Virus record (IMG/VR): IMGVR_UViG_3300031951_000168
Coordinates: 1-59,809 of that record
DNA length: 59,809 nt
Direction: 5' to 3' (one strand)
DNA from: a virus
Below are positions 1 through 59,809 of this stretch, piece by piece. The first letter of the stretch is position 1. Each line of letters opens with the position of its first letter. Position numbers and translations under genes: made by a program. Below the pieces are notes generated by a model. It saw only the letters and a list, made by a program, of their open reading frames with translations. It was not told the DNA's origin and searched no databases.

Positions 1-26
1 CTGAATACATTAATGGAAAAAGAGAA

Positions 27-134
27 ATGAACCTTACAATTGGTGATACTAGTACTTCAAACATTGTATTTAGTGATGGCAATGGAAACACATTTAAGAT
101 TTTTGCAAGGGAGAAAGGAGGTAACAATGAATGA
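27..134 (+). CDS. small hypothetical protein (35 aa)
   Basis: A short open frame starts at an ATG that overlaps the stop (TGA, 28-30) of a frame running in from the left edge, and ends eight bases into the next gene. This gene-packed overlap is typical of the region. The peptide begins MNLTIGDTST and contains FSDGNGNTFKIFA, a composition that looks protein-like, but no family is recognised. The next gene's Shine-Dalgarno sequence lies inside its last codons. It could be a real small early protein or just spacer. Confidence 0.4.
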   Translation: MNLTIGDTSTSNIVFSDGNGNTFKIFAREKGGNNE

Positions 135-534
135 TAAAATCAAACACCTATTAGCCACCGCTTATAAAACCGATTCAATAGAAAAAAACAAATGGCGTAT
201 TGAAAACCGAGAACAACGAAGAGAACAAAGAAAAAAAGAACTTAAAGAACTTATGGAAAAAGAAAAAACAATGAGCAACAATAAACAGAGTAGCGTAGAG
301 TGGTTGGTTGAACAAATCAAAAAAGACATCAATTTGAGATTGAGAGGATTTGATATTGACAAAGCACTTGAACAAGCCGAAGCAATGCGAAAGGATGAAA
401 TTAAAAATGCTCAAATGGATATGTTTATTCATCTTAATAATTTGCCTTATGGTTTAGAATATCTTGAAAAACGACAAAGTGCAGAAGATTTTTCACAACA
501 ATACTACAACGAAACCTACGGAGGTAACAAATGA
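127..534 (+). CDS. hypothetical early protein with NNKQ/EWL-type domain
   Basis: This 135-residue protein was given the start at 127 because a strong ribosome binding site (AGGAGGTAACA) sits just before it; the frame is open further upstream (ATG at 40) without such a site. Residues 1-48 are very basic and probably helical. From about residue 49 (MSNNKQSSVEWLVEQI) it resembles the start of the next gene (MTNNKQQTAVDWLIEQF), so the two genes look like tandem paralogues and this one has an extra N-terminal arm. An internal ATG at 271 could give the shorter form. The function is unknown. Its last four bases overlap the next gene. Confidence 0.7.
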   Translation: MNDKIKHLLATAYKTDSIEKNKWRIENREQRREQRKKELKELMEKEKTMSNNKQSSVEWLVEQIKKDINLRLRGFDIDKALEQAEAMRKDEIKNAQMDMFIHLNNLPYGLEYLEKRQSAEDFSQQYYNETYGGNK

Positions 535-836
535 CAAACAATAAACAACAGACGGCAGTTGATTGGTTGATTGAGCAATTCTACAACAACGAAGGAATGC
601 TAACTACAAAGAAATTACTAAAAGCCAAAGAAATTGAAAGTCGGCAATTGCAAGCGTATGCAGAATTTTGTGTTACATGTGATAGAAACAAATTGCCTTT
701 ACTAGATTTTGAAAGTTGGCTTAAATTACCAAGTAAAGAAGACTCTGCTGAAGCAGCTCTAGACGATTACAACAGAATGGAAGAAGAATGGGAGATGGAG
801 AACTACAATCAGATGAAGGAAGAGCAATCCGAGTAG
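531..836 (+). CDS. hypothetical early protein, paralogue of the preceding gene
   Basis: This 101-residue acidic protein begins MTNNKQQTAVDWLIEQF, a motif shared with the neighbour to its left, followed by a helical region with LTTKKLLKAKEIE. The start overlaps the previous stop (ATGA) and is preceded by GGAGGTAACA, nearly the same strong ribosome site as the preceding gene. The C-terminus is rich in Glu. Proteins with this N-terminal motif are, from general knowledge, frequent in phages of Bacteroidota, but their role is unknown to me. Confidence 0.75.
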   Translation: MTNNKQQTAVDWLIEQFYNNEGMLTTKKLLKAKEIESRQLQAYAEFCVTCDRNKLPLLDFESWLKLPSKEDSAEAALDDYNRMEEEWEMENYNQMKEEQSE

Positions 837-979
837 ATTTACAAGGCTTTACCCCAAGGCAATATGCTGTGCTAATCCTTCGTGACGAACTAAACTATTC
901 TTGGGCTAAGTGTGGAATCAAACTAAACATTACTCGCTATGCTGCTCGTGAGTTGTACAAAAGAGCAAAACTAAAATAA
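788..979 (+). CDS. small protein with possible helix-turn-helix
   Basis: This 63-residue protein has a start inside the end of the previous gene (49-base overlap). The core, GFTPRQYAVLILRDELNYSW followed by KCGIKLNITRYAARELYKRAK, reads like a compact helical DNA-binding unit: a helix, a turn, then a helix rich in Arg and Lys. I infer a small regulator, without a family match. The first 15 residues are in an alternative frame to the neighbour's acidic tail, so the real start could lie further in. Confidence 0.55.
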   Translation: MGDGELQSDEGRAIRVDLQGFTPRQYAVLILRDELNYSWAKCGIKLNITRYAARELYKRAKLK

Positions 980-986
980 CTAAACA

Positions 987-1034
987 ATGCAAAATAAAGT
1001 AGAACTATTGGGCTATTACGGATCAGATGAATAA
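987..1034 (+). pseudogene. truncated thyX 5' end (15-codon remnant)
   Basis: This frame encodes MQNKVELLGYYGSDE and then a stop. It closely matches the first residues of the intact thyX at 1668 (MKNKVELIGWYGDDT). The two DNA copies differ at roughly a third of positions, so it is not a recent exact duplication. It lies directly after the previous gene, where the thyX start would be expected, and an HNH endonuclease gene lies between it and the intact copy. It is best read as the left-over original start of thyX, cut off when the endonuclease gene entered. Confidence 0.8.
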
Positions 1035-1075
1035 TTATAAATATTCAACTGATTAATAATTCCAAAAAATTACAC

Positions 1076-1083
1076 TATCTTTG
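1076..1083 (+). promoter_or_regulatory. possible -7 promoter element (TATCTTTG)
   Basis: TATCTTTG fits the Bacteroidota -7 consensus TAnnTTTG and lies seven bases before the ATG of the HNH gene. No TTG is found at the usual 19-base spacing upstream. Transcription from here would give an almost leaderless mRNA. The element may have arrived with the endonuclease gene. Evidence is weak without the -33 half. Confidence 0.4.
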
Positions 1084-1090
1084 AAGCATT

Positions 1091-1678
1091 ATGAGATGGA
1101 CTAAAGATGAAGATCAAATTCTTCAAGAAAAATTTCAAACTGCTCAAAAAGATGAATTAATGTTGCTTCTACCTAACAGGTCTTGGGATTCTATACTAAA
1201 TAGAGGAAACCGAACCTTTAAGTTAAGTAGAAGCAACTTTAAGCATGGTTTTGCTGCTGGAAATACTTTTAGAAAAGATAAAACTCCTTGGAATAAAGGT
1301 ATTCCTTTTTTTGCATTAAGAGGTGAAAAAAATCCTAAATACAAAGGATATTCTTATATCACTAAAAGAGGATATCGTTATATTAAAGTTAGTGAAGACA
1401 CAGATACTTGGACTTCCTACCGACCTGAACATATTGCTGTCTTAGAGAACTTTTTAGGACGGAAAATAATTAGAACAAAAAATGGTAAAGGAGAAGGTGT
1501 ACATCACATTGACGGCAATAAATTAAATAACGAAATCGACAACTTACTTTTGTATTCCAATGAGAAAGAACATAGATTAATCCATAATCAATTAGAAAGT
1601 TTAACTTTTAAGTTAGTACAAAAAGGAATAATAAAATTTGACAAAATAACAAAAAAATATTACTACAATGAAAAATAA
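1091..1678 (+). CDS. HNH homing endonuclease with N-terminal SANT/Myb-like domain
   Basis: This 195-residue protein probably cuts DNA at a site in thyX and so spreads its own gene. Residues 1-50 (WTKDEDQIL, LLPNRSWDSI) resemble a SANT/Myb-like DNA-binding unit. The middle (GNTFRKDKTPWNKG) resembles a NUMOD3-type nuclease-associated motif. Residues about 135-165 hold the HNH_3-type core (GVHHIDGNKLNNEIDNLLL, then HRLIH). The gene sits between a 15-codon remnant of the thyX start and the intact thyX, and its end overlaps the new thyX start by 11 bases (ATGAAAAATAA). This places it as a free-standing mobile gene rather than an intron. The family call is strong; the target site is inferred. Confidence 0.9.
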   Translation: MRWTKDEDQILQEKFQTAQKDELMLLLPNRSWDSILNRGNRTFKLSRSNFKHGFAAGNTFRKDKTPWNKGIPFFALRGEKNPKYKGYSYITKRGYRYIKVSEDTDTWTSYRPEHIAVLENFLGRKIIRTKNGKGEGVHHIDGNKLNNEIDNLLLYSNEKEHRLIHNQLESLTFKLVQKGIIKFDKITKKYYYNEK

Positions 1679-2285
1679 AGTTGAATTAATAGGTTGGTAT
1701 GGAGACGATACCACAATCGCTTTATCTGCTTGGACATCAACCAGCAGAGAATTAACAGTAGAGAAGAAAGCACGTATACCAGCACTCATTAAGATGTTAT
1801 GGTCTGAAGGACACGAAACTCCGTTTGAGAAAGCTAACGTACACTTCTTGGTAACTTGTGATATTGCCTCACACATCCACCTACTTAAGCACCGCATCGC
1901 TTCTATTAATGCTGAATCAGCCAGATACAAGGAGTTAAAAGAGGACAAGTACTACATGCCAGAAGATTGGCCTGCTGATTGGCTTAAAGAACTAGAAAAG
2001 TTTACTGCGGATAGCAACTATCTTTATCACGAGTCCCTAGAAGCGTTAACACCTATTCTAGGTCGCAAGAGGGCCAAGGAGAGTGCTAGATTCTTCAAGA
2101 CTTACAACTCACAGATTACCGCTGACGTACAGTTCAACATGCGTTCCTTTGCAAACTTTCTCAAACTTAGAGCCTCAGAGCACGCACAAGTTGAAATACG
2201 GGACATTGCATGGGAAATGTTTAGGTTGGTAGATACAATCGAAGGAGATCCATTCAGACACACTTTGGAGATGATTAAACCTTGA
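1668..2285 (+). CDS. thyX: flavin-dependent thymidylate synthase
   Basis: This 205-residue enzyme makes dTMP from dUMP using FAD, NADPH and methylene-tetrahydrofolate. It shows the ThyX signature KHRIASINAESARY (residues 74-87); the first position is Lys where most members have Arg (RHR-x7-S). HETPFE (49-54) is also typical. The length is normal for the family. Translation starts inside the end of the HNH gene, so it is probably coupled to it. With the dCMP deaminase further right it would supply thymidine nucleotides for phage replication. The first 15 codons are duplicated before the HNH gene. Confidence 0.95.
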   Translation: MKNKVELIGWYGDDTTIALSAWTSTSRELTVEKKARIPALIKMLWSEGHETPFEKANVHFLVTCDIASHIHLLKHRIASINAESARYKELKEDKYYMPEDWPADWLKELEKFTADSNYLYHESLEALTPILGRKRAKESARFFKTYNSQITADVQFNMRSFANFLKLRASEHAQVEIRDIAWEMFRLVDTIEGDPFRHTLEMIKP

Positions 2286-2300
2286 TGTATATTCGAGGCT

Positions 2301-2534
2301 ATGAATCTAGAGGTGTATACATTTAGCTGTCTTCTTAAAGAATATGATGAGGATTACGAGGCACTAACATATCAAGAACAGTATGAGGCTATCCAAAACT
2401 ACTATAAAGAGTACTGTAAATCTAAAGAAGCTAAAAGTAGTTCAGACTTAACTGTAGGTATGATTACTTATTTAGAAAACAAGTATTCTAGTGGAGATAT
2501 GTATGACTCGTTTGACTTAGAAGAAGATGATTAG
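2301..2534 (+). CDS. hypothetical acidic protein (77 aa)
   Basis: A 77-residue acidic protein begins MNLEVYTFSCLLKEYDEDYE and ends in a Glu/Asp-rich tail (SFDLEEDD). It contains many Tyr residues and no recognisable motif. It lies 15 bases after thyX. TATATTCG at 2288-2295, with TTTG 20 bases upstream, is one base off the host promoter pattern and could drive it, but this is weak. The function is unknown. Confidence 0.6.
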   Translation: MNLEVYTFSCLLKEYDEDYEALTYQEQYEAIQNYYKEYCKSKEAKSSSDLTVGMITYLENKYSSGDMYDSFDLEEDD

Positions 2535-2589
2535 TGTATAACTATTTGGATTATACTCGATTATTTATTAACTTGCAATATTAATAATC

Positions 2590-2784
2590 ATGTTTTATAA
2601 GAAGCCAACCAACAAGTATAGAGAAACTACTTACGAGAGAGAAGACCGCAAGTACTATCAAAATGCTTGTCCTGTGTGTGGTAAACGATTAAGTAAGGAA
2701 AGGCCTGTTTGTTTTGCTTGTCCTATACATCCACTGGAGTACTACGAAAGGAAACAGAAAGAACGTGAAGACAATCAAATCTGA
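2590..2784 (+). CDS. small zinc-finger protein
   Basis: This 64-residue basic protein has two Cys pairs, CPVCGKRL (about residues 28-35) and CFACPIHP (about 43-50), spaced like a compact zinc ribbon. The flanks are rich in Lys, Arg, Glu and Tyr. It could bind nucleic acid or a protein partner; no named family is recognised. The leader is AT-rich with no Shine-Dalgarno sequence. Its stop overlaps the next start (TGATG). Confidence 0.65.
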   Translation: MFYKKPTNKYRETTYEREDRKYYQNACPVCGKRLSKERPVCFACPIHPLEYYERKQKEREDNQI

Positions 2785-2963
2785 TGAGCAAAGTAAAAGA
2801 CATAAAGAGTATGCAAAGAATTAAGTCAATGCAGGAGAAAATGACTCCGCAGTTCATAGACTATTGCAACGTAAATAACATAAATTTGCAGCAATGGTAT
2901 CGTTGGCAACTTCACTTGATTTGGCAACGTAGAAAAGATGGTAGAACCTTAAAGAAGAGTTAA
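2784..2963 (+). CDS. small basic hypothetical protein (59 aa)
   Basis: This short gene starts on the last base of the preceding stop (TGATG at 2782-2786) and ends five bases before the next gene. The product begins MSKVKDIKSMQRIKSMQEKM and ends in RRKDGRTLKKS. It is basic, with WYRWQLHLIW in the middle. Tight coupling on both sides and a clean frame support a real gene. The function is unknown; nucleic-acid binding is possible from charge alone. Confidence 0.6.
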   Translation: MSKVKDIKSMQRIKSMQEKMTPQFIDYCNVNNINLQQWYRWQLHLIWQRRKDGRTLKKS

Positions 2964-2968
2964 AAGTT

Positions 2969-3220
2969 ATGGTAAACACAGAGATGTATAAGATTCATTA
3001 CATGGCAGGACAAGGTAAAGTAGAAGTAATCAGTGTATTACAAAAGAATGGTCAAGATTGGGCTTTAGTTAAAGACCCAAACTTAGAAGAGGCTTTAGTG
3101 AGCAAGTTTCTACAGAAAGACCACTACAACAAACACAATAACAATATGGGTTATGGGCAAATTGTAGTTACTGATAGACTAACTTACATAACTGGAAGTT
3201 TTGAGATACACAACAAATAA
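2969..3220 (+). CDS. hypothetical protein (83 aa)
   Basis: An 83-residue soluble protein starts MVNTEMYKIHYMAGQGKVEV. It has alternating hydrophobic residues suggesting a small beta-rich fold (KVEVISVLQ, DWALVKD, GQIVVTDRLTYITG). No motif is recognised. It lies five bases after the previous small gene and 17 bases before the next, within a run of small early genes. Confidence 0.6.
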   Translation: MVNTEMYKIHYMAGQGKVEVISVLQKNGQDWALVKDPNLEEALVSKFLQKDHYNKHNNNMGYGQIVVTDRLTYITGSFEIHNK

Positions 3221-3237
3221 AAACTAACTAATCCCAT

Positions 3238-3549
3238 ATGGAAAACGAAGAAATGAAAATGAGTGAGGAGATGATGAATAAAGCTGTGGAAGCACAGGGT
3301 CAGAAAATCTACAAGATGTTTTTTGATATCATCAATCCTCAAATTACTGATGCAGTAACACAATTATCTCCTAATCTTGCTAAAGACCTAAGTAAAGCTT
3401 GTGCATTAGAGCACATCAAACCGTTTAAGAATCCCTTGGAGAATCTACCCAAAGAAAAGCTAGACGGCTTAAATGGTGCGGCCTTAGAAAGATTTGAGAT
3501 GGTAGTGAAGTTCTGGGAAGGTGTAAGCATCTACCTACACAATCTGTAG
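3238..3549 (+). CDS. hypothetical helical protein (103 aa)
   Basis: This 103-residue protein has a Glu/Met-rich start (MENEEMKMSEEMMNKAVEAQ) and looks mostly helical. No domain is recognised. It is the last gene before a strong intrinsic terminator (3576-3607), so it closes the first rightward transcription unit. Confidence 0.65.
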   Translation: MENEEMKMSEEMMNKAVEAQGQKIYKMFFDIINPQITDAVTQLSPNLAKDLSKACALEHIKPFKNPLENLPKEKLDGLNGAALERFEMVVKFWEGVSIYLHNL

Positions 3550-3575
3550 CCTACTAATTATTAACGATTACTTAC

Positions 3576-3607
3576 AAAGAGGACTCCAAAAGGGTCCTCT
3601 TTTTTCT
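3576..3607 (+). terminator. intrinsic terminator
   Basis: A nine-base-pair stem (AAAGAGGAC at 3576-3584 with GTCCTCTTT at 3594-3602) and a nine-base loop run into TTTTTTTC. It lies 27 bases after a stop and separates the small early genes from the next block. The following 80 bases before 3690 are A-rich, with no TAnnTTTG element. Confidence 0.9.
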
Positions 3608-3689
3608 TTCCCATTTCGACACAATTAACCCATAACAAAAGGAAAAGAAAACCAATTGTAAAACTTGACAAAACTTAAAGAAATTAACT

Positions 3690-5258
3690 ATGCCAGAGAT
3701 TGTAATTCACCCGACTAATGTAACGGTAGAAAGATCTATTAGTTACGACCGACTTCACTTTTCAGATGATTTAAAACAACGTCTTCTAGCTATTACGAGA
3801 TCCTCATTTATTGCTGAGATTCTGTGTGCAGTGCAAGAGTCTTGCGAAAGAGTTATCGCAGAGACCAACTCAAGCATGAACTACTTCGGAGTAAGTATTG
3901 ATGATCCTACTAAAGTATCTTACCTAACCTATGACCGTGTACACTCCTGCTACAGTAAGGGAGAGTCGCATAGGATTTGGAACGATAAAGACTTCCGCTA
4001 CCACAGTGGTGCAGGTAAGGTAATCAGAAAGCTGTTTGCTTCAATTCCAGTAAATCTATCACCTCCAGTTACTGAGTTTGATAGAAGGATTCACTATGTT
4101 ATCACTAACAACAAACCCGAACTTTTCGAAAGACACGTAACAAATCTATCAGACTTATTTACAGAAGCTGACTTTGATGCGTTTAACAGTCTATTTCGTA
4201 CAGAAGGTTTTAGACAAGGTGACACAGGAGAAGTAATCTATGTACGTGGTCATTGGATTGCAGAACTGTACCATGAGAAGAACTATGCATCTCTTTCAGG
4301 TACTTTGGGCAACTCATGTATGCGTTACGAAAGAACTAATAAGTACTTAGACATCTATGTAAAGAATACAAGCATCTGTAAACTTGCTGTTCTGCTAAAC
4401 AAAGAAGGTAAGGTACAAGGTCGTGCGTTGGTTTGGACAAAAGATGGAGTAGACTATTACGACCGTATCTACTACACTTCTGACTTAATCCAAGACAGGA
4501 TGAAAGCGTTCTTCTTAACTCAAGGTATTGAAACTTGTTATCCAGGTTATTCAAACTACAAGGAAATTAGGTTTGATGAGGATACAATGAATGCTGACTT
4601 TGATAAGCGTGTAATACTACTTCATGATTATTATCCTTACATGGACAGTTTGAAGTTTCTAGAAGAAAACCATTCGTTCATAAGTAATTATGATACTCAC
4701 TTAAGAGGTTCTGGATACTATATCTTAAATGATACTAGCGGTCAATACGAGGACGTGTCTTCAAATACCATAGAGTGTGCGCATTGTAGTCGTGAGGTTC
4801 AAGAAGATGACAGTAATTACGTAGACAATTCTAATGATGAGAATAACAACTGTAGCCTTTGTTGTGATTGTGCTGTGTATTCAGATTTCCACAACACCAA
4901 TATCACTAGAGAATATGCTGTGTATGTTGATTCTGTAGATAGCTGGGTAATAAGAGATTATGCTATTGCAGATTATGCAGGAGAATACATTGTACCTAGA
5001 GATGCAATAGTTTTAATTGATGGAAGATATGCAGATCATGATGATGGAAACCTAGAGCAGTATGTATCAGGTGAGTACTTTATCCTCAACCATAGTAATT
5101 ACGAGTATGTTGAATACAACCACGAATACTACAAAGTAGAAGATTGTGTGGAAACCAAAGACGGAGTTCTTGTACCTTCACAATATACTGCGGAGCATAA
5201 CGGAGAAGTATGGCTTCATTCAGACTTAAATGACCACTTAAACTTAAACTTAATTTAA
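3690..5258 (+). CDS. conserved phage protein with C-terminal zinc-finger region
   Basis: A 522-residue soluble protein. The middle (about residues 205-250) has LGNSCMRYE followed by LDIYVKN, KLAVLLN and GRALVW. I associate this pattern with large uncharacterised phage proteins and do not know a function for it. From about residue 363 there are Cys pairs (CAHCSREV, then CSLCCDC) that look like a treble-clef or ribbon-type zinc site, followed by a region rich in Tyr, Asp and Val with short repeats (YVDSVDSW, YAVYVD). It is first in the unit after a terminator and six bases before the peptidase gene. Confidence 0.7.
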   Translation: MPEIVIHPTNVTVERSISYDRLHFSDDLKQRLLAITRSSFIAEILCAVQESCERVIAETNSSMNYFGVSIDDPTKVSYLTYDRVHSCYSKGESHRIWNDKDFRYHSGAGKVIRKLFASIPVNLSPPVTEFDRRIHYVITNNKPELFERHVTNLSDLFTEADFDAFNSLFRTEGFRQGDTGEVIYVRGHWIAELYHEKNYASLSGTLGNSCMRYERTNKYLDIYVKNTSICKLAVLLNKEGKVQGRALVWTKDGVDYYDRIYYTSDLIQDRMKAFFLTQGIETCYPGYSNYKEIRFDEDTMNADFDKRVILLHDYYPYMDSLKFLEENHSFISNYDTHLRGSGYYILNDTSGQYEDVSSNTIECAHCSREVQEDDSNYVDNSNDENNNCSLCCDCAVYSDFHNTNITREYAVYVDSVDSWVIRDYAIADYAGEYIVPRDAIVLIDGRYADHDDGNLEQYVSGEYFILNHSNYEYVEYNHEYYKVEDCVETKDGVLVPSQYTAEHNGEVWLHSDLNDHLNLNLI

Positions 5259-5264
5259 AAAAAC

Positions 5265-6608
5265 ATGAGTAGAAAAAATAAACGCAATAGACTTAAGATA
5301 GTAAAAAGCGAACTCCCAAAGAAAGAAATGATAACAGTAGCGGGATTGACTCCTGTTCCCAAAATAGAGTTGGCCATTAAACCTGACTACACCAAGCTAA
5401 AGATGTTGCTAGATATGAGAACATATTCTAGTGGACCTCTACAAGATGTATTGATTGGCAAACTAGACGAGTACTTTACAAATCTAGGAGCCGTCACACA
5501 GAAAGACGCTTATGGTAACTTGTATGTAACTAAAGGTAACGCAGAGTTCTATCCATGTGTTGTAGGTCATACTGACATCAATCAACAAACTAGAAGTAAT
5601 GTTAAGGTTATTACTGAGTATCCTTGGATATTTGGCTTTGACCTAAACAAAGCAGAGCAATGTGGTATCGGTGCAGATGACAAAGTCGGTGTATACTTTG
5701 CAGTACACATGTTTGACTTGTTTGACAACATCAAGTTGTTCTTTCCAAAAGACGAAGAGATTGGCTTAATAGGTACTTACAAAGCAGATAAGAACTTCTT
5801 TGCAGATTGTAGCATGCTTGTTCAGTTGGACAGAAACTCTTACAAAAATGACCTTATCACTTACACAAATGGAATTACCGTTTGTAGTGACGAGTTTGTT
5901 ATGGCTGCTGGAGGAATCATGAACAAGTATGGTTATGCCAAGAACAACGGTAGCTGTACAGACATCGGTGGCTTAAAGAAGTATGACACTGTAAACTGTG
6001 TGGCTATGAACGTAAGTTGTGGTTACATTAACGAGCATGGTGATGACGAAGTAATCTCTATACCTCACTTTGAGAATGCAATTAACTTCGGTTATGAGTT
6101 ACTCAAAATGGGTGTGGATAAAGTATGGGAACACAAAGCAGAAATTCCTACTTACACTGGATATACTTATGGTACTTATGGCAGTTATGGAGGAAGAAAC
6201 TCTTGGTTAGATACTGATTATTCAGCATTTGGTGAAAACAACCCAGAATCCATTAAATGCATTACACCTACTGGTAACACATTATATCTAAATGCAAAGC
6301 ACAAATCACAAGATGCTTACATTACTGACATGTATGGACACCTACATAATCTTGGAGATAGAGAAATAGGTTTACAGCAACAACCTATGCATCTAGATGC
6401 AGAAGATGATGGATACGGTATCTTACATGATCAAAGCTATGTAGATGACTGTCTTTCTGATAGCATCTGTCCATGCTGCTATAGTGATGTGCAAATTGAC
6501 AATAGTTTATTGTTGTATGTAGATTGTGATTATTGTGGAAGTACTTGGAATAGACCAAATGATACTATCGAAAAACCTAAATCACTTACAACAAGAAAAC
6601 AATGGTAG
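5265..6608 (+). CDS. M20-like metallopeptidase with C-terminal zinc ribbon
   Basis: This 447-residue protein resembles peptidase T/M20 enzymes, which use two metal ions to cleave short peptides. Motifs appear in family order: GHTDIN (about 101), GADDKVG (about 137), DEEIG (about 164), LDRN (about 188) and PHFEN (about 267). These match the usual His, Asp, Glu-Glu, Asp and His ligands. After a Gly/Tyr-rich linker, residues about 400-430 hold CPCC and CDYCGSTW, a zinc ribbon not usual for these enzymes. A peptidase in the early genes is odd; the substrate is unknown, and it could instead be a related amidohydrolase. The stop overlaps the next gene by seven bases. Confidence 0.75.
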   Translation: MSRKNKRNRLKIVKSELPKKEMITVAGLTPVPKIELAIKPDYTKLKMLLDMRTYSSGPLQDVLIGKLDEYFTNLGAVTQKDAYGNLYVTKGNAEFYPCVVGHTDINQQTRSNVKVITEYPWIFGFDLNKAEQCGIGADDKVGVYFAVHMFDLFDNIKLFFPKDEEIGLIGTYKADKNFFADCSMLVQLDRNSYKNDLITYTNGITVCSDEFVMAAGGIMNKYGYAKNNGSCTDIGGLKKYDTVNCVAMNVSCGYINEHGDDEVISIPHFENAINFGYELLKMGVDKVWEHKAEIPTYTGYTYGTYGSYGGRNSWLDTDYSAFGENNPESIKCITPTGNTLYLNAKHKSQDAYITDMYGHLHNLGDREIGLQQQPMHLDAEDDGYGILHDQSYVDDCLSDSICPCCYSDVQIDNSLLLYVDCDYCGSTWNRPNDTIEKPKSLTTRKQW

Positions 6609-6886
6609 ATAAAAAAGATTTATCGTTTAATTGCTATGGAGAAAGTCTGGACACAAGTCCAGATTTTCTTTTGGCAAAAAGAGCCTACGAAGAGTCTCTA
6701 ATTGACTGGAATGAGGAGGAAAACTATTGTGGAAAAGACTTGCAAATTTCCGAACACATGCCTAATTTTGATACCCCACTAAAGGAAAATCTTCCTTTAA
6801 ATCAACCAACTAACAATGAAGAAGTCGTTTTACGAAGTAATGTGGAGTCTCTTGGAGAGAGAGGGAATCCTACAGAAATGGTTTGA
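6602..6886 (+). CDS. hypothetical acidic protein (94 aa)
   Basis: A 94-residue acidic protein begins MVDKKDLSFNCYGESLDTSP. Its start overlaps the peptidase stop and its last 71 bases overlap the next gene in another frame. The sequence looks disordered (Asn, Glu and Pro rich towards the end) and has no recognised motif. The long overlap makes the true end or the neighbour's true start uncertain. Confidence 0.5.
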   Translation: MVDKKDLSFNCYGESLDTSPDFLLAKRAYEESLIDWNEEENYCGKDLQISEHMPNFDTPLKENLPLNQPTNNEEVVLRSNVESLGERGNPTEMV

Positions 6887-7355
6887 CGAAGGTCTTCTTG
6901 TCACTAGTAAAAACACAACATTTTGGACACCAAAGGCTCTAGAAATCCTAGAGCTAGAGGAGTCCATAGGTGGTGTAAACTTAAGTGATAAGCCAGGACC
7001 TAAGGCAAGAGAAGTAGAAATCAATCTTGAAGAGATTGAGTTTGCAGGAAAGTTTGCTAGTAAGTTTAGCGCTAAGGCTATTGGTATAGCAGGTAAGGGT
7101 GGTAACATAAAAGCTGTGCGTAAGAAGCTACAAGAGTTCCACAAAGACTATGACTATACCGAAGAAGAGATTCTAGCAGCAGTTGACTTGTATCTTGACA
7201 ACCAAAAAAGAACTAACAGTATGGGCTTTGTACAAGAGGCTCATTACTTTATCAGTAAACTACAAGGCGGTGTCCAGGTAAGTAATTTATCCAAGTGGTG
7301 TGAAGAAGTTAGAAATGGTAACAACAAGCGTTACACAAGTCACACAATACTTTGA
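6816..7355 (+). CDS. conserved hypothetical phage protein (179 aa)
   Basis: A 179-residue protein. The first half (VMWSLLEREGILQKWFDEGL, ALEILELEESIGG) and second half (YTEEEILAAVDLYL, AHYFISKLQ, SNLSKWCEEV) are helical and resemble small phage proteins that accompany replicative helicases; no named family is certain. A second in-frame ATG at 6840 would shorten the overlap with the preceding gene. It sits 40 bases before the DnaB-like gene, separated by a T-rich stretch without a clear hairpin. A role in replication is inferred from position only. Confidence 0.6.
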   Translation: MKKSFYEVMWSLLEREGILQKWFDEGLLVTSKNTTFWTPKALEILELEESIGGVNLSDKPGPKAREVEINLEEIEFAGKFASKFSAKAIGIAGKGGNIKAVRKKLQEFHKDYDYTEEEILAAVDLYLDNQKRTNSMGFVQEAHYFISKLQGGVQVSNLSKWCEEVRNGNNKRYTSHTIL

Positions 7356-7395
7356 TTTTTTCTTTTTCCTACCACACCATTAAACATCCCTACGT

Positions 7396-8514
7396 ATGTC
7401 ACACGAGTTAGTTAAGTTTCAAGATTTAGTAAAAGTGATAGAAACTAACAAGCGTATCAAGGAAGAAGGAGGCATTACTTCTATCCTTGGTCCGTTTGAT
7501 AGGCTGTCACAGTATTATGGGGGATTTACCAAAGGTTCTATCACCGCAATTACCGCTTCTTCGGGAGTAGGTAAAACCAAATTCGTAAAATATCTGACCG
7601 TACACAATGTGTTGAGGAGAACACATAAGAGCAACATCAAAGCCAAGATATTTTATTTTGCCTTAGAAGAAAACCAAACGGACTTTTGGTTATCGTTTAT
7701 TTCTAGTTACCTGTATCAACAACACAAACTAAACATCAGTGTGTCTCAGCTTAAATCTATTGGTAGTTTTAATGTAAGTGCTGATTTGATGGCTAAGATT
7801 AAGGAAGCAGAAAGATACATTAACGTTTTGCAAGAAACAGTAGAGTGTATAGATTACATCAGAAACCCCACGGGAATCTTAAAATACATCAGAGCCTACT
7901 TCGATAATCCAGAGATAGGCGAAAACATATACAAAGAGATGCCTGATGGAAGTAGAAGGTTAACAGGTTACAAGTACAAGTCGGATAACCTATGGGTATT
8001 CTGTATCATTGACCACATCAGTTTGCTTTCTAACGAAACTATACCTGATAGTAAGATGAAGTACACTCCGTACCAAACCTTTGACTTGATGGTTAAGGAT
8101 TATATCTTAGATGTGTTTGCCAAGAGATATCAAATGGTAAACGTAGTCGTACATCAGCAAACTCCATCTTCGGAGAAAGCCGTGTACACTAACAAAGGAC
8201 ATCTGATTGAAGAAAAGATAGAGCCATCTTTAGAAGAACTGCACATTAACAAAGGTGTGCACCAGGATTACGAGATTGTGCTGGGGCTGTTCAACCCATC
8301 ACGTTACGATATAGAAACTCACAATGGATATGACATATCTATCTTGGGTAAGACATATCGTTGTCTCAAATTCCTCAAGGATAGACACTATGGACTAGAA
8401 AACGCTAGTTTAGGTTTACACTTTGAGGGTGCTAGTGGATTTTTTCAAGAACTGCCTAGAGCAGAGACAATGTCTACTGGTAACTATTACGAACAATTTA
8501 GAGAGAAGAAATAG
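7396..8514 (+). CDS. DnaB-like replicative helicase / RecA-fold ATPase
   Basis: This 372-residue protein has a RecA-type ATPase core: Walker A ASSGVGKT (residues 54-61, Lys60), a Walker B-like strand ending in Asp-His (FCIIDHISLL, about 205), and a later VVVHQQTP strand corresponding to the sensor region. This order fits the C-terminal domain of DnaB helicases. It lacks the usual N-terminal DnaB domain, so it is a short form or a DnaB-related ATPase. It opens the replication block (ATPase, ssDNA-binding protein, primase, polymerase), which supports a job in unwinding the fork. Confidence 0.75.
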   Translation: MSHELVKFQDLVKVIETNKRIKEEGGITSILGPFDRLSQYYGGFTKGSITAITASSGVGKTKFVKYLTVHNVLRRTHKSNIKAKIFYFALEENQTDFWLSFISSYLYQQHKLNISVSQLKSIGSFNVSADLMAKIKEAERYINVLQETVECIDYIRNPTGILKYIRAYFDNPEIGENIYKEMPDGSRRLTGYKYKSDNLWVFCIIDHISLLSNETIPDSKMKYTPYQTFDLMVKDYILDVFAKRYQMVNVVVHQQTPSSEKAVYTNKGHLIEEKIEPSLEELHINKGVHQDYEIVLGLFNPSRYDIETHNGYDISILGKTYRCLKFLKDRHYGLENASLGLHFEGASGFFQELPRAETMSTGNYYEQFREKK

Positions 8515-8516
8515 AA

Positions 8517-8852
8517 ATGTTAAAGAAGCTTAAAACAGGAAAACACTTAGAAATTATACTCATTGAAATGTGTGCTAGAGTTGGTACAAATTTTAATGAT
8601 ATCGACATCATGAAAGATATGTGGCAGGAAGAGCATGAGTGGACAATTGATGAAGAGATTAAGTTCCAAGAGTGGATGTTCCAATACTTAGTTGCCAATC
8701 ACGACGCTTTGCTCGAAATATCTGACTATAGACCAAATGAACCTTACAGCACAAACGACCTAATTAAGCTAGTAAAAGAGTTCACACTGCTTTATGGATG
8801 GGCACTAGAGCAAGACGGAGATTTGGATTATATAAAAGAAAATAAACCATAA
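8517..8852 (+). CDS. hypothetical protein (111 aa)
   Basis: A 111-residue acidic helical protein (WTIDEEIKFQEWMFQYLVAN) starts two bases after the helicase-like gene and ends 12 bases before the next ATPase gene. No motif is recognised. Tight packing suggests it is co-translated with the replication proteins. It could be a partner or loader, but nothing in the sequence proves this. Confidence 0.65.
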   Translation: MLKKLKTGKHLEIILIEMCARVGTNFNDIDIMKDMWQEEHEWTIDEEIKFQEWMFQYLVANHDALLEISDYRPNEPYSTNDLIKLVKEFTLLYGWALEQDGDLDYIKENKP

Positions 8853-8864
8853 ACAAAAAAGCAA

Positions 8865-9536
8865 ATGTCTAGTAAATTAATCGCAGTAATCGGACCCACT
8901 GGTAGTGGGAAATCAACGTCAATCAAAAGTCTCGACCCAAAAGAAACGTACATTATTAACATCGCTCGTAAAGAACTTCCATTCAAAGGTTCCAACTTGA
9001 TGTACAATGTAGAGAACAAGAACTATGCAGAAATAGACGAAGCACTGCAAGTTGTAAAGTATCTACAAAGTATCAGCGAGAAGGCACCACACATTAAGAA
9101 TGTAGTCCTAGAAGATTCCAATTACATTATGGGATTCAACATGGTAAAGAAAGCCACAGAAACAGGCTTCACCAAGTTTTCCATAATGGCCAAGGACATG
9201 GTCACATTACTTACGGAGGCCCGCAAATTACGTTCGGACTTGAAAATTTTCTACTTTTCCCATCCTGAGGAAATTATGGACGATGGAGCTATCGTTTCTT
9301 ACAAGATGAAGACAGCAGGTAAACTTCTTGACAACCAAATTGTGTTAGAAGGCTTATTCACAATTGCATTGTACACTCACGTAGATGAAGATAATGAGGG
9401 CAACGCAACTTACGAGTTTGTAACTAACCGTTGGAAGAAGTATCCAGCAAAGTCACCACAAGGTATGTTTCCAGAAATCCGTATTCCTAACGACTTGAAA
9501 GTTGTAACAGATTACATTGACGAGTATTATTCTTAA
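8865..9536 (+). CDS. Sak4-like RecA-fold ATPase
   Basis: A 223-residue ATPase with Walker A GPTGSGKS (residues 10-17) at the very start and a Walker B-like strand (IKNVVLEDSN, about 78-87). The single-domain size, early P-loop and position beside a putative ssDNA-binding protein fit the Sak4 family of phage recombinases, RecA-like annealing or recombination proteins. Helpful details are KIFYFSHPEE (sensor strand) and a later short stretch TNRWKKYPAKSP. A generic AAA_24-type ATPase is the main alternative. It probably acts in recombination-dependent replication or repair. Confidence 0.7.
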   Translation: MSSKLIAVIGPTGSGKSTSIKSLDPKETYIINIARKELPFKGSNLMYNVENKNYAEIDEALQVVKYLQSISEKAPHIKNVVLEDSNYIMGFNMVKKATETGFTKFSIMAKDMVTLLTEARKLRSDLKIFYFSHPEEIMDDGAIVSYKMKTAGKLLDNQIVLEGLFTIALYTHVDEDNEGNATYEFVTNRWKKYPAKSPQGMFPEIRIPNDLKVVTDYIDEYYS

Positions 9537-9563
9537 GAAAAAAAAAATTAAACATTTAAAACA

Positions 9564-10424
9564 ATGAATTTAGAAAATTTAGAAACCAGAACTAGTGGAG
9601 CTAGTAACAAGAAGTTGTTTACAGGTATTGCTCCTATCAAAATTGTAGCCATTAACCCTACTCGTGAGCAAATTGCAGCGTTGTATGAAGTAGATGTAGA
9701 GAAAGTAAAAGAACCAAATTACTTTACCGAAGACTCTACTCGTATTGACTTCTTCTACAAGAATCACGATAGCATCACCACTCCACTCTTAGGTAAGTTT
9801 GCTTTGTTTCTTAGCAATCAACCACGCACTAGCCAGTCAGGTAAGAATCAGTATATCGACAATCACAGTAAGACTTGTTGGGCTGATAGCTTGGGAGATT
9901 TGTCAGAGCGTAACAGCAAATTGGCTGACTACAACAAGTTGAAGTTGGATAACGTGCGTCAAGCGTTGCGTGGTGAAGAAGATTTGTATAGCTTGTTGAG
10001 AGCATACGGTAACATCGACACTAACAACTCTCCATTCATGTTGGATGACATTAAGAACATTATCAAAGGCAACGTAAAAGAATTGCGTGAGTTCTTTGCT
10101 TGGGCTGACAACAAAGGTGGAGGTGTTAAAGTGTTGTTGGGTGTTAAGGATGGTCAATACCAAGATGTTTGGAACAGCATGTTCTTGACAGTTAATGGTA
10201 AGTTGAGCGACTACATGAAGAACAAGATTACTGATGATAATTATGGCTACCGTCATTACTACGGTCATAGCTTTAATTTGAAAGAGTATATTGCAGACAG
10301 TGCACCTGATGCAGTAGACTCAGGTAATGACCCTTGGACAACTAATGATGATCCATTTGGAGATGTACCAGTAACCAAAGCACCAGAAAGTAGCAGTCCT
10401 TTTGAGGATGATCTATTTGGTTAA
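9564..10424 (+). CDS. putative ssDNA-binding protein
   Basis: A 286-residue protein with a mixed core (about residues 17-245) and a low-complexity acidic tail with Phe (DPFGDV and SPFEDDLFG at the very end). This recalls the acidic C-terminal tip of bacterial SSB and phage gp32-like proteins, which recruits partners. It follows the Sak4-like ATPase, a common pairing. It contains no zinc motif. The core fold is not recognised directly, so the call rests on the tail and context. Codon use is richer in GTT, GGT and CGT than in neighbours, as in highly expressed genes. It ends just before a terminator. Confidence 0.6.
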   Translation: MNLENLETRTSGASNKKLFTGIAPIKIVAINPTREQIAALYEVDVEKVKEPNYFTEDSTRIDFFYKNHDSITTPLLGKFALFLSNQPRTSQSGKNQYIDNHSKTCWADSLGDLSERNSKLADYNKLKLDNVRQALRGEEDLYSLLRAYGNIDTNNSPFMLDDIKNIIKGNVKELREFFAWADNKGGGVKVLLGVKDGQYQDVWNSMFLTVNGKLSDYMKNKITDDNYGYRHYYGHSFNLKEYIADSAPDAVDSGNDPWTTNDDPFGDVPVTKAPESSSPFEDDLFG

Positions 10425-10441
10425 TTAGTTATAGCAGTAGG

Positions 10442-10470
10442 AAGAGGGGTATAACCTGCCCCTCTTTTCT
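10442..10470 (+). terminator. intrinsic terminator
   Basis: The stem AAGAGGGG (10442-10449) and CCCCTCTT (10459-10466) with a nine-base loop is followed by TTTTCT. It lies between the putative ssDNA-binding gene and the primase, with only 15 bases after it before the next ATG. There is no room for a new promoter, so it may act as an attenuator that lowers primase expression relative to the abundant upstream protein. Confidence 0.85.
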
Positions 10471-10485
10471 ATTAATAGTAATCAT

Positions 10486-11448
10486 ATGGACCTAAGTACA
10501 ATTAAAACCAACAAGCTAGTAAGTAGAGAGGAGTTACTGACTATTTTCAGCCAGGAACAAATCATGGAGTATTACTTTGGAGAACCCATTCGGTTACGAC
10601 ATGCTTATCTAAATCCATTTAGAGAAGACAATACTCCAAAGTGTTACTTTTTCTACACACGTGTCGGTGTTTTAGTATTCAATGACTTTAGTTTAGGTAA
10701 ACAGTTTGATTGCTTTCAGATAGCTAACTTAAGAGCAGGTAAGTCTTTAAGTTCTCATCACATGTATCAACAGATGTCAAACTTACAGCCACTTGAACTC
10801 CCTACTCCTACCATAAAGTACAATAAGGAGGAGAGTGAACAAGAAACTGTAATTAAGGTAGAAGTTAGACCATACACCCAGAAAGATTTAGAGTTCTGGG
10901 GCCAGTTTAACATCGACCTAAAGACACTTAAAAAGTACAATGTCAGAAGAGTAAAGAAAGTATGGACCTATGAGACACTAACCTACATGGATAGTGATAG
11001 AGATCCATGCTACAGGTATATTGAGGGAGACAAAATTAAGTTGTACAGACCGTTCAATAAGGATAAGAAGTTTAGGAATAACTATACTCAAGAACTTGAA
11101 GGTGCTTTTGTATTACCAGCAAAGGGAAATAAACTAATCATAACTAAATCCACAAAGGATGTTATGGTGTTTTCTACCATTGGATTAAATGCAGTATCAC
11201 CTAGGTCAGAGTCAAGTTTACTTAGCGAAGAAACTATGGAGGATTTGTTCAGCAGATTTAAACAGGTGTTTATTTGGTATGATGCTGATGCAACTGGTGA
11301 AGAAAAATCACAAAAAATGGTTGCTAAGTACCCTAAACTAGTAAGAATAATACACAATGCACAGCTAGGTAAAGACACTAGTGACATTGTTAAAACACAC
11401 GGAATAACAAAACTAATAGAACTATGCAAACAATACGAAATATTGTAG
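10486..11448 (+). CDS. DnaG-like primase with Toprim domain
   Basis: This 320-residue protein would make primers for DNA synthesis. The N-terminus (LNPFREDNTPKCYFF, VFNDF) matches the start of phage DnaG-type primases but lacks the usual Cys zinc finger. The Toprim fold follows: ITKSTKDVMVF (about 217-227; Lys-Ser-Thr-Lys where Glu-Gly is usual) and WYDADATGEE (about 264-273), whose Asp residues would bind metal. Substitution of the first Toprim Glu appears in some phage primases, so activity is still likely. The end overlaps the DnaA-like gene by 25 bases. Confidence 0.85.
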   Translation: MDLSTIKTNKLVSREELLTIFSQEQIMEYYFGEPIRLRHAYLNPFREDNTPKCYFFYTRVGVLVFNDFSLGKQFDCFQIANLRAGKSLSSHHMYQQMSNLQPLELPTPTIKYNKEESEQETVIKVEVRPYTQKDLEFWGQFNIDLKTLKKYNVRRVKKVWTYETLTYMDSDRDPCYRYIEGDKIKLYRPFNKDKKFRNNYTQELEGAFVLPAKGNKLIITKSTKDVMVFSTIGLNAVSPRSESSLLSEETMEDLFSRFKQVFIWYDADATGEEKSQKMVAKYPKLVRIIHNAQLGKDTSDIVKTHGITKLIELCKQYEIL

Positions 11449-12011
11449 AGATTGTCGTTAAAGAGTGCTCAAAGGATATGCCTGATGTAGATACTTGGTA
11501 TGTAGATAGAACTGTTACTAAGATCTTAGGACTAGAAACTATTAAACCCTACAAGAATAAGTCTTTTGGTAGTAATAAGAAGAAGAAACCTCTTAAGATT
11601 AAGCCATTCAGACCAATGAGTATAGATGAGTTAAAGATAGTTCAGATAGCTTGTGACTATAACCACTATGACTTTAATAGTGTTATATCTAGCAGTAGGA
11701 GAAGAGAAATAGTTGAGGTTCGGATGATTCTCATGTGCTTCTTCTACTATTATCGTGCCTATACTTACTCTGATTTGGGCAGGATGTTTGGCAGAGACCA
11801 CAGCACTATCATTCATAACACAGGTACTCACGAAGATTTATTAGAAAGTGACTCTATGTATGCAATCAAGTACTTCAATACAATCTCAAGAATCAAAGAA
11901 GAGATGCCTCATTTGTTTATTACTAAAGACGTACTAGAAAACCAATCAGCCGAATACGCCAAAATCAAAGCAGAAAGAAAAGCCAAAAGAAGTAAAAATG
12001 TCGTTAACTAA
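11424..12011 (+). CDS. protein with DnaA C-terminal (domain IV) DNA-binding domain
   Basis: A 195-residue protein without an ATPase domain. After a basic linker (about 45-65), residues about 70-165 match DnaA domain IV: SSRRREIVEVRMILM, then TYSDLGRMFGRDHSTIIHN (the DnaA signature, around residue 123). In bacteria this helix-turn-helix reads DnaA boxes at oriC. Here it may mark a phage origin, recruit host DnaA, or block it. It overlaps both primase and uracil-DNA glycosylase genes (25 and 14 bases), so it is made together with the replication proteins. Confidence 0.85.
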   Translation: MQTIRNIVEIVVKECSKDMPDVDTWYVDRTVTKILGLETIKPYKNKSFGSNKKKKPLKIKPFRPMSIDELKIVQIACDYNHYDFNSVISSSRRREIVEVRMILMCFFYYYRAYTYSDLGRMFGRDHSTIIHNTGTHEDLLESDSMYAIKYFNTISRIKEEMPHLFITKDVLENQSAEYAKIKAERKAKRSKNVVN

Positions 12012-12696
12012 AAGAATAGATATACCTGACGATTGGTATAACAAACTGAGACACTACATTGAATCAGAAGAATTCACAAAACTTGGAAGATATGTTGCAT
12101 CCAAAAGAAAAGAAACGGATGTCTTTCCTCCAAGTAACGAAATCTTCAGAGCATTTCAACTAACTCCATACAATAATGTCAATACCGTCATTATTGGAAT
12201 GGATCCATACCCAAACTTATATAAAGAGAAACCAGTAGCATGTGGACTTTCATTTGCACCTAGAGATAGAGATTATATACCTCCTAGCCTTAGGCAGATT
12301 TACAATAGAATCAAGGAGGATTTCTATTCAGATGAAATGACGTTCCCTGTTGACTTGGATATTGAACATTGGGCAAAACAAGGTGTACTTATGCTCAACG
12401 CTGCGTTAACCGTTGAGCAGGGTAAGCCTGGTAGTCATATGAAAGTTTGGGAGAACTGGACAACTGAAGTAATCAATGCACTTAACGAGTACTCTACAGG
12501 AGTTATATTCTGTTTATGGGGTAAAGATGCACAAGCCTTTCAAAGTAAAATAGGCAGTCATCACATCGTCCTTACAGCAGAGCATCCTGTAGCTGCAAGT
12601 TATCAAGGCAGACAGTGGAGTTGTAACCACTTCAAACAAATTAACACACACCTGATGGGAGCCAATGGCTACAACATCGAATGGATTAAAACTTAA
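11998..12696 (+). CDS. ung: uracil-DNA glycosylase, family 1-like
   Basis: A 232-residue enzyme that would remove uracil from DNA. Motifs run in order: GMDPYPN (67-73; Asp69 would be the catalytic Asp, where the usual form is GQDPYH), LNAALTVEQGKPGSH (like the family LLNTVLTV...SHxxxGW), and EHPVAAS near the C-terminus (usual HPSPLS). The active-site His after PY is replaced by Pro, and HPS by HPV, so specificity or activity could differ. Crass-like phages commonly carry a UDG in the replication block. It overlaps both neighbours by one to fourteen bases. Confidence 0.88.
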   Translation: MSLTKRIDIPDDWYNKLRHYIESEEFTKLGRYVASKRKETDVFPPSNEIFRAFQLTPYNNVNTVIIGMDPYPNLYKEKPVACGLSFAPRDRDYIPPSLRQIYNRIKEDFYSDEMTFPVDLDIEHWAKQGVLMLNAALTVEQGKPGSHMKVWENWTTEVINALNEYSTGVIFCLWGKDAQAFQSKIGSHHIVLTAEHPVAASYQGRQWSCNHFKQINTHLMGANGYNIEWIKT

Positions 12697-12926
12697 TGAC
12701 AACAGAAAACAAAACTATGGCAGAGACTTTAGACGAACTGATACAGACCGTAGAAAGTAGAACTGTGGCACAAACAACAAGCTACTTGGCTAATTATGTC
12801 AGCGACAGACTAGATGAGTTAAAGGCAACTAGAGACGCTGGTACAAGTGAGTTTGACTATTGTGAGCACTTAGGAAGAATTAAAGAACTAGAATTACTTT
12901 TAAAAACAATTAAAGAACTAAAATGA
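12696..12926 (+). CDS. hypothetical helical protein (76 aa)
   Basis: A 76-residue protein rich in Thr, Glu and Leu, predicted helical throughout (ETLDELIQTVESRT, RIKELELLLKTIKELK). The start shares one base with the glycosylase stop and its end overlaps the next start (ATGA). No family is recognised. It could form a coiled coil. Confidence 0.65.
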   Translation: MTTENKTMAETLDELIQTVESRTVAQTTSYLANYVSDRLDELKATRDAGTSEFDYCEHLGRIKELELLLKTIKELK

Positions 12927-13771
12927 ACAAGGAACAATTATTAACCGCATCACACACAGATTGGACAGTAGAGAAGAGACCATTGTTTGGTCCTAATGGA
13001 GAGCCTACCAGTGGCTATGGTATCTTTAGACAAGATAACGACAGATGCTTAGGCTTAGTTGGTGGTAAGTACACCATCACACAGAATCACGAAGTGGTAG
13101 AAATGCTTATGGATGCCGCAGGTAGTGTAAACATCCCTGCTGTACGTGGTGGTTGTTTGGGAATGGGCGAGCGTATCTATTATCAGTTTCAATTACCTGA
13201 AGTAACTATTGGTGGTTCTAAGAATCTCCGTTACTTGACAGGTTTGACTGCACATGACGGCTTAACTAAGATTGGGTTTGGTGCAACTAACGTAGTTGTG
13301 ATTTGCCAAAACACTTTCTTTCAGGCATTCAAAGATTGCGAAGCAGTTAAACACACACCTAACCACAAGGAAAGACTTGCAGGAATCATCAACTCATTGC
13401 GTGCATCTATGTTTGCAGAAGAGCAGACCATTCAGCGTATGATTCAGATGAGCAATACAGTAGTACCTAGTAAGATTGATGATGATTTCTTGTTTGAGAT
13501 TATTGGAGGTCACTTGGAGTCTACTCGTAGCACCAACCGTCTGAATGATTTGAAAGCAGCAATGTCTACAGAGTATGCAGCACACGGTGAGTCAGCTTAC
13601 GGATTGTTTAATGCAGTTACACGTTTCACCAATCACATGACTCCTTACAAAGACATTGACACTAAACGTAAGGCATTGATGTTCGGTGCAGGTGCTCGTA
13701 TTAACCAACGTGCGTTTGACATAATCGAGAACAAGTTTGTACGGAGCAAACCAGTAGAGGTTTACATCTAA
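12923..13771 (+). CDS. DUF932-like phage/plasmid protein
   Basis: A 282-residue protein with the general pattern of DUF932 proteins: GGKYTITQNHEVVEML early on, then GGCLGMGERIYYQFQLP, LTGLTAHDGLTKIGFG and VICQNTF. These proteins are frequent in phages and plasmids; their function is not established. Codon use resembles that of the putative ssDNA-binding gene, suggesting strong expression. It is the last gene before a terminator. Confidence 0.8.
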   Translation: MNKEQLLTASHTDWTVEKRPLFGPNGEPTSGYGIFRQDNDRCLGLVGGKYTITQNHEVVEMLMDAAGSVNIPAVRGGCLGMGERIYYQFQLPEVTIGGSKNLRYLTGLTAHDGLTKIGFGATNVVVICQNTFFQAFKDCEAVKHTPNHKERLAGIINSLRASMFAEEQTIQRMIQMSNTVVPSKIDDDFLFEIIGGHLESTRSTNRLNDLKAAMSTEYAAHGESAYGLFNAVTRFTNHMTPYKDIDTKRKALMFGAGARINQRAFDIIENKFVRSKPVEVYI

Positions 13772-13792
13772 AATTAACCAACAATTAGGAAC

Positions 13793-13827
13793 AGAATAAC
13801 CTGAGTATAGCTTGGGTTATTCTTTTC
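13793..13827 (+). terminator. intrinsic terminator
   Basis: The stem AGAATAACC (13793-13801) with GGTTATTCT (13815-13823) is followed by TTTTCCTTT. It ends the unit that finishes with the DUF932-like gene. TATATTGT at 13833-13840, with TTG 18 bases upstream, is one base off the host promoter pattern and could restart transcription for the next gene, but the match is weak. Confidence 0.85.
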
Positions 13828-13843
13828 CTTTGTATATTGTATT

Positions 13844-14461
13844 ATGTTGCGAAGAAAAGACCCACAGGAAAAGAAAACTCCAGTTAAAGGAGAACCTGTA
13901 AAGAAGGACAAACCTGTAGTCGAAACTATATGTAGTGAATGTGGCAAGAAGAGACCATATTCCAACAAGTCGAAGAAGCTATGTGCAGTTTGTGTAAAGC
14001 GTATTAACCAAACCAAAGTTAAAGAGCGCAAAGAGAAGGTGCGTAAGAAGAAAGCAGAGTCTATTGGTGTTCTCACCAAGAAACTTGACAGAATCTTTAG
14101 CGTCTATGTTAGATTATCAGGTGTTAAGAAGGAGCATAGTGCTCAATGTTTTACATGTGATAAAGTTTTGCACTGGAGAGAGATACAATGTGGACATTTT
14201 CAGTCAAGAAGATTCTACTCAACTCGATTCCATGTACTAAATTGCAAGCCCCAATGTTATGCTTGTAACATCGGATTGAGTGGCAACCAATACACTTTCG
14301 GAGTAAACTTAGATAAACTGCATGGTCAAGGCACTGCAGAGTCTATGGTACGCATGTCTCGTGAGCAGAAGAAATTTACGTCTGATGAGATGATGGCGAT
14401 GATTAGTCATTACGAAGAACAAGTAGGGGAGCTAAGAAAGAAACTAAACATCTGGGAGTAA
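13844..14461 (+). CDS. ninG: NinG-like recombination protein
   Basis: A 205-residue basic protein similar to lambda NinG (Rap), a structure-specific nuclease of phage recombination. It begins with a zinc site (CSECGKKRPYS...KLCAVCVKR, about residues 29-49), then a Lys/Arg-rich arm. The conserved core is CFTCDKVLHW, CGHFQSRRF, NCKPQCYACNIGLSGNQ, which would bind zinc and resembles an HNH-type fold. It starts 16 bases after a terminator and overlaps the polymerase start by one base. Recombination intermediates are the likely substrate. Confidence 0.88.
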   Translation: MLRRKDPQEKKTPVKGEPVKKDKPVVETICSECGKKRPYSNKSKKLCAVCVKRINQTKVKERKEKVRKKKAESIGVLTKKLDRIFSVYVRLSGVKKEHSAQCFTCDKVLHWREIQCGHFQSRRFYSTRFHVLNCKPQCYACNIGLSGNQYTFGVNLDKLHGQGTAESMVRMSREQKKFTSDEMMAMISHYEEQVGELRKKLNIWE

Positions 14462-16464
14462 TGGCACTGTATTTTATTACAAATAACACCGAACTACAAA
14501 AAGAAATCAAGACACTATCTCGTGATGAGATATTGCCTTGTACAATCTCATCTTGTTTATCCTACTTGGAAAGTCAGGACGTACTTGGATTTGACATAGA
14601 GACGCTGGGCTTTGATCCATATACTGATAGGATAGTATGTATTCAGATTGGTAATGCTCAAGTTCAGTTTGTAATAGATACAGCAACTGTTGACATTCAA
14701 ATCTTCAAGGACATCCTTGAGAAGAAAGAACTGATAGGTCATAACTTAAAGTTTGACATCAGATTTCTTTTGCACAACCGAATTATACCGTCTAAGATAT
14801 ATGACACATTCATTGCAGAGAAGACACTTTACTTAGGAGTAGATACCCATAAGTGTTCTTTGGCAGATTGTGTAGATAGATACTGCGGTAAGTATATGGA
14901 TAAGGCAGAGCGTCTTAACATTACTGGTAGGTTTACAGTAGATTTCATTAGGTATAGCGGCACAGACGTAGTATATCTACATGAAATCAGAAGACAACAA
15001 GAAGAACTAATCAAGGAAAAGAACTGTACATTATCTATTGACCTAGATAATCGGTTCGTAATTGTTTTATCTTACATTGAATACTGCGGTATGAAGCTAG
15101 ACGTAGAGAAGTGGCTCAACCGATTGGGAAAGATTAAGAATGAAGCAGAAGAACTAAGAAAAGAACTTGACAACTATGTAATCGAGAATAAGTACGACAA
15201 GTTTGTAGATTTACAGACAGATCTATTTAATCCAGGTTTAAGTACCAACATCAACTGGAACAGCGCAACCCAAGTCATTAAACTATTTGAAATGATGGGT
15301 GTAGACGTTGAGATAGTAGACAAAGGTGTAGTTAAGAAGACTACAGAGTCAAGTCAATTAGTAAAACAAGTAGAAGAGTTTCCTATACTTGAAACATACA
15401 TCCGATACAAAGAATGCCAAAAGAATATCGGAACGTATGGCGACAATTGGCTAAAGCTAATTAACCCCGTTAGTGGTAGAATACACACAAGTTATAAGCA
15501 GTTGATGAATACTGGACGCTTATCTAGTGGTGGACGAAACAAAGCTACAGGAGAAGCTTATCCAAACTTTCAAAACATACCTAGTGACGTAGAAACTAGA
15601 AGTTGTTTTGTAGCAGAAGAAGGAAACACATTAATAGGCTGTGATTACACAGGTCAAGAGCAGATTGTTCTAGTGAACAAATGTCTTGACGAGAACCTAT
15701 TAGAGTTCTACAGGAAGGATCTTGGAGATATGCACTCATTTGTGGCATCTAAGATGTATCCAGAGCTAGACGGCATGCCACTTGATGACATCAAGAAGAA
15801 GCATAAAGAGAAACGTCAAGCAGCAAAGGTGGCAGGTTTCGCCATCAACTACGGAGGCAGCGGAAGAGGTATTGCGGATCAGTTAGGACTAACTCTAGAT
15901 CAGGGTCAGCATATCTATGATTCATACTTCAGAGCATTTCCTGGATTGAAATCATACTTTGAGAAAGCCAAACAGTTCGGACTGAAGAATGGCTATGTAT
16001 TGATTTCAGAAGTAACAGGTAAAAAGTCTTACGTAGACAACTATGAATGGTACATGGAGAAGAAGGGCAAGATGACTAACGATTTTTGGGAAAGTTACAA
16101 AAGACACAAAGAAAACAATACTCCTACTTTTAGAGAGCTTAAGAAAGAAGTACAAGCATTCTCTATGAAGAAAGGTGAGATTGAACGTATGTCATTGAAC
16201 TATCCTATCCAAGGCGAGTCTTCAGAAATAACCAAGTTATCTTGTGTTTTATTCTGGCACAACTATCTCGTACCAAACAAACTACTATTTACAGTAAAGT
16301 TTGTAAACACAATCCACGACGAAAACCTAGTGGAATGTCCTCAATCATTAGCTGAGGAATGTGCTAATGCATTACAAGATGCAATGGAGAAAGCAGGCAG
16401 TAAGTTTTGTAAAACTATACCGCTGAAAGCTGACCCTTGTATCGCACCTTATTGGAAGAAATAA
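14461..16464 (+). CDS. family A DNA polymerase with 3'-5' exonuclease
   Basis: This 667-residue enzyme is the replicative polymerase. The exonuclease domain has FDIETLGF (about 42-50), GHNLKFDIRFL (about 94-104) and YSGTDVVYLHEI (about 165). The polymerase has motif A CDYTGQEQ (about 394), motif B around KVAGFAINYG (about 456-465) and motif C IHDEN (about 617), all with expected residues. It lacks the 5'-3' exonuclease of bacterial Pol I, as do other phage PolA enzymes. The start overlaps the ninG stop (TAATG). Confidence 0.95.
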   Translation: MALYFITNNTELQKEIKTLSRDEILPCTISSCLSYLESQDVLGFDIETLGFDPYTDRIVCIQIGNAQVQFVIDTATVDIQIFKDILEKKELIGHNLKFDIRFLLHNRIIPSKIYDTFIAEKTLYLGVDTHKCSLADCVDRYCGKYMDKAERLNITGRFTVDFIRYSGTDVVYLHEIRRQQEELIKEKNCTLSIDLDNRFVIVLSYIEYCGMKLDVEKWLNRLGKIKNEAEELRKELDNYVIENKYDKFVDLQTDLFNPGLSTNINWNSATQVIKLFEMMGVDVEIVDKGVVKKTTESSQLVKQVEEFPILETYIRYKECQKNIGTYGDNWLKLINPVSGRIHTSYKQLMNTGRLSSGGRNKATGEAYPNFQNIPSDVETRSCFVAEEGNTLIGCDYTGQEQIVLVNKCLDENLLEFYRKDLGDMHSFVASKMYPELDGMPLDDIKKKHKEKRQAAKVAGFAINYGGSGRGIADQLGLTLDQGQHIYDSYFRAFPGLKSYFEKAKQFGLKNGYVLISEVTGKKSYVDNYEWYMEKKGKMTNDFWESYKRHKENNTPTFRELKKEVQAFSMKKGEIERMSLNYPIQGESSEITKLSCVLFWHNYLVPNKLLFTVKFVNTIHDENLVECPQSLAEECANALQDAMEKAGSKFCKTIPLKADPCIAPYWKK

Positions 16465-16479
16465 CTAAACAAAAAAATT

Positions 16480-17037
16480 ATGGGAGCACAATTAATTGAA
16501 TTAACATCTAGAGGAGCCTCGATGAGAGAGGCATATAGAAATGCAGTAGAAGAAGCAGTTTACGAATACGGCAATGATTCATACAACGGAACCATTAGTA
16601 CAACTCAAGGTTTTGTTGATATGACTAAAGAGTACTTATCCTCAGGCAAAAGTCTTGGGGATTTTGCGGAATGGCTGTATGAAAATAACAAGATTACTAA
16701 GTGGGGTAGTGCTGTAGGTATCTGTACAACAAAGCCAGTAGTTAACAACAACAAGATTAAGACTCAAGTTACAACTACACCACAAAGAGGTAATCGTGTT
16801 TGGAAGACAATCTATGAAGTACAGTTGTTTGACGGAGATGTAATCGGCAGTAGTGAGTTTCAGATAGACGCTATTAATATTGGTCGTAAGTATACAGAAG
16901 AGCACAAGGTTAAAACATATGTGCATATTACTAAGAAGCTTACTAACAGTAGCACACTAGTGTCTGAAATTAGTTACAAGAAAGCAGACAAAGAAACTCC
17001 TGGTTCCTACTACTTTATCGCAATAGCAGCAAACTAA
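16480..17037 (+). CDS. hypothetical protein (185 aa)
   Basis: A 185-residue protein begins MGAQLIELTSRGASMREAYR. The N-terminal half is helical (YRNAVEEAVYEYG, GDFAEWLYENNKITKWG). After a short Asn/Thr linker, the C-terminal half looks beta-rich (WKTIYEVQLFDGDVIGSSEF). No family is recognised. It is spaced one base from the next gene, in the unit downstream of the polymerase. Confidence 0.65.
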   Translation: MGAQLIELTSRGASMREAYRNAVEEAVYEYGNDSYNGTISTTQGFVDMTKEYLSSGKSLGDFAEWLYENNKITKWGSAVGICTTKPVVNNNKIKTQVTTTPQRGNRVWKTIYEVQLFDGDVIGSSEFQIDAINIGRKYTEEHKVKTYVHITKKLTNSSTLVSEISYKKADKETPGSYYFIAIAAN

Positions 17038-17038
17038 T

Positions 17039-17398
17039 ATGAAACACCTTTTTGACGTTATTCTAGAAAGAAAATTTACAGTTTGGGTTAGAAACACTAC
17101 TGTAATTGAGGCAAATAGTTTAGAAGAAGCTAAAGAAAAAGCTAAAGAAATGTATGTAAGTAATGATTTTGACTGCGATATGTATGACTCAGAGGAAGCT
17201 GAAGTAATCTCTGAAACTTTAACAGAAATAGACACTATTACACATGATGGAGAAGACACTCACCAGCTATTTGTAGGTGGAGAAATAGTTGACATTACTT
17301 TACCCGAAGTTGACTACGACGATGACCCAGCATTTGACCACCTAAGAGACGAAGAAGCAAACTTTATTAACCAACAGAGAGAACAAGAAAATGAATAG
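17039..17398 (+). CDS. small acidic protein, possibly DpnD/PcfM-like
   Basis: A 119-residue acidic protein. Residues 1-60 (FDVILERKFTVWVRNTTVIEANSLEEAKEKAKEMY, quoted here in outline only) follow the pattern of DpnD/PcfM-like domains: a beta strand with aromatic residues, then EANSLEEAKEKAKEM. The rest is acidic and probably flexible. The family assignment is tentative. It overlaps the next gene by eight bases. Confidence 0.5.
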   Translation: MKHLFDVILERKFTVWVRNTTVIEANSLEEAKEKAKEMYVSNDFDCDMYDSEEAEVISETLTEIDTITHDGEDTHQLFVGGEIVDITLPEVDYDDDPAFDHLRDEEANFINQQREQENE

Positions 17399-17648
17399 AC
17401 TAGAGTATGAAGTAGAAAGGCTAGAATTAGCTAACCTACTGTTAAAGGATAAGAAGATTGTAGAAATCCGTTACTCAACCGAAGAGGAGATAAAAGAGAT
17501 GGGTTGGCGTGAAGCTTTCATTATATTTAGGACGGAAGATGATGTAAGTTTTTACCCTAGCAGAGATCCTGAAGGTAATGAGGCAGGTGTTATCTTCCTA
17601 CAAGAGCCAGTTTCTCTTAAAGGTCCACTACTATTTCATGAATTCTAA
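17391..17648 (+). CDS. hypothetical protein (85 aa)
   Basis: An 85-residue protein with alternating strands (KIVEIRYSTEEE, FIIFRTEDDVSFYPS) and an acidic charge. No motif is recognised. It overlaps the previous gene by eight bases and shares one base with the next start (TAATG). Confidence 0.6.
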   Translation: MNRLEYEVERLELANLLLKDKKIVEIRYSTEEEIKEMGWREAFIIFRTEDDVSFYPSRDPEGNEAGVIFLQEPVSLKGPLLFHEF

Positions 17649-18310
17649 TGGCAAATCATTGTTACAATTACGGCTACTTTGTAGGTAGCCGTAAACAGAT
17701 TCAGAGATTACTTGCACAAGCTAAAAAACTAGAAGAAACTAAGGAGGTTAGATATCGTGAATCAACTCCTACTACTGCTGAGATTGGCTTGTATGCAGTG
17801 AACTACTCTAAACTCTTGATGAATCGACCTGACCAGCAGGAAGATGGCAATTTCAAAACTGGCTTTGATGTCTATAATAAGTATGGCTCTAAGTGGTTTG
17901 ATGCTTACCTTGAGTTACAAGAATATCACAATGAAGATGAAATCGGATTAACAATTTCAGGTGATAGTGCTTGGAGTCCAATGCTTCCTTTGTTTGTAAA
18001 ACTTTGTAAGAAGTACAAACTTACTTGTGAGGGTAACTACGATGAGCCAGGGATGGATTTTGCAGGTGAATTCTCAATAGATACAGAAGGTAATCTAGAC
18101 GAAACTCAATTGACTTATCGTGAGTTTCAGCAAAAGAACAATCCAGAATGCTTTTGGGATGATATCACCAATCAAATTAATGATGGTTATTTCCAAGACA
18201 TTAAGAGTGTTTATGCTGAGTTTAACCCTGAGTATTGGAAGCTTACCCCAGAAGAGAAAGAAGAGTTAAAGAAGTGTTTTGATACGTGGCAGAGTGAGCA
18301 ATCTAAGTGA
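17648..18310 (+). CDS. Api92/DUF1281-like protein
   Basis: A 220-residue protein. The opening MANHCYNYGYFVGSRKQI, the central DSAWSPMLPLFVKLCKKY and the following YDEPGMDFAGEF match the layout of Api92-like (DUF1281) proteins of phages and plasmids, which have a ferredoxin-like fold. Their function is not settled. The last 32 bases overlap the next gene in another frame. Confidence 0.7.
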   Translation: MANHCYNYGYFVGSRKQIQRLLAQAKKLEETKEVRYRESTPTTAEIGLYAVNYSKLLMNRPDQQEDGNFKTGFDVYNKYGSKWFDAYLELQEYHNEDEIGLTISGDSAWSPMLPLFVKLCKKYKLTCEGNYDEPGMDFAGEFSIDTEGNLDETQLTYREFQQKNNPECFWDDITNQINDGYFQDIKSVYAEFNPEYWKLTPEEKEELKKCFDTWQSEQSK

Positions 18311-18569
18311 AGAACAAAAACTAAAGGATATAAGAAGGGCCTATGTGTTAGCACGGGCCCTTAATATCCAATATCAGTGGGTTAGGGAGTTTCTCAACCC
18401 AGAACTTAAGAAAGCAGCTAACAATGCAAAAGCCGCTAACGCATTCTTTATCAAGCAGATAGACGAAGCTTTTAAGAGACGTTTAAGAGACGGCAACCTA
18501 ATAGATGCTGAAGAAGAGTTAGCGTTTAAACTTTTAGAAGAATTAGAAAAGAAAGAAGATGATAAATAA
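18279..18569 (+). CDS. hypothetical helical protein (96 aa)
   Basis: A 96-residue charged helical protein (KLKDIRRAYVLARALNI, AANNAKAANAFFIKQIDEAF) ends in a Lys/Glu-rich tail. Its start lies inside the end of the previous gene and its end overlaps the following gene by 11 bases. An internal start would remove the first overlap, but no better one is seen. The function is unknown. Confidence 0.6.
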   Translation: MIRGRVSNLSEEQKLKDIRRAYVLARALNIQYQWVREFLNPELKKAANNAKAANAFFIKQIDEAFKRRLRDGNLIDAEEELAFKLLEELEKKEDDK

Positions 18570-18999
18570 AATCTACATACCAGGTAAACTAGCCGTCAAA
18601 GTAGATGGCAATAGATACTTCAAACCAGATGATCCTGCTATATTACAACAGTACTTAACTGAGGTAATGAATGGAGACCCTGATGTAGAAGTAGAGCTGA
18701 GCATAGTGCGTGTTGAAGGCAAGAAAAGCATACAACAACTCCGCTACTTCTATGGAGTAATACTTCCTGTTATCAAGAACTCATTGGAAGAACTCCAAGG
18801 AGAAGAGTTAACTAAGGAAGAAGTAATTATGTTTCTCAAGAGCAAATACTTCTATGAAGAAGTTGCTATGGGAGGCGAGTTTGTAAAACTACCTATGTCA
18901 TTCTCTAAAGCAACTAAAGAAGAAGTAACCAAGTTTATTACTAAGGTTCTTCAGTTTGCTAATGATGTACTAGGTGCACATATACCAGAACCAAACTAG
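18559..18999 (+). CDS. NinB-like recombination protein
   Basis: A 146-residue protein. The key stretch is KKSIQQLRYFYGVILPVIKN followed by EEVIMFLKSKY, LPMSFSKATKEEVTKFI and LGAHIPEPN. This pattern fits phage NinB/Orf-like proteins, which bind ssDNA and help replace SSB by recombinase. The first 40 residues look like a separate beta strand pair (KLAVKVDGNRYFKP). The presence of ninG and a Sak4-like gene nearby supports a recombination role. The assignment is by pattern only. Confidence 0.6.
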   Translation: MINKIYIPGKLAVKVDGNRYFKPDDPAILQQYLTEVMNGDPDVEVELSIVRVEGKKSIQQLRYFYGVILPVIKNSLEELQGEELTKEEVIMFLKSKYFYEEVAMGGEFVKLPMSFSKATKEEVTKFITKVLQFANDVLGAHIPEPN

Positions 19000-19001
19000 A
19001 T

Positions 19002-19397
19002 ATGGAAAACAAGACAATTATAAAAGAAGTTAATGAAGAAGCCGATGAGTTTATGAAAGCTTTGTCTGAGAGAGACAAACAAGAACAAGCACTTCGCTAC
19101 AACCAAGGTAAACTTCAATGGGCACTAGTGGACTTTGATTCACTAGAAGGACTAGTTAGAGTGTTAGAGTATGGCGCAGCTAAGTATGCACCAGACAACT
19201 GGAAGAAAGGAATGCCTGTAACTCAAGTTAGCGAGAGTTTAATGAGGCATTTGTTTGCTTTCTTACGAGGCGAAGATGTAGATCCTGAATCAGGATGTCG
19301 TCACATCAGCCATGTAATGTGTAACACAATGTTTTTAGAATACATAATGAGGGAGAAACCACACTATGACAATCGGAAAACTAAAGCTAGAGACTAA
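19002..19397 (+). CDS. dATP/dGTP diphosphohydrolase-like protein (DUF5664 type)
   Basis: A 131-residue protein with the pattern of the DUF5664 / dATP-dGTP diphosphohydrolase N-terminal family, all-alpha MazG-related enzymes: RYNQGKLQWALVDFDSLE, VLEYGAAKYAPDNWKKGM, SLMRHLFAFLRGEDVDPESG and RHISHVMCNTMFLEY. The Glu and Asp residues in these helices would bind Mg2+ and the nucleotide. Likely roles are dNTP pool control or helping exclude a host nucleotide. After it come 155 bases without a convincing gene. Confidence 0.75.
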   Translation: MENKTIIKEVNEEADEFMKALSERDKQEQALRYNQGKLQWALVDFDSLEGLVRVLEYGAAKYAPDNWKKGMPVTQVSESLMRHLFAFLRGEDVDPESGCRHISHVMCNTMFLEYIMREKPHYDNRKTKARD

Positions 19398-19552
19398 TAG
19401 TTTCTACAAACGTACATGGGGGCAGCGAGATACACCCTTTGTTTTTTTCTATCTCCTTCCAATGTTAACTATCTCAAGAACAAGTAAACACGAACTGTTC
19501 ACTTTATACATTGGGTGGTTACTATGGAACATTAAAATTACCTACCTACGAT
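19398..19552 (+). other. intergenic stretch, no gene supported
   Basis: These 155 bases hold no convincing gene. There is a T-rich run (TTTGTTTTTTTCT near 19438-19451) without a clear hairpin. TACATTGG at 19507-19514 is one base from the TAnnTTTG element, but no TTG is found at 19 bases. A 71-codon frame crossing the region begins inside the preceding gene and shows no protein-like character. Confidence 0.5.
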
Positions 19553-20533
19553 ATGATAATAAACGAAGAATACTTAAGTAGTACAGCTCTTAGCCAGAGC
19601 AAATTGAAGAAGTTGTTAGTGCATCCGCAACTCTTCATTAACTACAACACGGAGGATGACACAGACGAACCAAAAGAAACTACACTCATCGGAGATGCTG
19701 TTGACTTAATACTAACTCAAAGTAGTGACGCATTTTATGATGCATTCTATACAACAGATGTAGAAAAGCCAGGTGCTATGATGGGTGTGTTTGTGTGGCA
19801 GTTGTTTGTTAACAGAGATAGTTCTGATGCAGAACAAATTGCATACGAAAGATCTGGCTTTAAGATTAAGTTAGATAAAGTACGTGAGCGATTTGAGAAA
19901 GAAGGTAAGTATTACTATGAAGCTTTGCTAGAGTCTAATGGAAAGACAGTAATTACAAGTGCCCAAAAGACAAAGATAGACAACATAGTAGAGAGCCTAA
20001 AGAATAATCAATTCACGAGCGAATGGATAAACGGCTCAGACAGGTATGAAGTCCACAAGCAAGTAGTGGTAGAGTTTGAGTACGGCAAACATAAATGTAA
20101 GGGCCTACTAGATTTAGTAGTGGTAGATAAGGCAACAGGAGTAGTATATCCAATTGACCTAAAGACCACTTCATCTCCTACTAACTTCTGGATAGGTATG
20201 TTCTGGAAGTTCAGATACGATATTCAGGCTGCTTTCTACACCTATGGTATTATTGCTTCAGGTCTAGTAGAGAAATTAGGTGGTAAGACATTACATCCCT
20301 TTAGGTTTATTGTAGAGAACCAAGACTATCCAGGTAGTCCTCTTATCTATGAGATAGACAAAACCATACTACATATTGGACAGAACGGTGGAGAATACAA
20401 CGGTCGTCAGTATGAAGGTTTCAGAGATGCTATTGAGAGATACGAGTGGCACTTAGAGAATGATTTGTGGGATTACCCTATGCAAGATTATCTCAACAAT
20501 GGTGTGCGAATTATAGGAGAAAAGTTGCTTTAA
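19553..20533 (+). CDS. PD-(D/E)XK nuclease (Cas4/RecB-like)
   Basis: A 326-residue protein, with the start at ATG 19553 (MIINEEYLSS) rather than the in-frame TTG at 19511. The nuclease core is visible as KCKGLLDLVVVD (Asp about 187) and YPIDLKTT (Asp about 202, Lys about 204), the paired motifs II and III of this superfamily, followed by the usual YDIQAAFYTYG helix (Gln-x-x-x-Tyr). It begins STALSQSKLKKLLVHPQLF, typical of the DUF3799-like phage exonuclease group. A likely role is end resection for recombination with the Sak4-like ATPase. Confidence 0.85.
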   Translation: MIINEEYLSSTALSQSKLKKLLVHPQLFINYNTEDDTDEPKETTLIGDAVDLILTQSSDAFYDAFYTTDVEKPGAMMGVFVWQLFVNRDSSDAEQIAYERSGFKIKLDKVRERFEKEGKYYYEALLESNGKTVITSAQKTKIDNIVESLKNNQFTSEWINGSDRYEVHKQVVVEFEYGKHKCKGLLDLVVVDKATGVVYPIDLKTTSSPTNFWIGMFWKFRYDIQAAFYTYGIIASGLVEKLGGKTLHPFRFIVENQDYPGSPLIYEIDKTILHIGQNGGEYNGRQYEGFRDAIERYEWHLENDLWDYPMQDYLNNGVRIIGEKLL

Positions 20534-20535
20534 CT

Positions 20536-21012
20536 ATGACTTCTGTTAATTTTGTATTAGTGAGTATTCCAACTAATACAGCTCGGTTCCTTACCTGCAT
20601 GGTGTTTAACAAAGACGCATTGGCTACCCTAAGAACATATGGGCTAGTCAATGTGTACTTGGATGACTATGGCCACAGTAAAAAGTACAAAAATTGTCTA
20701 TTCTTCTTGTTTCACTTAAGGGAAACTAAGGATTATGAAGAATTCCAAGCAAAAATTGTCGACTTCAACTCATTCTACGACTACTATGATATTCCTAACG
20801 GAGAAGGTATGATGAGAATGTATGTATTCAGAGTACACGATGTGTATCGCAGAGACCTGTTTAGCTTTAGGCATGGCAGGTTTGATGAGTTTACAAGAGG
20901 ATTCTTAGATATCTCTGACCCTGAAGCAAACTTTACTAAAGTTGAAGTAGACATAACTCAAGAAATCTACCGATTTAATTTACAATTAGAAACAATAAAG
21001 GAGGACTTATAG
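20536..21012 (+). CDS. hypothetical protein (158 aa)
   Basis: A 158-residue protein; the ATG at 20536 (MTSVNFVLVSIPTNTARFLT) was chosen because the longer frame (from 20467) would run through the end of the previous gene. The sequence is rich in Phe, Tyr and Asp with alternating strands, and no motif is recognised. It ends in a hairpin that overlaps its stop codon and faces a gene on the other strand. Confidence 0.65.
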   Translation: MTSVNFVLVSIPTNTARFLTCMVFNKDALATLRTYGLVNVYLDDYGHSKKYKNCLFFLFHLRETKDYEEFQAKIVDFNSFYDYYDIPNGEGMMRMYVFRVHDVYRRDLFSFRHGRFDEFTRGFLDISDPEANFTKVEVDITQEIYRFNLQLETIKEDL

Positions 21013-21022
21013 TCCTCCCTTG
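20999..21022. terminator. likely bidirectional terminator hairpin
   Basis: The near-perfect palindrome AAGGAGGAC-TATA-type loop-GTCCTCCCTT spans the stop of the rightward gene and lies just before the end of the leftward gene at 21055. On the minus strand it is followed by TTTATTG, a fair T-run; on the plus strand only by TTGTTG. It would stop leftward transcription better than rightward. Confidence 0.6.
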
Positions 21023-21054
21023 TTGCTAATGGAAAAGCGCTATCTAGTACAAAT

Positions 21055-21390
21055 TTACAAGATTTCGTCTGAAATCTCATTAAGATCCATAGGAATAACC
21101 TTTGCTTCAGACCCCAAGGTAGGTTCTGCTTGTGGAATTACAGCTTCCATTGGAGTTGAACTTAACTTACCTTCATTTGCAAGTCGTTCCATGATGTCAT
21201 TCTTAGCTGCGTTTGCAGTAGAGAACAACTCCATCAAAGTTGTAAGAGGTACTTGAGTTAGAGCAACTGTTTGAAGATCAACAAGATGCAACAATGCTGC
21301 AAGTTCTGTGCCTTTGATAGTAATTTGTTCGTCAGGTTTCCAATAAACTGTACTTTCCTGTGCTTCTGGTTGGCTATTTTCTGTAGTCAT
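21055..21390 (-). CDS. conserved hypothetical protein on the opposite strand
   Basis: A 111-residue soluble protein, the only leftward gene inside the rightward block. The N-terminus is flexible (MTTENSQPEAQES). The middle is helical (TELAALLHLVDLQTVALT, LFSTANAAKNDIMERLANEG) and followed by a Pro/Glu-rich tail. The pattern ANAAKNDIMER recalls small late proteins of related phages, but no function is known. It has its own promoter candidate (TTG-N20-TATTTTTG) and ends in a hairpin. It may be expressed on a different schedule from its neighbours. Confidence 0.75.
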   Translation of the reverse strand: MTTENSQPEAQESTVYWKPDEQITIKGTELAALLHLVDLQTVALTQVPLTTLMELFSTANAAKNDIMERLANEGKLSSTPMEAVIPQAEPTLGSEAKVIPMDLNEISDEIL

Positions 21391-21409
21391 AAAATTAATT
21401 TTCTATGTT

Positions 21410-21440
21410 CAAAAATAGGATATTTCTTATAACTTTGCAA
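21410..21440 (-). promoter_or_regulatory. host-type promoter, leftward (TTG-N20-TATTTTTG)
   Basis: Read on the minus strand, TTG (21440-21438) is followed after 20 bases by TATTTTTG (21417-21410), then 19 bases to the ATG of the reversed gene. This fits the Bacteroidota form with spacing one base longer than the three late promoters. It overlaps a rightward TAACTTTG, so the 69-base gap acts as a divergent control region. Confidence 0.65.
21430..21437 (+). promoter_or_regulatory. host-type -7 element, rightward (TAACTTTG)
   Basis: TAACTTTG matches TAnnTTTG and lies 22 bases before the dCMP deaminase start. At 19 bases upstream the sequence is TTC rather than TTG (21408-21410), so the -33 half is imperfect. 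It faces away from, and overlaps, the leftward promoter of the reversed gene; the two may compete. Confidence 0.55.
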
Positions 21441-21459
21441 ATTAACCAATCAATCTAAA

Positions 21460-21897
21460 ATGACTCGTCCCTTGCATCATTCGGAGAAAAAACATAACCT
21501 TTACTTAGATCTAGTGCGTAGAATTGCAGAAGAATCTTATTGTAAGAGACTACAAGTAGGTGCTTTAATTGTTAAGGATGGAAACATAATCTCCTTCGGT
21601 TATAATGGTACTCCTAGTGGTCTTCCTAACGTATGTGAAGAAGGTGATGTGACTTTACCTTATGTGTTGCATGCAGAGTCTAACGCCATTAGTAAGGCTT
21701 GTAAGTCTCCTATCAGTACTGAGGGAGCTACATTGTACATGACGCACTCTTGTTGCACTGAGTGTGCCAAACTGATTGTTCAAAGTGGTATCAAGAAAGT
21801 ATACTACATAACTGAATATCGTGATTTAGCAGGCATCAACCTATTGAAAACCTGTGACGTAGAAGTAAGTAAAACAAACAACCTAAAACCAATATGA
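21460..21897 (+). CDS. dCMP deaminase
   Basis: A 145-residue enzyme that converts dCMP to dUMP, the substrate of ThyX. Zinc-site motifs are LHAESNA (His and catalytic Glu, about 71-73) and SCCTEC (about 97-102; the usual PCxxC has Cys instead of Pro). The early CKRLQVGALIVKDGNIIS strand pair and GYNGTPSGLP are also typical. The length is normal. It is preceded by a host-type promoter element and overlaps the GroES-like gene by four bases (ATGA). Confidence 0.93.
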   Translation: MTRPLHHSEKKHNLYLDLVRRIAEESYCKRLQVGALIVKDGNIISFGYNGTPSGLPNVCEEGDVTLPYVLHAESNAISKACKSPISTEGATLYMTHSCCTECAKLIVQSGIKKVYYITEYRDLAGINLLKTCDVEVSKTNNLKPI

Positions 21898-22175
21898 CTA
21901 TTAAACTGAGAGGATCAAGGGTATTGCTTAATTGCCCCCCTCGTAGAGACCTAGGCATTCACTTGAGTGAAGAAGCCCAAAAAGAAGTTCTAATTAAAGA
22001 ACTAAATGAAATGACCTCACTTGAGGTATTTGCTATTGGTGATACTGTTAAAGATATAGCAGTAGGAGATAAGGTGTATATCTCACCTAGCACCATTATG
22101 CATGCAGAACTTATTGACGTAGAAGGCGGTCAGAAGTTTTTAATCCGTGAGATGGATGTTGTATTAATCTGGTAA
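21894..22175 (+). CDS. GroES-like co-chaperonin
   Basis: A 93-residue protein with the Cpn10 layout: an early strand (RVLLNCPP), a longer mobile-loop-like region with GIHL (about 21-24), then LEVFAIGDTVKDIAVGDKVY, the conserved beta-barrel stretch, and a final strand FLIREMDVVLIW. Phage GroES homologues such as T4 gp31 replace host GroES to fold capsid protein. No GroEL is encoded here, so it would use the host chamber. The mobile loop is short and its tripeptide is not obvious, so the call is good but not certain. Confidence 0.72.
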   Translation: MTIKLRGSRVLLNCPPRRDLGIHLSEEAQKEVLIKELNEMTSLEVFAIGDTVKDIAVGDKVYISPSTIMHAELIDVEGGQKFLIREMDVVLIW

Positions 22176-22191
22176 GTTAATAACTTTAGAA

Positions 22192-22533
22192 ATGAAACTA
22201 TTTTATTACACAGACATCGAGAGTGTACCTTCAGAGCAAGGCACTCAAACAACTCGTAAGAATGGATATTCTTTCGATTTAGATTCAGTAGTTATGACGT
22301 ACCCAGAGAAGGACGGATTAGCAATCATATTGAATAGGAATGCGGATAAGTTAAATCCAACAGACTATCAATACAAGATAAACCCTACTACTAAACAAAA
22401 AGAGCCAATAAAAATTACTAAATTTGAGGTAACAAGTGAGCCAATTGTAGTAGTATTGAAAGACCCAAGAGAGATTGATTCTTTCTTGAACCTAACAGGA
22501 GGACCAGAAGGTCTGTCTGTTATCTCGGAGTAA
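22192..22533 (+). CDS. hypothetical protein (113 aa)
   Basis: A 113-residue soluble protein (MKLFYYTDIESVPSEQGTQT) looks beta-rich, with a Lys/Pro/Thr stretch in the middle and VVVLKDPREIDSFLNL near the end. No motif is recognised. It is the last gene before the terminator that precedes the tail fibre gene. Confidence 0.65.
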   Translation: MKLFYYTDIESVPSEQGTQTTRKNGYSFDLDSVVMTYPEKDGLAIILNRNADKLNPTDYQYKINPTTKQKEPIKITKFEVTSEPIVVVLKDPREIDSFLNLTGGPEGLSVISE

Positions 22534-22572
22534 GGGAAATTTGTAATCATTTCCATAGTTTTAGTTAAGTAG

Positions 22573-22602
22573 AGGGGGATTTATATCCCCCTTTATTTTT
22601 TT
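22573..22602 (+). terminator. intrinsic terminator
   Basis: The GC-rich stem AGGGGGAT (22573-22580) with ATCCCCCT (22585-22592) and loop TTAT is followed by TTATTTTTTTC. It cleanly separates the nucleotide-metabolism unit from the tail fibre gene, which then has its own promoter candidate. Confidence 0.92.
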
Positions 22603-22613
22603 CTATATTGGCT

Positions 22614-22621
22614 TATATTTG
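22614..22621 (+). promoter_or_regulatory. possible -7 promoter element (TATATTTG)
   Basis: TATATTTG followed by TAT lies directly after the terminator and 24 bases before the chosen start of the tail fibre. It is identical to the -7 element of the late promoter at 58533, but the matching TTG at 19 bases is replaced by TTT. It is probably used for late expression of the fibre. Confidence 0.5.
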
Positions 22622-22645
22622 TATATTACTATCAGTAGCCATGTC

Positions 22646-25600
22646 ATGTCTAATAATCCTCTGACTCCTCAAGACCTTATAACCTTTACACAAGCATCTG
22701 CTCAACAAGGTTTTTTGTCTCCTCAGTTCCCACCAAAGTATGTGTTTGCCACAGACCCAGTAAACTTTGGTACACCTGCATTCAGATTATTCGATGCGGC
22801 TTTCATCTCTACTGGTATCATCGATCCCAATAGATTAGGAACAGGTGCTACAGGAGCAGGTAATCTTTACTTAGCCGATGACGGAGTGTGGAAACCTGTT
22901 GCAGGAGGAGGTGGAGGTGGTGATATGTATAAGTGTTTTCACCCCGACACAGAGTTATTAACTCTAAACGGCTGGAAAAAAATCACTGACATTTCATTTG
23001 ACGATGAAGTAGCAACTCTTAATCAAGAGACAAAAGAGTTAGAATACCAAGTACCTAATCATATTTTTAAATACGAGTATGACGGAGAACTATTAGGAAG
23101 AGAGACTAAACAGTTATCTTATTTGGTTACTCCTAACCATAGGATGTATGTAAGAAAATGGTATGGAGGACAAAGAGGACTAGTTTGGTCTGAAGATTTT
23201 TATTGGGAAAGAGCTGATGAAGTTTCAGAAAAAATAAGGTCATTTCCAATAACAGCAAAATGGAATGGAGTAAAAACAGAAACTAATCCTTTTGGAATTG
23301 ACGATGATTTGTTTTTAGAATTCTTAGGTTGGTTTTTAGCTGAAGGTTGTGTGGTTGGTACTAAAATATACGTAACTCAAACAAAAAGCAAAACTATTGC
23401 TGACTGTACTAAAGTTATGGTTGAGCTAGCAAGAAGTTTAGGAAGAACTTTGGCTCACAACCAGAATGCACATTTTAACTTTAGGCACTCAGAACTAGCA
23501 AAATTTTTAAGTCAGTTTGGCAAACATGCTCACAATAAATTTATTCCATCTTTTGTCAAGAATTTACCTCCAGAAAAGTTAATTTTATTTTATAGTGCTT
23601 ACTACAAAGGAGACGGTCATCTAAATAGTAATAATATTACTACTGTATCAAAAAGAATGGCTGATGATTTACAAGAAATAATCTTAAAACTTGGAGGATA
23701 CGCCACAATTACAAAATGCTCTCCTGCAATTACTTCCTACGGTGTTAGAGACTTTTATAGACTAAATTGTAATTTCAATAACTTACAAGGGAGTACTGCT
23801 AAAAAAGACAATTATAAAATTGATTATAAGGGATTTGTACACTGCGTAGAAGTAGATAACGCTACTCTATATACAAGGTTTAATGGAAAGCCTGTATTCT
23901 TAGGAAACTCCACTTACGACACAGACAATAGTGGAATCGTAGACAAGGCAGAGGCTTTAATGACTTTAGGAAGAAACTCTACAGGAGCTACTCTTTATAA
24001 AGGCACAGTAATCAGAATCCAAGGTTCAACAGGACATCTTCCTAACTTTGTAAAGGCCCAAGGTAACAACGATGCTAACTCTGCACAAACCTTTGGTGTA
24101 GTTGCAACGGACATAAACAACAACTCAGATGGGTATGTTATTGTTCAAGGAACGATTGATACTTTAGATACTCGTTCAGTAGCGACACATCCTTTTACAG
24201 ACGTTACTCTCGTAGACGGAGACATTCTTTACCTTCACCCTACAATTCCTGGATATCTTACGAACGTAAAACCTTCGGCTCCTCAGCACTTAGTTTACGT
24301 AGGGGTCGTAACTAGAACCTCTCCGACAAACGGAACTATAGTTTATCGTATTCAGAACGGATATGAGTTACACGAACTTCATGATGTAGCTATTGCCTCA
24401 GAAGTCAACAACGACCTTTTGGTTTATGAATCATCTACGGATTTATGGAAGAACAAAACCATATCTACCATCTTTGGAGGTACTCCCTTGGTCTCAGTTC
24501 CTACCCTAGCTCAAGTAACCACAGCAGGGAACACCACCACCAATGCCATTACTGTAGGTGGTGCTACTGTTAATACAACAGTAAATGCTGGAGGTATTAT
24601 TCTACAGCAAAATGGAACTAACATTGGTGAGTTTAGAAGAGTAGGGAATAATAATCGTGGTGCATTATATTTAATAAATAGTGGAACTACAGAAATACTC
24701 TTAGAAACAGGAGGGTTTTCCTATATCCGCAGTAATGGTTTGGGTATTGGTACAGCTACCGATGCAGGATATAAGTTAGATGTTAACGGTACTGTAAGAG
24801 TAAAAGGTAATATTGATCTTGCCGATCAAATGGATCGTTATATTTACGGCTTTGGCGGTAGTTATATTAAGTTTTATGATAATTTAACTGGTGGATTAGA
24901 TATATATAATGTAAGTGGGACAGGCGCTACTAGAAATTATGGACGTTTAGAAGTTTATGGAAATTTAAGTACTACAGGTTCTTTTTCTATGAACGGTAAC
25001 TTAAATATAGGTAATGGAAATTTTTTAGCAGCCGATCCGTCAAATTATAATAGAATCTACCCTTACAATGGCGCTAATGCAAATATGCGATTTGTATTGG
25101 GTCACCCAACAGCAGGTGATTTCGATTGGGAATATCCAATTAACACAGTATTGGTTAGACTAAAAAGAAATGGTAATTTCTTAATAGGAACTACTACCGA
25201 TTCAGGATATAAGTTAGATGTTAATGGGACAATACGTTCTTCTAGTGTAATATCTGGACTACAACTAACAAACACAAACTCTAATCCTGTAATTGGGTCT
25301 GATGGATCAAACATTGCGTTAGGGGTAAACTTTGCTTCTAGGATAGTTATGGCTGGTACCAATATTGACTTTATTGCAAATTCGGTAACCGTAGCAAGAT
25401 TTGCTAGTTCTAATGGTGGAGTATACATTGGTGGAGCAGTAGTACCAACAGCAAAACTACAAGTAGCAGGTTCAATCACTGCGGCCTCAGCACTTGCACA
25501 AGGAGTATACTTCAACAACACTTTAGTAGCAGCAGCAAACAATGACGTATTAGTAGGACTAGACATCAATCCTACCTTTACTAATGGTGCGTTTACGGGG

Positions 25601-27694
25601 GTTACGAATGTTGCTTTAAGGACTCAGACAGGAAATGTATTACTAGCCACAACTAGTGGTAACGTAGGTATAGGTACTACTTCTCCACAACACAAACTTG
25701 ATATTACCGTAGATAACGTACAAGGATTACGTGTTCAATCAAATAACTCTGGTTTTTTAGAGGTTGGTAGATCATTTGGAAGTAAATGGAGATGGACAAA
25801 TGATTATACAGCAGCTAATATACTAGAATTACTAGTAAATAATTTAGTCGGAGGTAATCCGAATCAAAACGTACTTACTGTCTTTGGTTCTACTAAAAAT
25901 ATTAGTATAGGTACAACCACAGACGCAGGATACAAACTAGATGTAAATGGTACAGCAAGAATACAAGGCAATACTAATATAACTGGGTTTTTATCTGCCA
26001 CAAGTTATTTAGAATGTAGAAATCAATTTCTTTTACGTAATGGTTTAGGTGGAGGACATACAAGTTTTAATATAGATGCTACGAATTTATATCTTGTAAA
26101 CTCTACAAGTATTAATTTTCAAATAGGATACTCTGGTAACTATTCATTTATTTTAAACAATGCTGATAGAACAATTGGTATGGCTGATAATGGTGCAACT
26201 GCTATAACAAATGCAAGTTCAGTATTAACTTTAACCTCCACTACTAAAGGCTTCTTACAACCAAGGATGACCAATGCTCAAGCAGTAGCAATTGCTACGC
26301 CTGCAACTGGTCTTCAAGCATACGACACCACAAACAATAAAAACTTACTCTACAACGGAACTGCTTGGCAGAACATAGCAACTGAAAGTTGGGTCTCAGC
26401 ACAAGGGTATGCAGTAGGTACTCCAACTTTAGATCAAGTTGTTACTGCAGGAAATAGTGTTGCAAATAATGGAATAACAATTACTAAAGCATCTGGAGCA
26501 ACCTTGACTCTTAATCCTGGGAACTCAGATAATGCTATTGTAATTAACAATAATGGATTTATAAAATTCACATCTAGTAGTGATTCTTTTATTAGAGGTA
26601 GCTCGTCAACATTTGTTGTTTTAGATGCTGGCTATGTATCAAAGGTTCAATTTCACTGGGGGGGAAGTGCTTCATGGATAAACACAGGAGGTAACTTACT
26701 CATAGGAACAACCACAGATGCTGGGTATAAGTTGGATGTGAATGGTACGGCTAGAATACAAACAAACCTAAATGTAGGAGATACAGCATTTACGGCAACA
26801 ACTCCAAATTATATTTCTTTAGGTGGAACATATGCAAATAGCGGATATGGAGCTAAATTAAAACTTTTAGATTCTGGGTCAACGCAATGGGGACTTGGTA
26901 TTTCTACTGCTGGAATAAATTATTATGGATCTTTTCATAATTTTTTTGCAGGAACAACAACAGCGGCAATAGTAATATCTCCAAGTGCAGATACGGCATC
27001 AACATCTCCTGCCTATATTTCAATAGGACAAAGTTATAGTAGTGTTGCTGGGGCGAATCCAAAGTTAAGATTATTTGGAACAACATACGGACTAGGAGTT
27101 TCCGCTGGTCAAGTAGATTATATTGCTCCAAGTCATGTTTTTTATGCAAACGGAACAGAGGCAATGAGAATTACCTCGGCTGGATATATAGGTATAGGCA
27201 CTACAACCCCAACAGAGCTACTCCACATAGTCAACAACACCACTGGGAATAAGTTTGCAAGGATCAGTGCTGGCGGAAGTAATGCAAGTGCTGCGTGGGT
27301 TGCACAGAATGACCAAGTAGATAACATTGTATACCGTGTGTTTGGTTCTGGAGTAAGTGGTACACAGATGGGTGTAAACTTAGCTAGAAGTGCTTCATTG
27401 ATTGCCAACCTAGATGGTAGTGGTAAATTCTTAATTGGTACATACTCTAACACAGATGTAGTATTTGGAGCTGGAGACCAAGAAAGAATGAGACTTATAA
27501 ACAATACAGGTAACTTCTTAATAGGTACTACTGTAGATGTTGGAACTAAACTAAACGTAAGTGGTGATATCAACGCAATGGGCTACCGAATAAACAACGT
27601 TATAGGTTACACAGGTATCCTAAATATTCCTGGAAATCCTCCTGGAATGCAAAACGTTGACATACAAGGTGGAATTATCGTAAATATTTTCTAA
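22646..27694 (+). CDS. tail fibre protein interrupted by an intein
   Basis: The 1682-residue precursor would become about 1357 residues after removal of the intein (22934-23908). The ATG at 22646 was preferred to a TTG at 22619 inside the promoter. The N-terminus (MSNNPLTPQDLI) is followed by GGGGGGDMYK, the intein, then STYDTDNSGIVDKAEAL, a widely conserved tail fibre motif with a Ca2+-loop look. The long shaft has repeated units of the form IGTTTDAGYKLDVNGTARI (at least five copies) plus GIGTTSP variants, typical of trimeric fibres in Bacteroidota phages. No S74 chaperone domain is seen; it ends GGIIVNIF. It would bind the host surface. Confidence 0.9.
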   Translation: MSNNPLTPQDLITFTQASAQQGFLSPQFPPKYVFATDPVNFGTPAFRLFDAAFISTGIIDPNRLGTGATGAGNLYLADDGVWKPVAGGGGGGDMYKCFHPDTELLTLNGWKKITDISFDDEVATLNQETKELEYQVPNHIFKYEYDGELLGRETKQLSYLVTPNHRMYVRKWYGGQRGLVWSEDFYWERADEVSEKIRSFPITAKWNGVKTETNPFGIDDDLFLEFLGWFLAEGCVVGTKIYVTQTKSKTIADCTKVMVELARSLGRTLAHNQNAHFNFRHSELAKFLSQFGKHAHNKFIPSFVKNLPPEKLILFYSAYYKGDGHLNSNNITTVSKRMADDLQEIILKLGGYATITKCSPAITSYGVRDFYRLNCNFNNLQGSTAKKDNYKIDYKGFVHCVEVDNATLYTRFNGKPVFLGNSTYDTDNSGIVDKAEALMTLGRNSTGATLYKGTVIRIQGSTGHLPNFVKAQGNNDANSAQTFGVVATDINNNSDGYVIVQGTIDTLDTRSVATHPFTDVTLVDGDILYLHPTIPGYLTNVKPSAPQHLVYVGVVTRTSPTNGTIVYRIQNGYELHELHDVAIASEVNNDLLVYESSTDLWKNKTISTIFGGTPLVSVPTLAQVTTAGNTTTNAITVGGATVNTTVNAGGIILQQNGTNIGEFRRVGNNNRGALYLINSGTTEILLETGGFSYIRSNGLGIGTATDAGYKLDVNGTVRVKGNIDLADQMDRYIYGFGGSYIKFYDNLTGGLDIYNVSGTGATRNYGRLEVYGNLSTTGSFSMNGNLNIGNGNFLAADPSNYNRIYPYNGANANMRFVLGHPTAGDFDWEYPINTVLVRLKRNGNFLIGTTTDSGYKLDVNGTIRSSSVISGLQLTNTNSNPVIGSDGSNIALGVNFASRIVMAGTNIDFIANSVTVARFASSNGGVYIGGAVVPTAKLQVAGSITAASALAQGVYFNNTLVAAANNDVLVGLDINPTFTNGAFTGVTNVALRTQTGNVLLATTSGNVGIGTTSPQHKLDITVDNVQGLRVQSNNSGFLEVGRSFGSKWRWTNDYTAANILELLVNNLVGGNPNQNVLTVFGSTKNISIGTTTDAGYKLDVNGTARIQGNTNITGFLSATSYLECRNQFLLRNGLGGGHTSFNIDATNLYLVNSTSINFQIGYSGNYSFILNNADRTIGMADNGATAITNASSVLTLTSTTKGFLQPRMTNAQAVAIATPATGLQAYDTTNNKNLLYNGTAWQNIATESWVSAQGYAVGTPTLDQVVTAGNSVANNGITITKASGATLTLNPGNSDNAIVINNNGFIKFTSSSDSFIRGSSSTFVVLDAGYVSKVQFHWGGSASWINTGGNLLIGTTTDAGYKLDVNGTARIQTNLNVGDTAFTATTPNYISLGGTYANSGYGAKLKLLDSGSTQWGLGISTAGINYYGSFHNFFAGTTTAAIVISPSADTASTSPAYISIGQSYSSVAGANPKLRLFGTTYGLGVSAGQVDYIAPSHVFYANGTEAMRITSAGYIGIGTTTPTELLHIVNNTTGNKFARISAGGSNASAAWVAQNDQVDNIVYRVFGSGVSGTQMGVNLARSASLIANLDGSGKFLIGTYSNTDVVFGAGDQERMRLINNTGNFLIGTTVDVGTKLNVSGDINAMGYRINNVIGYTGILNIPGNPPGMQNVDIQGGIIVNIF
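22934..23908 (+). mobile_element. intein with LAGLIDADG-type homing endonuclease
   Basis: A 325-residue in-frame element inside the tail fibre. Block A starts CFHPDTELLTLNGWKKI (Cys1); block B holds VTPNHRMYV; the C-terminal splice block is HCVEVDNATLYTRFNGKPVF ending in LGN before Ser+1. The penultimate residue is Gly, not the usual His. Two endonuclease motifs lie between: EFLGWFLAEGC and SAYYKGDGHL, each with an acidic residue for metal. Extein junctions are GDMYK and STYD. All parts needed for splicing and homing seem intact. Confidence 0.92.
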
Positions 27695-27699
27695 ATTTG
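27692..27699 (+). promoter_or_regulatory. possible -7 promoter element (TAAATTTG)
   Basis: TAAATTTG starts on the tail fibre stop codon (TAA) and ends four bases before the next ATG. It fits TAnnTTTG, but no TTG lies at the right distance upstream. If used, the mRNA would be leaderless. The overlap with a stop codon makes chance quite possible. Confidence 0.3.
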
Positions 27700-27703
27700 T
27701 GTT

Positions 27704-28015
27704 ATGATCAAGATACAAGATGTAATCGTACCAACTAAGGGAACTGCTAAATACTTCAGCATTAAGTGTCTTCAAATTGATGTTAACAAATCAAGTGAAG
27801 CGTCTCCTGTATTTTATTGGGCAGTTAAGAAAGCAACTCCCTATGCTATTGACGAAGTTCAAACTGAGATTCCTGGTGAAACTTTACTTGAAGGAAACTT
27901 ATCTATGACTAAAGAAGAGTATGCTCTTTGGGGTGCAGACGATTCTTACGCTGTAGATTGGGCACTAGCTAAACTTGGCTTTGTAGAGTCTACTGAAGAA
28001 GCTTCAGCAGAATAA
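27704..28015 (+). CDS. hypothetical small structural-type protein (103 aa)
   Basis: A 103-residue protein (MIKIQDVIVPTKGTAKYFSI) with beta strands and a helical acidic end (YAVDWALAKLGFVESTEE). Similar small proteins often follow tail fibre genes in Bacteroidota phages; this recollection is the only clue to a fibre-related role. It lies nine bases after the fibre gene. Confidence 0.65.
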   Translation: MIKIQDVIVPTKGTAKYFSIKCLQIDVNKSSEASPVFYWAVKKATPYAIDEVQTEIPGETLLEGNLSMTKEEYALWGADDSYAVDWALAKLGFVESTEEASAE

Positions 28016-28036
28016 TAAAATTAACAACCTCCCTAT

Positions 28037-28312
28037 ATGAAAAAAGATTCAACATTAAACCTGAACAAAGCCATTAAGGATTTGGACGGTAAAGAAATTG
28101 AAGGTTCTAACCTTGGTAAATTAGTTGCCCAAATGCTAGCAAGTGCTACTAAAGGCGATGCCTTAAAGTTCATGTCTTGGGCAATGAAACTTCACACAGG
28201 TGAAGCACTAGACTTAGATCCTTCAGATAAAGAAACTTTGAAAAACTTTATCAAAGAGCATGACCAATTGACTATTCTCTCTAAAGCACAAATACTTGAG
28301 TGCTTTGCTTAA
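28037..28312 (+). CDS. hypothetical helical protein (91 aa)
   Basis: A 91-residue protein (MKKDSTLNLNKAIKDLDGKE) with a helical middle (LGKLVAQMLASATKGDALKF) resembles small phage proteins seen next to tail genes; the function is unknown. It is the last rightward gene and ends just before the convergent terminator. Confidence 0.65.
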   Translation: MKKDSTLNLNKAIKDLDGKEIEGSNLGKLVAQMLASATKGDALKFMSWAMKLHTGEALDLDPSDKETLKNFIKEHDQLTILSKAQILECFA

Positions 28313-28346
28313 AACATTGCGCCACATTTTTTAAGCCCAATTGGTC

Positions 28347-28373
28347 AAACCCCTCTTCATGAGGGGTTTTTTG
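28347..28373. terminator. convergent terminator between the two halves
   Basis: The stem AAACCCCTC (28347-28355) with GAGGGGTTT (28361-28369) and loop TTCAT is followed by TTTG on the plus strand. It terminates the rightward block strongly. The leftward gene's stop codon (28357-28359) lies inside its loop. On the minus strand the stem is followed only by TGACC, so leftward termination is weaker. Confidence 0.9.
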
Positions 28374-28647
28374 TTTCCGTCATTCGGATAACCTTAGGCT
28401 CTTCTATGTAATCTGTAAAGACTACCTTGAGTCCTTCTATAGACATTATCTTGATTTCCAATAAGACTTCATCGTTTACGTCTTCTTGGAGTTTAAACAT
28501 TTCCTTTAGTATATTCTTATACTGGTCCTGTGTTAATAGTAGGGTATTTGGGTACTCTCCCCTTGACCGTACTTTATTATTCTCGAGTCCGTCTTTCTCC
28601 GACTCTAAATAATACTTGTGGATTTTTTCTTTTATCTCAGTAAGCAT
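28357..28647 (-). CDS. hypothetical protein (96 aa)
   Basis: A 96-residue charged protein (MLTEIKEKIHKYYLESEKDG), with LLLTQDQYKNILKEMFKL and a beta-rich end (GLKVVFTDYI). It is the last gene of the leftward block, five bases after the secreted nuclease gene, and its stop is inside the terminator loop. The function is unknown. The frame on the other strand here is a shadow. Confidence 0.65.
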   Translation of the reverse strand: MLTEIKEKIHKYYLESEKDGLENNKVRSRGEYPNTLLLTQDQYKNILKEMFKLQEDVNDEVLLEIKIMSIEGLKVVFTDYIEEPKVIRMTETKNPS

Positions 28648-28652
28648 AACGA

Positions 28653-29231
28653 TTACTGCACCAAATACTTTTTAAAGTCAGTAGTTATTGGTGCTTCGTT
28701 TGCAAAATAATAGACTTCTTTCTTATTTCCAAATTTTATGGTCTTATAGAAAGCTGTAGGTATGGTAGCACCTGTTGGTAGCTTGGCTGCTTTAGGGCCG
28801 TAAACCACTCTTATCTCTACTTCTACTTTACTTGTCTTAGCCAACTCTCTCTCATATGCCTCAAGTAATCTCCACGCACCTCTGTTTAGTTTCTCGTGTT
28901 GTAAGATACAATTCAAGTAAGAGAAGGTCTGCCACAGAGTTTCTCTAGTACAGTTAAAGTCAGCTGCTGGTGCACAATGTCCTTTGTCCCATACATTGTT
29001 CTCATAATCTTTTCCGTCTGAGGTCTTAACACTATCGTTGGTGTAAAAGTCCATTCCTTTACGAGGATAAGAACCTGTAGGGCATTGTACTGTGTACCAC
29101 ACACGTTTAGGCTGTTGTAGAACCTCTGAGTATACACAAGAGTATATTGGGGTCTTGATTAGAACGCTATCTCTCTGGGCAAATAACTGACCAGACAAAA
29201 GAACAACTAGAGTTAACAATAAGTTTTTCAT
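28653..29231 (-). CDS. secreted DNA/RNA non-specific endonuclease (NUC1 family)
   Basis: A 192-residue protein. Residues 1-19 (MKNLLLTLVVLLSGQLFAQ) form a signal peptide, so the enzyme should leave the cytoplasm. The NUC1 motif appears as WDKGHCAPAADF (His85 as general base; usual DRGH is DKGH), followed by NCILQHEKLNRGAW (Asn107, Gln111, Asn116), matching the metal-binding segment of this beta-beta-alpha-metal family. Several Cys residues could form disulfides. It overlaps the upstream spanin-like gene by four bases (ATGA). In a lysis cassette it may digest DNA in the periplasm or after lysis. Confidence 0.85.
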   Translation of the reverse strand: MKNLLLTLVVLLSGQLFAQRDSVLIKTPIYSCVYSEVLQQPKRVWYTVQCPTGSYPRKGMDFYTNDSVKTSDGKDYENNVWDKGHCAPAADFNCTRETLWQTFSYLNCILQHEKLNRGAWRLLEAYERELAKTSKVEVEIRVVYGPKAAKLPTGATIPTAFYKTIKFGNKKEVYYFANEAPITTDFKKYLVQ

Positions 29232-29617
29232 AAGATAAATCCAAGGATTGCTAGGATAGACATACCTACAAAACCATACTTGTAAAGCTTCATCTCTGCA
29301 TCCTTACGGTCAATGGTTCTATTAAGGTCATAGACTTCTTTTTTAGACACCTCAATCATCTGTTGATAACTAGGTACAATAGAGTCTTTGTAGAGACTGA
29401 TTTGCTGACTGTCCAAATGAATAACAGTCTTAAGAACAACTACACGTTCTCTTGCTTTGATTCCCTTAAGGAATTCGTTATTCAACTCCTTTAGCGGTAA
29501 GCTGTCTAGAGATTGTGAGTAGATACTTGGTGCCGTCAATGTCAGGCATAGTATCAAGAGCAATCTGAATAGTGTCATACTTGAGGTTGATTTTTTCATA
29601 GTAACTAAATTGTTCAT
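29228..29617 (-). CDS. spanin-like membrane protein (partner of the next gene)
   Basis: A 129-residue protein with an N-terminal signal-like segment (TLFRLLLILCLTLTAPSIYS), a charged helical middle (QMIEVSKKEVYDLNRTIDRK) and a C-terminal hydrophobic tail (YGFVGMSILAILGFIL). A start seven codons later (MKKSTSS) is equally plausible. It overlaps the i-spanin-like gene by 140 bases in another frame, like Rz/Rz1 pairs, and sits beside a holin. No good lipobox is seen (LILC lacks the small residues), so it is not a classical Rz1; a membrane-anchored variant is more likely. Confidence 0.6.
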   Translation of the reverse strand: MNNLVTMKKSTSSMTLFRLLLILCLTLTAPSIYSQSLDSLPLKELNNEFLKGIKARERVVVLKTVIHLDSQQISLYKDSIVPSYQQMIEVSKKEVYDLNRTIDRKDAEMKLYKYGFVGMSILAILGFIL

Positions 29618-29798
29618 GTTTAAGTGTAGATAACGAGTCTACTCTACTGAGAAAAGTCTCGTTACGTTTTTCCATTGAGTCCATGTAAGCCATAAACTTT
29701 TCTTCGTTTCCGCTATTTAGGGATTGCCTTTCCCATAACAAGAAGGCTACTGTTATTAGCAGTAGCCCTATTATGATAGCTTCAATTTTGTTTTTCAT
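29478..29798 (-). CDS. i-spanin (Rz)-like protein
   Basis: A 106-residue protein with one N-terminal membrane segment (IEAIIIGLLLITVAFLLW) and a long periplasmic helical part (MAYMDSMEKRNETFLSRVDS), as in Rz-type i-spanins that join inner and outer membranes at lysis. The end overlaps the next gene by 140 bases and the start overlaps the holin end by 17 bases. The function is inferred from topology, overlap and neighbourhood. Confidence 0.65.
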   Translation of the reverse strand: MKNKIEAIIIGLLLITVAFLLWERQSLNSGNEEKFMAYMDSMEKRNETFLSRVDSLSTLKHEQFSYYEKINLKYDTIQIALDTMPDIDGTKYLLTISRQLTAKGVE

Positions 29799-30201
29799 TT
29801 ACTTTGTGTTGGTCTATTTTATCTAAGATTAACTGCAGTAACTCATTCTTTATCAAGCCTGCTCTGGCTGCGTTCTTGAGTGCACTTATAAGCTGAAAGA
29901 GAATGAAGGGAGCACAGATAGTCTCACTTAACCAGAAAGTGCCCTCAAAGCCCTTCTCAATCATTAAAATACCTGTAAGCATAAATACCCACACCATTAA
30001 AGTTTTAAGCACGCTAAGAGCCTTATGCGTCTTAAAACCTTCCATCTTAGTTCCTGCCCAGACCCCAAAGAATCCATCTATAAACACAACAGCAACTACA
30101 GCTAAGTACTGTTCTATATTATCTGCTCCTAACTTAAGGAAGTAAGTTCCTAAAAAAGCTAAGAGAGTTGTACCTGTGTATAGTAGTGCTGATGTTTTCA
30201 T
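29782..30201 (-). CDS. phage holin (holin_4/toxin-secretion type)
   Basis: A 139-residue membrane protein. Hydrophobic stretches (LYTGTTLLAFLGTYFLKL, YLAVVAVVFIDGFFGVWAGT, LMVWVFMLTGILMI and PFILFQLISAL) give three to four membrane segments, and DGFFGVWAGTKMEGFKTHKA fits the conserved loop of holin_4-type proteins. The C-terminus is charged. It would form holes in the inner membrane at the end of infection. No endolysin is recognised next to it. Confidence 0.75.
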   Translation of the reverse strand: MKTSALLYTGTTLLAFLGTYFLKLGADNIEQYLAVVAVVFIDGFFGVWAGTKMEGFKTHKALSVLKTLMVWVFMLTGILMIEKGFEGTFWLSETICAPFILFQLISALKNAARAGLIKNELLQLILDKIDQHKVNEKQN

Positions 30202-30207
30202 TAGTTA

Positions 30208-30579
30208 TTATAGATTTACTATAGAAGGATTACCAAGTGTTGTTTGCATACCATCTTCAAAAATAATGTACCAAAAGTTACTTAAAGAGTTTAACCGAGT
30301 CTTAGAAAACTCAATTGCAATTTCTTGTAGTGCTTCTTGGCCTGAATGTTCTGTAGCATACTGATAACCCCATACTTTACCGTAAGGCAAAATAGGATAA
30401 GCAAGATTAAATACAGTTTGTAATTGTACTATCCAAGCCTGCTCATCTGTTGTTTGGTATAGTTCAGGTTGACCGCTTGTCATTTGCTGTTCTGGATCAA
30501 TATAACCATAATTAAAAATACTCGTATCAGTATAAGTGATAAAGTATGTTCTCTGTGTTGGAAATTTTATCTCGCTCAT
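30208..30579 (-). CDS. hypothetical protein (123 aa)
   Basis: A 123-residue soluble protein (MSEIKFPTQRTYFITYTDTS), rich in Tyr, Gln and Trp. The middle (WIVQLQTVFNLAYPILPYGK) looks helical. It shares one base with the repeat-protein gene, so the two are coupled. It may be an assembly helper for the repeat protein; no family is recognised. Confidence 0.65.
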   Translation of the reverse strand: MSEIKFPTQRTYFITYTDTSIFNYGYIDPEQQMTSGQPELYQTTDEQAWIVQLQTVFNLAYPILPYGKVWGYQYATEHSGQEALQEIAIEFSKTRLNSLSNFWYIIFEDGMQTTLGNPSIVNL

Positions 30580-32207
30580 TATATACCTCCGTCTACTATT
30601 GTCCAGTTATTTGGTGCAAAATCTAAAATATTTTTACCTGCTTGAGCCTCTGCAGTGTACTTAATAGTTCCAAAACTAATACTCAAGTTAGGTTGTACAG
30701 ATCTTGAACTCCATCCATTGTAAATGGCATTAAGATTGGCTGCGGAATAGTTGGCTGCTGATTTGCCGTCCATGAAACTTGAAAAGTTAGTTACATTTGA
30801 TACATTCCAATTTCCAATAGCTTGATTAAAAGTTGTATTAAACCTAAACATTAATGACATATTTGTTACCGCACTTGTATTCCAATTTCCTATTGGCTGA
30901 TTAAATGTGCTATCTCCAAACATACCAGCCATACTTACCGTACCCGTGTTTTTAATTGTCCAGTTGTTAATATCCGAGGAACCTCCATTGTTAAATGAAT
31001 AATTCGCTCCAAACATATTTGTGAAACTTGTTACGTTTGACACGTTCCATGCCCCAATGTTTTGATTAAAATTGGATGTGGAAAACATATTATTCATGTC
31101 AGTTACCGCACTTGTATTCCATGAGCCAATTGGTTGGTTGAATGCACTATTTAATGAAAACATGCTTGACATATTCGTGACTGCACTTGTGTTCCAACTT
31201 GAAATGTTTTGATTGAATGAAGAACTCCTAAACATACTACCCATACTTACCGCACTTGCCGTTCTAATTGTCCAATTATTTATATCTGCTGAGCCTCCAT
31301 TATTAAATGCGGTTGCCCCATTAAACATAGATGAAAAATTGGTAACATTAGACACGTTCCATGCTCCAATATTTTGATTAAATGAAGACGCATTTTGAAA
31401 CATTTCTCCCATATTAGTAACTGCACCCGTATTCCAAGAACCAATATCTTGATTGAAAAAATAGTTGCCAAAAAACATCCTATTCATAGTTGTTACGTTT
31501 CCTACATTCCAATTGCTAATGTCTCTATTAAAACTATTTTCGTGAAACATATTGTTCATAGTAGTAACTGCACTCGTATTCCAATTATCAATTGGTTGAT
31601 TAAATGGGCATTGTCTAAACATTTGAGACATTGAAACCGACCCCGTTGTTCTGATAGTCCAATTATTTATATCCGCAGAATTTCCATTGTTAAATCCGCT
31701 TATATAAAACATTTCATGAAAATTAAGAACATTTGATACGTTCCAAGAGCCGATTGCCGAATTAAAGTTGTTACAACTTCTAAAATAAGTAGCCAAACTT
31801 GTAGTTGTAATAGTAGGAGCATCTGTTGCACTTGCGGTTAAATTTGTACAACCCGCAAATCCCGCATCAACACTAATATTTAAACTACCCCAATTGATAA
31901 TATCAAGTATTTTTAATCTATCTCCTCCATTATTAAACTGCCATCCTAAAATAGAACCCGTAACACTTATAGTGTAAGTACCTACACTTGCATAAGTGTG
32001 AATGGCTAACGTATGATTTGCAATTGTTTCTACAGTTCCGTCCCCCCAATCTACTCGCATATTTAATCCTGTAGAAGTAGTAAGGGGCATTCTAAACTGC
32101 GTACTTGTACTACTACCTGCTGAGGTATTGTTCGTATTTACTGTAAATCTAAAAGGAAGTTGATTTACTATACCACCTCCTACTACCCCTATACCAATCC
32201 CAATCAT
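30579..32207 (-). CDS. BspA-type (DUF285) repeat surface or adhesin protein
   Basis: A 542-residue protein. It begins with a glycine-rich stretch (MIGIGIGVVGGGIVNQ). Residues about 53-84 contain VDWGDGT and HTYASVGTYTISVTG, a PKD-like fold. From about residue 145 on there are about 13 repeats of the form WNTSAVTNMSSMF...FNQPIGS, the DUF285 (BspA-type leucine-rich) repeat known from surface proteins. It ends with NWTIVDGGI. Position beside virion and lysis genes suggests a virion appendage that touches the host or gut/environment glycans; this is inference. Confidence 0.85.
   Translation of the reverse strand: MIGIGIGVVGGGIVNQLPFRFTVNTNNTSAGSSTSTQFRMPLTTSTGLNMRVDWGDGTVETIANHTLAIHTYASVGTYTISVTGSILGWQFNNGGDRLKILDIINWGSLNISVDAGFAGCTNLTASATDAPTITTTSLATYFRSCNNFNSAIGSWNVSNVLNFHEMFYISGFNNGNSADINNWTIRTTGSVSMSQMFRQCPFNQPIDNWNTSAVTTMNNMFHENSFNRDISNWNVGNVTTMNRMFFGNYFFNQDIGSWNTGAVTNMGEMFQNASSFNQNIGAWNVSNVTNFSSMFNGATAFNNGGSADINNWTIRTASAVSMGSMFRSSSFNQNISSWNTSAVTNMSSMFSLNSAFNQPIGSWNTSAVTDMNNMFSTSNFNQNIGAWNVSNVTSFTNMFGANYSFNNGGSSDINNWTIKNTGTVSMAGMFGDSTFNQPIGNWNTSAVTNMSLMFRFNTTFNQAIGNWNVSNVTNFSSFMDGKSAANYSAANLNAIYNGWSSRSVQPNLSISFGTIKYTAEAQAGKNILDFAPNNWTIVDGGI
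30768..31790 (-). repeat. tandem DUF285 repeats with higher-order pattern
   Basis: About 13 units of roughly 24-32 codons, marked by a Met-Phe pair (MSSMF, MNNMF, FTNMF). Units fall into types: NVSNVTNF, ADINNWTIRT..VSM, and WNTSAVTNM. The series NVSNV, then ADINNW, then several WNTSAV units recurs three times, with three, two and one WNT-type units (one is NVGNV-type), then a last NVSNV unit. Boundaries are approximate. Confidence 0.8.
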
Positions 32208-32518
32208 TACTTATAAGCAATTATACTACCTGAGGAGATAGCAAATCCTGTAATAATTCCGCCACCTGGAAGGTAAGCAAACTGCTTAAACGTAACTCCA
32301 CTCATACCATTAGCAGTTAAGCGTTCTACTCCATTAACTTTAAATGAAGTAAAGACTGTGTCTTCTTGTGGTACAATTGCAGTAAACTGTACATCGTTTA
32401 CAGTTCCTGTTGAGTAACGTACAAAGCCTCCAGCTCCTGCCATTAGACCTGTACTTGCGGCAATCTGTCTTAACTTTTTAGACTGCTCATTAAATAGTTG
32501 TTCTGCATTTACGCTCAT
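32207..32518 (-). CDS. hypothetical virion-associated protein (103 aa)
   Basis: A 103-residue protein. The first 25 residues are helical (AEQLFNEQSKKLRQIAASTG); the rest is Gly-rich and beta-like (GFVRYSTGTVNDVQFTAIVP, GGGIITGFAISSGS). This looks like a short helical stem plus a beta domain, as in small fibre or head decoration proteins; the role is a guess. It shares one base with the repeat-protein gene and is the first gene after the promoter at 32557. Confidence 0.6.
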   Translation of the reverse strand: MSVNAEQLFNEQSKKLRQIAASTGLMAGAGGFVRYSTGTVNDVQFTAIVPQEDTVFTSFKVNGVERLTANGMSGVTFKQFAYLPGGGIITGFAISSGSIIAYK

Positions 32519-32556
32519 AGTATATCGGTTTTATCCCAGCCTTGTGGCTCGTATTA

Positions 32557-32586
32557 CAAAGTTACTTTTAATTCTAGTTTTGTCAA
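32557..32586 (-). promoter_or_regulatory. host-type late promoter (TTG-N19-TAACTTTG)
   Basis: On the minus strand, TTG (32586-32584), 19 bases, then TAACTTTG (32564-32557). It lies in the 73-base gap after the zincin-protein gene and would drive the 103-residue protein, repeat protein, holin, spanin and nuclease genes with a leader of roughly 33 bases. The form is that of Bacteroidota primary-sigma promoters. Confidence 0.82.
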
Positions 32587-32591
32587 GTCAT

Positions 32592-35500
32592 TTATTCAGG
32601 TGGTAGATTTCTATCTATCTCGTCCATCAATTCCCTATCCTCAGGACTAGCATTGTAAATTGAGTCATAGTAACTTGTGTTGTTGTTTAACTCTTCCTTA
32701 AGCATTTTTCTGTATTGACTTGCTTCTTTTAACACTTCTTTTCCTTTAGGACCTATTTCAAATTTAGGTTTCTTGTATCCTGTTACTTTCTTCAGAAACT
32801 TATCTCTCTGCGCAGCTTCTTTTTGACCCAACTGTTGAGACACACGTAGGTTTTCTTCGTATGACCTTAAGAAAGAATAGCCTGTTTTTGGATCAAGTAG
32901 AGCATCTTTTTCTTGAGCTAGTTTCACATACTCTACTACAAACTTTGCTCTGTCTTCTTTAGACATAGTAGTTAAACCACCGATGTTTTTAATTGCTTGT
33001 TCGTCTACTACAATCTTTGTTTTTCCTGTTGTTGGATCTGTCTCACTTGTAACGGCATCATCAATAGCTTTGATGTCTTCAGTACTCTTAAGTCTCCACC
33101 TATCCCAAATATCATCCATCCTACTGTTAATCTCGTTAAGTCTACCATATGGATTAGTAACTCCAGGAACAGGAGTAAACTTAACTTGTTGTGCAAGTCT
33201 ATAACCTGTATTACCCATAGACTTAACACCTACTTCCATACCAATAACTTTACTAAATCCTACTGCAAACTTACTTCGGCCTGTGTTAAAAGGTATAGCG
33301 GGGTTCGCCAATCTATATCCACTGCCATCACTACTCATCTCGTAGTATGGTTCATCAAATATTTCTCCAACATCACCTAAGCTTGCACCACGTTCATACC
33401 ACTTTTTAGTACGTCCTGGAATACTTGCAACAGCTTCACCTAAAAGACCATAGCCATCTAAAATCTTATCTATAGTTACAATCTGTTGTCCAAATGTTGC
33501 AACATAAGCCATACTTAAGATTCTACCTGCTACTCCTTTCTCTTCATAAGGTTTCTTAAGTGGGTCTGTTTTAAATTTATTGTATTGGATAGCTGGTGCA
33601 AATACTGGATTCAATGAACCTGCGTTTTCATCAAACATACCCAGTGCTAATTGAGCAATCAAGTACTGTGCCCAATCACTGTAATCGTCATCTTCACCTG
33701 CTCCTCTAAGAGCCTGCATAGCTGAGTTTACTATATAGTAACTTAGTAAGTACATTACACTTGCATTGGCCATGTTCCAACCTACACGTTGAGTAGCTTC
33801 CTTTTCTCTTTCAGTAAACTGATAGTCCATAGCCAAACTCATACCTTGCCTTCTTACCCCCAAAGCTTTTCTACGAACAGCACCTAAGAATGTAGAGTAC
33901 ATACCCTGATCCATTCTACCTGTAGTTATAGAAAACTTTTTACCACCATACATATTGCTTGCTTGTGGGAATAACCAAGCTTTCATCGACATGAGTGCTT
34001 TTAACCACACTACACTTTGGTAGTAGGACCTACCACGTCTCGTGTAGTTACCTTGAGTTGCAGTATAAAGTTGGAAAATTTTATCTCTCATCTCACGTTC
34101 TACTTCTTTTAACTTGTCAACTCTACTAGAGATAAATGCTTCTTCAGCTTTAATTCTAGTGTCAAACTTAGCTGCAAGTTGTTTTCCTAACTCAACCTTT
34201 TTTACTGTAGAAAGTTTGTCGTAGTTGTCAACTCCATTAGTTTGCAAGTATGAAATAATAAAGTCATTTCGTTCAGCAACTAACTCATTCAGTTTACTGC
34301 GATTAATTCCAAATACTCCTTCCTTAGGAACTAACTTACCGTCTATATAGTCATAAGCATCTTGAAGTTTAATCTTTGTTCCAGGCGCTGCGTTAGGACC
34401 TTCAAATGGTACATACGTCTTTGCCATAAACGCTTCATAGATACCCATTGTAGATATAGCCTCATTAGAAGAAAAGATTTGAGCATTATAGTTATCTCCG
34501 TTTAAGTAGCGTGTTACAAATCCTGAGTTAATTGTACGGTATAAATCAGTAGGGTCAGCAAGAGGGATGGCTCGAAAATAGATTAACTTGGCAACGTAAG
34601 GAGTCATTTTAGTCATGCCTTGCTCTAGTCCTATAATCTCAGCTCTATGGTAAGCAGCTTTTGCTACACCTGCCAACATATCTTTTTTACTTAAACCAAA
34701 CTTAGAAGTGTTTCCTACGGCATTAAGTATGTTACTAGTTATGTTTTTAACTACACGCATAGGATTCCACTTTAACACATACTTTTGGAATGTATTAGTC
34801 ATGTGGTTAACCAAACGATCAATCACTCTACTTACTGCATTGTTTCCTGTTTTGAGAGAAGCACCATAGAAAAATCTAGCAATCTGGTCATCTATCTGAG
34901 TAAGGATAAGTTCTTTCTGACTTTCGTCTGCTCCTACTACTGAGTCTACTAACTTGCCAGAAGATCTTTTAAATTTCTGCCAAACAGTTGCAGCGTCTTG
35001 AGGATTTTTTGCGCGGGCTTCTTTTCCTTTAGCAGCGTAAGTATCTCTAATAGCAAAAACTGTAGGTAATGCTTTCTGTAATCCTTTGAACTCAGCAGCA
35101 TACATTGAGTATGCATGCAATGCACCTAAGATATTATCAGTAGATGCTCCCTCAGATAGTGGCTCTTTGAACCTTGTCTTAATCAAACGTACATTAGTCT
35201 TTCTACTAATTTTCTTTTGGGCTTCTCTAATGTCTACTTCTATTTCTTCATCTCCTTGCCCTACAACGTTTTCTTTGAATGCTACCTTTAAAGACTTAAT
35301 GGCGCTATACAATTTATATAAAGGTCTGAAGTAATCAACTGTCTCTTCTTTACTTTCTTTAGATACGTTAGGCATTACATACCCTTTCAATCTCTGAGAC
35401 ACTGGCATAGAGCGCTGGTCATCTTCATAGATTGCAAGGATATCATTCATGATACCTTTTTCTTCGTCACTTAGTTTAGTGTACTCTTCGTTAACATACT

Positions 35501-38500
35501 TGTTGTCTTTAGCATCAGTACGGGGGCGTGCTTGTCCTAAGAATTTATAGTTAGGATTTTTATACTCGGTACGTATTCTAGGAGTAGCCCAGTCGAAGCT
35601 AGGGCTATCTCTTTTAATATACTTCTGGTTGTTGGGGATAGTCTTTCTCCAAATGTAAATAGGTCGCATCTCTGTAACCTCTCTCATCTCTGGCCTAGAC
35701 GAACCGTCAGGAAACACAAGCATGTTTCCTGTCTTAACCTCGTAGGTAATAGCAACGTGGTTATTCTTATACCAATCTGTTTCTCTTAATTGTTCATTCA
35801 AATACTTTCTAACAAGTATCTCCTTGAACATAGACACTATTGCTTCTTTATCACTTTCTTGGGTTTCAAAGTCTTCTGCGTTTCTACCTACAAAGTATTC
35901 ATCAGGTTGAAAGTTCTCACTACTTAACAACCTAAGTTGATTTAAAGTAAGTAAGTTTCCATTAGACATAAATGCATCAGCTTCTTTATTAGCCTGGTTG
36001 AATATGTCTGTCTTCTGTTCACCAGTTAAATCTGCCTCTAGTTTATGTTTAATTGTCTCTACTGTCTCTGTGTAGTACGGAGTATTTACTTTTGACTGCA
36101 GATTATAGAGTTCACTAAACAAAGCCTTTAAAGCATTTTGATCTGCATCAGATATGTTACTGTCTTTCTTAATCTGTTTCTTTAAATCCTCAATAGACTG
36201 TTCAATATCCTTGATAGTCTTAGTCAGTCCTTCTGCAACTAGACTACCTTGTATAGTCCCGTCTTGGTCTCTGAAACCTTTAACTGCGCTAAATAATCTT
36301 TGATACTTCTCAGTAACTTCTGGATTCTCTCCGTACTTAAGAAGGATGTTTTTAATCTGGTCACTTAAGTTTTGCTGCTTTTCAAAGAACTCAGGTAAAA
36401 TCTCAACTCTGCTATTTGCATCAAGCCAGTCTGATTGCTTTTTAATTTCAGCTTCTAACTCTAGTTTTTTGTTAAATATAAGACTCTGAATTGCTTCAGC
36501 CTGAGATAAGTCGTTAGCGATTATAGCAGCATCTAGTGTATCTTGTAAACTGCTAACCTGAGATTTAAGTTCAGATATCCTTCTAACAAATTGGTCTTTA
36601 ATCTGATTAAATTTGTTTAGAGTCTCTTCTCCAATAACAAATTCAACAACATCTAACTCCTTACGTGCTTTGTTGTAAGCAATAATAGACTCAGCTATAT
36701 CACGTTCTTTACTTCCAATAGGTTTTTCAGTACCATCTTCGTTATAGATAGAACCTAATCTCACATAAGCCCTACGCTTAGCTGCTCTTATTTCTCGCAT
36801 GGTAGGATCGTTCTCTGACTTAGAACCTCTAACAGAGTTAGTCCTAAGTACATCCAAATCCTCATCCCCAAAGACACTACTATAATTTTCTATCTCATTA
36901 AGTAACTCTTGACGTGCTTCTCTAGCATCATCACTTAATAATTTCTCTGCCTCATAGTAGTCATTTGTAAACTGAGTCTGTGAGTAGTCATCTAAAAATG
37001 TTTTTAACGCTTTTTCAGCTGCTTCAATCTTATCAACTTCTCCAGTTCTACGTGCTTTATACAAAGCATGTTGCAAATCTCCTAAGTCATTTTGAAACTC
37101 AGCCTCCTTCATAGGAGTGTTGTATACTTTCTGAGTAACTATTTTGACATTGCCTTTCTTATCATAATACTTTATAGGAACTACTCTAAAGAATCCTTCA
37201 AACTTGTCCTTAAGGCTAGAAGTTTTAACAGTAAATTGTCCTTTTACACTTTGCAGAACATTCCTACCAATCCCTTTCTTACGATTTCTTGCAGCTATAC
37301 GTTCTTCTATCTCTCTAATCTTAGCATCTTTTTCTAAGTTATCGTTAGTTGCATCTGTGGTATGCGCATTTATAAAAGCATTTACAATGTCTACAATAGG
37401 TACACCTGAAAAACCACCTACATTTAGATACCTAGTAAACATGTTTTCATTGGCCATTGCTTGGTCCATAGAAGAGTTTAATAAGGCTCTAATGTTTTCA
37501 GGAGTAGGTGCAAATGCTAGTGCTTTTTTTACATCTACGATTTGTTTATCAACGTCAAGTAGTAGTTTCTTATTACCAACCTTTTCGTAGTATGCTTTTT
37601 TCTCTAGCAATTCTGCTAACTCTTTTCTAAGAGGATGCTCAGGACTCTTCATGTCCTCAGCAATCTTAATAAATAAACGAGAAGCTACTTCTGCTACTGG
37701 ATCAAGCATGGCACGCCTAGCTCTATCTTCAATTGCATCTACAGCTGCTTTAGATTTTTTTAACTCATCCTCAATAATCTTCCGATAGTCTTCGATATTT
37801 GCTACTTCTTTCTGTAGATCTAATCGTTTCTGAGCTACGTCTCTAAGTTGCTTAGCTTCGTAGTCTGAGAAAGTAGCAAAAGTTAATTGGTCTACTAGGT
37901 TATTTTGGAAGCCCTCAATCTGTTCTCTAATACTCTGTGCAATTGCAATAGCACTATTGTACTTCTTAAGGAGTACATCAGGCCTATAGTATGACGTAGC
38001 TCTAGTTAAGATTTCTAAATCCTCTTCTAACTTAGCTGTAAACTGTCTTAACTCAACTGCAAACTGTCCAGACGCAATTAAACTTCCTGTAATATCCGAT
38101 GTAGAGATTTTACCAAAGGTATCTTGAAGACGACTGATTGCTCTCAGTTCAATTGTTTCTTTACCACCAATGTCAGTAAGGTTCTGACTCAACTGATTCC
38201 AAATTGTACTATCTACGTTACTATCAATGTATTCGTAGAAGTCAGTTAACTTACTATAGATTGTTGGCTTCTGTTCTCTGTTCTGAAAAGGCTGACTAAA
38301 CCTAACTTGATGTTCTGCTGGACTTTCTGGATAATCCTGTAGTGTCATCAAGTAATCAAAGTAGTCATCTAGGGTTTCCTGCACTTGGTCAAACATGGTA
38401 GAACCCATGTCTCCAAAGATGTATCTGTTAAGGAATCCTTTGATGCTATTCCACATCCGTTCTATGATTCCTGCAGATGCCTCTTTTTGCGCCTCTGCTA

Positions 38501-39491
38501 CTTGTAGTTGCTCTCTGAAGTAAGGATTAGACAGGAACTCAGATACAAACTCCTCTACGTTCTTAAGACCATAGTAGCTTTGTAACTCAGGATTCATGTT
38601 TCTGTACTTTTGAAAGTACTGTTCCATCTCCTGTACAAACTGTACCTCTTGTGCGTTTCTTGGATTATTTAGGATAGAGATTGTAAAAGCATGTACTGCT
38701 TCGTGGATAATCTCTCTAGCCAAGAACTTATTATCAGTAGGAGTGTAAGTTGATTTTGCAATGTATACTGTGTTTGTCTTGGGGTCGTAGAACGAACGCT
38801 GATACTCGTCAGTTACATTGAGGTCATCAAACAACGCTAACTTCAGTGTAGGATTCTTTGACATCAAGGGAGACAGCTTCTTAAGTATCTCTTGTTGGAA
38901 AGGTTCTAACTCTGAGTTACTAGCTAGGTTATCTATTAACTCTTTAAATGTTGCGTTGTTAAAATCCTGTACTGAGTCAATAACAAACTGAGGAAACTTA
39001 AACTTCTCAAGAATCTCTCTACTTATTGGATACTGTTTTTTCTCTCCTACTTTAGGTTTAACTGACAACTGGAATCTGTTTCCTACAGAAATGACTTCAT
39101 AGTTAATCATGTCAAACTTAGGATTTAACTGAATCTCTAGTCCTATGTTCTCAAGTGCTTTAGGAGAACTAAACGTTTCTCCCAAATAACCAAGTACTCC
39201 AATCTCTTCAATCTGTTCTGCTGCTTGTAGTTCTTCTTCGGACATCCCCAACTTAAGGTGTTGGTTAATCTCACGAATCTTAGGCTCACCTGCGTAGTTT
39301 ACCCGTGTGCTAGCACCGATATGTGGTTTAGTCCAATCAAAGCCAAAGTTGGCCTTGAAGGTATCTGTGGTCATAGCCTCATATACTTTCTTTCCCTCTG
39401 CTTGAGAAAAGAAAGAAGTTAGTTGATAGTACGCAGGACTATTTATAGACTTACCACTTACAGGTGATTTTATTTTAGCAATACAAGACAT
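32592..39491 (-). CDS. giant virion-type protein with zincin metallopeptidase motif
   Basis: A 2299-residue protein. Residues 263-267 (HEAVH, in IIHEAVHAF) are a zinc protease site, followed about 50 residues later by NVEEFVSEF, which could give the third Glu ligand of a gluzincin. Long coiled-coil segments fill about 430-1300. Later stretches include NPMRVVKNITSNIL and a hydrophobic span VMYLLSYYIVNSAMQAL (about residue 1917). The C-terminus is charged. Crass-like phages have such giant proteins beside the RNA polymerase; this one is probably packaged and injected. What it cleaves is unknown. It has its own promoter. Confidence 0.8.
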   Translation of the reverse strand: MSCIAKIKSPVSGKSINSPAYYQLTSFFSQAEGKKVYEAMTTDTFKANFGFDWTKPHIGASTRVNYAGEPKIREINQHLKLGMSEEELQAAEQIEEIGVLGYLGETFSSPKALENIGLEIQLNPKFDMINYEVISVGNRFQLSVKPKVGEKKQYPISREILEKFKFPQFVIDSVQDFNNATFKELIDNLASNSELEPFQQEILKKLSPLMSKNPTLKLALFDDLNVTDEYQRSFYDPKTNTVYIAKSTYTPTDNKFLAREIIHEAVHAFTISILNNPRNAQEVQFVQEMEQYFQKYRNMNPELQSYYGLKNVEEFVSEFLSNPYFREQLQVAEAQKEASAGIIERMWNSIKGFLNRYIFGDMGSTMFDQVQETLDDYFDYLMTLQDYPESPAEHQVRFSQPFQNREQKPTIYSKLTDFYEYIDSNVDSTIWNQLSQNLTDIGGKETIELRAISRLQDTFGKISTSDITGSLIASGQFAVELRQFTAKLEEDLEILTRATSYYRPDVLLKKYNSAIAIAQSIREQIEGFQNNLVDQLTFATFSDYEAKQLRDVAQKRLDLQKEVANIEDYRKIIEDELKKSKAAVDAIEDRARRAMLDPVAEVASRLFIKIAEDMKSPEHPLRKELAELLEKKAYYEKVGNKKLLLDVDKQIVDVKKALAFAPTPENIRALLNSSMDQAMANENMFTRYLNVGGFSGVPIVDIVNAFINAHTTDATNDNLEKDAKIREIEERIAARNRKKGIGRNVLQSVKGQFTVKTSSLKDKFEGFFRVVPIKYYDKKGNVKIVTQKVYNTPMKEAEFQNDLGDLQHALYKARRTGEVDKIEAAEKALKTFLDDYSQTQFTNDYYEAEKLLSDDAREARQELLNEIENYSSVFGDEDLDVLRTNSVRGSKSENDPTMREIRAAKRRAYVRLGSIYNEDGTEKPIGSKERDIAESIIAYNKARKELDVVEFVIGEETLNKFNQIKDQFVRRISELKSQVSSLQDTLDAAIIANDLSQAEAIQSLIFNKKLELEAEIKKQSDWLDANSRVEILPEFFEKQQNLSDQIKNILLKYGENPEVTEKYQRLFSAVKGFRDQDGTIQGSLVAEGLTKTIKDIEQSIEDLKKQIKKDSNISDADQNALKALFSELYNLQSKVNTPYYTETVETIKHKLEADLTGEQKTDIFNQANKEADAFMSNGNLLTLNQLRLLSSENFQPDEYFVGRNAEDFETQESDKEAIVSMFKEILVRKYLNEQLRETDWYKNNHVAITYEVKTGNMLVFPDGSSRPEMREVTEMRPIYIWRKTIPNNQKYIKRDSPSFDWATPRIRTEYKNPNYKFLGQARPRTDAKDNKYVNEEYTKLSDEEKGIMNDILAIYEDDQRSMPVSQRLKGYVMPNVSKESKEETVDYFRPLYKLYSAIKSLKVAFKENVVGQGDEEIEVDIREAQKKISRKTNVRLIKTRFKEPLSEGASTDNILGALHAYSMYAAEFKGLQKALPTVFAIRDTYAAKGKEARAKNPQDAATVWQKFKRSSGKLVDSVVGADESQKELILTQIDDQIARFFYGASLKTGNNAVSRVIDRLVNHMTNTFQKYVLKWNPMRVVKNITSNILNAVGNTSKFGLSKKDMLAGVAKAAYHRAEIIGLEQGMTKMTPYVAKLIYFRAIPLADPTDLYRTINSGFVTRYLNGDNYNAQIFSSNEAISTMGIYEAFMAKTYVPFEGPNAAPGTKIKLQDAYDYIDGKLVPKEGVFGINRSKLNELVAERNDFIISYLQTNGVDNYDKLSTVKKVELGKQLAAKFDTRIKAEEAFISSRVDKLKEVEREMRDKIFQLYTATQGNYTRRGRSYYQSVVWLKALMSMKAWLFPQASNMYGGKKFSITTGRMDQGMYSTFLGAVRRKALGVRRQGMSLAMDYQFTEREKEATQRVGWNMANASVMYLLSYYIVNSAMQALRGAGEDDDYSDWAQYLIAQLALGMFDENAGSLNPVFAPAIQYNKFKTDPLKKPYEEKGVAGRILSMAYVATFGQQIVTIDKILDGYGLLGEAVASIPGRTKKWYERGASLGDVGEIFDEPYYEMSSDGSGYRLANPAIPFNTGRSKFAVGFSKVIGMEVGVKSMGNTGYRLAQQVKFTPVPGVTNPYGRLNEINSRMDDIWDRWRLKSTEDIKAIDDAVTSETDPTTGKTKIVVDEQAIKNIGGLTTMSKEDRAKFVVEYVKLAQEKDALLDPKTGYSFLRSYEENLRVSQQLGQKEAAQRDKFLKKVTGYKKPKFEIGPKGKEVLKEASQYRKMLKEELNNNTSYYDSIYNASPEDRELMDEIDRNLPPE

Positions 39492-39495
39492 TATA

Positions 39496-39525
39496 CAAAT
39501 TTAATAGATTTTTAAACGAATGCAA
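39496..39525 (-). promoter_or_regulatory. host-type late promoter (TTG-N19-TAAATTTG)
   Basis: On the minus strand, TTG (39525-39523), 19 bases, then TAAATTTG (39503-39496), followed by TATAATG with the gene start. The promoter fills almost the whole 34-base gap after the RNA polymerase stop. The start of transcription would be about at the ATG, giving a leaderless message for the zincin protein. Confidence 0.78.
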
Positions 39526-42500
39526 TTATACATCACAGCTGACCTCTTCAAAGCCCAAGCCATCTAAGTTTCCTTCGTCATTGCCAGGTTGACCTGGGTT
39601 TAACTTGTTCTTAAGATTAACTGGACCTTTATCAGTAGTAGGAAGAGTAGGATTCTGAGGAGGCACTACATCAGTAGGAGTTTCTGCTGGACCAAACATA
39701 TCTTGGTTTAAACTATTTGTATTGGTAACATCTACACTCTTAACTAATTTAAACTCAATCTGATATGCTTGATTTATCAGAGGTCTTACCTTTGTATTAA
39801 AACGACCTATTGACCATCCCTCTAACTTAGACCATATCTCTGGAGTCTTTCCAGAACCAACTAAAGGATGTAATGCTTTAGTTACTTCTACATCTACAGT
39901 ACGACCATCCCCTGATTTCCAAGTAATAATATCTCCTACTTTAGCACTTTTCCAATAGTCTAATTTACCGTCCTTTTCAAAACGAGTCGTAGCAGTTCTT
40001 TCTCCACTAAGAATTGCATCAAAAGTAGTAGTAGCAGTAACATCAGGACGTTTTTCATTACCATAGGAATATGTCATCTGTCCTTCTAGTTTTGTAACTG
40101 GGCTTACTTCTTTTCCTAAAACTGCATTCTCTAGTGCAGTTACTTTTTCTACTAACTCGGGAGTCAATTGATAGAATGCATCAATGGCTTCTTTATGATA
40201 CTGAGAAAGATAAGACGGAAGGGCAATTAGAGGTCTAGAACCGTTGGCTCTGGATAACACAGTAGCAAATCCAACTAGACTTAAGTACTTGCTAAACATT
40301 TCAGGATTGTTGTCCTTCATGTCTATTAGCTCGTTATAGGCTGTTGCAGTGTATTCTACGTAAGCCTCAAAGGGAACTACTGAAGATACATCCCTACTTC
40401 TATAGTGAGCTCCGTTCTGCATAAAAGAACCCAATGCTAGGTCTTTAAAGAAACTTCTAACCTCTGCATCAGCGTGATTAAGCCCTTCTAGGAATGCTTC
40501 TCTGTACTGTTTACCATACTCAACACTTTCAATGTTTCTTAAATGGAAACTAAACTCTCTGTCAAAGATGTTATCGTCTTCTATGTATAAGTTATTGAAT
40601 AGGAAGTTTCCTCTTAGATCGGGATTTGAAGCTAATTTTTCAAAACGTTGAGCCATGTTGTTCTCAATGTTTTTAACAAACAATCCATCTTTCCCTCTGT
40701 AGTACTCAAGCAAAGAACCATTTTCATTCTTAGCATTCATAGCCACGTGAGTGTACAGTAGGTTGTTTTTGTACTGAGTAATTGCTTCTCTTCTTTCGTC
40801 CTCAGAAACTAACTCGGAGAACTCAAGCATCTTATTCAATTGAGCATGTACTTCTTTAGAGTCAGAAAGAGGAAAAGTCTCACTCATCAAATCTAAAGTG
40901 AAAGAACCTACGTTAAACTGTGCCAAGGCAGAGTCTTTAAACATAAAGTCAATTGCCTCTCCATTAAATGCACTCTTCAATGTGCTTTGTTTGTCCAACA
41001 ATTCTACACTTTGGAAAGTAGTTCTGTAGTTGGCTGTGTTAAAATCAGCTAAACTGGTAAGTTCTCTTAGACTTTCTTGTTGTGCTACAACTACACCAAA
41101 CTGAAGATAGTAAGCTAAGTCTCTTAAGGCTGTTTCTTCAGGTACTAGTGTTACTTCTGGATTGAAATTAGTTAAGTACTTGTTTATCTTAGGATTACTT
41201 AACAACGTTTCAATGTATTGTCCTAATGCTTTCTTTCCTTTTACTCGATTGTCAGTCTGATTCTTAGCTATTAACTGTAGTTCTTTAGAAATATCTGGAT
41301 CTGTAATCTCGTATGCTATACTTTTTATTAGAGAAACAATAGCAGAGTTCTTGCTAAAGTATGCCTTGTCTAGTTTCTGGTTGATTACAGGACGATTAGA
41401 TAACTCCAATATCAATTGTATTGGCTTAGACTTAATAAAGTCAATAACTGTTTTTACAGGAGTACCTGCAAGAATCATAGCATGCGCTAGAGGACTTGTC
41501 TCTTGGTTCATACCCAAAAGAATAATCCAATCTTCTTTTGCAATATCTACGTGACCATTGATAAACTCACTTAGGATTTTAGATATACGATTACCTGCTT
41601 GGTCTTTCTTGCCTCCTAGTTGTATGTTACCTTCAGCATCTTTGTTTGATGGAAAATAGTAGGCATTGAGGAGTTTACTGTTGAACTTAAGATTAGCTCT
41701 TTGAAACTCCTTTTGCATAGTGTTAATCTTAGCATCGATACCCAAAGCATCTTTAGACAAGATGTTCTCTGCGTAGATTCTCCAAGAGGTCATAGGATTA
41801 AACACCTGAGTGGTGCTAATCGGTCTACTCTTACCTGTGTACTGGGTAAGGATGTTATTATTGTTAGGAACTACTAAGTGGTCATACAATTCACCAATAG
41901 ACAATACTTCTTTTAGAGTTTGTACTAGGTTGTTAGTTATGCCTTTTTTATAATCGTCTACTTGATTAATCTTCTTATTAACTTCTGCTAAGTCCTTTCT
42001 AAGAGCAGACATTACATTTAAGGCTTTAGTATCGTTCTTCCCATCAAATGACCTTAAGTCAGCTACTGCTCTCATTAAAGCATACTTACTTTCAGATAAT
42101 TCGTCGAGTCCTTTTTCTTTGTCTTCTTTTGTGAACTCTTCTCTATTTAGTAGGCCGTTAAGATTCTTTAGTGATTTTTTTACTTCAGCGTCTAACTTCT
42201 TTAACTCTTTCTTTAAGTCTTCTCTTTGAGCATACGCCTCGTTCTCGTTCATCTCATCCTTGATTACTTTAAGGATTCCTAACAAACGTTGTTTCTCTTT
42301 CTTAAGTTCTCTCTGCTCAGCTAACTTACTCTCGTAGTCTTTTAAGTCAAATGCTTTATCGATAACGTTACCATTTTCGTCATACGCTGTTTCAAAGAAA
42401 GTAAGTTTGTCAATGTCATAGTCACCCCCTGATTTAACTACAATCTGTGCAGGAAGAATCATAATTGCACCTGCAGACTCTGGAAGAAACTCTTTTACAA

Positions 42501-45500
42501 TTACATGTTCCATTGATTGGAATCCTTGTACAGGAATACGTACTCCAACCATAGTCAACTGCTCTTTGTACTTCTCCTTAAACTTAAGAGCCAATGGATT
42601 GTCTGACTTAAGAATCTCATTTAGATTCTCAAGAGTACCCACTGGTTTTTCCTTATACATAAGTTTAAGTAAACCGCTATGTTTCTCAGGATTGAATCCT
42701 ACTCTTACTTCCATAGGAAGAGTCTCACCTGTAACAGGATCTACTCTGTAGAACTGTAAGTCGTTTGCACCATACTTCTCTAACTGTTCTTTAGTAGGTT
42801 TAGCAAAACGTGATGCTTCAAATCCAGAACCTGCAATCTGAATATAACTTTCTCCAAAGATTTTTTGACTAATAACTTTGCTGTTGATTAGATTCAACAA
42901 CATAGATTCTATCTGACTTCTGTCATTGATAGCGTCTAGTGGGTACTTAAAGTTACCTTTATCATCTACCTGGATATACTTACGAAGTGATTCTGATACT
43001 TCTTTCTTTTCAAACTCTTTTGCAAGGTAGTTTGCCAACTGAAGTTGATTGATGTTTTCTATCTTACCTTCAGCGTTTCTAGTTACTCCTAGTTTTCTTT
43101 CTAGACGTACTTGCTCAAACTTAACTAAGTCGTTCAACGAAGTCTTAAACCTATCGTACAAACTACTTACATACTGTCTAGTAGGTTCTGTAAAATCAGT
43201 AGAGAGTTCACCAAACTCATAGAAATCTCCAAATACCAACTTCATCATCTGAGTTGATAGAGTACTTTCTCCTTTAAACTTAGGTGCTTGGTACTGCTGC
43301 TGTCTTAGGTTATGTAAGTGAATAGATGTTACGTTCCTATCAGAAAGAGCATCATTCATTACTTTCATTTGATTGCCATCAGCATCTTCAGCTACTTTGT
43401 AGAAATCTAACATCTCTCCGTAGTTAGCCATCTTAGAACCAGATTTAAAAGTATAATAGTCAACTCTGTTCTGATACATTAACTCTAACTGTTTTTCAAG
43501 TTGTTTGCCAATGATTGCACTCGGTATTAGTGGAACCAAAGAATACTTGTGTAAAGCATTCAACTTTGGATCTTCTACTATAGGTCCATAGTGTCCCAAC
43601 TTAAGAGGAGGGAATGGTACGTTACCTGTCTTTTCAATAAGTCCTCTACGCTCTTCTATTAAGTCTTGTGCGTTAGCAGGATTGTTCTTTAGGTCTTGGG
43701 TAATCTGAGCTATCCTTACTTGGTCATTGAATGACTTTTCTTGTGCGTCACTCCAACCTTCAATAGAAATAAGATAGTTTCTGTAGAAATCTAAAGTAAC
43801 TACACCTTGAGCATTTGCCTCTTCGTCACTTTTGTTTACGTATGCATCATACTCGTAACGTTCGTTCTCTGAAAGAGAATCCCATAGACCACTGTTATAG
43901 ACTTCTTTATACTTCTCAAACTCGTCTGCCTCAAACGTAAGTATATCGTTGTATACTACAGTTCTTACAATAGGACTAAATGCGTGTGATGTGCCTGTGT
44001 AGATTCTACTTAAAGAATCTTGGTTAGCATCTTCTTTGAAAAATTCTTGTAAAGCGCTATCCCAATATGGAGGAGTTCCAGGAGAAGAAGTAAAAGGAAT
44101 ACGTTTAAATACCTCACGAGCATCTTTGTCTGTCTTATTGAAGTTTGCTAAGTCACCTACAAAGAATTTCATAAACTCTACGTTGTTGATGAATCCATTC
44201 TTTATGTACAACTCAGCAAGATACTGTAGGTTATTTGCAGTTACTTTTAAGTCATAGCCTTTTGGAAGTAACTGGCTGTTAACAAACTTTAACTTATTCA
44301 AAGATGCAACTGTACTCAACAATCTAGTTCTTTCATCAGTAGGTCTAGATTGTCTGTCTATAGGCAAAGACATAGTCTTAACCATAGTACGTACAAGATT
44401 ACTTGCTTCTTTCTTAAAATAGTTATCTAAAGCTGCAGGAAGTGATTGTACAGCAAGTTCGTACAAACTAACTAGTTGCTCTCTTGTCTCTGCATTTTTT
44501 ACTTTGTCTGCTATATCAGGTAGAATCTCTCCGAAGATAAATAGGTTCTTACCGTACTTCTGATAGGTAGTATTTGCTGACTGAGGGTTACTAATCAAAT
44601 CCAAAACTCTAGTGAACTCAGATTGCAAATACCCTGTCATTGTATCTAGGAATTGCTGCTTAGCACTTATCTCTGCGTCACCATCAGGCTTTCCTTCTAA
44701 TCTACTAGTAGAGATAGGGACATATATCTTCTCTCCAAGTACAGGGTTACTGAAGTAAATGCTAAATGAACTTGACTTGTCTCCAAAACGGATGTTCTCC
44801 ATCTCTGTGCTTTGAAAGAAACTCATAAAGTCCTGCATAACTTTATCACCAGGATGTAGGTTAGTGGTAGTTTTACCTACCTTTTCTCCCATGTTCTTGA
44901 ACTCTATACCATTGAAGTCTCTAATTTCAAGGTTTACAGGAAGTCCAAACTTCTCTTGTTTTTTATAACTATTGAGGGGACGACTTTCAATCTCTCTAAC
45001 AGTTTTAGGTAAACCAAATAGACGAGTCAACCAAACAGATCCAAGAATATCTGGATTCTTGCGGTAGTCAAATCTTTCAAAACCTGGAGTTGTAATTAAC
45101 TCTTCATAGTTACTAGCCTCATTAACAGCTTTTGTGTTTTGAGTCAAGTAAAACCATGGGCCTCTTATAAACTTCTTTTTGTCTTCTGCAGTCAAGTAAG
45201 AACTAGGACGAAGTTCTATATCATAAGAACTAATGTACTCTACGAGTCTTGTTAATTCTGATTGCTTCTTCTGTAGGAAACCAAATACTCCTTCTATCTT
45301 GAATGGAGTTTTTCTATCAGAAACAAGTTGTTGTGCTGCCGCTTTAACATCCTCAGAAGGGTTCTTTCCATCAGGAAAAACAGCCGCATCAGCATTTGCT
45401 ATGTAAGCCAAAGGACCTTTAATACTGATTGTAGGTCTACTGTTCTTTAAAAGTTCACTATTGATTTGAGCAGTTAGTCTTAACTTAGCAAAGATGTTTG

Positions 45501-47022
45501 AGAAACTTGCAAAGTACTCAGCATACATTTCAGTTGTTGTACCAATGTTAGAAGGCAGTAAATACTCTTTATTAGATAACCCTACTCCTAGTGCATTTAA
45601 CAACTTAGTAAACTCATTGATGTAGTAACTTTTATTAGGACCAGTAAACAAACCTTTGATAAGTTCTTTCTTCTTCTTTACATCCTTCATCATGAGTGCA
45701 GCTTTAGCTACATCATTAGAAAACAGATTTGAAAAGTCAGAGACAAATTTATCTACGTTAAACTCTGTACCAGTATCTCCCACCATTGCGTAGTCTTTGT
45801 TATACGCAAAGTAGTTTTTGTCTAATTGATTGAATAGGTTCTTGATGTTTCTGAATCCTTTTATCTGTTGGGTAACAAACACAGAGTTACCTTTCTTACT
45901 TACGTCAAGGGATACAGCTATTGTTTCTGGGTTACTAAAGATTCTCTTTAGTCCCATAGCAAACATAATTTGTTTGATTGTCTTTGTACTGTTTGCTACA
46001 CGTGGGTTAGGAATCTTTTTTAGTAGATTGTTAAACTGAGGATGAGTTTTTGCTAAGATTGCAATCTCATCATATTGTTTTGTATAATCGGTAATTCCCG
46101 ATAAAGCTGTACTCAACAAGTTCCAGTTCTTTTGGAAGTCACCAGACTTAGGTAAACCTAGTAATGTTCCTTGGATTATTACCTTCTCATCACTTTTGTA
46201 TGGTCTCTCCTCAGCAAAGTTGTATTCTCCTACACTTGCTTTTCTATAAGACGGCAGTGAAGTTACTAGTGCAAGGATTCTTTTACTTGCTCTTTCTTTC
46301 TGTGACTTCTCTTTAGTCTTCCAGTCTTGACTCTCTCCTAATTCAGCTTCGAGTTCTTCTATACCTACTACACCTTCTTGGTCCTCATACCAATCTCTAA
46401 ACAACTCAAAGTTTTCTGATATCTCTACCAATGCCTTTAGTTGTTTAATGTCTATACTAGTAGCGTTGTTGGGATCAATCTTAGAGATTAGGTTATTCTT
46501 ATGACTTAATAACTGTTGTTGTACTTCAGCCCAACTACCATACTCACCAAGCATGTACTCAAAGGTTTCAAAGATTTCTTGTCCTTCAGCATCACTAAAG
46601 TGAATCTCTGTCGGGGTTCCGTTAATCTGAGCCTCATAGAAGTTAATACTTTTACTTGTAGTTACGTTTACACTCTGTATCTTCTGAGCTAAAGCATCCT
46701 CAATTCTCTTTTGTTTTTGCTGTAGGTAATCTATAACTTGAACTAAAGAAAACTGTCCATTATCTCCTGGAGTATACTTACTTGTAAAGTCGCTTTGAAA
46801 TGTCTCGGCAATGATTTTTAATGCCTCTGTCCTATTACCTTGTGTAATAGGATGAGCCATCAACTCGGTGTACAATGGATTTTCTACAACTTCATTACCT
46901 ACTTTTATTTTATCTAGAGGCTGTTCATTGTTTTTATTCCATGCAAATATCATTCGACCCTCAGACATAAACTGTCTGTACTCTTCTTCGTAGGGCGTTC
47001 CTTTTATGCTACAAGCGTTCAT
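39526..47022 (-). CDS. crAss-like virion RNA polymerase
   Basis: A 2498-residue single-chain RNA polymerase. The catalytic signature GGDYDIDKL places Asp1534, Asp1536 and Asp1538 as the Mg2+ ligands, matching the DFDID site of phi14:2 gp66 and the DxDxD motif of cellular two-barrel polymerases. A long coiled coil follows (about 1560-1680). Near the C-terminus (about 2325-2430) lies an ASCH/PUA-like domain with GERTATTRF and KVGDIITWKSGDGRTVDV. Family knowledge: such enzymes are packaged, enter the cell with the DNA and transcribe early genes. It is separated by two bases from the upstream gene. Confidence 0.9.
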   Translation of the reverse strand: MNACSIKGTPYEEEYRQFMSEGRMIFAWNKNNEQPLDKIKVGNEVVENPLYTELMAHPITQGNRTEALKIIAETFQSDFTSKYTPGDNGQFSLVQVIDYLQQKQKRIEDALAQKIQSVNVTTSKSINFYEAQINGTPTEIHFSDAEGQEIFETFEYMLGEYGSWAEVQQQLLSHKNNLISKIDPNNATSIDIKQLKALVEISENFELFRDWYEDQEGVVGIEELEAELGESQDWKTKEKSQKERASKRILALVTSLPSYRKASVGEYNFAEERPYKSDEKVIIQGTLLGLPKSGDFQKNWNLLSTALSGITDYTKQYDEIAILAKTHPQFNNLLKKIPNPRVANSTKTIKQIMFAMGLKRIFSNPETIAVSLDVSKKGNSVFVTQQIKGFRNIKNLFNQLDKNYFAYNKDYAMVGDTGTEFNVDKFVSDFSNLFSNDVAKAALMMKDVKKKKELIKGLFTGPNKSYYINEFTKLLNALGVGLSNKEYLLPSNIGTTTEMYAEYFASFSNIFAKLRLTAQINSELLKNSRPTISIKGPLAYIANADAAVFPDGKNPSEDVKAAAQQLVSDRKTPFKIEGVFGFLQKKQSELTRLVEYISSYDIELRPSSYLTAEDKKKFIRGPWFYLTQNTKAVNEASNYEELITTPGFERFDYRKNPDILGSVWLTRLFGLPKTVREIESRPLNSYKKQEKFGLPVNLEIRDFNGIEFKNMGEKVGKTTTNLHPGDKVMQDFMSFFQSTEMENIRFGDKSSSFSIYFSNPVLGEKIYVPISTSRLEGKPDGDAEISAKQQFLDTMTGYLQSEFTRVLDLISNPQSANTTYQKYGKNLFIFGEILPDIADKVKNAETREQLVSLYELAVQSLPAALDNYFKKEASNLVRTMVKTMSLPIDRQSRPTDERTRLLSTVASLNKLKFVNSQLLPKGYDLKVTANNLQYLAELYIKNGFINNVEFMKFFVGDLANFNKTDKDAREVFKRIPFTSSPGTPPYWDSALQEFFKEDANQDSLSRIYTGTSHAFSPIVRTVVYNDILTFEADEFEKYKEVYNSGLWDSLSENERYEYDAYVNKSDEEANAQGVVTLDFYRNYLISIEGWSDAQEKSFNDQVRIAQITQDLKNNPANAQDLIEERRGLIEKTGNVPFPPLKLGHYGPIVEDPKLNALHKYSLVPLIPSAIIGKQLEKQLELMYQNRVDYYTFKSGSKMANYGEMLDFYKVAEDADGNQMKVMNDALSDRNVTSIHLHNLRQQQYQAPKFKGESTLSTQMMKLVFGDFYEFGELSTDFTEPTRQYVSSLYDRFKTSLNDLVKFEQVRLERKLGVTRNAEGKIENINQLQLANYLAKEFEKKEVSESLRKYIQVDDKGNFKYPLDAINDRSQIESMLLNLINSKVISQKIFGESYIQIAGSGFEASRFAKPTKEQLEKYGANDLQFYRVDPVTGETLPMEVRVGFNPEKHSGLLKLMYKEKPVGTLENLNEILKSDNPLALKFKEKYKEQLTMVGVRIPVQGFQSMEHVIVKEFLPESAGAIMILPAQIVVKSGGDYDIDKLTFFETAYDENGNVIDKAFDLKDYESKLAEQRELKKEKQRLLGILKVIKDEMNENEAYAQREDLKKELKKLDAEVKKSLKNLNGLLNREEFTKEDKEKGLDELSESKYALMRAVADLRSFDGKNDTKALNVMSALRKDLAEVNKKINQVDDYKKGITNNLVQTLKEVLSIGELYDHLVVPNNNNILTQYTGKSRPISTTQVFNPMTSWRIYAENILSKDALGIDAKINTMQKEFQRANLKFNSKLLNAYYFPSNKDAEGNIQLGGKKDQAGNRISKILSEFINGHVDIAKEDWIILLGMNQETSPLAHAMILAGTPVKTVIDFIKSKPIQLILELSNRPVINQKLDKAYFSKNSAIVSLIKSIAYEITDPDISKELQLIAKNQTDNRVKGKKALGQYIETLLSNPKINKYLTNFNPEVTLVPEETALRDLAYYLQFGVVVAQQESLRELTSLADFNTANYRTTFQSVELLDKQSTLKSAFNGEAIDFMFKDSALAQFNVGSFTLDLMSETFPLSDSKEVHAQLNKMLEFSELVSEDERREAITQYKNNLLYTHVAMNAKNENGSLLEYYRGKDGLFVKNIENNMAQRFEKLASNPDLRGNFLFNNLYIEDDNIFDREFSFHLRNIESVEYGKQYREAFLEGLNHADAEVRSFFKDLALGSFMQNGAHYRSRDVSSVVPFEAYVEYTATAYNELIDMKDNNPEMFSKYLSLVGFATVLSRANGSRPLIALPSYLSQYHKEAIDAFYQLTPELVEKVTALENAVLGKEVSPVTKLEGQMTYSYGNEKRPDVTATTTFDAILSGERTATTRFEKDGKLDYWKSAKVGDIITWKSGDGRTVDVEVTKALHPLVGSGKTPEIWSKLEGWSIGRFNTKVRPLINQAYQIEFKLVKSVDVTNTNSLNQDMFGPAETPTDVVPPQNPTLPTTDKGPVNLKNKLNPGQPGNDEGNLDGLGFEEVSCDV

Positions 47023-47024
47023 TG

Positions 47025-50000
47025 TTAACAGGTAGGGGGATTTTTAGTGGTGGGATTTTCGTCTTTAGAATCTAAACCAGATTTTACATTGTTTAAATTC
47101 ATACCTAGCGAAGATAATACAAGACTAGCGTTTCTAGCTTCTGAATCAGTCAAATCAGGAACATTTTCTTTGATAGTCTCTAGTTGTACTTTATCAGCTT
47201 CCTTGTTAAGTGGTTGAGGAGTAGGCTTTACTGTACGTGAATTAATTTGTGCAGCAATTTTGCTATCATATTTTAATCTAATAATTGAGTCAGAAATGTC
47301 ACTCTTGTTCTGTGCTAACACAGGAACCTGGTCACTACCTTTACTCAACATATTAACTGTAATAACTCCATTACTTTCTTCATACTGAGAAGCAAAAGCT
47401 AAGATATTAATTGAACGAATAGGTAAACCAAAGTCACCTGATAATACACCGTATGCAGTTTGCTGCGTACCCCACTTACTAATGTTAGAAGGGAAACGTT
47501 CATTGGAGTTATACATGCTTGACTTAAACGTTTGAGTATTCTTAAACTTCTTGTTCTTGAAGTCAATGATATGAACACCTCCGTCTTTGTCTACTGCTAC
47601 AATATCCATAGCACCTGCAACACCAGCAAAACCTGTAGCTACCTTTTCTTCCTGAGTGTACTTACGATAGATTACAAGTCCTTCAGTATATACTTTGTAT
47701 CCCTGACGAGTAAGTTCTTTTTTAACACTTTCTAGTTCTGCTACTAAAGCATCAAACTGTTCTTGTGTAAACTCAAGTTTGTATCCTTTACCTTCTCTCA
47801 GAGATTTACCCATACCTTCTGCTTCTTTGATATACTCACTCAAAGATTTTACGGTACGACCTCCAAGAACATCACGTCCAATGATGTCTAACAAGTTACC
47901 TACAGCAGCTCCCTTTTCCATGTTGATAACAGAATCTTCTGTATCTACTTGAGTCTTACCCATAACACGTCTAGTGAAGCCTGACTGACGCTCATATCTT
48001 TCTCCGTCAATTAAGTAACCTTCTTTAGAAGGATCTGGTATAGTTTTAGCTTTCTTTACTAGAACCTCTAAAGCATTTACAGAATCTTGTTGATTCCCTT
48101 TATTTGCAATAATTTGAGTAACTGCTTTTTCTTCTTCAACTTCTGCTATAGGTAATGTCTTATCTACAGGGGTTAAAGTTTCTGTACTGAATGTAAATCC
48201 ATAGTTTCCTTTTTTAACAGTTTTGTCTGGCATTGTAACTTCAGAATCACTATCACTAGGTCCTGTAATCTTTACATTGTGTACTACTCTTTCTCCTTGG
48301 GATACTGAATTCCTCATAGTATCAAATGCTTTTTGCTGTGGGGTAGGATTTGCTTTTCCTTTACTTGTAGGCAAATAAGTTATCAATACTTTATTACCTG
48401 ACTCTGTCTTATCCCCATTGTTGTTATACTTCTGAACTTTTCCATCACCATCTAATACTGTAAACGTTAGTACATTTAAAGCAGTAAAAGTCATTGGCTC
48501 TGTTCCTATTATTGGGTAGGCAAGTATCTCAGTAGGATTTGCTATTTGCTCAAAACGAATCCAAGTTTTATCAACAATAGGTTTACCTTCTTTATCTGTA
48601 ATCGGTTTACCTTTTGCATCCAGTACATCTACTGCTTTTAACAAAAGTAATTTTCCATTACTCTCTCTTACTACAGTATCTTTTATGATACGACCATCTT
48701 TTAGTTTTACTTCTGGAACTTTTCTTCCTTTGTTTACCTGGTAAATTTCAGTTTCAGTAGCATTAAGGTTTCTTTCATTAACTTGTGTTAAGTCAGACTG
48801 AGAAACATTCTTAACCATCTGAGTATCAAACATATATTCAATTTTCCCAATATCCATAAAGTTTGCAGGGAATAGTTTTAAGAACTGCCCACGTAACTCT
48901 TGCAGTCTTTCTGGTGTAGGTTTAGATTGTACTTCGTCAAAGATTTCTTCCATCTTAACTAAAGTTTCTGCTCCTAAGACTTGCTCCACAATAGTAAACA
49001 AATCTACTACTGCTGTATTAACAGTCCTAAACTCTTTGTCTACAGACTCAATAATTTTTTCTTGGATAGTAAAATGCTCTGCAGTTCTAGCATTTGGGTC
49101 ACCAGGCCTATATATTTTACTAGTACTTACTATTTGATTCTTACTCTGTACTTCAGATTTTGCTTCCTCTGTTGTAGCTACTTCTACTTTAACTTCACTT
49201 ACAATCTTTTGATTGTTTGCTAGTGTATCAATAACATTTGTTTCAGCAGTAGGTTGTTCTGCAGGTAAACTAATCTTAGCCTCTACTTTTTTAGTCTTTG
49301 CTTTCTTAGTTACAGGAGCAGGAATGGCAGTAGTTCTTTCTATCTCTTCGGCAGTTCTTTCGTCAACCTGTGTTGCTACTATTGCTGGTACCTCAACTTC
49401 TGCTTCGGGACCTGTAAACTTAAGCTTTGCTAAGTCAAGGTTTGCTTTGATTAAAAGTAACTCAAACATGTGAGTGTAGTCCTCTTCAAGCACAGGCTCA
49501 CTGTTTGCAACCTTCTTCATTAACTCTAAGGTTTTTGCTTTCTCTTCTACTGATACTTCGGCCGCCTCCATAATAGAGTACATCTTAGCCAAAGCAGAAT
49601 CCAAGGAAGTAGAACCTAGAACTTCTCCTAATAGGTTTTGAATAACAACACCACGTTGGGCATTGTACTCTTCATCTGTAACAATATCTCCTGCTGCTTG
49701 ACTTGCTGTTGCTGTAAGTCTACTCTTTGGCATAGTTTCCAACGCAGTAAGACCTTGTGCAAACTCTGGAGTTACATCTGATTGAATCAACTCTGGAACT
49801 TCAATGCTAACTTCTTTGCCAGTTTCCTCTGACTTCTCTTTAGCAGTTACATTATTTCTTGTTTCTTCTACAGTTGGAGTTTCAGCAGCTTTTCTCTCTT
49901 CTTTAATTTTTTTAATCTCAGCTAACTTCTTGTCAATTTTTTCTTTATTGTCTGCTTTATATTCAAGATAAGATATCTTGTCGTAGAAAACACTCTGAGC

Positions 50001-53000
50001 TAAAGAAGTATCATCAGCCATAACTTGCCTAACAGCTTCTGCTTCCTCTGTTACTTTAGTAAGTAAGTCTTTAACCCACTCTGTGTAAGCTTCTGTCTGA
50101 GCAGCTGCATCAGTCATTCCCATTATCTCGCTAGGTGCTACAGCGTCTATAGCAGTTCCAACTACCTTAGCAATAGTTTGCTTTCTTTCTAAAACATCAT
50201 CGTATTGATTATTAAGTTCAGCAAGCATCTCAGCCAACTCATCTTGCTGTTCTTCTGTTAAGTCCGCAATTCGCTTATCGTTGTCTATAGGATCTCTTTC
50301 TTGAGTACTGATTTCTTCAGTACCATCAGGTTGCATTTCTATAGTGTCACCACTTTGTCCTGAGCTAGATACTGACTCTAAGTACATTGCAGTAACTCTT
50401 TCTGTATCTGCTTCAATTGCTTCTAACTGCTGATCAAATGATCCATTAAAATAAGCAACTAAGTCTCCGCCTCTGTCTGGAGCCATGACAGCTTGTGCTA
50501 ATACTCCTTGAAGTTCATCTTGTGATGTAATACTAGTAGGAGTAGTGGTGGGAGTTTTGTTCTCTATAGCGTCAACTAAAGGATTATAAGTGCCTCCTGC
50601 AATTGCATCTTGCTCGGCCTGCTCTCTTTCATCTTTAATCTTTTTGACGTTATCTCTGTACTGTCTAATACTTTCAACAAAGTAACCAGGTCTTCTACTT
50701 GCAACAACCGTCGCCGCATAGTCCTCAAGATTTGATCCTAAGTTTTCTATGTCTTCCGTTCTAGCAAAACGAGTTAACTGTAACTTACCATTAATACTAT
50801 TGTCAAGAACTCCTTTTTTATCTTCATCTGTTAATTGACTGTAGAAATCAGACTTCTTTTTATACTGGTCTATTGTCTTAGCTGCCTCTTCAGACATAGC
50901 TATCAGCTCTTTCTTTTGGTCTTCAGTATAAGTCTGTTTGTCTAAGGAAGTAAGTTTCTCATCAATTGAGTTTTTCTTTAAGATGTTCTTAAAGTAATCA
51001 AACTGAAGATGTTGATCTTCCATTAAATCTGTTAGCTGCTCTAGTTTCTTATTGTCTAGATTCTTAAGATTACGAACTCCGTATTCTTTTTCTATTGCCT
51101 CTAACTCTTGTATCTTACCTAAAGCAGTAGCAGCTTTGTCGGCTGTTATCTTACCTGCCTTTAACTCTTGGTCTATTTTGTTTTTATAGTACTGAGCATT
51201 AAGCATGATGTCGTACATCTCACCATACTTTCTATTTTCATTATGTGCCTTTATCTGTTTACCTGCTCCGATTGGAAACGTAAAGTAACTTCCTGAAAAT
51301 GCTGTAATCAAACCATCAACTGTTAATTCTTTTGCAGGTTCTCCTTTTAAGTTTGCTAGCCCTTCGTTATCAGCAAAGAAGTTCATTAACTCTGCTGACA
51401 CTTCTTCTATTCCTTCCTCAGTTCCACGAGCCAACATAAACCTACCTACAGAAGCTCCCTTACCAGCTAGATTCAAAGATCTTGTAGCTAAGTAATCTAA
51501 AGTCGTAGGACTAAAAGCATCACCAAAAACATTGCCATATAAAGTTCTGTATTGCTGATAACTACCTACCCAGGCTTTGCCGAAGATACCTTTCTCCGCA
51601 AAATCATCTAAGTACTTCATATCAGGAAATATGTTCTCTGTAAGAACTTCTATTCCTGTAGATATACTCGCAATTGCATGTGCCTTAGTTCTAGCATTCT
51701 CTACGCCCTTCTCGTATAAGTCTCTATAAGTAGCGACAAACTGTTGGGGGTAAACAATTGCAGTCATACTCATTGCGTTAGGTACTCTTGCACTCAACTG
51801 TTGTACTAATGGATTCTTACTAGCTGCTGTTACATTTTGAAATGCTGCTCTATAACTACCAGTCTTTGCAAGTGTGCCTGTGAATTGTGCTGCTCTTGCA
51901 CTACTCATCATTCCTTTTGCAGTTAGAGTCTTTAAATTCCTAGCCATTAATCGGCCAGCACCACCTGCAATGGCACCACCACCATACATTGACCCTACTA
52001 TTAGAGGTAACATCTCACCTCCTTGGAATACTAATGCACTTGGGTTGTACTCTCTGTTACCTTCAGCATCTTCAAAAATAAAATCTGCAGTAGTTTGATA
52101 TTGTCCTCTAGAGTTAACCTTATCAAAGTTTACTAATTCTTCAACTGTAACTGCGTTATTGAATCTACGTCCTTTTGTCTCTAGCCATTCCCAGCCTGTA
52201 GCACCTCCTAGTCCTTCAATTATGTTTCCTAAAAACTGCTGAGCTACTCCCTGTGCTACCTTTTGACCAGTACGTCCTACTATATAAGCTCCTTTAGCTA
52301 CTCCATAATCCTGCTTAAAGTAAAACTTACTTAAAGCTTCTTTCTTTTCTTCTCTTTCTACATATGTACCTAAGAAGTTAGTAAGCTCTTTGTTTGTCTT
52401 AAATGCTTCTGGATTATGAATCTCACTAGTTTTGTCAATCAACTTTTTATTAAAGTCAACACTTTGTTGCAGTACTGAGATTTCTTTCTGAATCTCCTGT
52501 AGTCTGTTTGGAGTTATAGTAGACGACTCAGCTTCTTTAACAAGTTGTTCTTGTCTTTTTACCGCAGTAATAACTTTATTGGTCAACTCAGTAGTAATAC
52601 CTTGACCTAATTGTAGGTGCGATTTGATTAAATCTCCTTTAAAGCCATCATACCTACTTTCATTAACTTCTCCTAAAGCACCAGTAGTCAATGGAGTGCC
52701 TTCTAGAAATCTCTGAAGAGCAATTTCATTTATTACCTTCTTACCCCCTGTTTCAATGTCCGCTTCAGTTAGTGCTCTATCAAGGTAGTTTTCGTTGTAG
52801 ATGTCTTTAAGTACCTTAGTAAAGTCGCTACTAACAGTAGCCAATCCACCTGCTTTGTTTTTAAAAGAGTCTAGACTTTTTAAGAAATCTTCGTCTGTTT
52901 TAAAGTTAGTTCTTAACTGTTCTAACGCACCAACTGTTTCTTTACTCTTAATAGCAGTAACTCTCTTTTCGTAGGTATCCTCAAGAGAATTCTTAAGTTT

Positions 53001-53879
53001 GTTTAACTCAAGTTTCTTTGCAGTAATCTTACCTACTCTTTCTTGGCTATCCTTAATAGATTGTTGATCTCCACTTCGAATAGCTGACTGACTCCAATAC
53101 TTAGACTGTTCCTCTAAATCTTTTAGTTGACCATCAATATCGGTATAAAGTAACTTCTTAGTTTTTACTAAATCAGGAATACTGGTAGATTTAAAGTAAT
53201 TACTAGCACTAGTTTCAAAAGACTTTACTCTCTGTTTCTCTTGTTCTTTTACTTCGGCTTGTTTTTCAGGAGTCAACATACTAGTTAAATCTCCGACTAA
53301 GCTAGTCTCAGACACAGGCTTACTTAGGATAGAAGCAGTTCTTTGAGCTGCTACTTGAATCCCTTCATTTGCATTCTTTACTCCCCAACCATTATTCTTC
53401 AGTGAATTCTCTATATAAAGTAAATCATCTTTTACTTCAATGTTCTTTTGTTGCTCTAACTCTTTCTGTGTAGGCATATACCTATCATCAAAAAAAGTTT
53501 TTAACTTCTTTTGTGAACCAGTTGCTACGGGTGCTTGAACCATACCAGGTGCATTGGCTAGGTAAGAACCGTCTCCTGTGTTTCTTTTGTAGCCTTCTTT
53601 TATCATGTCATCCCACGTTTTACTAATAGTAGTAGAAGGGGTGGGATTAGTAACCTTTGCAGGAGTTGTAGAAGCTACCCCTGGCGTATTTATATTAGTG
53701 CTAGAGGCAGTACTAGGTAAACTAGTAAGCATACTAGACTTTAAACTTTCTTGAGTATAGAAGTTTATTCTAGTTTGTGCTGCTTGTAAATCTATATTAC
53801 GGCCTTCTGCAAATGCCCTATCTGAACTAACGCCTTTTGACATCAGTCCAATTGCTTTGATTGTTCCTGGGGTGTACAT
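47025..53879 (-). CDS. giant virion-type protein with C-terminal PD-(D/E)XK nuclease
   Basis: A 2284-residue protein. The N-terminal 550 residues are charged and helical. Around 615-640 lies a Gly/Ala-rich hydrophobic stretch (LPLIVGSMYGGGAIAGGAG), and near 826 EGIEEVSAELMNFF; both recall ejection proteins that touch membrane. Residues about 1990-2190 hold a nuclease fold: GAMDIVAVD (Asp about 2090) and VHIIDFKNKKF (Asp and Lys about 2104), then a later Gln-Gln-x-x-Tyr helix (TQQTAYGVL). It is probably injected with the polymerase and could cut host or competing DNA. It precedes the RNA polymerase gene in the same operon. Confidence 0.78.
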   Translation of the reverse strand: MYTPGTIKAIGLMSKGVSSDRAFAEGRNIDLQAAQTRINFYTQESLKSSMLTSLPSTASSTNINTPGVASTTPAKVTNPTPSTTISKTWDDMIKEGYKRNTGDGSYLANAPGMVQAPVATGSQKKLKTFFDDRYMPTQKELEQQKNIEVKDDLLYIENSLKNNGWGVKNANEGIQVAAQRTASILSKPVSETSLVGDLTSMLTPEKQAEVKEQEKQRVKSFETSASNYFKSTSIPDLVKTKKLLYTDIDGQLKDLEEQSKYWSQSAIRSGDQQSIKDSQERVGKITAKKLELNKLKNSLEDTYEKRVTAIKSKETVGALEQLRTNFKTDEDFLKSLDSFKNKAGGLATVSSDFTKVLKDIYNENYLDRALTEADIETGGKKVINEIALQRFLEGTPLTTGALGEVNESRYDGFKGDLIKSHLQLGQGITTELTNKVITAVKRQEQLVKEAESSTITPNRLQEIQKEISVLQQSVDFNKKLIDKTSEIHNPEAFKTNKELTNFLGTYVEREEKKEALSKFYFKQDYGVAKGAYIVGRTGQKVAQGVAQQFLGNIIEGLGGATGWEWLETKGRRFNNAVTVEELVNFDKVNSRGQYQTTADFIFEDAEGNREYNPSALVFQGGEMLPLIVGSMYGGGAIAGGAGRLMARNLKTLTAKGMMSSARAAQFTGTLAKTGSYRAAFQNVTAASKNPLVQQLSARVPNAMSMTAIVYPQQFVATYRDLYEKGVENARTKAHAIASISTGIEVLTENIFPDMKYLDDFAEKGIFGKAWVGSYQQYRTLYGNVFGDAFSPTTLDYLATRSLNLAGKGASVGRFMLARGTEEGIEEVSAELMNFFADNEGLANLKGEPAKELTVDGLITAFSGSYFTFPIGAGKQIKAHNENRKYGEMYDIMLNAQYYKNKIDQELKAGKITADKAATALGKIQELEAIEKEYGVRNLKNLDNKKLEQLTDLMEDQHLQFDYFKNILKKNSIDEKLTSLDKQTYTEDQKKELIAMSEEAAKTIDQYKKKSDFYSQLTDEDKKGVLDNSINGKLQLTRFARTEDIENLGSNLEDYAATVVASRRPGYFVESIRQYRDNVKKIKDEREQAEQDAIAGGTYNPLVDAIENKTPTTTPTSITSQDELQGVLAQAVMAPDRGGDLVAYFNGSFDQQLEAIEADTERVTAMYLESVSSSGQSGDTIEMQPDGTEEISTQERDPIDNDKRIADLTEEQQDELAEMLAELNNQYDDVLERKQTIAKVVGTAIDAVAPSEIMGMTDAAAQTEAYTEWVKDLLTKVTEEAEAVRQVMADDTSLAQSVFYDKISYLEYKADNKEKIDKKLAEIKKIKEERKAAETPTVEETRNNVTAKEKSEETGKEVSIEVPELIQSDVTPEFAQGLTALETMPKSRLTATASQAAGDIVTDEEYNAQRGVVIQNLLGEVLGSTSLDSALAKMYSIMEAAEVSVEEKAKTLELMKKVANSEPVLEEDYTHMFELLLIKANLDLAKLKFTGPEAEVEVPAIVATQVDERTAEEIERTTAIPAPVTKKAKTKKVEAKISLPAEQPTAETNVIDTLANNQKIVSEVKVEVATTEEAKSEVQSKNQIVSTSKIYRPGDPNARTAEHFTIQEKIIESVDKEFRTVNTAVVDLFTIVEQVLGAETLVKMEEIFDEVQSKPTPERLQELRGQFLKLFPANFMDIGKIEYMFDTQMVKNVSQSDLTQVNERNLNATETEIYQVNKGRKVPEVKLKDGRIIKDTVVRESNGKLLLLKAVDVLDAKGKPITDKEGKPIVDKTWIRFEQIANPTEILAYPIIGTEPMTFTALNVLTFTVLDGDGKVQKYNNNGDKTESGNKVLITYLPTSKGKANPTPQQKAFDTMRNSVSQGERVVHNVKITGPSDSDSEVTMPDKTVKKGNYGFTFSTETLTPVDKTLPIAEVEEEKAVTQIIANKGNQQDSVNALEVLVKKAKTIPDPSKEGYLIDGERYERQSGFTRRVMGKTQVDTEDSVINMEKGAAVGNLLDIIGRDVLGGRTVKSLSEYIKEAEGMGKSLREGKGYKLEFTQEQFDALVAELESVKKELTRQGYKVYTEGLVIYRKYTQEEKVATGFAGVAGAMDIVAVDKDGGVHIIDFKNKKFKNTQTFKSSMYNSNERFPSNISKWGTQQTAYGVLSGDFGLPIRSINILAFASQYEESNGVITVNMLSKGSDQVPVLAQNKSDISDSIIRLKYDSKIAAQINSRTVKPTPQPLNKEADKVQLETIKENVPDLTDSEARNASLVLSSLGMNLNNVKSGLDSKDENPTTKNPPTC

Positions 53880-53890
53880 TTAGAATCTAA

Positions 53891-55579
53891 TTATTCGGTC
53901 TCTTTTCCTTCAAGTTTTTTCTTCATTGCTGCATTAGCTGACGCTCTAGCTTGCTCTTCTGATTGACCTAACTTGATTGCTCTTTCGTAGTTTGTATTCC
54001 ACTCTTTTTGTACTGTTTCTGATGGAGTGGCACCTCCGCTACTTTTAGAACCTCCTAGGTCTTTACGAAACTGCATTGTCTCCAAAGTTAAACCAGAGTT
54101 AAAGATATCAGTTACAGGTCTAGTTAGGAAATCATCTATTGATGTTTCCACTCTACCCAATCCCTGTGATCTGTTTAATGATACTTTATCTTTACTTCCT
54201 TTAGAACCTTCGTAAGTTCTGTAAACAGCTTGCAAAGTTCTTAACTCTCTTGCATAAAGTTCTACTTGAGTAGGACTAAGTTTTGCGGCATTCTCGTTAT
54301 TTAAGTTATAAAGTTGATTGATAACCTGATCAATTTGTTCAGAAGGTTTCTTGCTTGTGTCTAGTTTAAAGTCCTTACTCATGTAATTGGTAACTCGTTT
54401 CAAACTATTCAAGCTTACTTGACTACCTACAGAATAGTTCTCTTGCTCAAACTCAAACTGTTTAGTCAATCTACTCTGTGCACCTTGGGCAGCAATCTCA
54501 CCTAATCTGTTTCTGTGTTTCATGTTCTCCATGTACACTCTATCTTCTTTCAACTCTACTTTAACTTCTTCTTTAGTCAAGTTACCTGCAATACCACTGA
54601 TAAACCTGCTAGTGAAGAACGGAACATATTCACCCATATCAAAATCATCTGGGTTCATATTAATGTTTTCGTTAGCTGCAGTTATGTAATTCTCACTCTT
54701 TTGAATAATGCTTTCTACTTCTCTCAAGTTTGCTTTATCTTGGGCAGTCATCTTTTTTGGGTCTATAGACGTTAGCCTAGAACGTTCTTGCATTGCTTCT
54801 TTCTTAGCTTGGTCGTACATCAACTTCTCTTCTTTGTTGTGACCTACCCAAGTTTGATAAAGAACATCGTTACCTAAACGATACATATTAGCTTGTGCGT
54901 GTATCTGAAGTTGGGCTTGCTGTGCAGGAGTTAAACTGTTTTGAAGACGAGCCATGATTTGCTCTCTAGTTTTTCTTTTAACATCAACCTGTTGAATATA
55001 TCCTGCAGGACCTTCTTTAAATACAGTAGCAGTTTCAGCAGATACCTTCTCTTCAATCTCACGTAACTCCTTTGTAATATCTGTGTACTCTACATAGGCT
55101 TTGTTCTTCTGCACTTTTTTACCAAGACCACCTTTCTCAATGTGTTCTTGGATATCGTACATGTAAACTAAATCGTTATCTGCGTTTCTTTTTTCTTTAG
55201 CAACACCAGACAATTGCTTTTGGCGATTCTGATACTCTACTCCCCAATCAATACCTGCCTTAATGTACTCATCATTTTCAAAAGGTTTACCCAAGTTAAT
55301 AACAGCCTCTACGTTATTCATGTTTGAGAAATCCAAACCTGCATTCTCCTGTACGTTCTTAACTAACTTATTTAACTCTTGGTCAAAGTAATTACGTTCG
55401 TCATCTGTCAATAACATACCACGGAGTTTTCCGTAGTTATCTAGATTCTGTTTGATTTGCTTTCGACCTTCGTCATACATCTCCTGCTTCTTCATTGCAA
55501 CCTTTATAAGGTCGTCTGCAGGAAGAGCATTTACGTAATCGTTGGTGACAAATCTAGTATGTTGTGCTGAAATAGCCAT
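53891..55579 (-). CDS. virion-type coiled-coil protein (562 aa)
   Basis: A 562-residue highly charged helical protein. It starts MAISAQHTRFVTNDYVNALP, then has long segments of heptad-like character (KMTAQDKANLREVESIIQKS) and a Ser/Gly linker (about 515-520: GGSKSSGGATP) before a helical end. No enzymatic motif is seen. Its place in the tightly spaced RNA polymerase operon (11 and 12 bases to neighbours) suggests a virion cargo or scaffold that packs with the polymerase. The function is otherwise unknown. Confidence 0.7.
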   Translation of the reverse strand: MAISAQHTRFVTNDYVNALPADDLIKVAMKKQEMYDEGRKQIKQNLDNYGKLRGMLLTDDERNYFDQELNKLVKNVQENAGLDFSNMNNVEAVINLGKPFENDEYIKAGIDWGVEYQNRQKQLSGVAKEKRNADNDLVYMYDIQEHIEKGGLGKKVQKNKAYVEYTDITKELREIEEKVSAETATVFKEGPAGYIQQVDVKRKTREQIMARLQNSLTPAQQAQLQIHAQANMYRLGNDVLYQTWVGHNKEEKLMYDQAKKEAMQERSRLTSIDPKKMTAQDKANLREVESIIQKSENYITAANENINMNPDDFDMGEYVPFFTSRFISGIAGNLTKEEVKVELKEDRVYMENMKHRNRLGEIAAQGAQSRLTKQFEFEQENYSVGSQVSLNSLKRVTNYMSKDFKLDTSKKPSEQIDQVINQLYNLNNENAAKLSPTQVELYARELRTLQAVYRTYEGSKGSKDKVSLNRSQGLGRVETSIDDFLTRPVTDIFNSGLTLETMQFRKDLGGSKSSGGATPSETVQKEWNTNYERAIKLGQSEEQARASANAAMKKKLEGKETE

Positions 55580-55591
55580 AGGTTACTTATC

Positions 55592-58471
55592 TTATTTGGT
55601 TTTGGTATTTGTAGTCTTTTTAGCTTTATCTACTTCTGGGATACCTGCGGTATTACTATACATACCTTCTAGTTGAGCTGCAAATTCTTTGTCAGCATCT
55701 TTCTTTACTGTCAAGGAACGAGTCTTAGGATCGTAGTCAAAGCTACGTACAAAGTTGTTATACCAGAATTGTTTACGTGCTTCTTCCTGTTTCCATACAG
55801 ACCTCTTCTGACTAGCAGAGGCAATCAACGCTTGACGTTGTGCAGTAACTGCGTCATCTGCTTGTGCAATCAAAGTATTGTATACTCTATCCAAAGATTG
55901 CATATCGTAAACATCTTCTTGGAATCTACTTTGTGCGTTATACTGGTCAGCAGCTGCTCTTTGTTGTGCATCAAAGTTTTGCTTCTCAGAGAATACTCTC
56001 TGCTTAGCACCAAGTGTAGCAATCAAAGCTGTGTTTGGATCTCCTCCTGCATTCATAGCAGCTACATAAGAATTGTCAATATCTTGTAACTGAGGTTGAA
56101 TGTTTAATGTTTGAGGCATCAAGTAAGGAGCATTATAGTCCATAGGTGCATATGCAAACATCTGAGATGCTGCTACACCGTAAATCTCAGGAGCTAACTG
56201 AGGATAGTCAAAACCTTCAGGGTTGTACTTACCCATTGTAGCACCTTCAAGTTGTTTATTATAACCTTTTCCTGGATCTTTGCGTTTACGCTCTTCTCCT
56301 GGTTTCTCTTTAGGTTTCAAAGGTTCGTCCTCAAAGCCTAACAATTGGCCCATAGCAGTATTACCGTGTCGTCTATCATCATCAGAGATAGGCATACCTA
56401 AAAACATTTGGTCTGCTAAACCTTCGGGGGCTACTTTAAATCCTCTAAGACGGTCCTTGTCTTTACCTCTTTTTTTCTCTGCTTGTTTTACAGAAGCAAT
56501 TGCTTTGTAAGCAGCTTGATACTTTTGTACAGCATCAAGGTTTAACTCAGGGTTATCTATCTTATACCTAGTCTGACCATTAGCATCTTTGTATGCTACT
56601 GGCTTATTCTTCAAAAAAGGCAAAGAGTTAGGACTAGTTCTACCTGCCTTTACATCCTCAACAAACTGTGAAGATTCTATATAAGCTTTGTACTTCTCAG
56701 CAGCCTTTTGTCTTTGGATATCTGGATCGTATCCCTTGTCTAACTGGAAGTCAAACAACTCAGCCTCTTGGCCCATACCTTTATAGAAGTTACGGATAGC
56801 TGTTAGGTCTGAGTTTCCACCTTCTAGGATATTTACTAGTTCGTCGGCACTACTGATTTTTAAGCCTTCATTCTTTACAGTATTGTTGAATGCATCTGTT
56901 AACAATGGATTGAGTTCGTCTCCAAACTCATTCAATCTATTTCTTAATAAGTTAGTAGGGTCATTGCCATATTGCTCGGCTAATTGTTTACCTGCAAATT
57001 CTCCTTGGTTCTCAATAAAGATCTTCTTACCATTAGGTAAAGTTTTGTAGTATACAGAACTAGGGTCTGCTGCATTAGTCTTACTTTGAGTTCCTGTCTC
57101 GTCACTTAGTACTTGCTTATTCTGCTCAGTGGCTGTATTAAGACTAGGAGTAGCAGTAGCGCCTAAAGTGGCAGGGTTGTTTGGTTGATTCTGTGCAGCG
57201 TTGTAGAAAGAATAGTTATCTTCCATATTGCCAAGCATTCTAATACCTGTATCTGCATCTATTCTGCTGTTGGCTACTGCATTATCTACAGTGTCTTTTA
57301 GATTGTCTAAAAAGTCTTTTTGTCTTTTAGTCTCTGCTTCAGCTTCATCAGCTTTAGTACTTAAGTTCTCTTCATTCCAACTAGAGTAAGGCGTAGAAAA
57401 ATCCCTCTTTGTCACCGCTTGTTCGGTATAGTTAGGATTGTTGAACATTCCTTGACCCATGTAGAACCCTTTTTGTTGTTCTGGAGTTAAAACTACTGGA
57501 GCATTAGGACCAAAAAACTTTGCGTTATTAATGCGAAATTGTTCTTGCTGTTGTGGTGTAAAGATTGCAGAAGGATTGCCCATACCAAACTGACCTTTTC
57601 TCATACCTTCAGGTTCCATTTCACCAGTAGAGTTGCCGTTTATTCCTTGTTGAATCTGAAACAACTCTTGAAGTTTTTTCATGTTTCTATCAAACAAAAC
57701 TTCTGCAGTACTTCTATCAACAGCTTTAGCGTGTGGGTTGTCTAGAATTTTTTTGTACTTAGTAATGTCGTATTTTTTAGCTTCATCGCTAAACGTCTTG
57801 TTTAACCCTGGAACTTTAAGATGGTCAGAGAATACAATAGTACCTTCAGGCAATACAAAGTTTTCACCTCCTTGAGAATGCTTCTTTCCTCCTACTATGT
57901 ATGTGTCCATGTTAGGCATCATAAACATCTCACCACGCTCTAACTCTGCTTCTTCTGCACCTGAATCTGTACCTGTGCGAATCTCTGCACCATGCTTAGC
58001 ATAGATTACACCTTGGCTTCCTGGTCTTGCCATGTACTCATATTCATTAGGCATGTAACGAGGACGGTCATTTAAGTTTTGAATACGTTCGGTATTGTCT
58101 TGACGAGTTTGGATGTCATCGTAAATACCTTTAATAGCTGAGGTTGTACCTACAGCCATACGGGCATAATCTCTCCAATCTCTTTTGTAAGGTTCTGCTT
58201 CTGCCCCTACTATATTAATTTTTTCATCTCCTGCTTTCTCAGCTTTTGTATCAATAGTAACTGGGTTATACTCAGGGAGTTTAACGTTAGGTTCTGCCCC
58301 AGTACTCCAATCGTATGGAGTACCTTTACTAGGCAATGACTGAGATATATCTTTAGTAATATCAGGTATACCCAACATATCTGTTGGATTCTTAACCATA
58401 GGATCTGTTTGGTACTTCTTCTTAAAAAGTTCCGTCTTTAGACCCTTAACTCTGTTTTTTCCAGTATTCAT
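55592..58471 (-). CDS. large virion protein with GG-x-KHSQGG motif
   Basis: A 959-residue protein. Around 170-230 it has ELERGEMFMM, GGKKHSQGGENFVLPEGTIV and FSDHLKVPG, a conserved block I recall from many structural proteins of Bacteroidota phages including crAss-like ones. The middle is Asn/Gln-rich. The last third has AYAPMDYNAPYLMPQTLNIQ and Gln/Ala-rich helices. It is first in the late operon after the promoter at 58533. A structural or cargo role is likely; an exact position in the virion cannot be told. Confidence 0.75.
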   Translation of the reverse strand: MNTGKNRVKGLKTELFKKKYQTDPMVKNPTDMLGIPDITKDISQSLPSKGTPYDWSTGAEPNVKLPEYNPVTIDTKAEKAGDEKINIVGAEAEPYKRDWRDYARMAVGTTSAIKGIYDDIQTRQDNTERIQNLNDRPRYMPNEYEYMARPGSQGVIYAKHGAEIRTGTDSGAEEAELERGEMFMMPNMDTYIVGGKKHSQGGENFVLPEGTIVFSDHLKVPGLNKTFSDEAKKYDITKYKKILDNPHAKAVDRSTAEVLFDRNMKKLQELFQIQQGINGNSTGEMEPEGMRKGQFGMGNPSAIFTPQQQEQFRINNAKFFGPNAPVVLTPEQQKGFYMGQGMFNNPNYTEQAVTKRDFSTPYSSWNEENLSTKADEAEAETKRQKDFLDNLKDTVDNAVANSRIDADTGIRMLGNMEDNYSFYNAAQNQPNNPATLGATATPSLNTATEQNKQVLSDETGTQSKTNAADPSSVYYKTLPNGKKIFIENQGEFAGKQLAEQYGNDPTNLLRNRLNEFGDELNPLLTDAFNNTVKNEGLKISSADELVNILEGGNSDLTAIRNFYKGMGQEAELFDFQLDKGYDPDIQRQKAAEKYKAYIESSQFVEDVKAGRTSPNSLPFLKNKPVAYKDANGQTRYKIDNPELNLDAVQKYQAAYKAIASVKQAEKKRGKDKDRLRGFKVAPEGLADQMFLGMPISDDDRRHGNTAMGQLLGFEDEPLKPKEKPGEERKRKDPGKGYNKQLEGATMGKYNPEGFDYPQLAPEIYGVAASQMFAYAPMDYNAPYLMPQTLNIQPQLQDIDNSYVAAMNAGGDPNTALIATLGAKQRVFSEKQNFDAQQRAAADQYNAQSRFQEDVYDMQSLDRVYNTLIAQADDAVTAQRQALIASASQKRSVWKQEEARKQFWYNNFVRSFDYDPKTRSLTVKKDADKEFAAQLEGMYSNTAGIPEVDKAKKTTNTKTK

Positions 58472-58532
58472 TAACTTAAAATATTAATTAACTTTAGAAG
58501 TTAAGTATACTTGAACTTAAAAAGTTTAAATA

Positions 58533-58562
58533 CAAATATACTCTATTGTCAAGAAAAATCAA
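58533..58562 (-). promoter_or_regulatory. host-type late promoter (TTG-N19-TATATTTG)
   Basis: On the minus strand, TTG (58562-58560), 19 bases, TATATTTG (58540-58533). It sits in the 98-base gap before the 959-residue protein gene and would drive the operon that ends with the RNA polymerase. The leader of about 56 bases is very AT-rich, with several AACTTAA/TTAAGTT copies in both directions that could fold weakly. Confidence 0.83.
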
Positions 58563-58569
58563 GCCTTAC

Positions 58570-58722
58570 TTAGCCTTGACCTCTGCTCGCCTTATGGTAG
58601 TTCTTGCTTTGCTTTAACTTAGAAGATTTAGTTTTAGCGTGAACTCCAGGACGACTAACTTTTCCTTTCTCTTTATACAAAGAAGAATTAGAAGTTACTT
58701 TGGTAGATTTTTTAGTTGCCAT
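58570..58722 (-). CDS. small basic conserved protein (50 aa)
   Basis: A 50-residue strongly basic protein (MATKKSTKVTSNSSLYKEKG, then RPGVHAKTKSSKLKQSKNYH and ending RGQG). I recall similar short proteins with the GVHAKTK and KNYKKAYRGQG pattern from Bacteroidota phages. It follows the previous virion gene after one base, so it is likely co-expressed and could be a DNA-binding virion component. The clean frame and tight spacing support a real gene despite its size. Confidence 0.8.
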   Translation of the reverse strand: MATKKSTKVTSNSSLYKEKGKVSRPGVHAKTKSSKLKQSKNYHKASRGQG

Positions 58723-58723
58723 A

Positions 58724-59809
58724 TTACCACTTTACTTTATTAGCCCAGTATGCAGCTGAAGATTTTCCTTTAGCTATATTCTTTGCGTGACGTGCTTTGA
58801 ATGCTTTGTTTCTTGCAGAACCTTCAGGAGAGCCTGATACACCTGCTTGACCAAAGCGAATTAACTTATAGTTTCCTCCAACTTTAGTAACTACTGCATG
58901 ACTTTTACCACCACTAGTAGTTCTTTTTGGTTGATCCACTCCAGAAAATCCCATCTTCTTGTAACGGTCTGGGAACTGACCTCCCTTCTTCATGTAGTAC
59001 ATATCTTTAATAGTACCTCCATTCTTATGTGCTAGAAGAGGAGAAAGTAACATGTGTTGTCCTGCATGCTCAAGTTGATGTCCTACTCCATGTTTAGTAG
59101 CAGAACCAATAGCGTTACTTGCAGCACTTCCTACTCTGGTTTTACCAATAGCATTAGCTGTTCTACCTAGAGCATTTTTAGATACATTTCCTGCTTTACC
59201 TTTTAAAGCGGCAAGTGCTGCTGTTTTAGCAGCAACGCCAGTAGCTTCTTCATAGTTACCTGCAGACAATTCTCCAATTGCATCTGTTGTACCTGATAAC
59301 AAGTTAGCTCCAATACTTAAAGGATTTACTAAATCTACGGCTGCTCCAACAGGAGATTGCATTGCTGCTTGTGCAGCTTGTTTAGTTTGTAGAATATTAC
59401 TTGCTGCATTACCAGCACCAACTGCAGCAGCACCTTTTGCTGTAATATCAAACAAGTCGGTTACTACATTTCTATCGCTACTTGCATTTAAGTAAGTACC
59501 AAAACCTTCCATGTAGTCACCAATGTTTTGCATTGATACATCACCTGACTTAATTTTATTAAATGCAGTTCTACTTTTCTCGGCACTAGTAGGTGCGTTA
59601 GATTTTATACGTGCTTGTTCGTCTGCTCTAACTTGACCGATTACTTCATCCATTACTTGCTGAGAATCTGTCTTAGGAGCTGGACTACCTATACCTACTG
59701 CTCTTCCTGCTTTTCTTATGTTGCCTTTCATTCTATCAAAGAAAGAACGTTTTCTTCTGATGTCTACGGCTTCCATTCTTTCTATATCAGTAGGAACCTC
59801 CTCTTTGGG
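58724..59809 (-). CDS. virion-type protein with basic C-terminal domain, 5' end cut by window edge
   Basis: At least 361 residues; the frame remains open to the right edge (11 codons, PKEEVPTDIER, before the first internal Met), so the start is outside. Residues after the Met: a basic start, an Ala/Gly-rich helical middle (NPLSIGANLLSG, AAKTAALAALKG) and a C-terminal unit KLIRFGQAGVSGSP...HAKNIAKGKSSAAYWANKVKW. This tail recurs, from memory, in phages of Bacteroidota as a basic module of unknown function. It is probably structural. Confidence 0.75.
   Translation of the reverse strand, partial: PKEEVPTDIERMEAVDIRRKRSFFDRMKGNIRKAGRAVGIGSPAPKTDSQQVMDEVIGQVRADEQARIKSNAPTSAEKSRTAFNKIKSGDVSMQNIGDYMEGFGTYLNASSDRNVVTDLFDITAKGAAAVGAGNAASNILQTKQAAQAAMQSPVGAAVDLVNPLSIGANLLSGTTDAIGELSAGNYEEATGVAAKTAALAALKGKAGNVSKNALGRTANAIGKTRVGSAASNAIGSATKHGVGHQLEHAGQHMLLSPLLAHKNGGTIKDMYYMKKGGQFPDRYKKMGFSGVDQPKRTTSGGKSHAVVTKVGGNYKLIRFGQAGVSGSPEGSARNKAFKARHAKNIAKGKSSAAYWANKVKW

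Follow-up and report, generated by a model that had tools for sequence, protein, structure and literature searches.

Three sites in the leftward gene block of a crAss-like phage are, as judged from their sequence, very probably promoters for the host RNA polymerase (RNAP) with the primary sigma factor of Bacteroidota. We analysed an IMG/VR virus record of 59,809 bases, referred to here as the window. Each site has the form TTG-N19-TAnnTTTG, and this form is kept before the corresponding genes of related phages. The class of promoter is a known one, and what is new is its mapping in this lineage, together with a split between two kinds of start signal that we put forward more cautiously below.

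A contig of 107,017 bases, G001, is from approximately the same phage as the window and is cut at other ends, the two being identical at 24,776 of 24,882 and at 30,096 of 30,097 shared positions. From the offsets we infer that the window and G001 24,883-76,919 together span about 112 kb, roughly twice the length of the window. Among the products of G001 are a Crassvirus capsid protein (PF23898, 3.5e-28), a muzzle protein (PF25731, 5.8e-36), a terminase (PHROGs, 1e-93; 1e-32 against that of crAss001) and a portal protein (PHROGs, 4.7e-96; 6.3e-45 against that of crAss001). Because it has these capsid, muzzle and crAss-type terminase and portal proteins, the phage is on sequence grounds crAss-like and assigned to the order Crassvirales. 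Those structural genes belong to a late block of about 71 kb whose end is the leftward block of the window. No relative was found in bacterial genomes with the capsid profile, but the form of the late promoters points to a Bacteroidota host. Rfam gave no match anywhere in the window.

When the open reading frames were recomputed, the leftward block (28357-59776) had only three gaps of more than 12 bases, as the initial annotation had stated. They are 32519-32591 (73 bases), 39492-39525 (34 bases) and 58472-58569 (98 bases), the next largest being of 12 and 11 bases, and all three do contain TTG-N19-TAnnTTTG on the coding (minus) strand with a spacer of exactly 19. Putative late promoter 1, TTGATTTTTCTTGACAATAGAGTATATTTG, is at 58533-58562 (TTG at 58560-58562, 19 bases, TATATTTG at 58533-58540), 61 bases upstream of the start of a 959-aa gene. 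Putative late promoter 2, TTGCATTCGTTTAAAAATCTATTAAATTTG, is at 39496-39525 (TTG at 39523-39525, 19 bases, TAAATTTG at 39496-39503) and fills its gap, the TTG directly following the stop codon of the RNAP gene and the -7 box being 4 bases from the ATG. Putative late promoter 3, TTGACAAAACTAGAATTAAAAGTAACTTTG, is at 32557-32586 (TTG at 32584-32586, 19 bases, TAACTTTG at 32557-32564), 38 bases upstream of the ATG. The -7 boxes match TAHHTTTG at all three sites and in 33 of 33 orthologous N19 rows from the comparison described below, and with this box set at -12 to -5 the TTG is at -34 to -32. The bases preceding TTG at the three sites are C, A and C, so that none has the 4-base TTTG.

With regard to the type of promoter, the initial annotation had named the Bacteroidota primary-sigma form. 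That assignment holds for the -7 box, published as TAHHTTTG (PMC6847099), for the position of TTG and for the 19-base spacing, which is the most frequent of those tested in hosts. The -33 box is published as TTTG and at our sites is only TTG, although TTG-N19 is itself enriched in host genomes. Compared with sigma-ABfr or sigma-A promoters (-33 TTTG / -7 TAnnTTTG), the phage sites have the same -7 box, with no G at the free positions, and a TTG at about -33, but differ in having TTG in place of TTTG, a spacing fixed at 19 and a -33 box that is always present. Published Bacteroidota promoters are described as having a variable spacer (PMC7366714), and those of F. johnsoniae as having a weak -33 box (PMC6847099).

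We surveyed TTG-Nn-TAHHTTTG for n = 15, 18, 19, 20 and 21 in 12 Bacteroidota genomes, which are named isolates from several orders chosen from at least 80 genome loci. The totals for the five spacings were 981, 1089, 1876, 1449 and 1112, against 1115, 1072, 1061, 1025 and 1021 for reversed-pattern controls. N19 was the most frequent of the five in 10 of the 12 genomes. Proteiniphilum favours N20 and Nonlabens has no excess at any tested spacing. Mucilaginibacter has N19 as its most frequent spacing, though hardly above the control (159 against 154). The spacing in the phage is thus the commonest host spacing among those tested.

Orthologous upstream gaps were compared in seven records, G001 and six relatives. 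A record that ends before a gap, or in which the gene was missed by the gene caller, yields no row, and one row of G003 (107499) was left out of the counts as its best score assigned the wrong G001 gene. The exact N19 spacing is present at 6 of 6 orthologous gaps for promoter 1, 7 of 7 for promoter 2 and 5 of 5 for promoter 3, counts that show selection and are not independent trials, as the records compared are related. For promoter 1 it is also present in all nine loci examined (of 11, with L058 and L066 omitted because their upstream sequences repeat those of L057 and L059). The spacer of promoter 2 differs among the records in 12 of its 19 columns but never in length, and the boxes are constant. 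Outside the window there are four more putative late N19 promoters, kept in 3/3, 4/4, 4/4 and 4/4 records, and one late N20 promoter, kept in 3/3. The putative promoter of the capsid operon, which is outside the window before the pre-capsid gene, has N19 in 38 of 38 loci with 8 distinct sequences, in a set gathered by means of the capsid protein.

The claim that every sizeable gap of the late block has this promoter stands for the part inside the window and fails beyond it. G001 has 16 late gaps of at least 13 bases, of which eight have the host-type form (seven N19 and one N20) and eight do not, the latter including gaps of 106, 99, 83 and 62 bases, and some of them contain hairpins. We count these eight gaps against the reading as host-sigma promoters, along with the TTG in place of TTTG and a spacing stricter than host practice. 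The spacings in Nonlabens, Proteiniphilum and Mucilaginibacter also count against it, as do two sigma-70-like matches that overlap gap 3.

The same boxes are present in gaps before genes, late genes among them, of the named Crassvirales, with eight N20 and one N19 in crAss001, the same numbers in DAC15, four N20, one N19 and one N21 in phi14:2, and two N20 and one N19 in cr108_1 (phi14:2 and cr108_1 being analysed minus their last 418 and 1437 bases). Other spacings account for some further matches, several of them using the -7 box of a site already counted. In all four phages the boxes occur before the gene that precedes the capsid gene; for crAss001 and cr108_1 the capsid gene was known from its annotation, for DAC15 and phi14:2 from gene order. 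The late boxes of the cultured phages crAss001, DAC15 and phi14:2 are mostly N20 whereas those of our clade are N19, and the annotated portal gene has the host-type form in crAss001 and cr108_1 whereas in our clade the form is absent from the portal-gene gap in all four records.

Rifampicin and time-course work had already led to the proposal that host RNAP transcribes the late genes of crAss-like phages. A review describes early transcription in phi14:2 as rifampicin-resistant, with the virion RNAP driving early and middle genes and late genes likely to be read by host RNAP (PMC10136315), and a time course of crAss001 has middle and late genes likely transcribed by the host enzyme (PMC8375218). 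The words "promoter" and "sigma" are absent from the main text of the former (PMC10136315). We recognised no described crAss-phage promoter motif in the open literature searched, outside of which lies the primary phi14:2 paper, and we do not claim that none has been published.

The initial annotation gave the phage an RNA polymerase of its own, and this is supported. The 2498-aa gene at 39526-47022 (minus strand), which has no upstream gap of its own, is by profile comparison and motif a homologue of the crAss-type virion RNAP. The clade profile matches phi14:2 gp077 (2180 aa) at 1.9e-11, crAss001 gp50 at 2.3e-11 and DAC15_63 at 1.3e-8, with shuffled controls at 0.51 or worse, and the DxDxD motif is GGDYDIDK where phi14:2 has GSDFDIDK and crAss001 GSDFDVDK. 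The motif is present in all six clade records that contain the gene. Sequence searches of PDB with the protein gave only chance-level matches, and no relative of solved structure was found. As in phi14:2 the gene is in the late block on the strand of the structural genes, whereas crAss001 gp49-50 are on the opposite strand. The phage resembles phi14:2 also in combining a virion RNAP homologue with putative host-type late promoters. N4 and P23-45 are comparable phages with virion RNAP for early and host RNAP for late genes, P23-45 having in addition a second phage RNAP.

For the three sites we propose that host holoenzyme would recognise the TTG at about -33 and the TAnnTTTG at about -7, 19 bases apart, and start 4-5 bases after the -7 box. 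Promoter 1 would head a run that begins with the 959-aa gene (55592-58471, minus), goes on through a 562-aa gene (53891-55579, minus), for which no family was found, and a 2284-aa gene (47025-53879, minus), and ends with the virion RNAP gene. The 959-aa and 2284-aa genes have the places of crAss001 gp45 and gp47 by gene order only. The 2284-aa protein gave no match, and a relationship of the 959-aa protein to gp45 was tested and gave no match to named phages. The RNAP gene itself would be read from promoter 1, which is 11.5 kb away, or from further upstream. Behind promoter 2 is a 2299-aa gene (32592-39491, minus) that matches phi14:2 gp076 at 2.6e-18 in a set of 18 proteins. Promoter 3 would act at a 103-aa gene (32207-32518, minus), ahead of a run of lysis-side genes at 28653-32207 (minus) that includes a 542-aa PKD/DUF285 protein (30579-32207), a holin-like gene (29782-30201) and a DNA/RNA endonuclease (28653-29231), all on the minus strand.

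At promoter 2 the start would be at or adjoining the ATG. The transcript start in F. johnsoniae is reported to be 4-5 bases after the -7 box (PMC6847099), and as there are only 4 bases from box to ATG we predict a leaderless or nearly leaderless mRNA if the same holds here. The corresponding distance in the six other records is 6 bases in three, 15 in one and 26 in two. Few mRNAs of such hosts are leaderless, the figure given being 5.5% in F. psychrophilum (PMC9723704), while leaders of less than 10 nt are given as about 3.7% of mRNAs in B. thetaiotaomicron (PMC7366714). The folding of two late leaders is unremarkable, with z about -1.

The prediction of three late units was not borne out, as no terminator in the three gaps separates them. 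Terminator-like sites are absent from these gaps and at chance level across the leftward block, and because of this we expect nested transcripts rather than three closed units: it is more likely that promoters 2 and 3 provide additional start points within longer transcripts. A terminator-like hairpin with its T tail on the plus strand is present at 28347-28369, where the two gene blocks meet. The three sites with the five outside the window would then drive the late block as nested and overlapping transcripts, and virion RNAP made from these would be packaged and read the early genes of the next infection.

The type of promoter does not fix the timing of expression, because in crAss001 these boxes also occur 29 bases upstream of gp96, a TROVE gene, and a TROVE-domain gene of that phage is reported among the early genes (PMC8375218). 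The boxes by themselves cannot explain why the late genes wait, and it is possible, though we think it unlikely, that a phage activator is needed at our sites. A small ORF at window 839-967 has a helix-turn-helix-like match to sigma region 4, which at E 4.8e-4 is sub-threshold, and a precedent is seen in P23-45, where middle and late genes are reported to use a modified host RNAP (PMC10770324). However, the late genes could likewise be delayed by the order in which the DNA enters or by template copy number, and no conserved element was seen upstream of TTG. The 10 bases before TTG are the least alike part of the region, with a pairwise identity of 0.56 against 0.75 for the spacer and 1.0 for the boxes, the last by construction as only box-bearing rows were used, and this suggests that there is no activator site directly upstream.

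It is very improbable that the sites are sigma-70-type promoters (TTGACA/TATAAT) or are read by the phage's own RNAP. Some of them begin TTGAC, and the two sigma-70-like matches at gap 3 have been mentioned, but sigma-70-like sites are not in excess of shuffles (57 against 55.5 and 18 against 25.6 expected), and the final TTTG, with a G that TATAAT lacks, occurs in every one of the 33 orthologous N19 rows and of the 38 capsid-operon loci. The virion RNAP of phi14:2, for its part, is said to serve early genes (PMC10136315). A sigma factor encoded by the phage would fit with a spacing more rigid than in published host promoters, but we regard it as most improbable that one reads the boxes: region-2 matches were found in none of six records at E up to 1, those to region 4 in five of six were all below the cut-off with the best inside the portal frame (the models used could miss a very divergent phage sigma), and both the boxes and the N19 spacing match the host form.

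Recognition by the host primary sigma factor thus remains our preferred reading, and the pattern itself is rarer in shuffled sequence. TTG-N19-TAnnTTTG occurs four times over both strands of the window, where 1.42 occurrences are expected and 2 of 100 shuffles gave as many; all but one of the four are the sites in the late gaps. In dinucleotide shuffles of the individual gaps an N19 match arose 12, 13 and 123 times per 100,000, with a product of about 2e-11; the spacing had been picked post hoc in the initial annotation, and with N17-23 allowed the figures become 84, 66 and 835 per 100,000. The leftward block has three N19 matches on the coding strand and none on the other, and on the late strand of G001 all seven N19 matches are in gaps, with one N17 and one N20 match inside genes. 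The -7 box alone is unremarkable (87 TAnnTTTG in the window against 72.7 expected), and it is box, spacing and position together that give the signal its strength. The chance that AT-rich gaps contain TTG and TAnnTTTG by accident is negligible, for although the -7 box is barely in excess and four matches can arise in whole-window shuffles, the per-gap shuffles and above all the conservation at orthologous gaps, which the initial annotation had not seen, speak against it.

The fourth N19 match in the window, at 20525-20554 (plus), was considered as a promoter of its gene and rejected, since the -7 box falls within the opening codons of this middle gene. A similar N19 match recurs in G003 and G007.

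If the late promoters are as we propose, late starts can be given to the single base in a lineage that has not been cultured, and they recur before corresponding genes in other members of the order. Together with the match of phage start signals to the spacing preference of hosts, this would provide a sequence-based rule for outlining late operons in the genomes of uncultured crAss-like phages, and the late sites make a contrast set in seeking the promoter of the virion RNAP.

The rightward block had been described as an early block with only partial matches. The partial matches are real, and include conserved -7 boxes on the coding strand, lacking TTG at N17-22, before the genes for thymidylate synthase (4 of 4 true orthologue records) and dCMP deaminase (3 of 3 records). 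The label early is less apt, as the recognised genes serve replication and nucleotide metabolism (a family A DNA polymerase, uracil-DNA glycosylase, a DnaA-type domain, dCMP deaminase, thymidylate synthase and a weak DnaB-like match) and by analogy with crAss001 would be middle genes, so that the block is mostly middle. A single complete host-type promoter also occurs in the block, TTG-N20-TATTTTTG at 21410-21440 (minus). It is on the opposite strand, upstream of an opposing 111-aa ORF (21055-21390) whose start is 19 bases away, and its N20 spacing is kept in 5 of 5 records.

The probable early region, so called from its position and by analogy with crAss001, is outside the window at G001 29,296-36,700. 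TTG-N17-21-TAHHTTTG is absent from its coding strand, on which TTT(T/A)TTCTTT is present in 14 copies, with none on the other strand and a shuffle mean of 0.05 (maximum 2 in 300 shuffles). The corresponding stretches of G003, G005 and G008, bounded by eye, have 10, 3 and 10 copies and none on the other strand. In the late block of G001 the coding strand has no copies and the opposite one has two. A (C/T)C step and CTA(C/T)T(A/G) frequently come after the element, near the start codon. We tentatively suggest, as a possibility on which we would not yet rely, that the clade has two promoter languages, with the host primary-sigma form at its commonest host spacing for late genes and TTT(T/A)TTCTTT as a virion RNAP promoter for early and some middle genes. 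The early region with 14 copies and no host-type form, and the late block with no coding-strand copies and eight host-type forms in its gaps, are in line with such a split. The numbers of copies in crAss001, DAC15, phi14:2 and cr108_1 are 4, 1, 5 and 0, with no series before early genes, and because the element is not concentrated there in these four phages it would be specific to the clade.

Many copies of the element follow a hairpin and could be the tails of terminators, but several do not, and hairpins of the late block are seen without the motif. Both kinds are represented by copies of TTTTTTCTTT on the plus strand of the window: that at 3600-3609 comes after a hairpin, whereas that at 7356-7365 has none, with a folding energy of about zero, and precedes a helicase-like gene (7396-8514).

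The probable early region of contig G001, which is of nearly the same phage as the window, carries a series of TTT(T/A)TTCTTT elements directly before start codons (29296-36700, or 9296-16700 of L016, a stretch of that contig; minus strand). The coding strand of this region has 14 copies and the other strand none, with a mean of 0.05 in shuffled sequence, and in the window there are copies at 3600-3609 and 7356-7365, both on the plus strand. Many of the copies are preceded by a hairpin and some are without one. The element is a candidate either for a promoter of the virion RNAP, the crAss-type polymerase homologue, or for an early-type terminator.

The small ORF at 839-967 (plus strand) has a helix-turn-helix-like match to sigma region 4 that is below threshold (E 4.8e-4), and is followed directly by a gap with a TATCTTTG box (1076-1083); it is possible that it encodes a regulator. 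The thymidylate-synthase-type protein of 1691 aa (22619-27694, plus strand) includes a LAGLIDADG domain and probably bears an intein. Upstream of its gene there is a conserved TATATTTG box, and no TTG-containing host promoter was found before the gene.

With regard to the late promoters, the 61-base leader behind promoter 1 (58472-58532, minus strand) is itself strongly conserved and holds a near-palindrome, AAGTTCAAGTATACTTAACTT, and a repeated AAGTTAAT, and may be an operator or a translation element. The promoter 3 transcript leader (32519-32552, minus strand) starts with a small hairpin, AGCC-ACAA-GGCT, and folds no better than shuffled sequence. In relatives this leader is of equal length and different sequence, very uniform among them.

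In twelve Bacteroidota genomes the TTG (-33) box at N19 is detectable genome-wide, with 1876 matches against 1061 for a reversed-pattern control. In contrast a published F. johnsoniae analysis gives little -33 signal (PMC6847099).

Leptolyngbya phage Lbo-JY46 (PP438436.1) was deposited as a phage of a cyanobacterial host. It encodes a Crassvirus capsid protein (PF23898, 3.1e-34), and its gaps carry Bacteroidota-type boxes, five at N20 and two at N19, plus matches at other spacings. Either its true host is a Bacteroidota within the culture, or a crAss-like phage is growing on a cyanobacterium.

Outside the window, L016 encodes a radical SAM protein resembling spore photoproduct lyase (6824-7705, minus strand; PF20903, 4.1e-27) as well as a protein (16083-16700, minus strand) with a match to a phage protein family that bears the name ferredoxin (phrog_3704, 1.2e-38). 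Within the window, the late 542-aa protein with a PKD domain and DUF285 repeats (30579-32207, minus strand) is encoded by a gene with an internal DNA repeat of about 330 bases, 30814-31142 and 31126-31457 being 70% identical.
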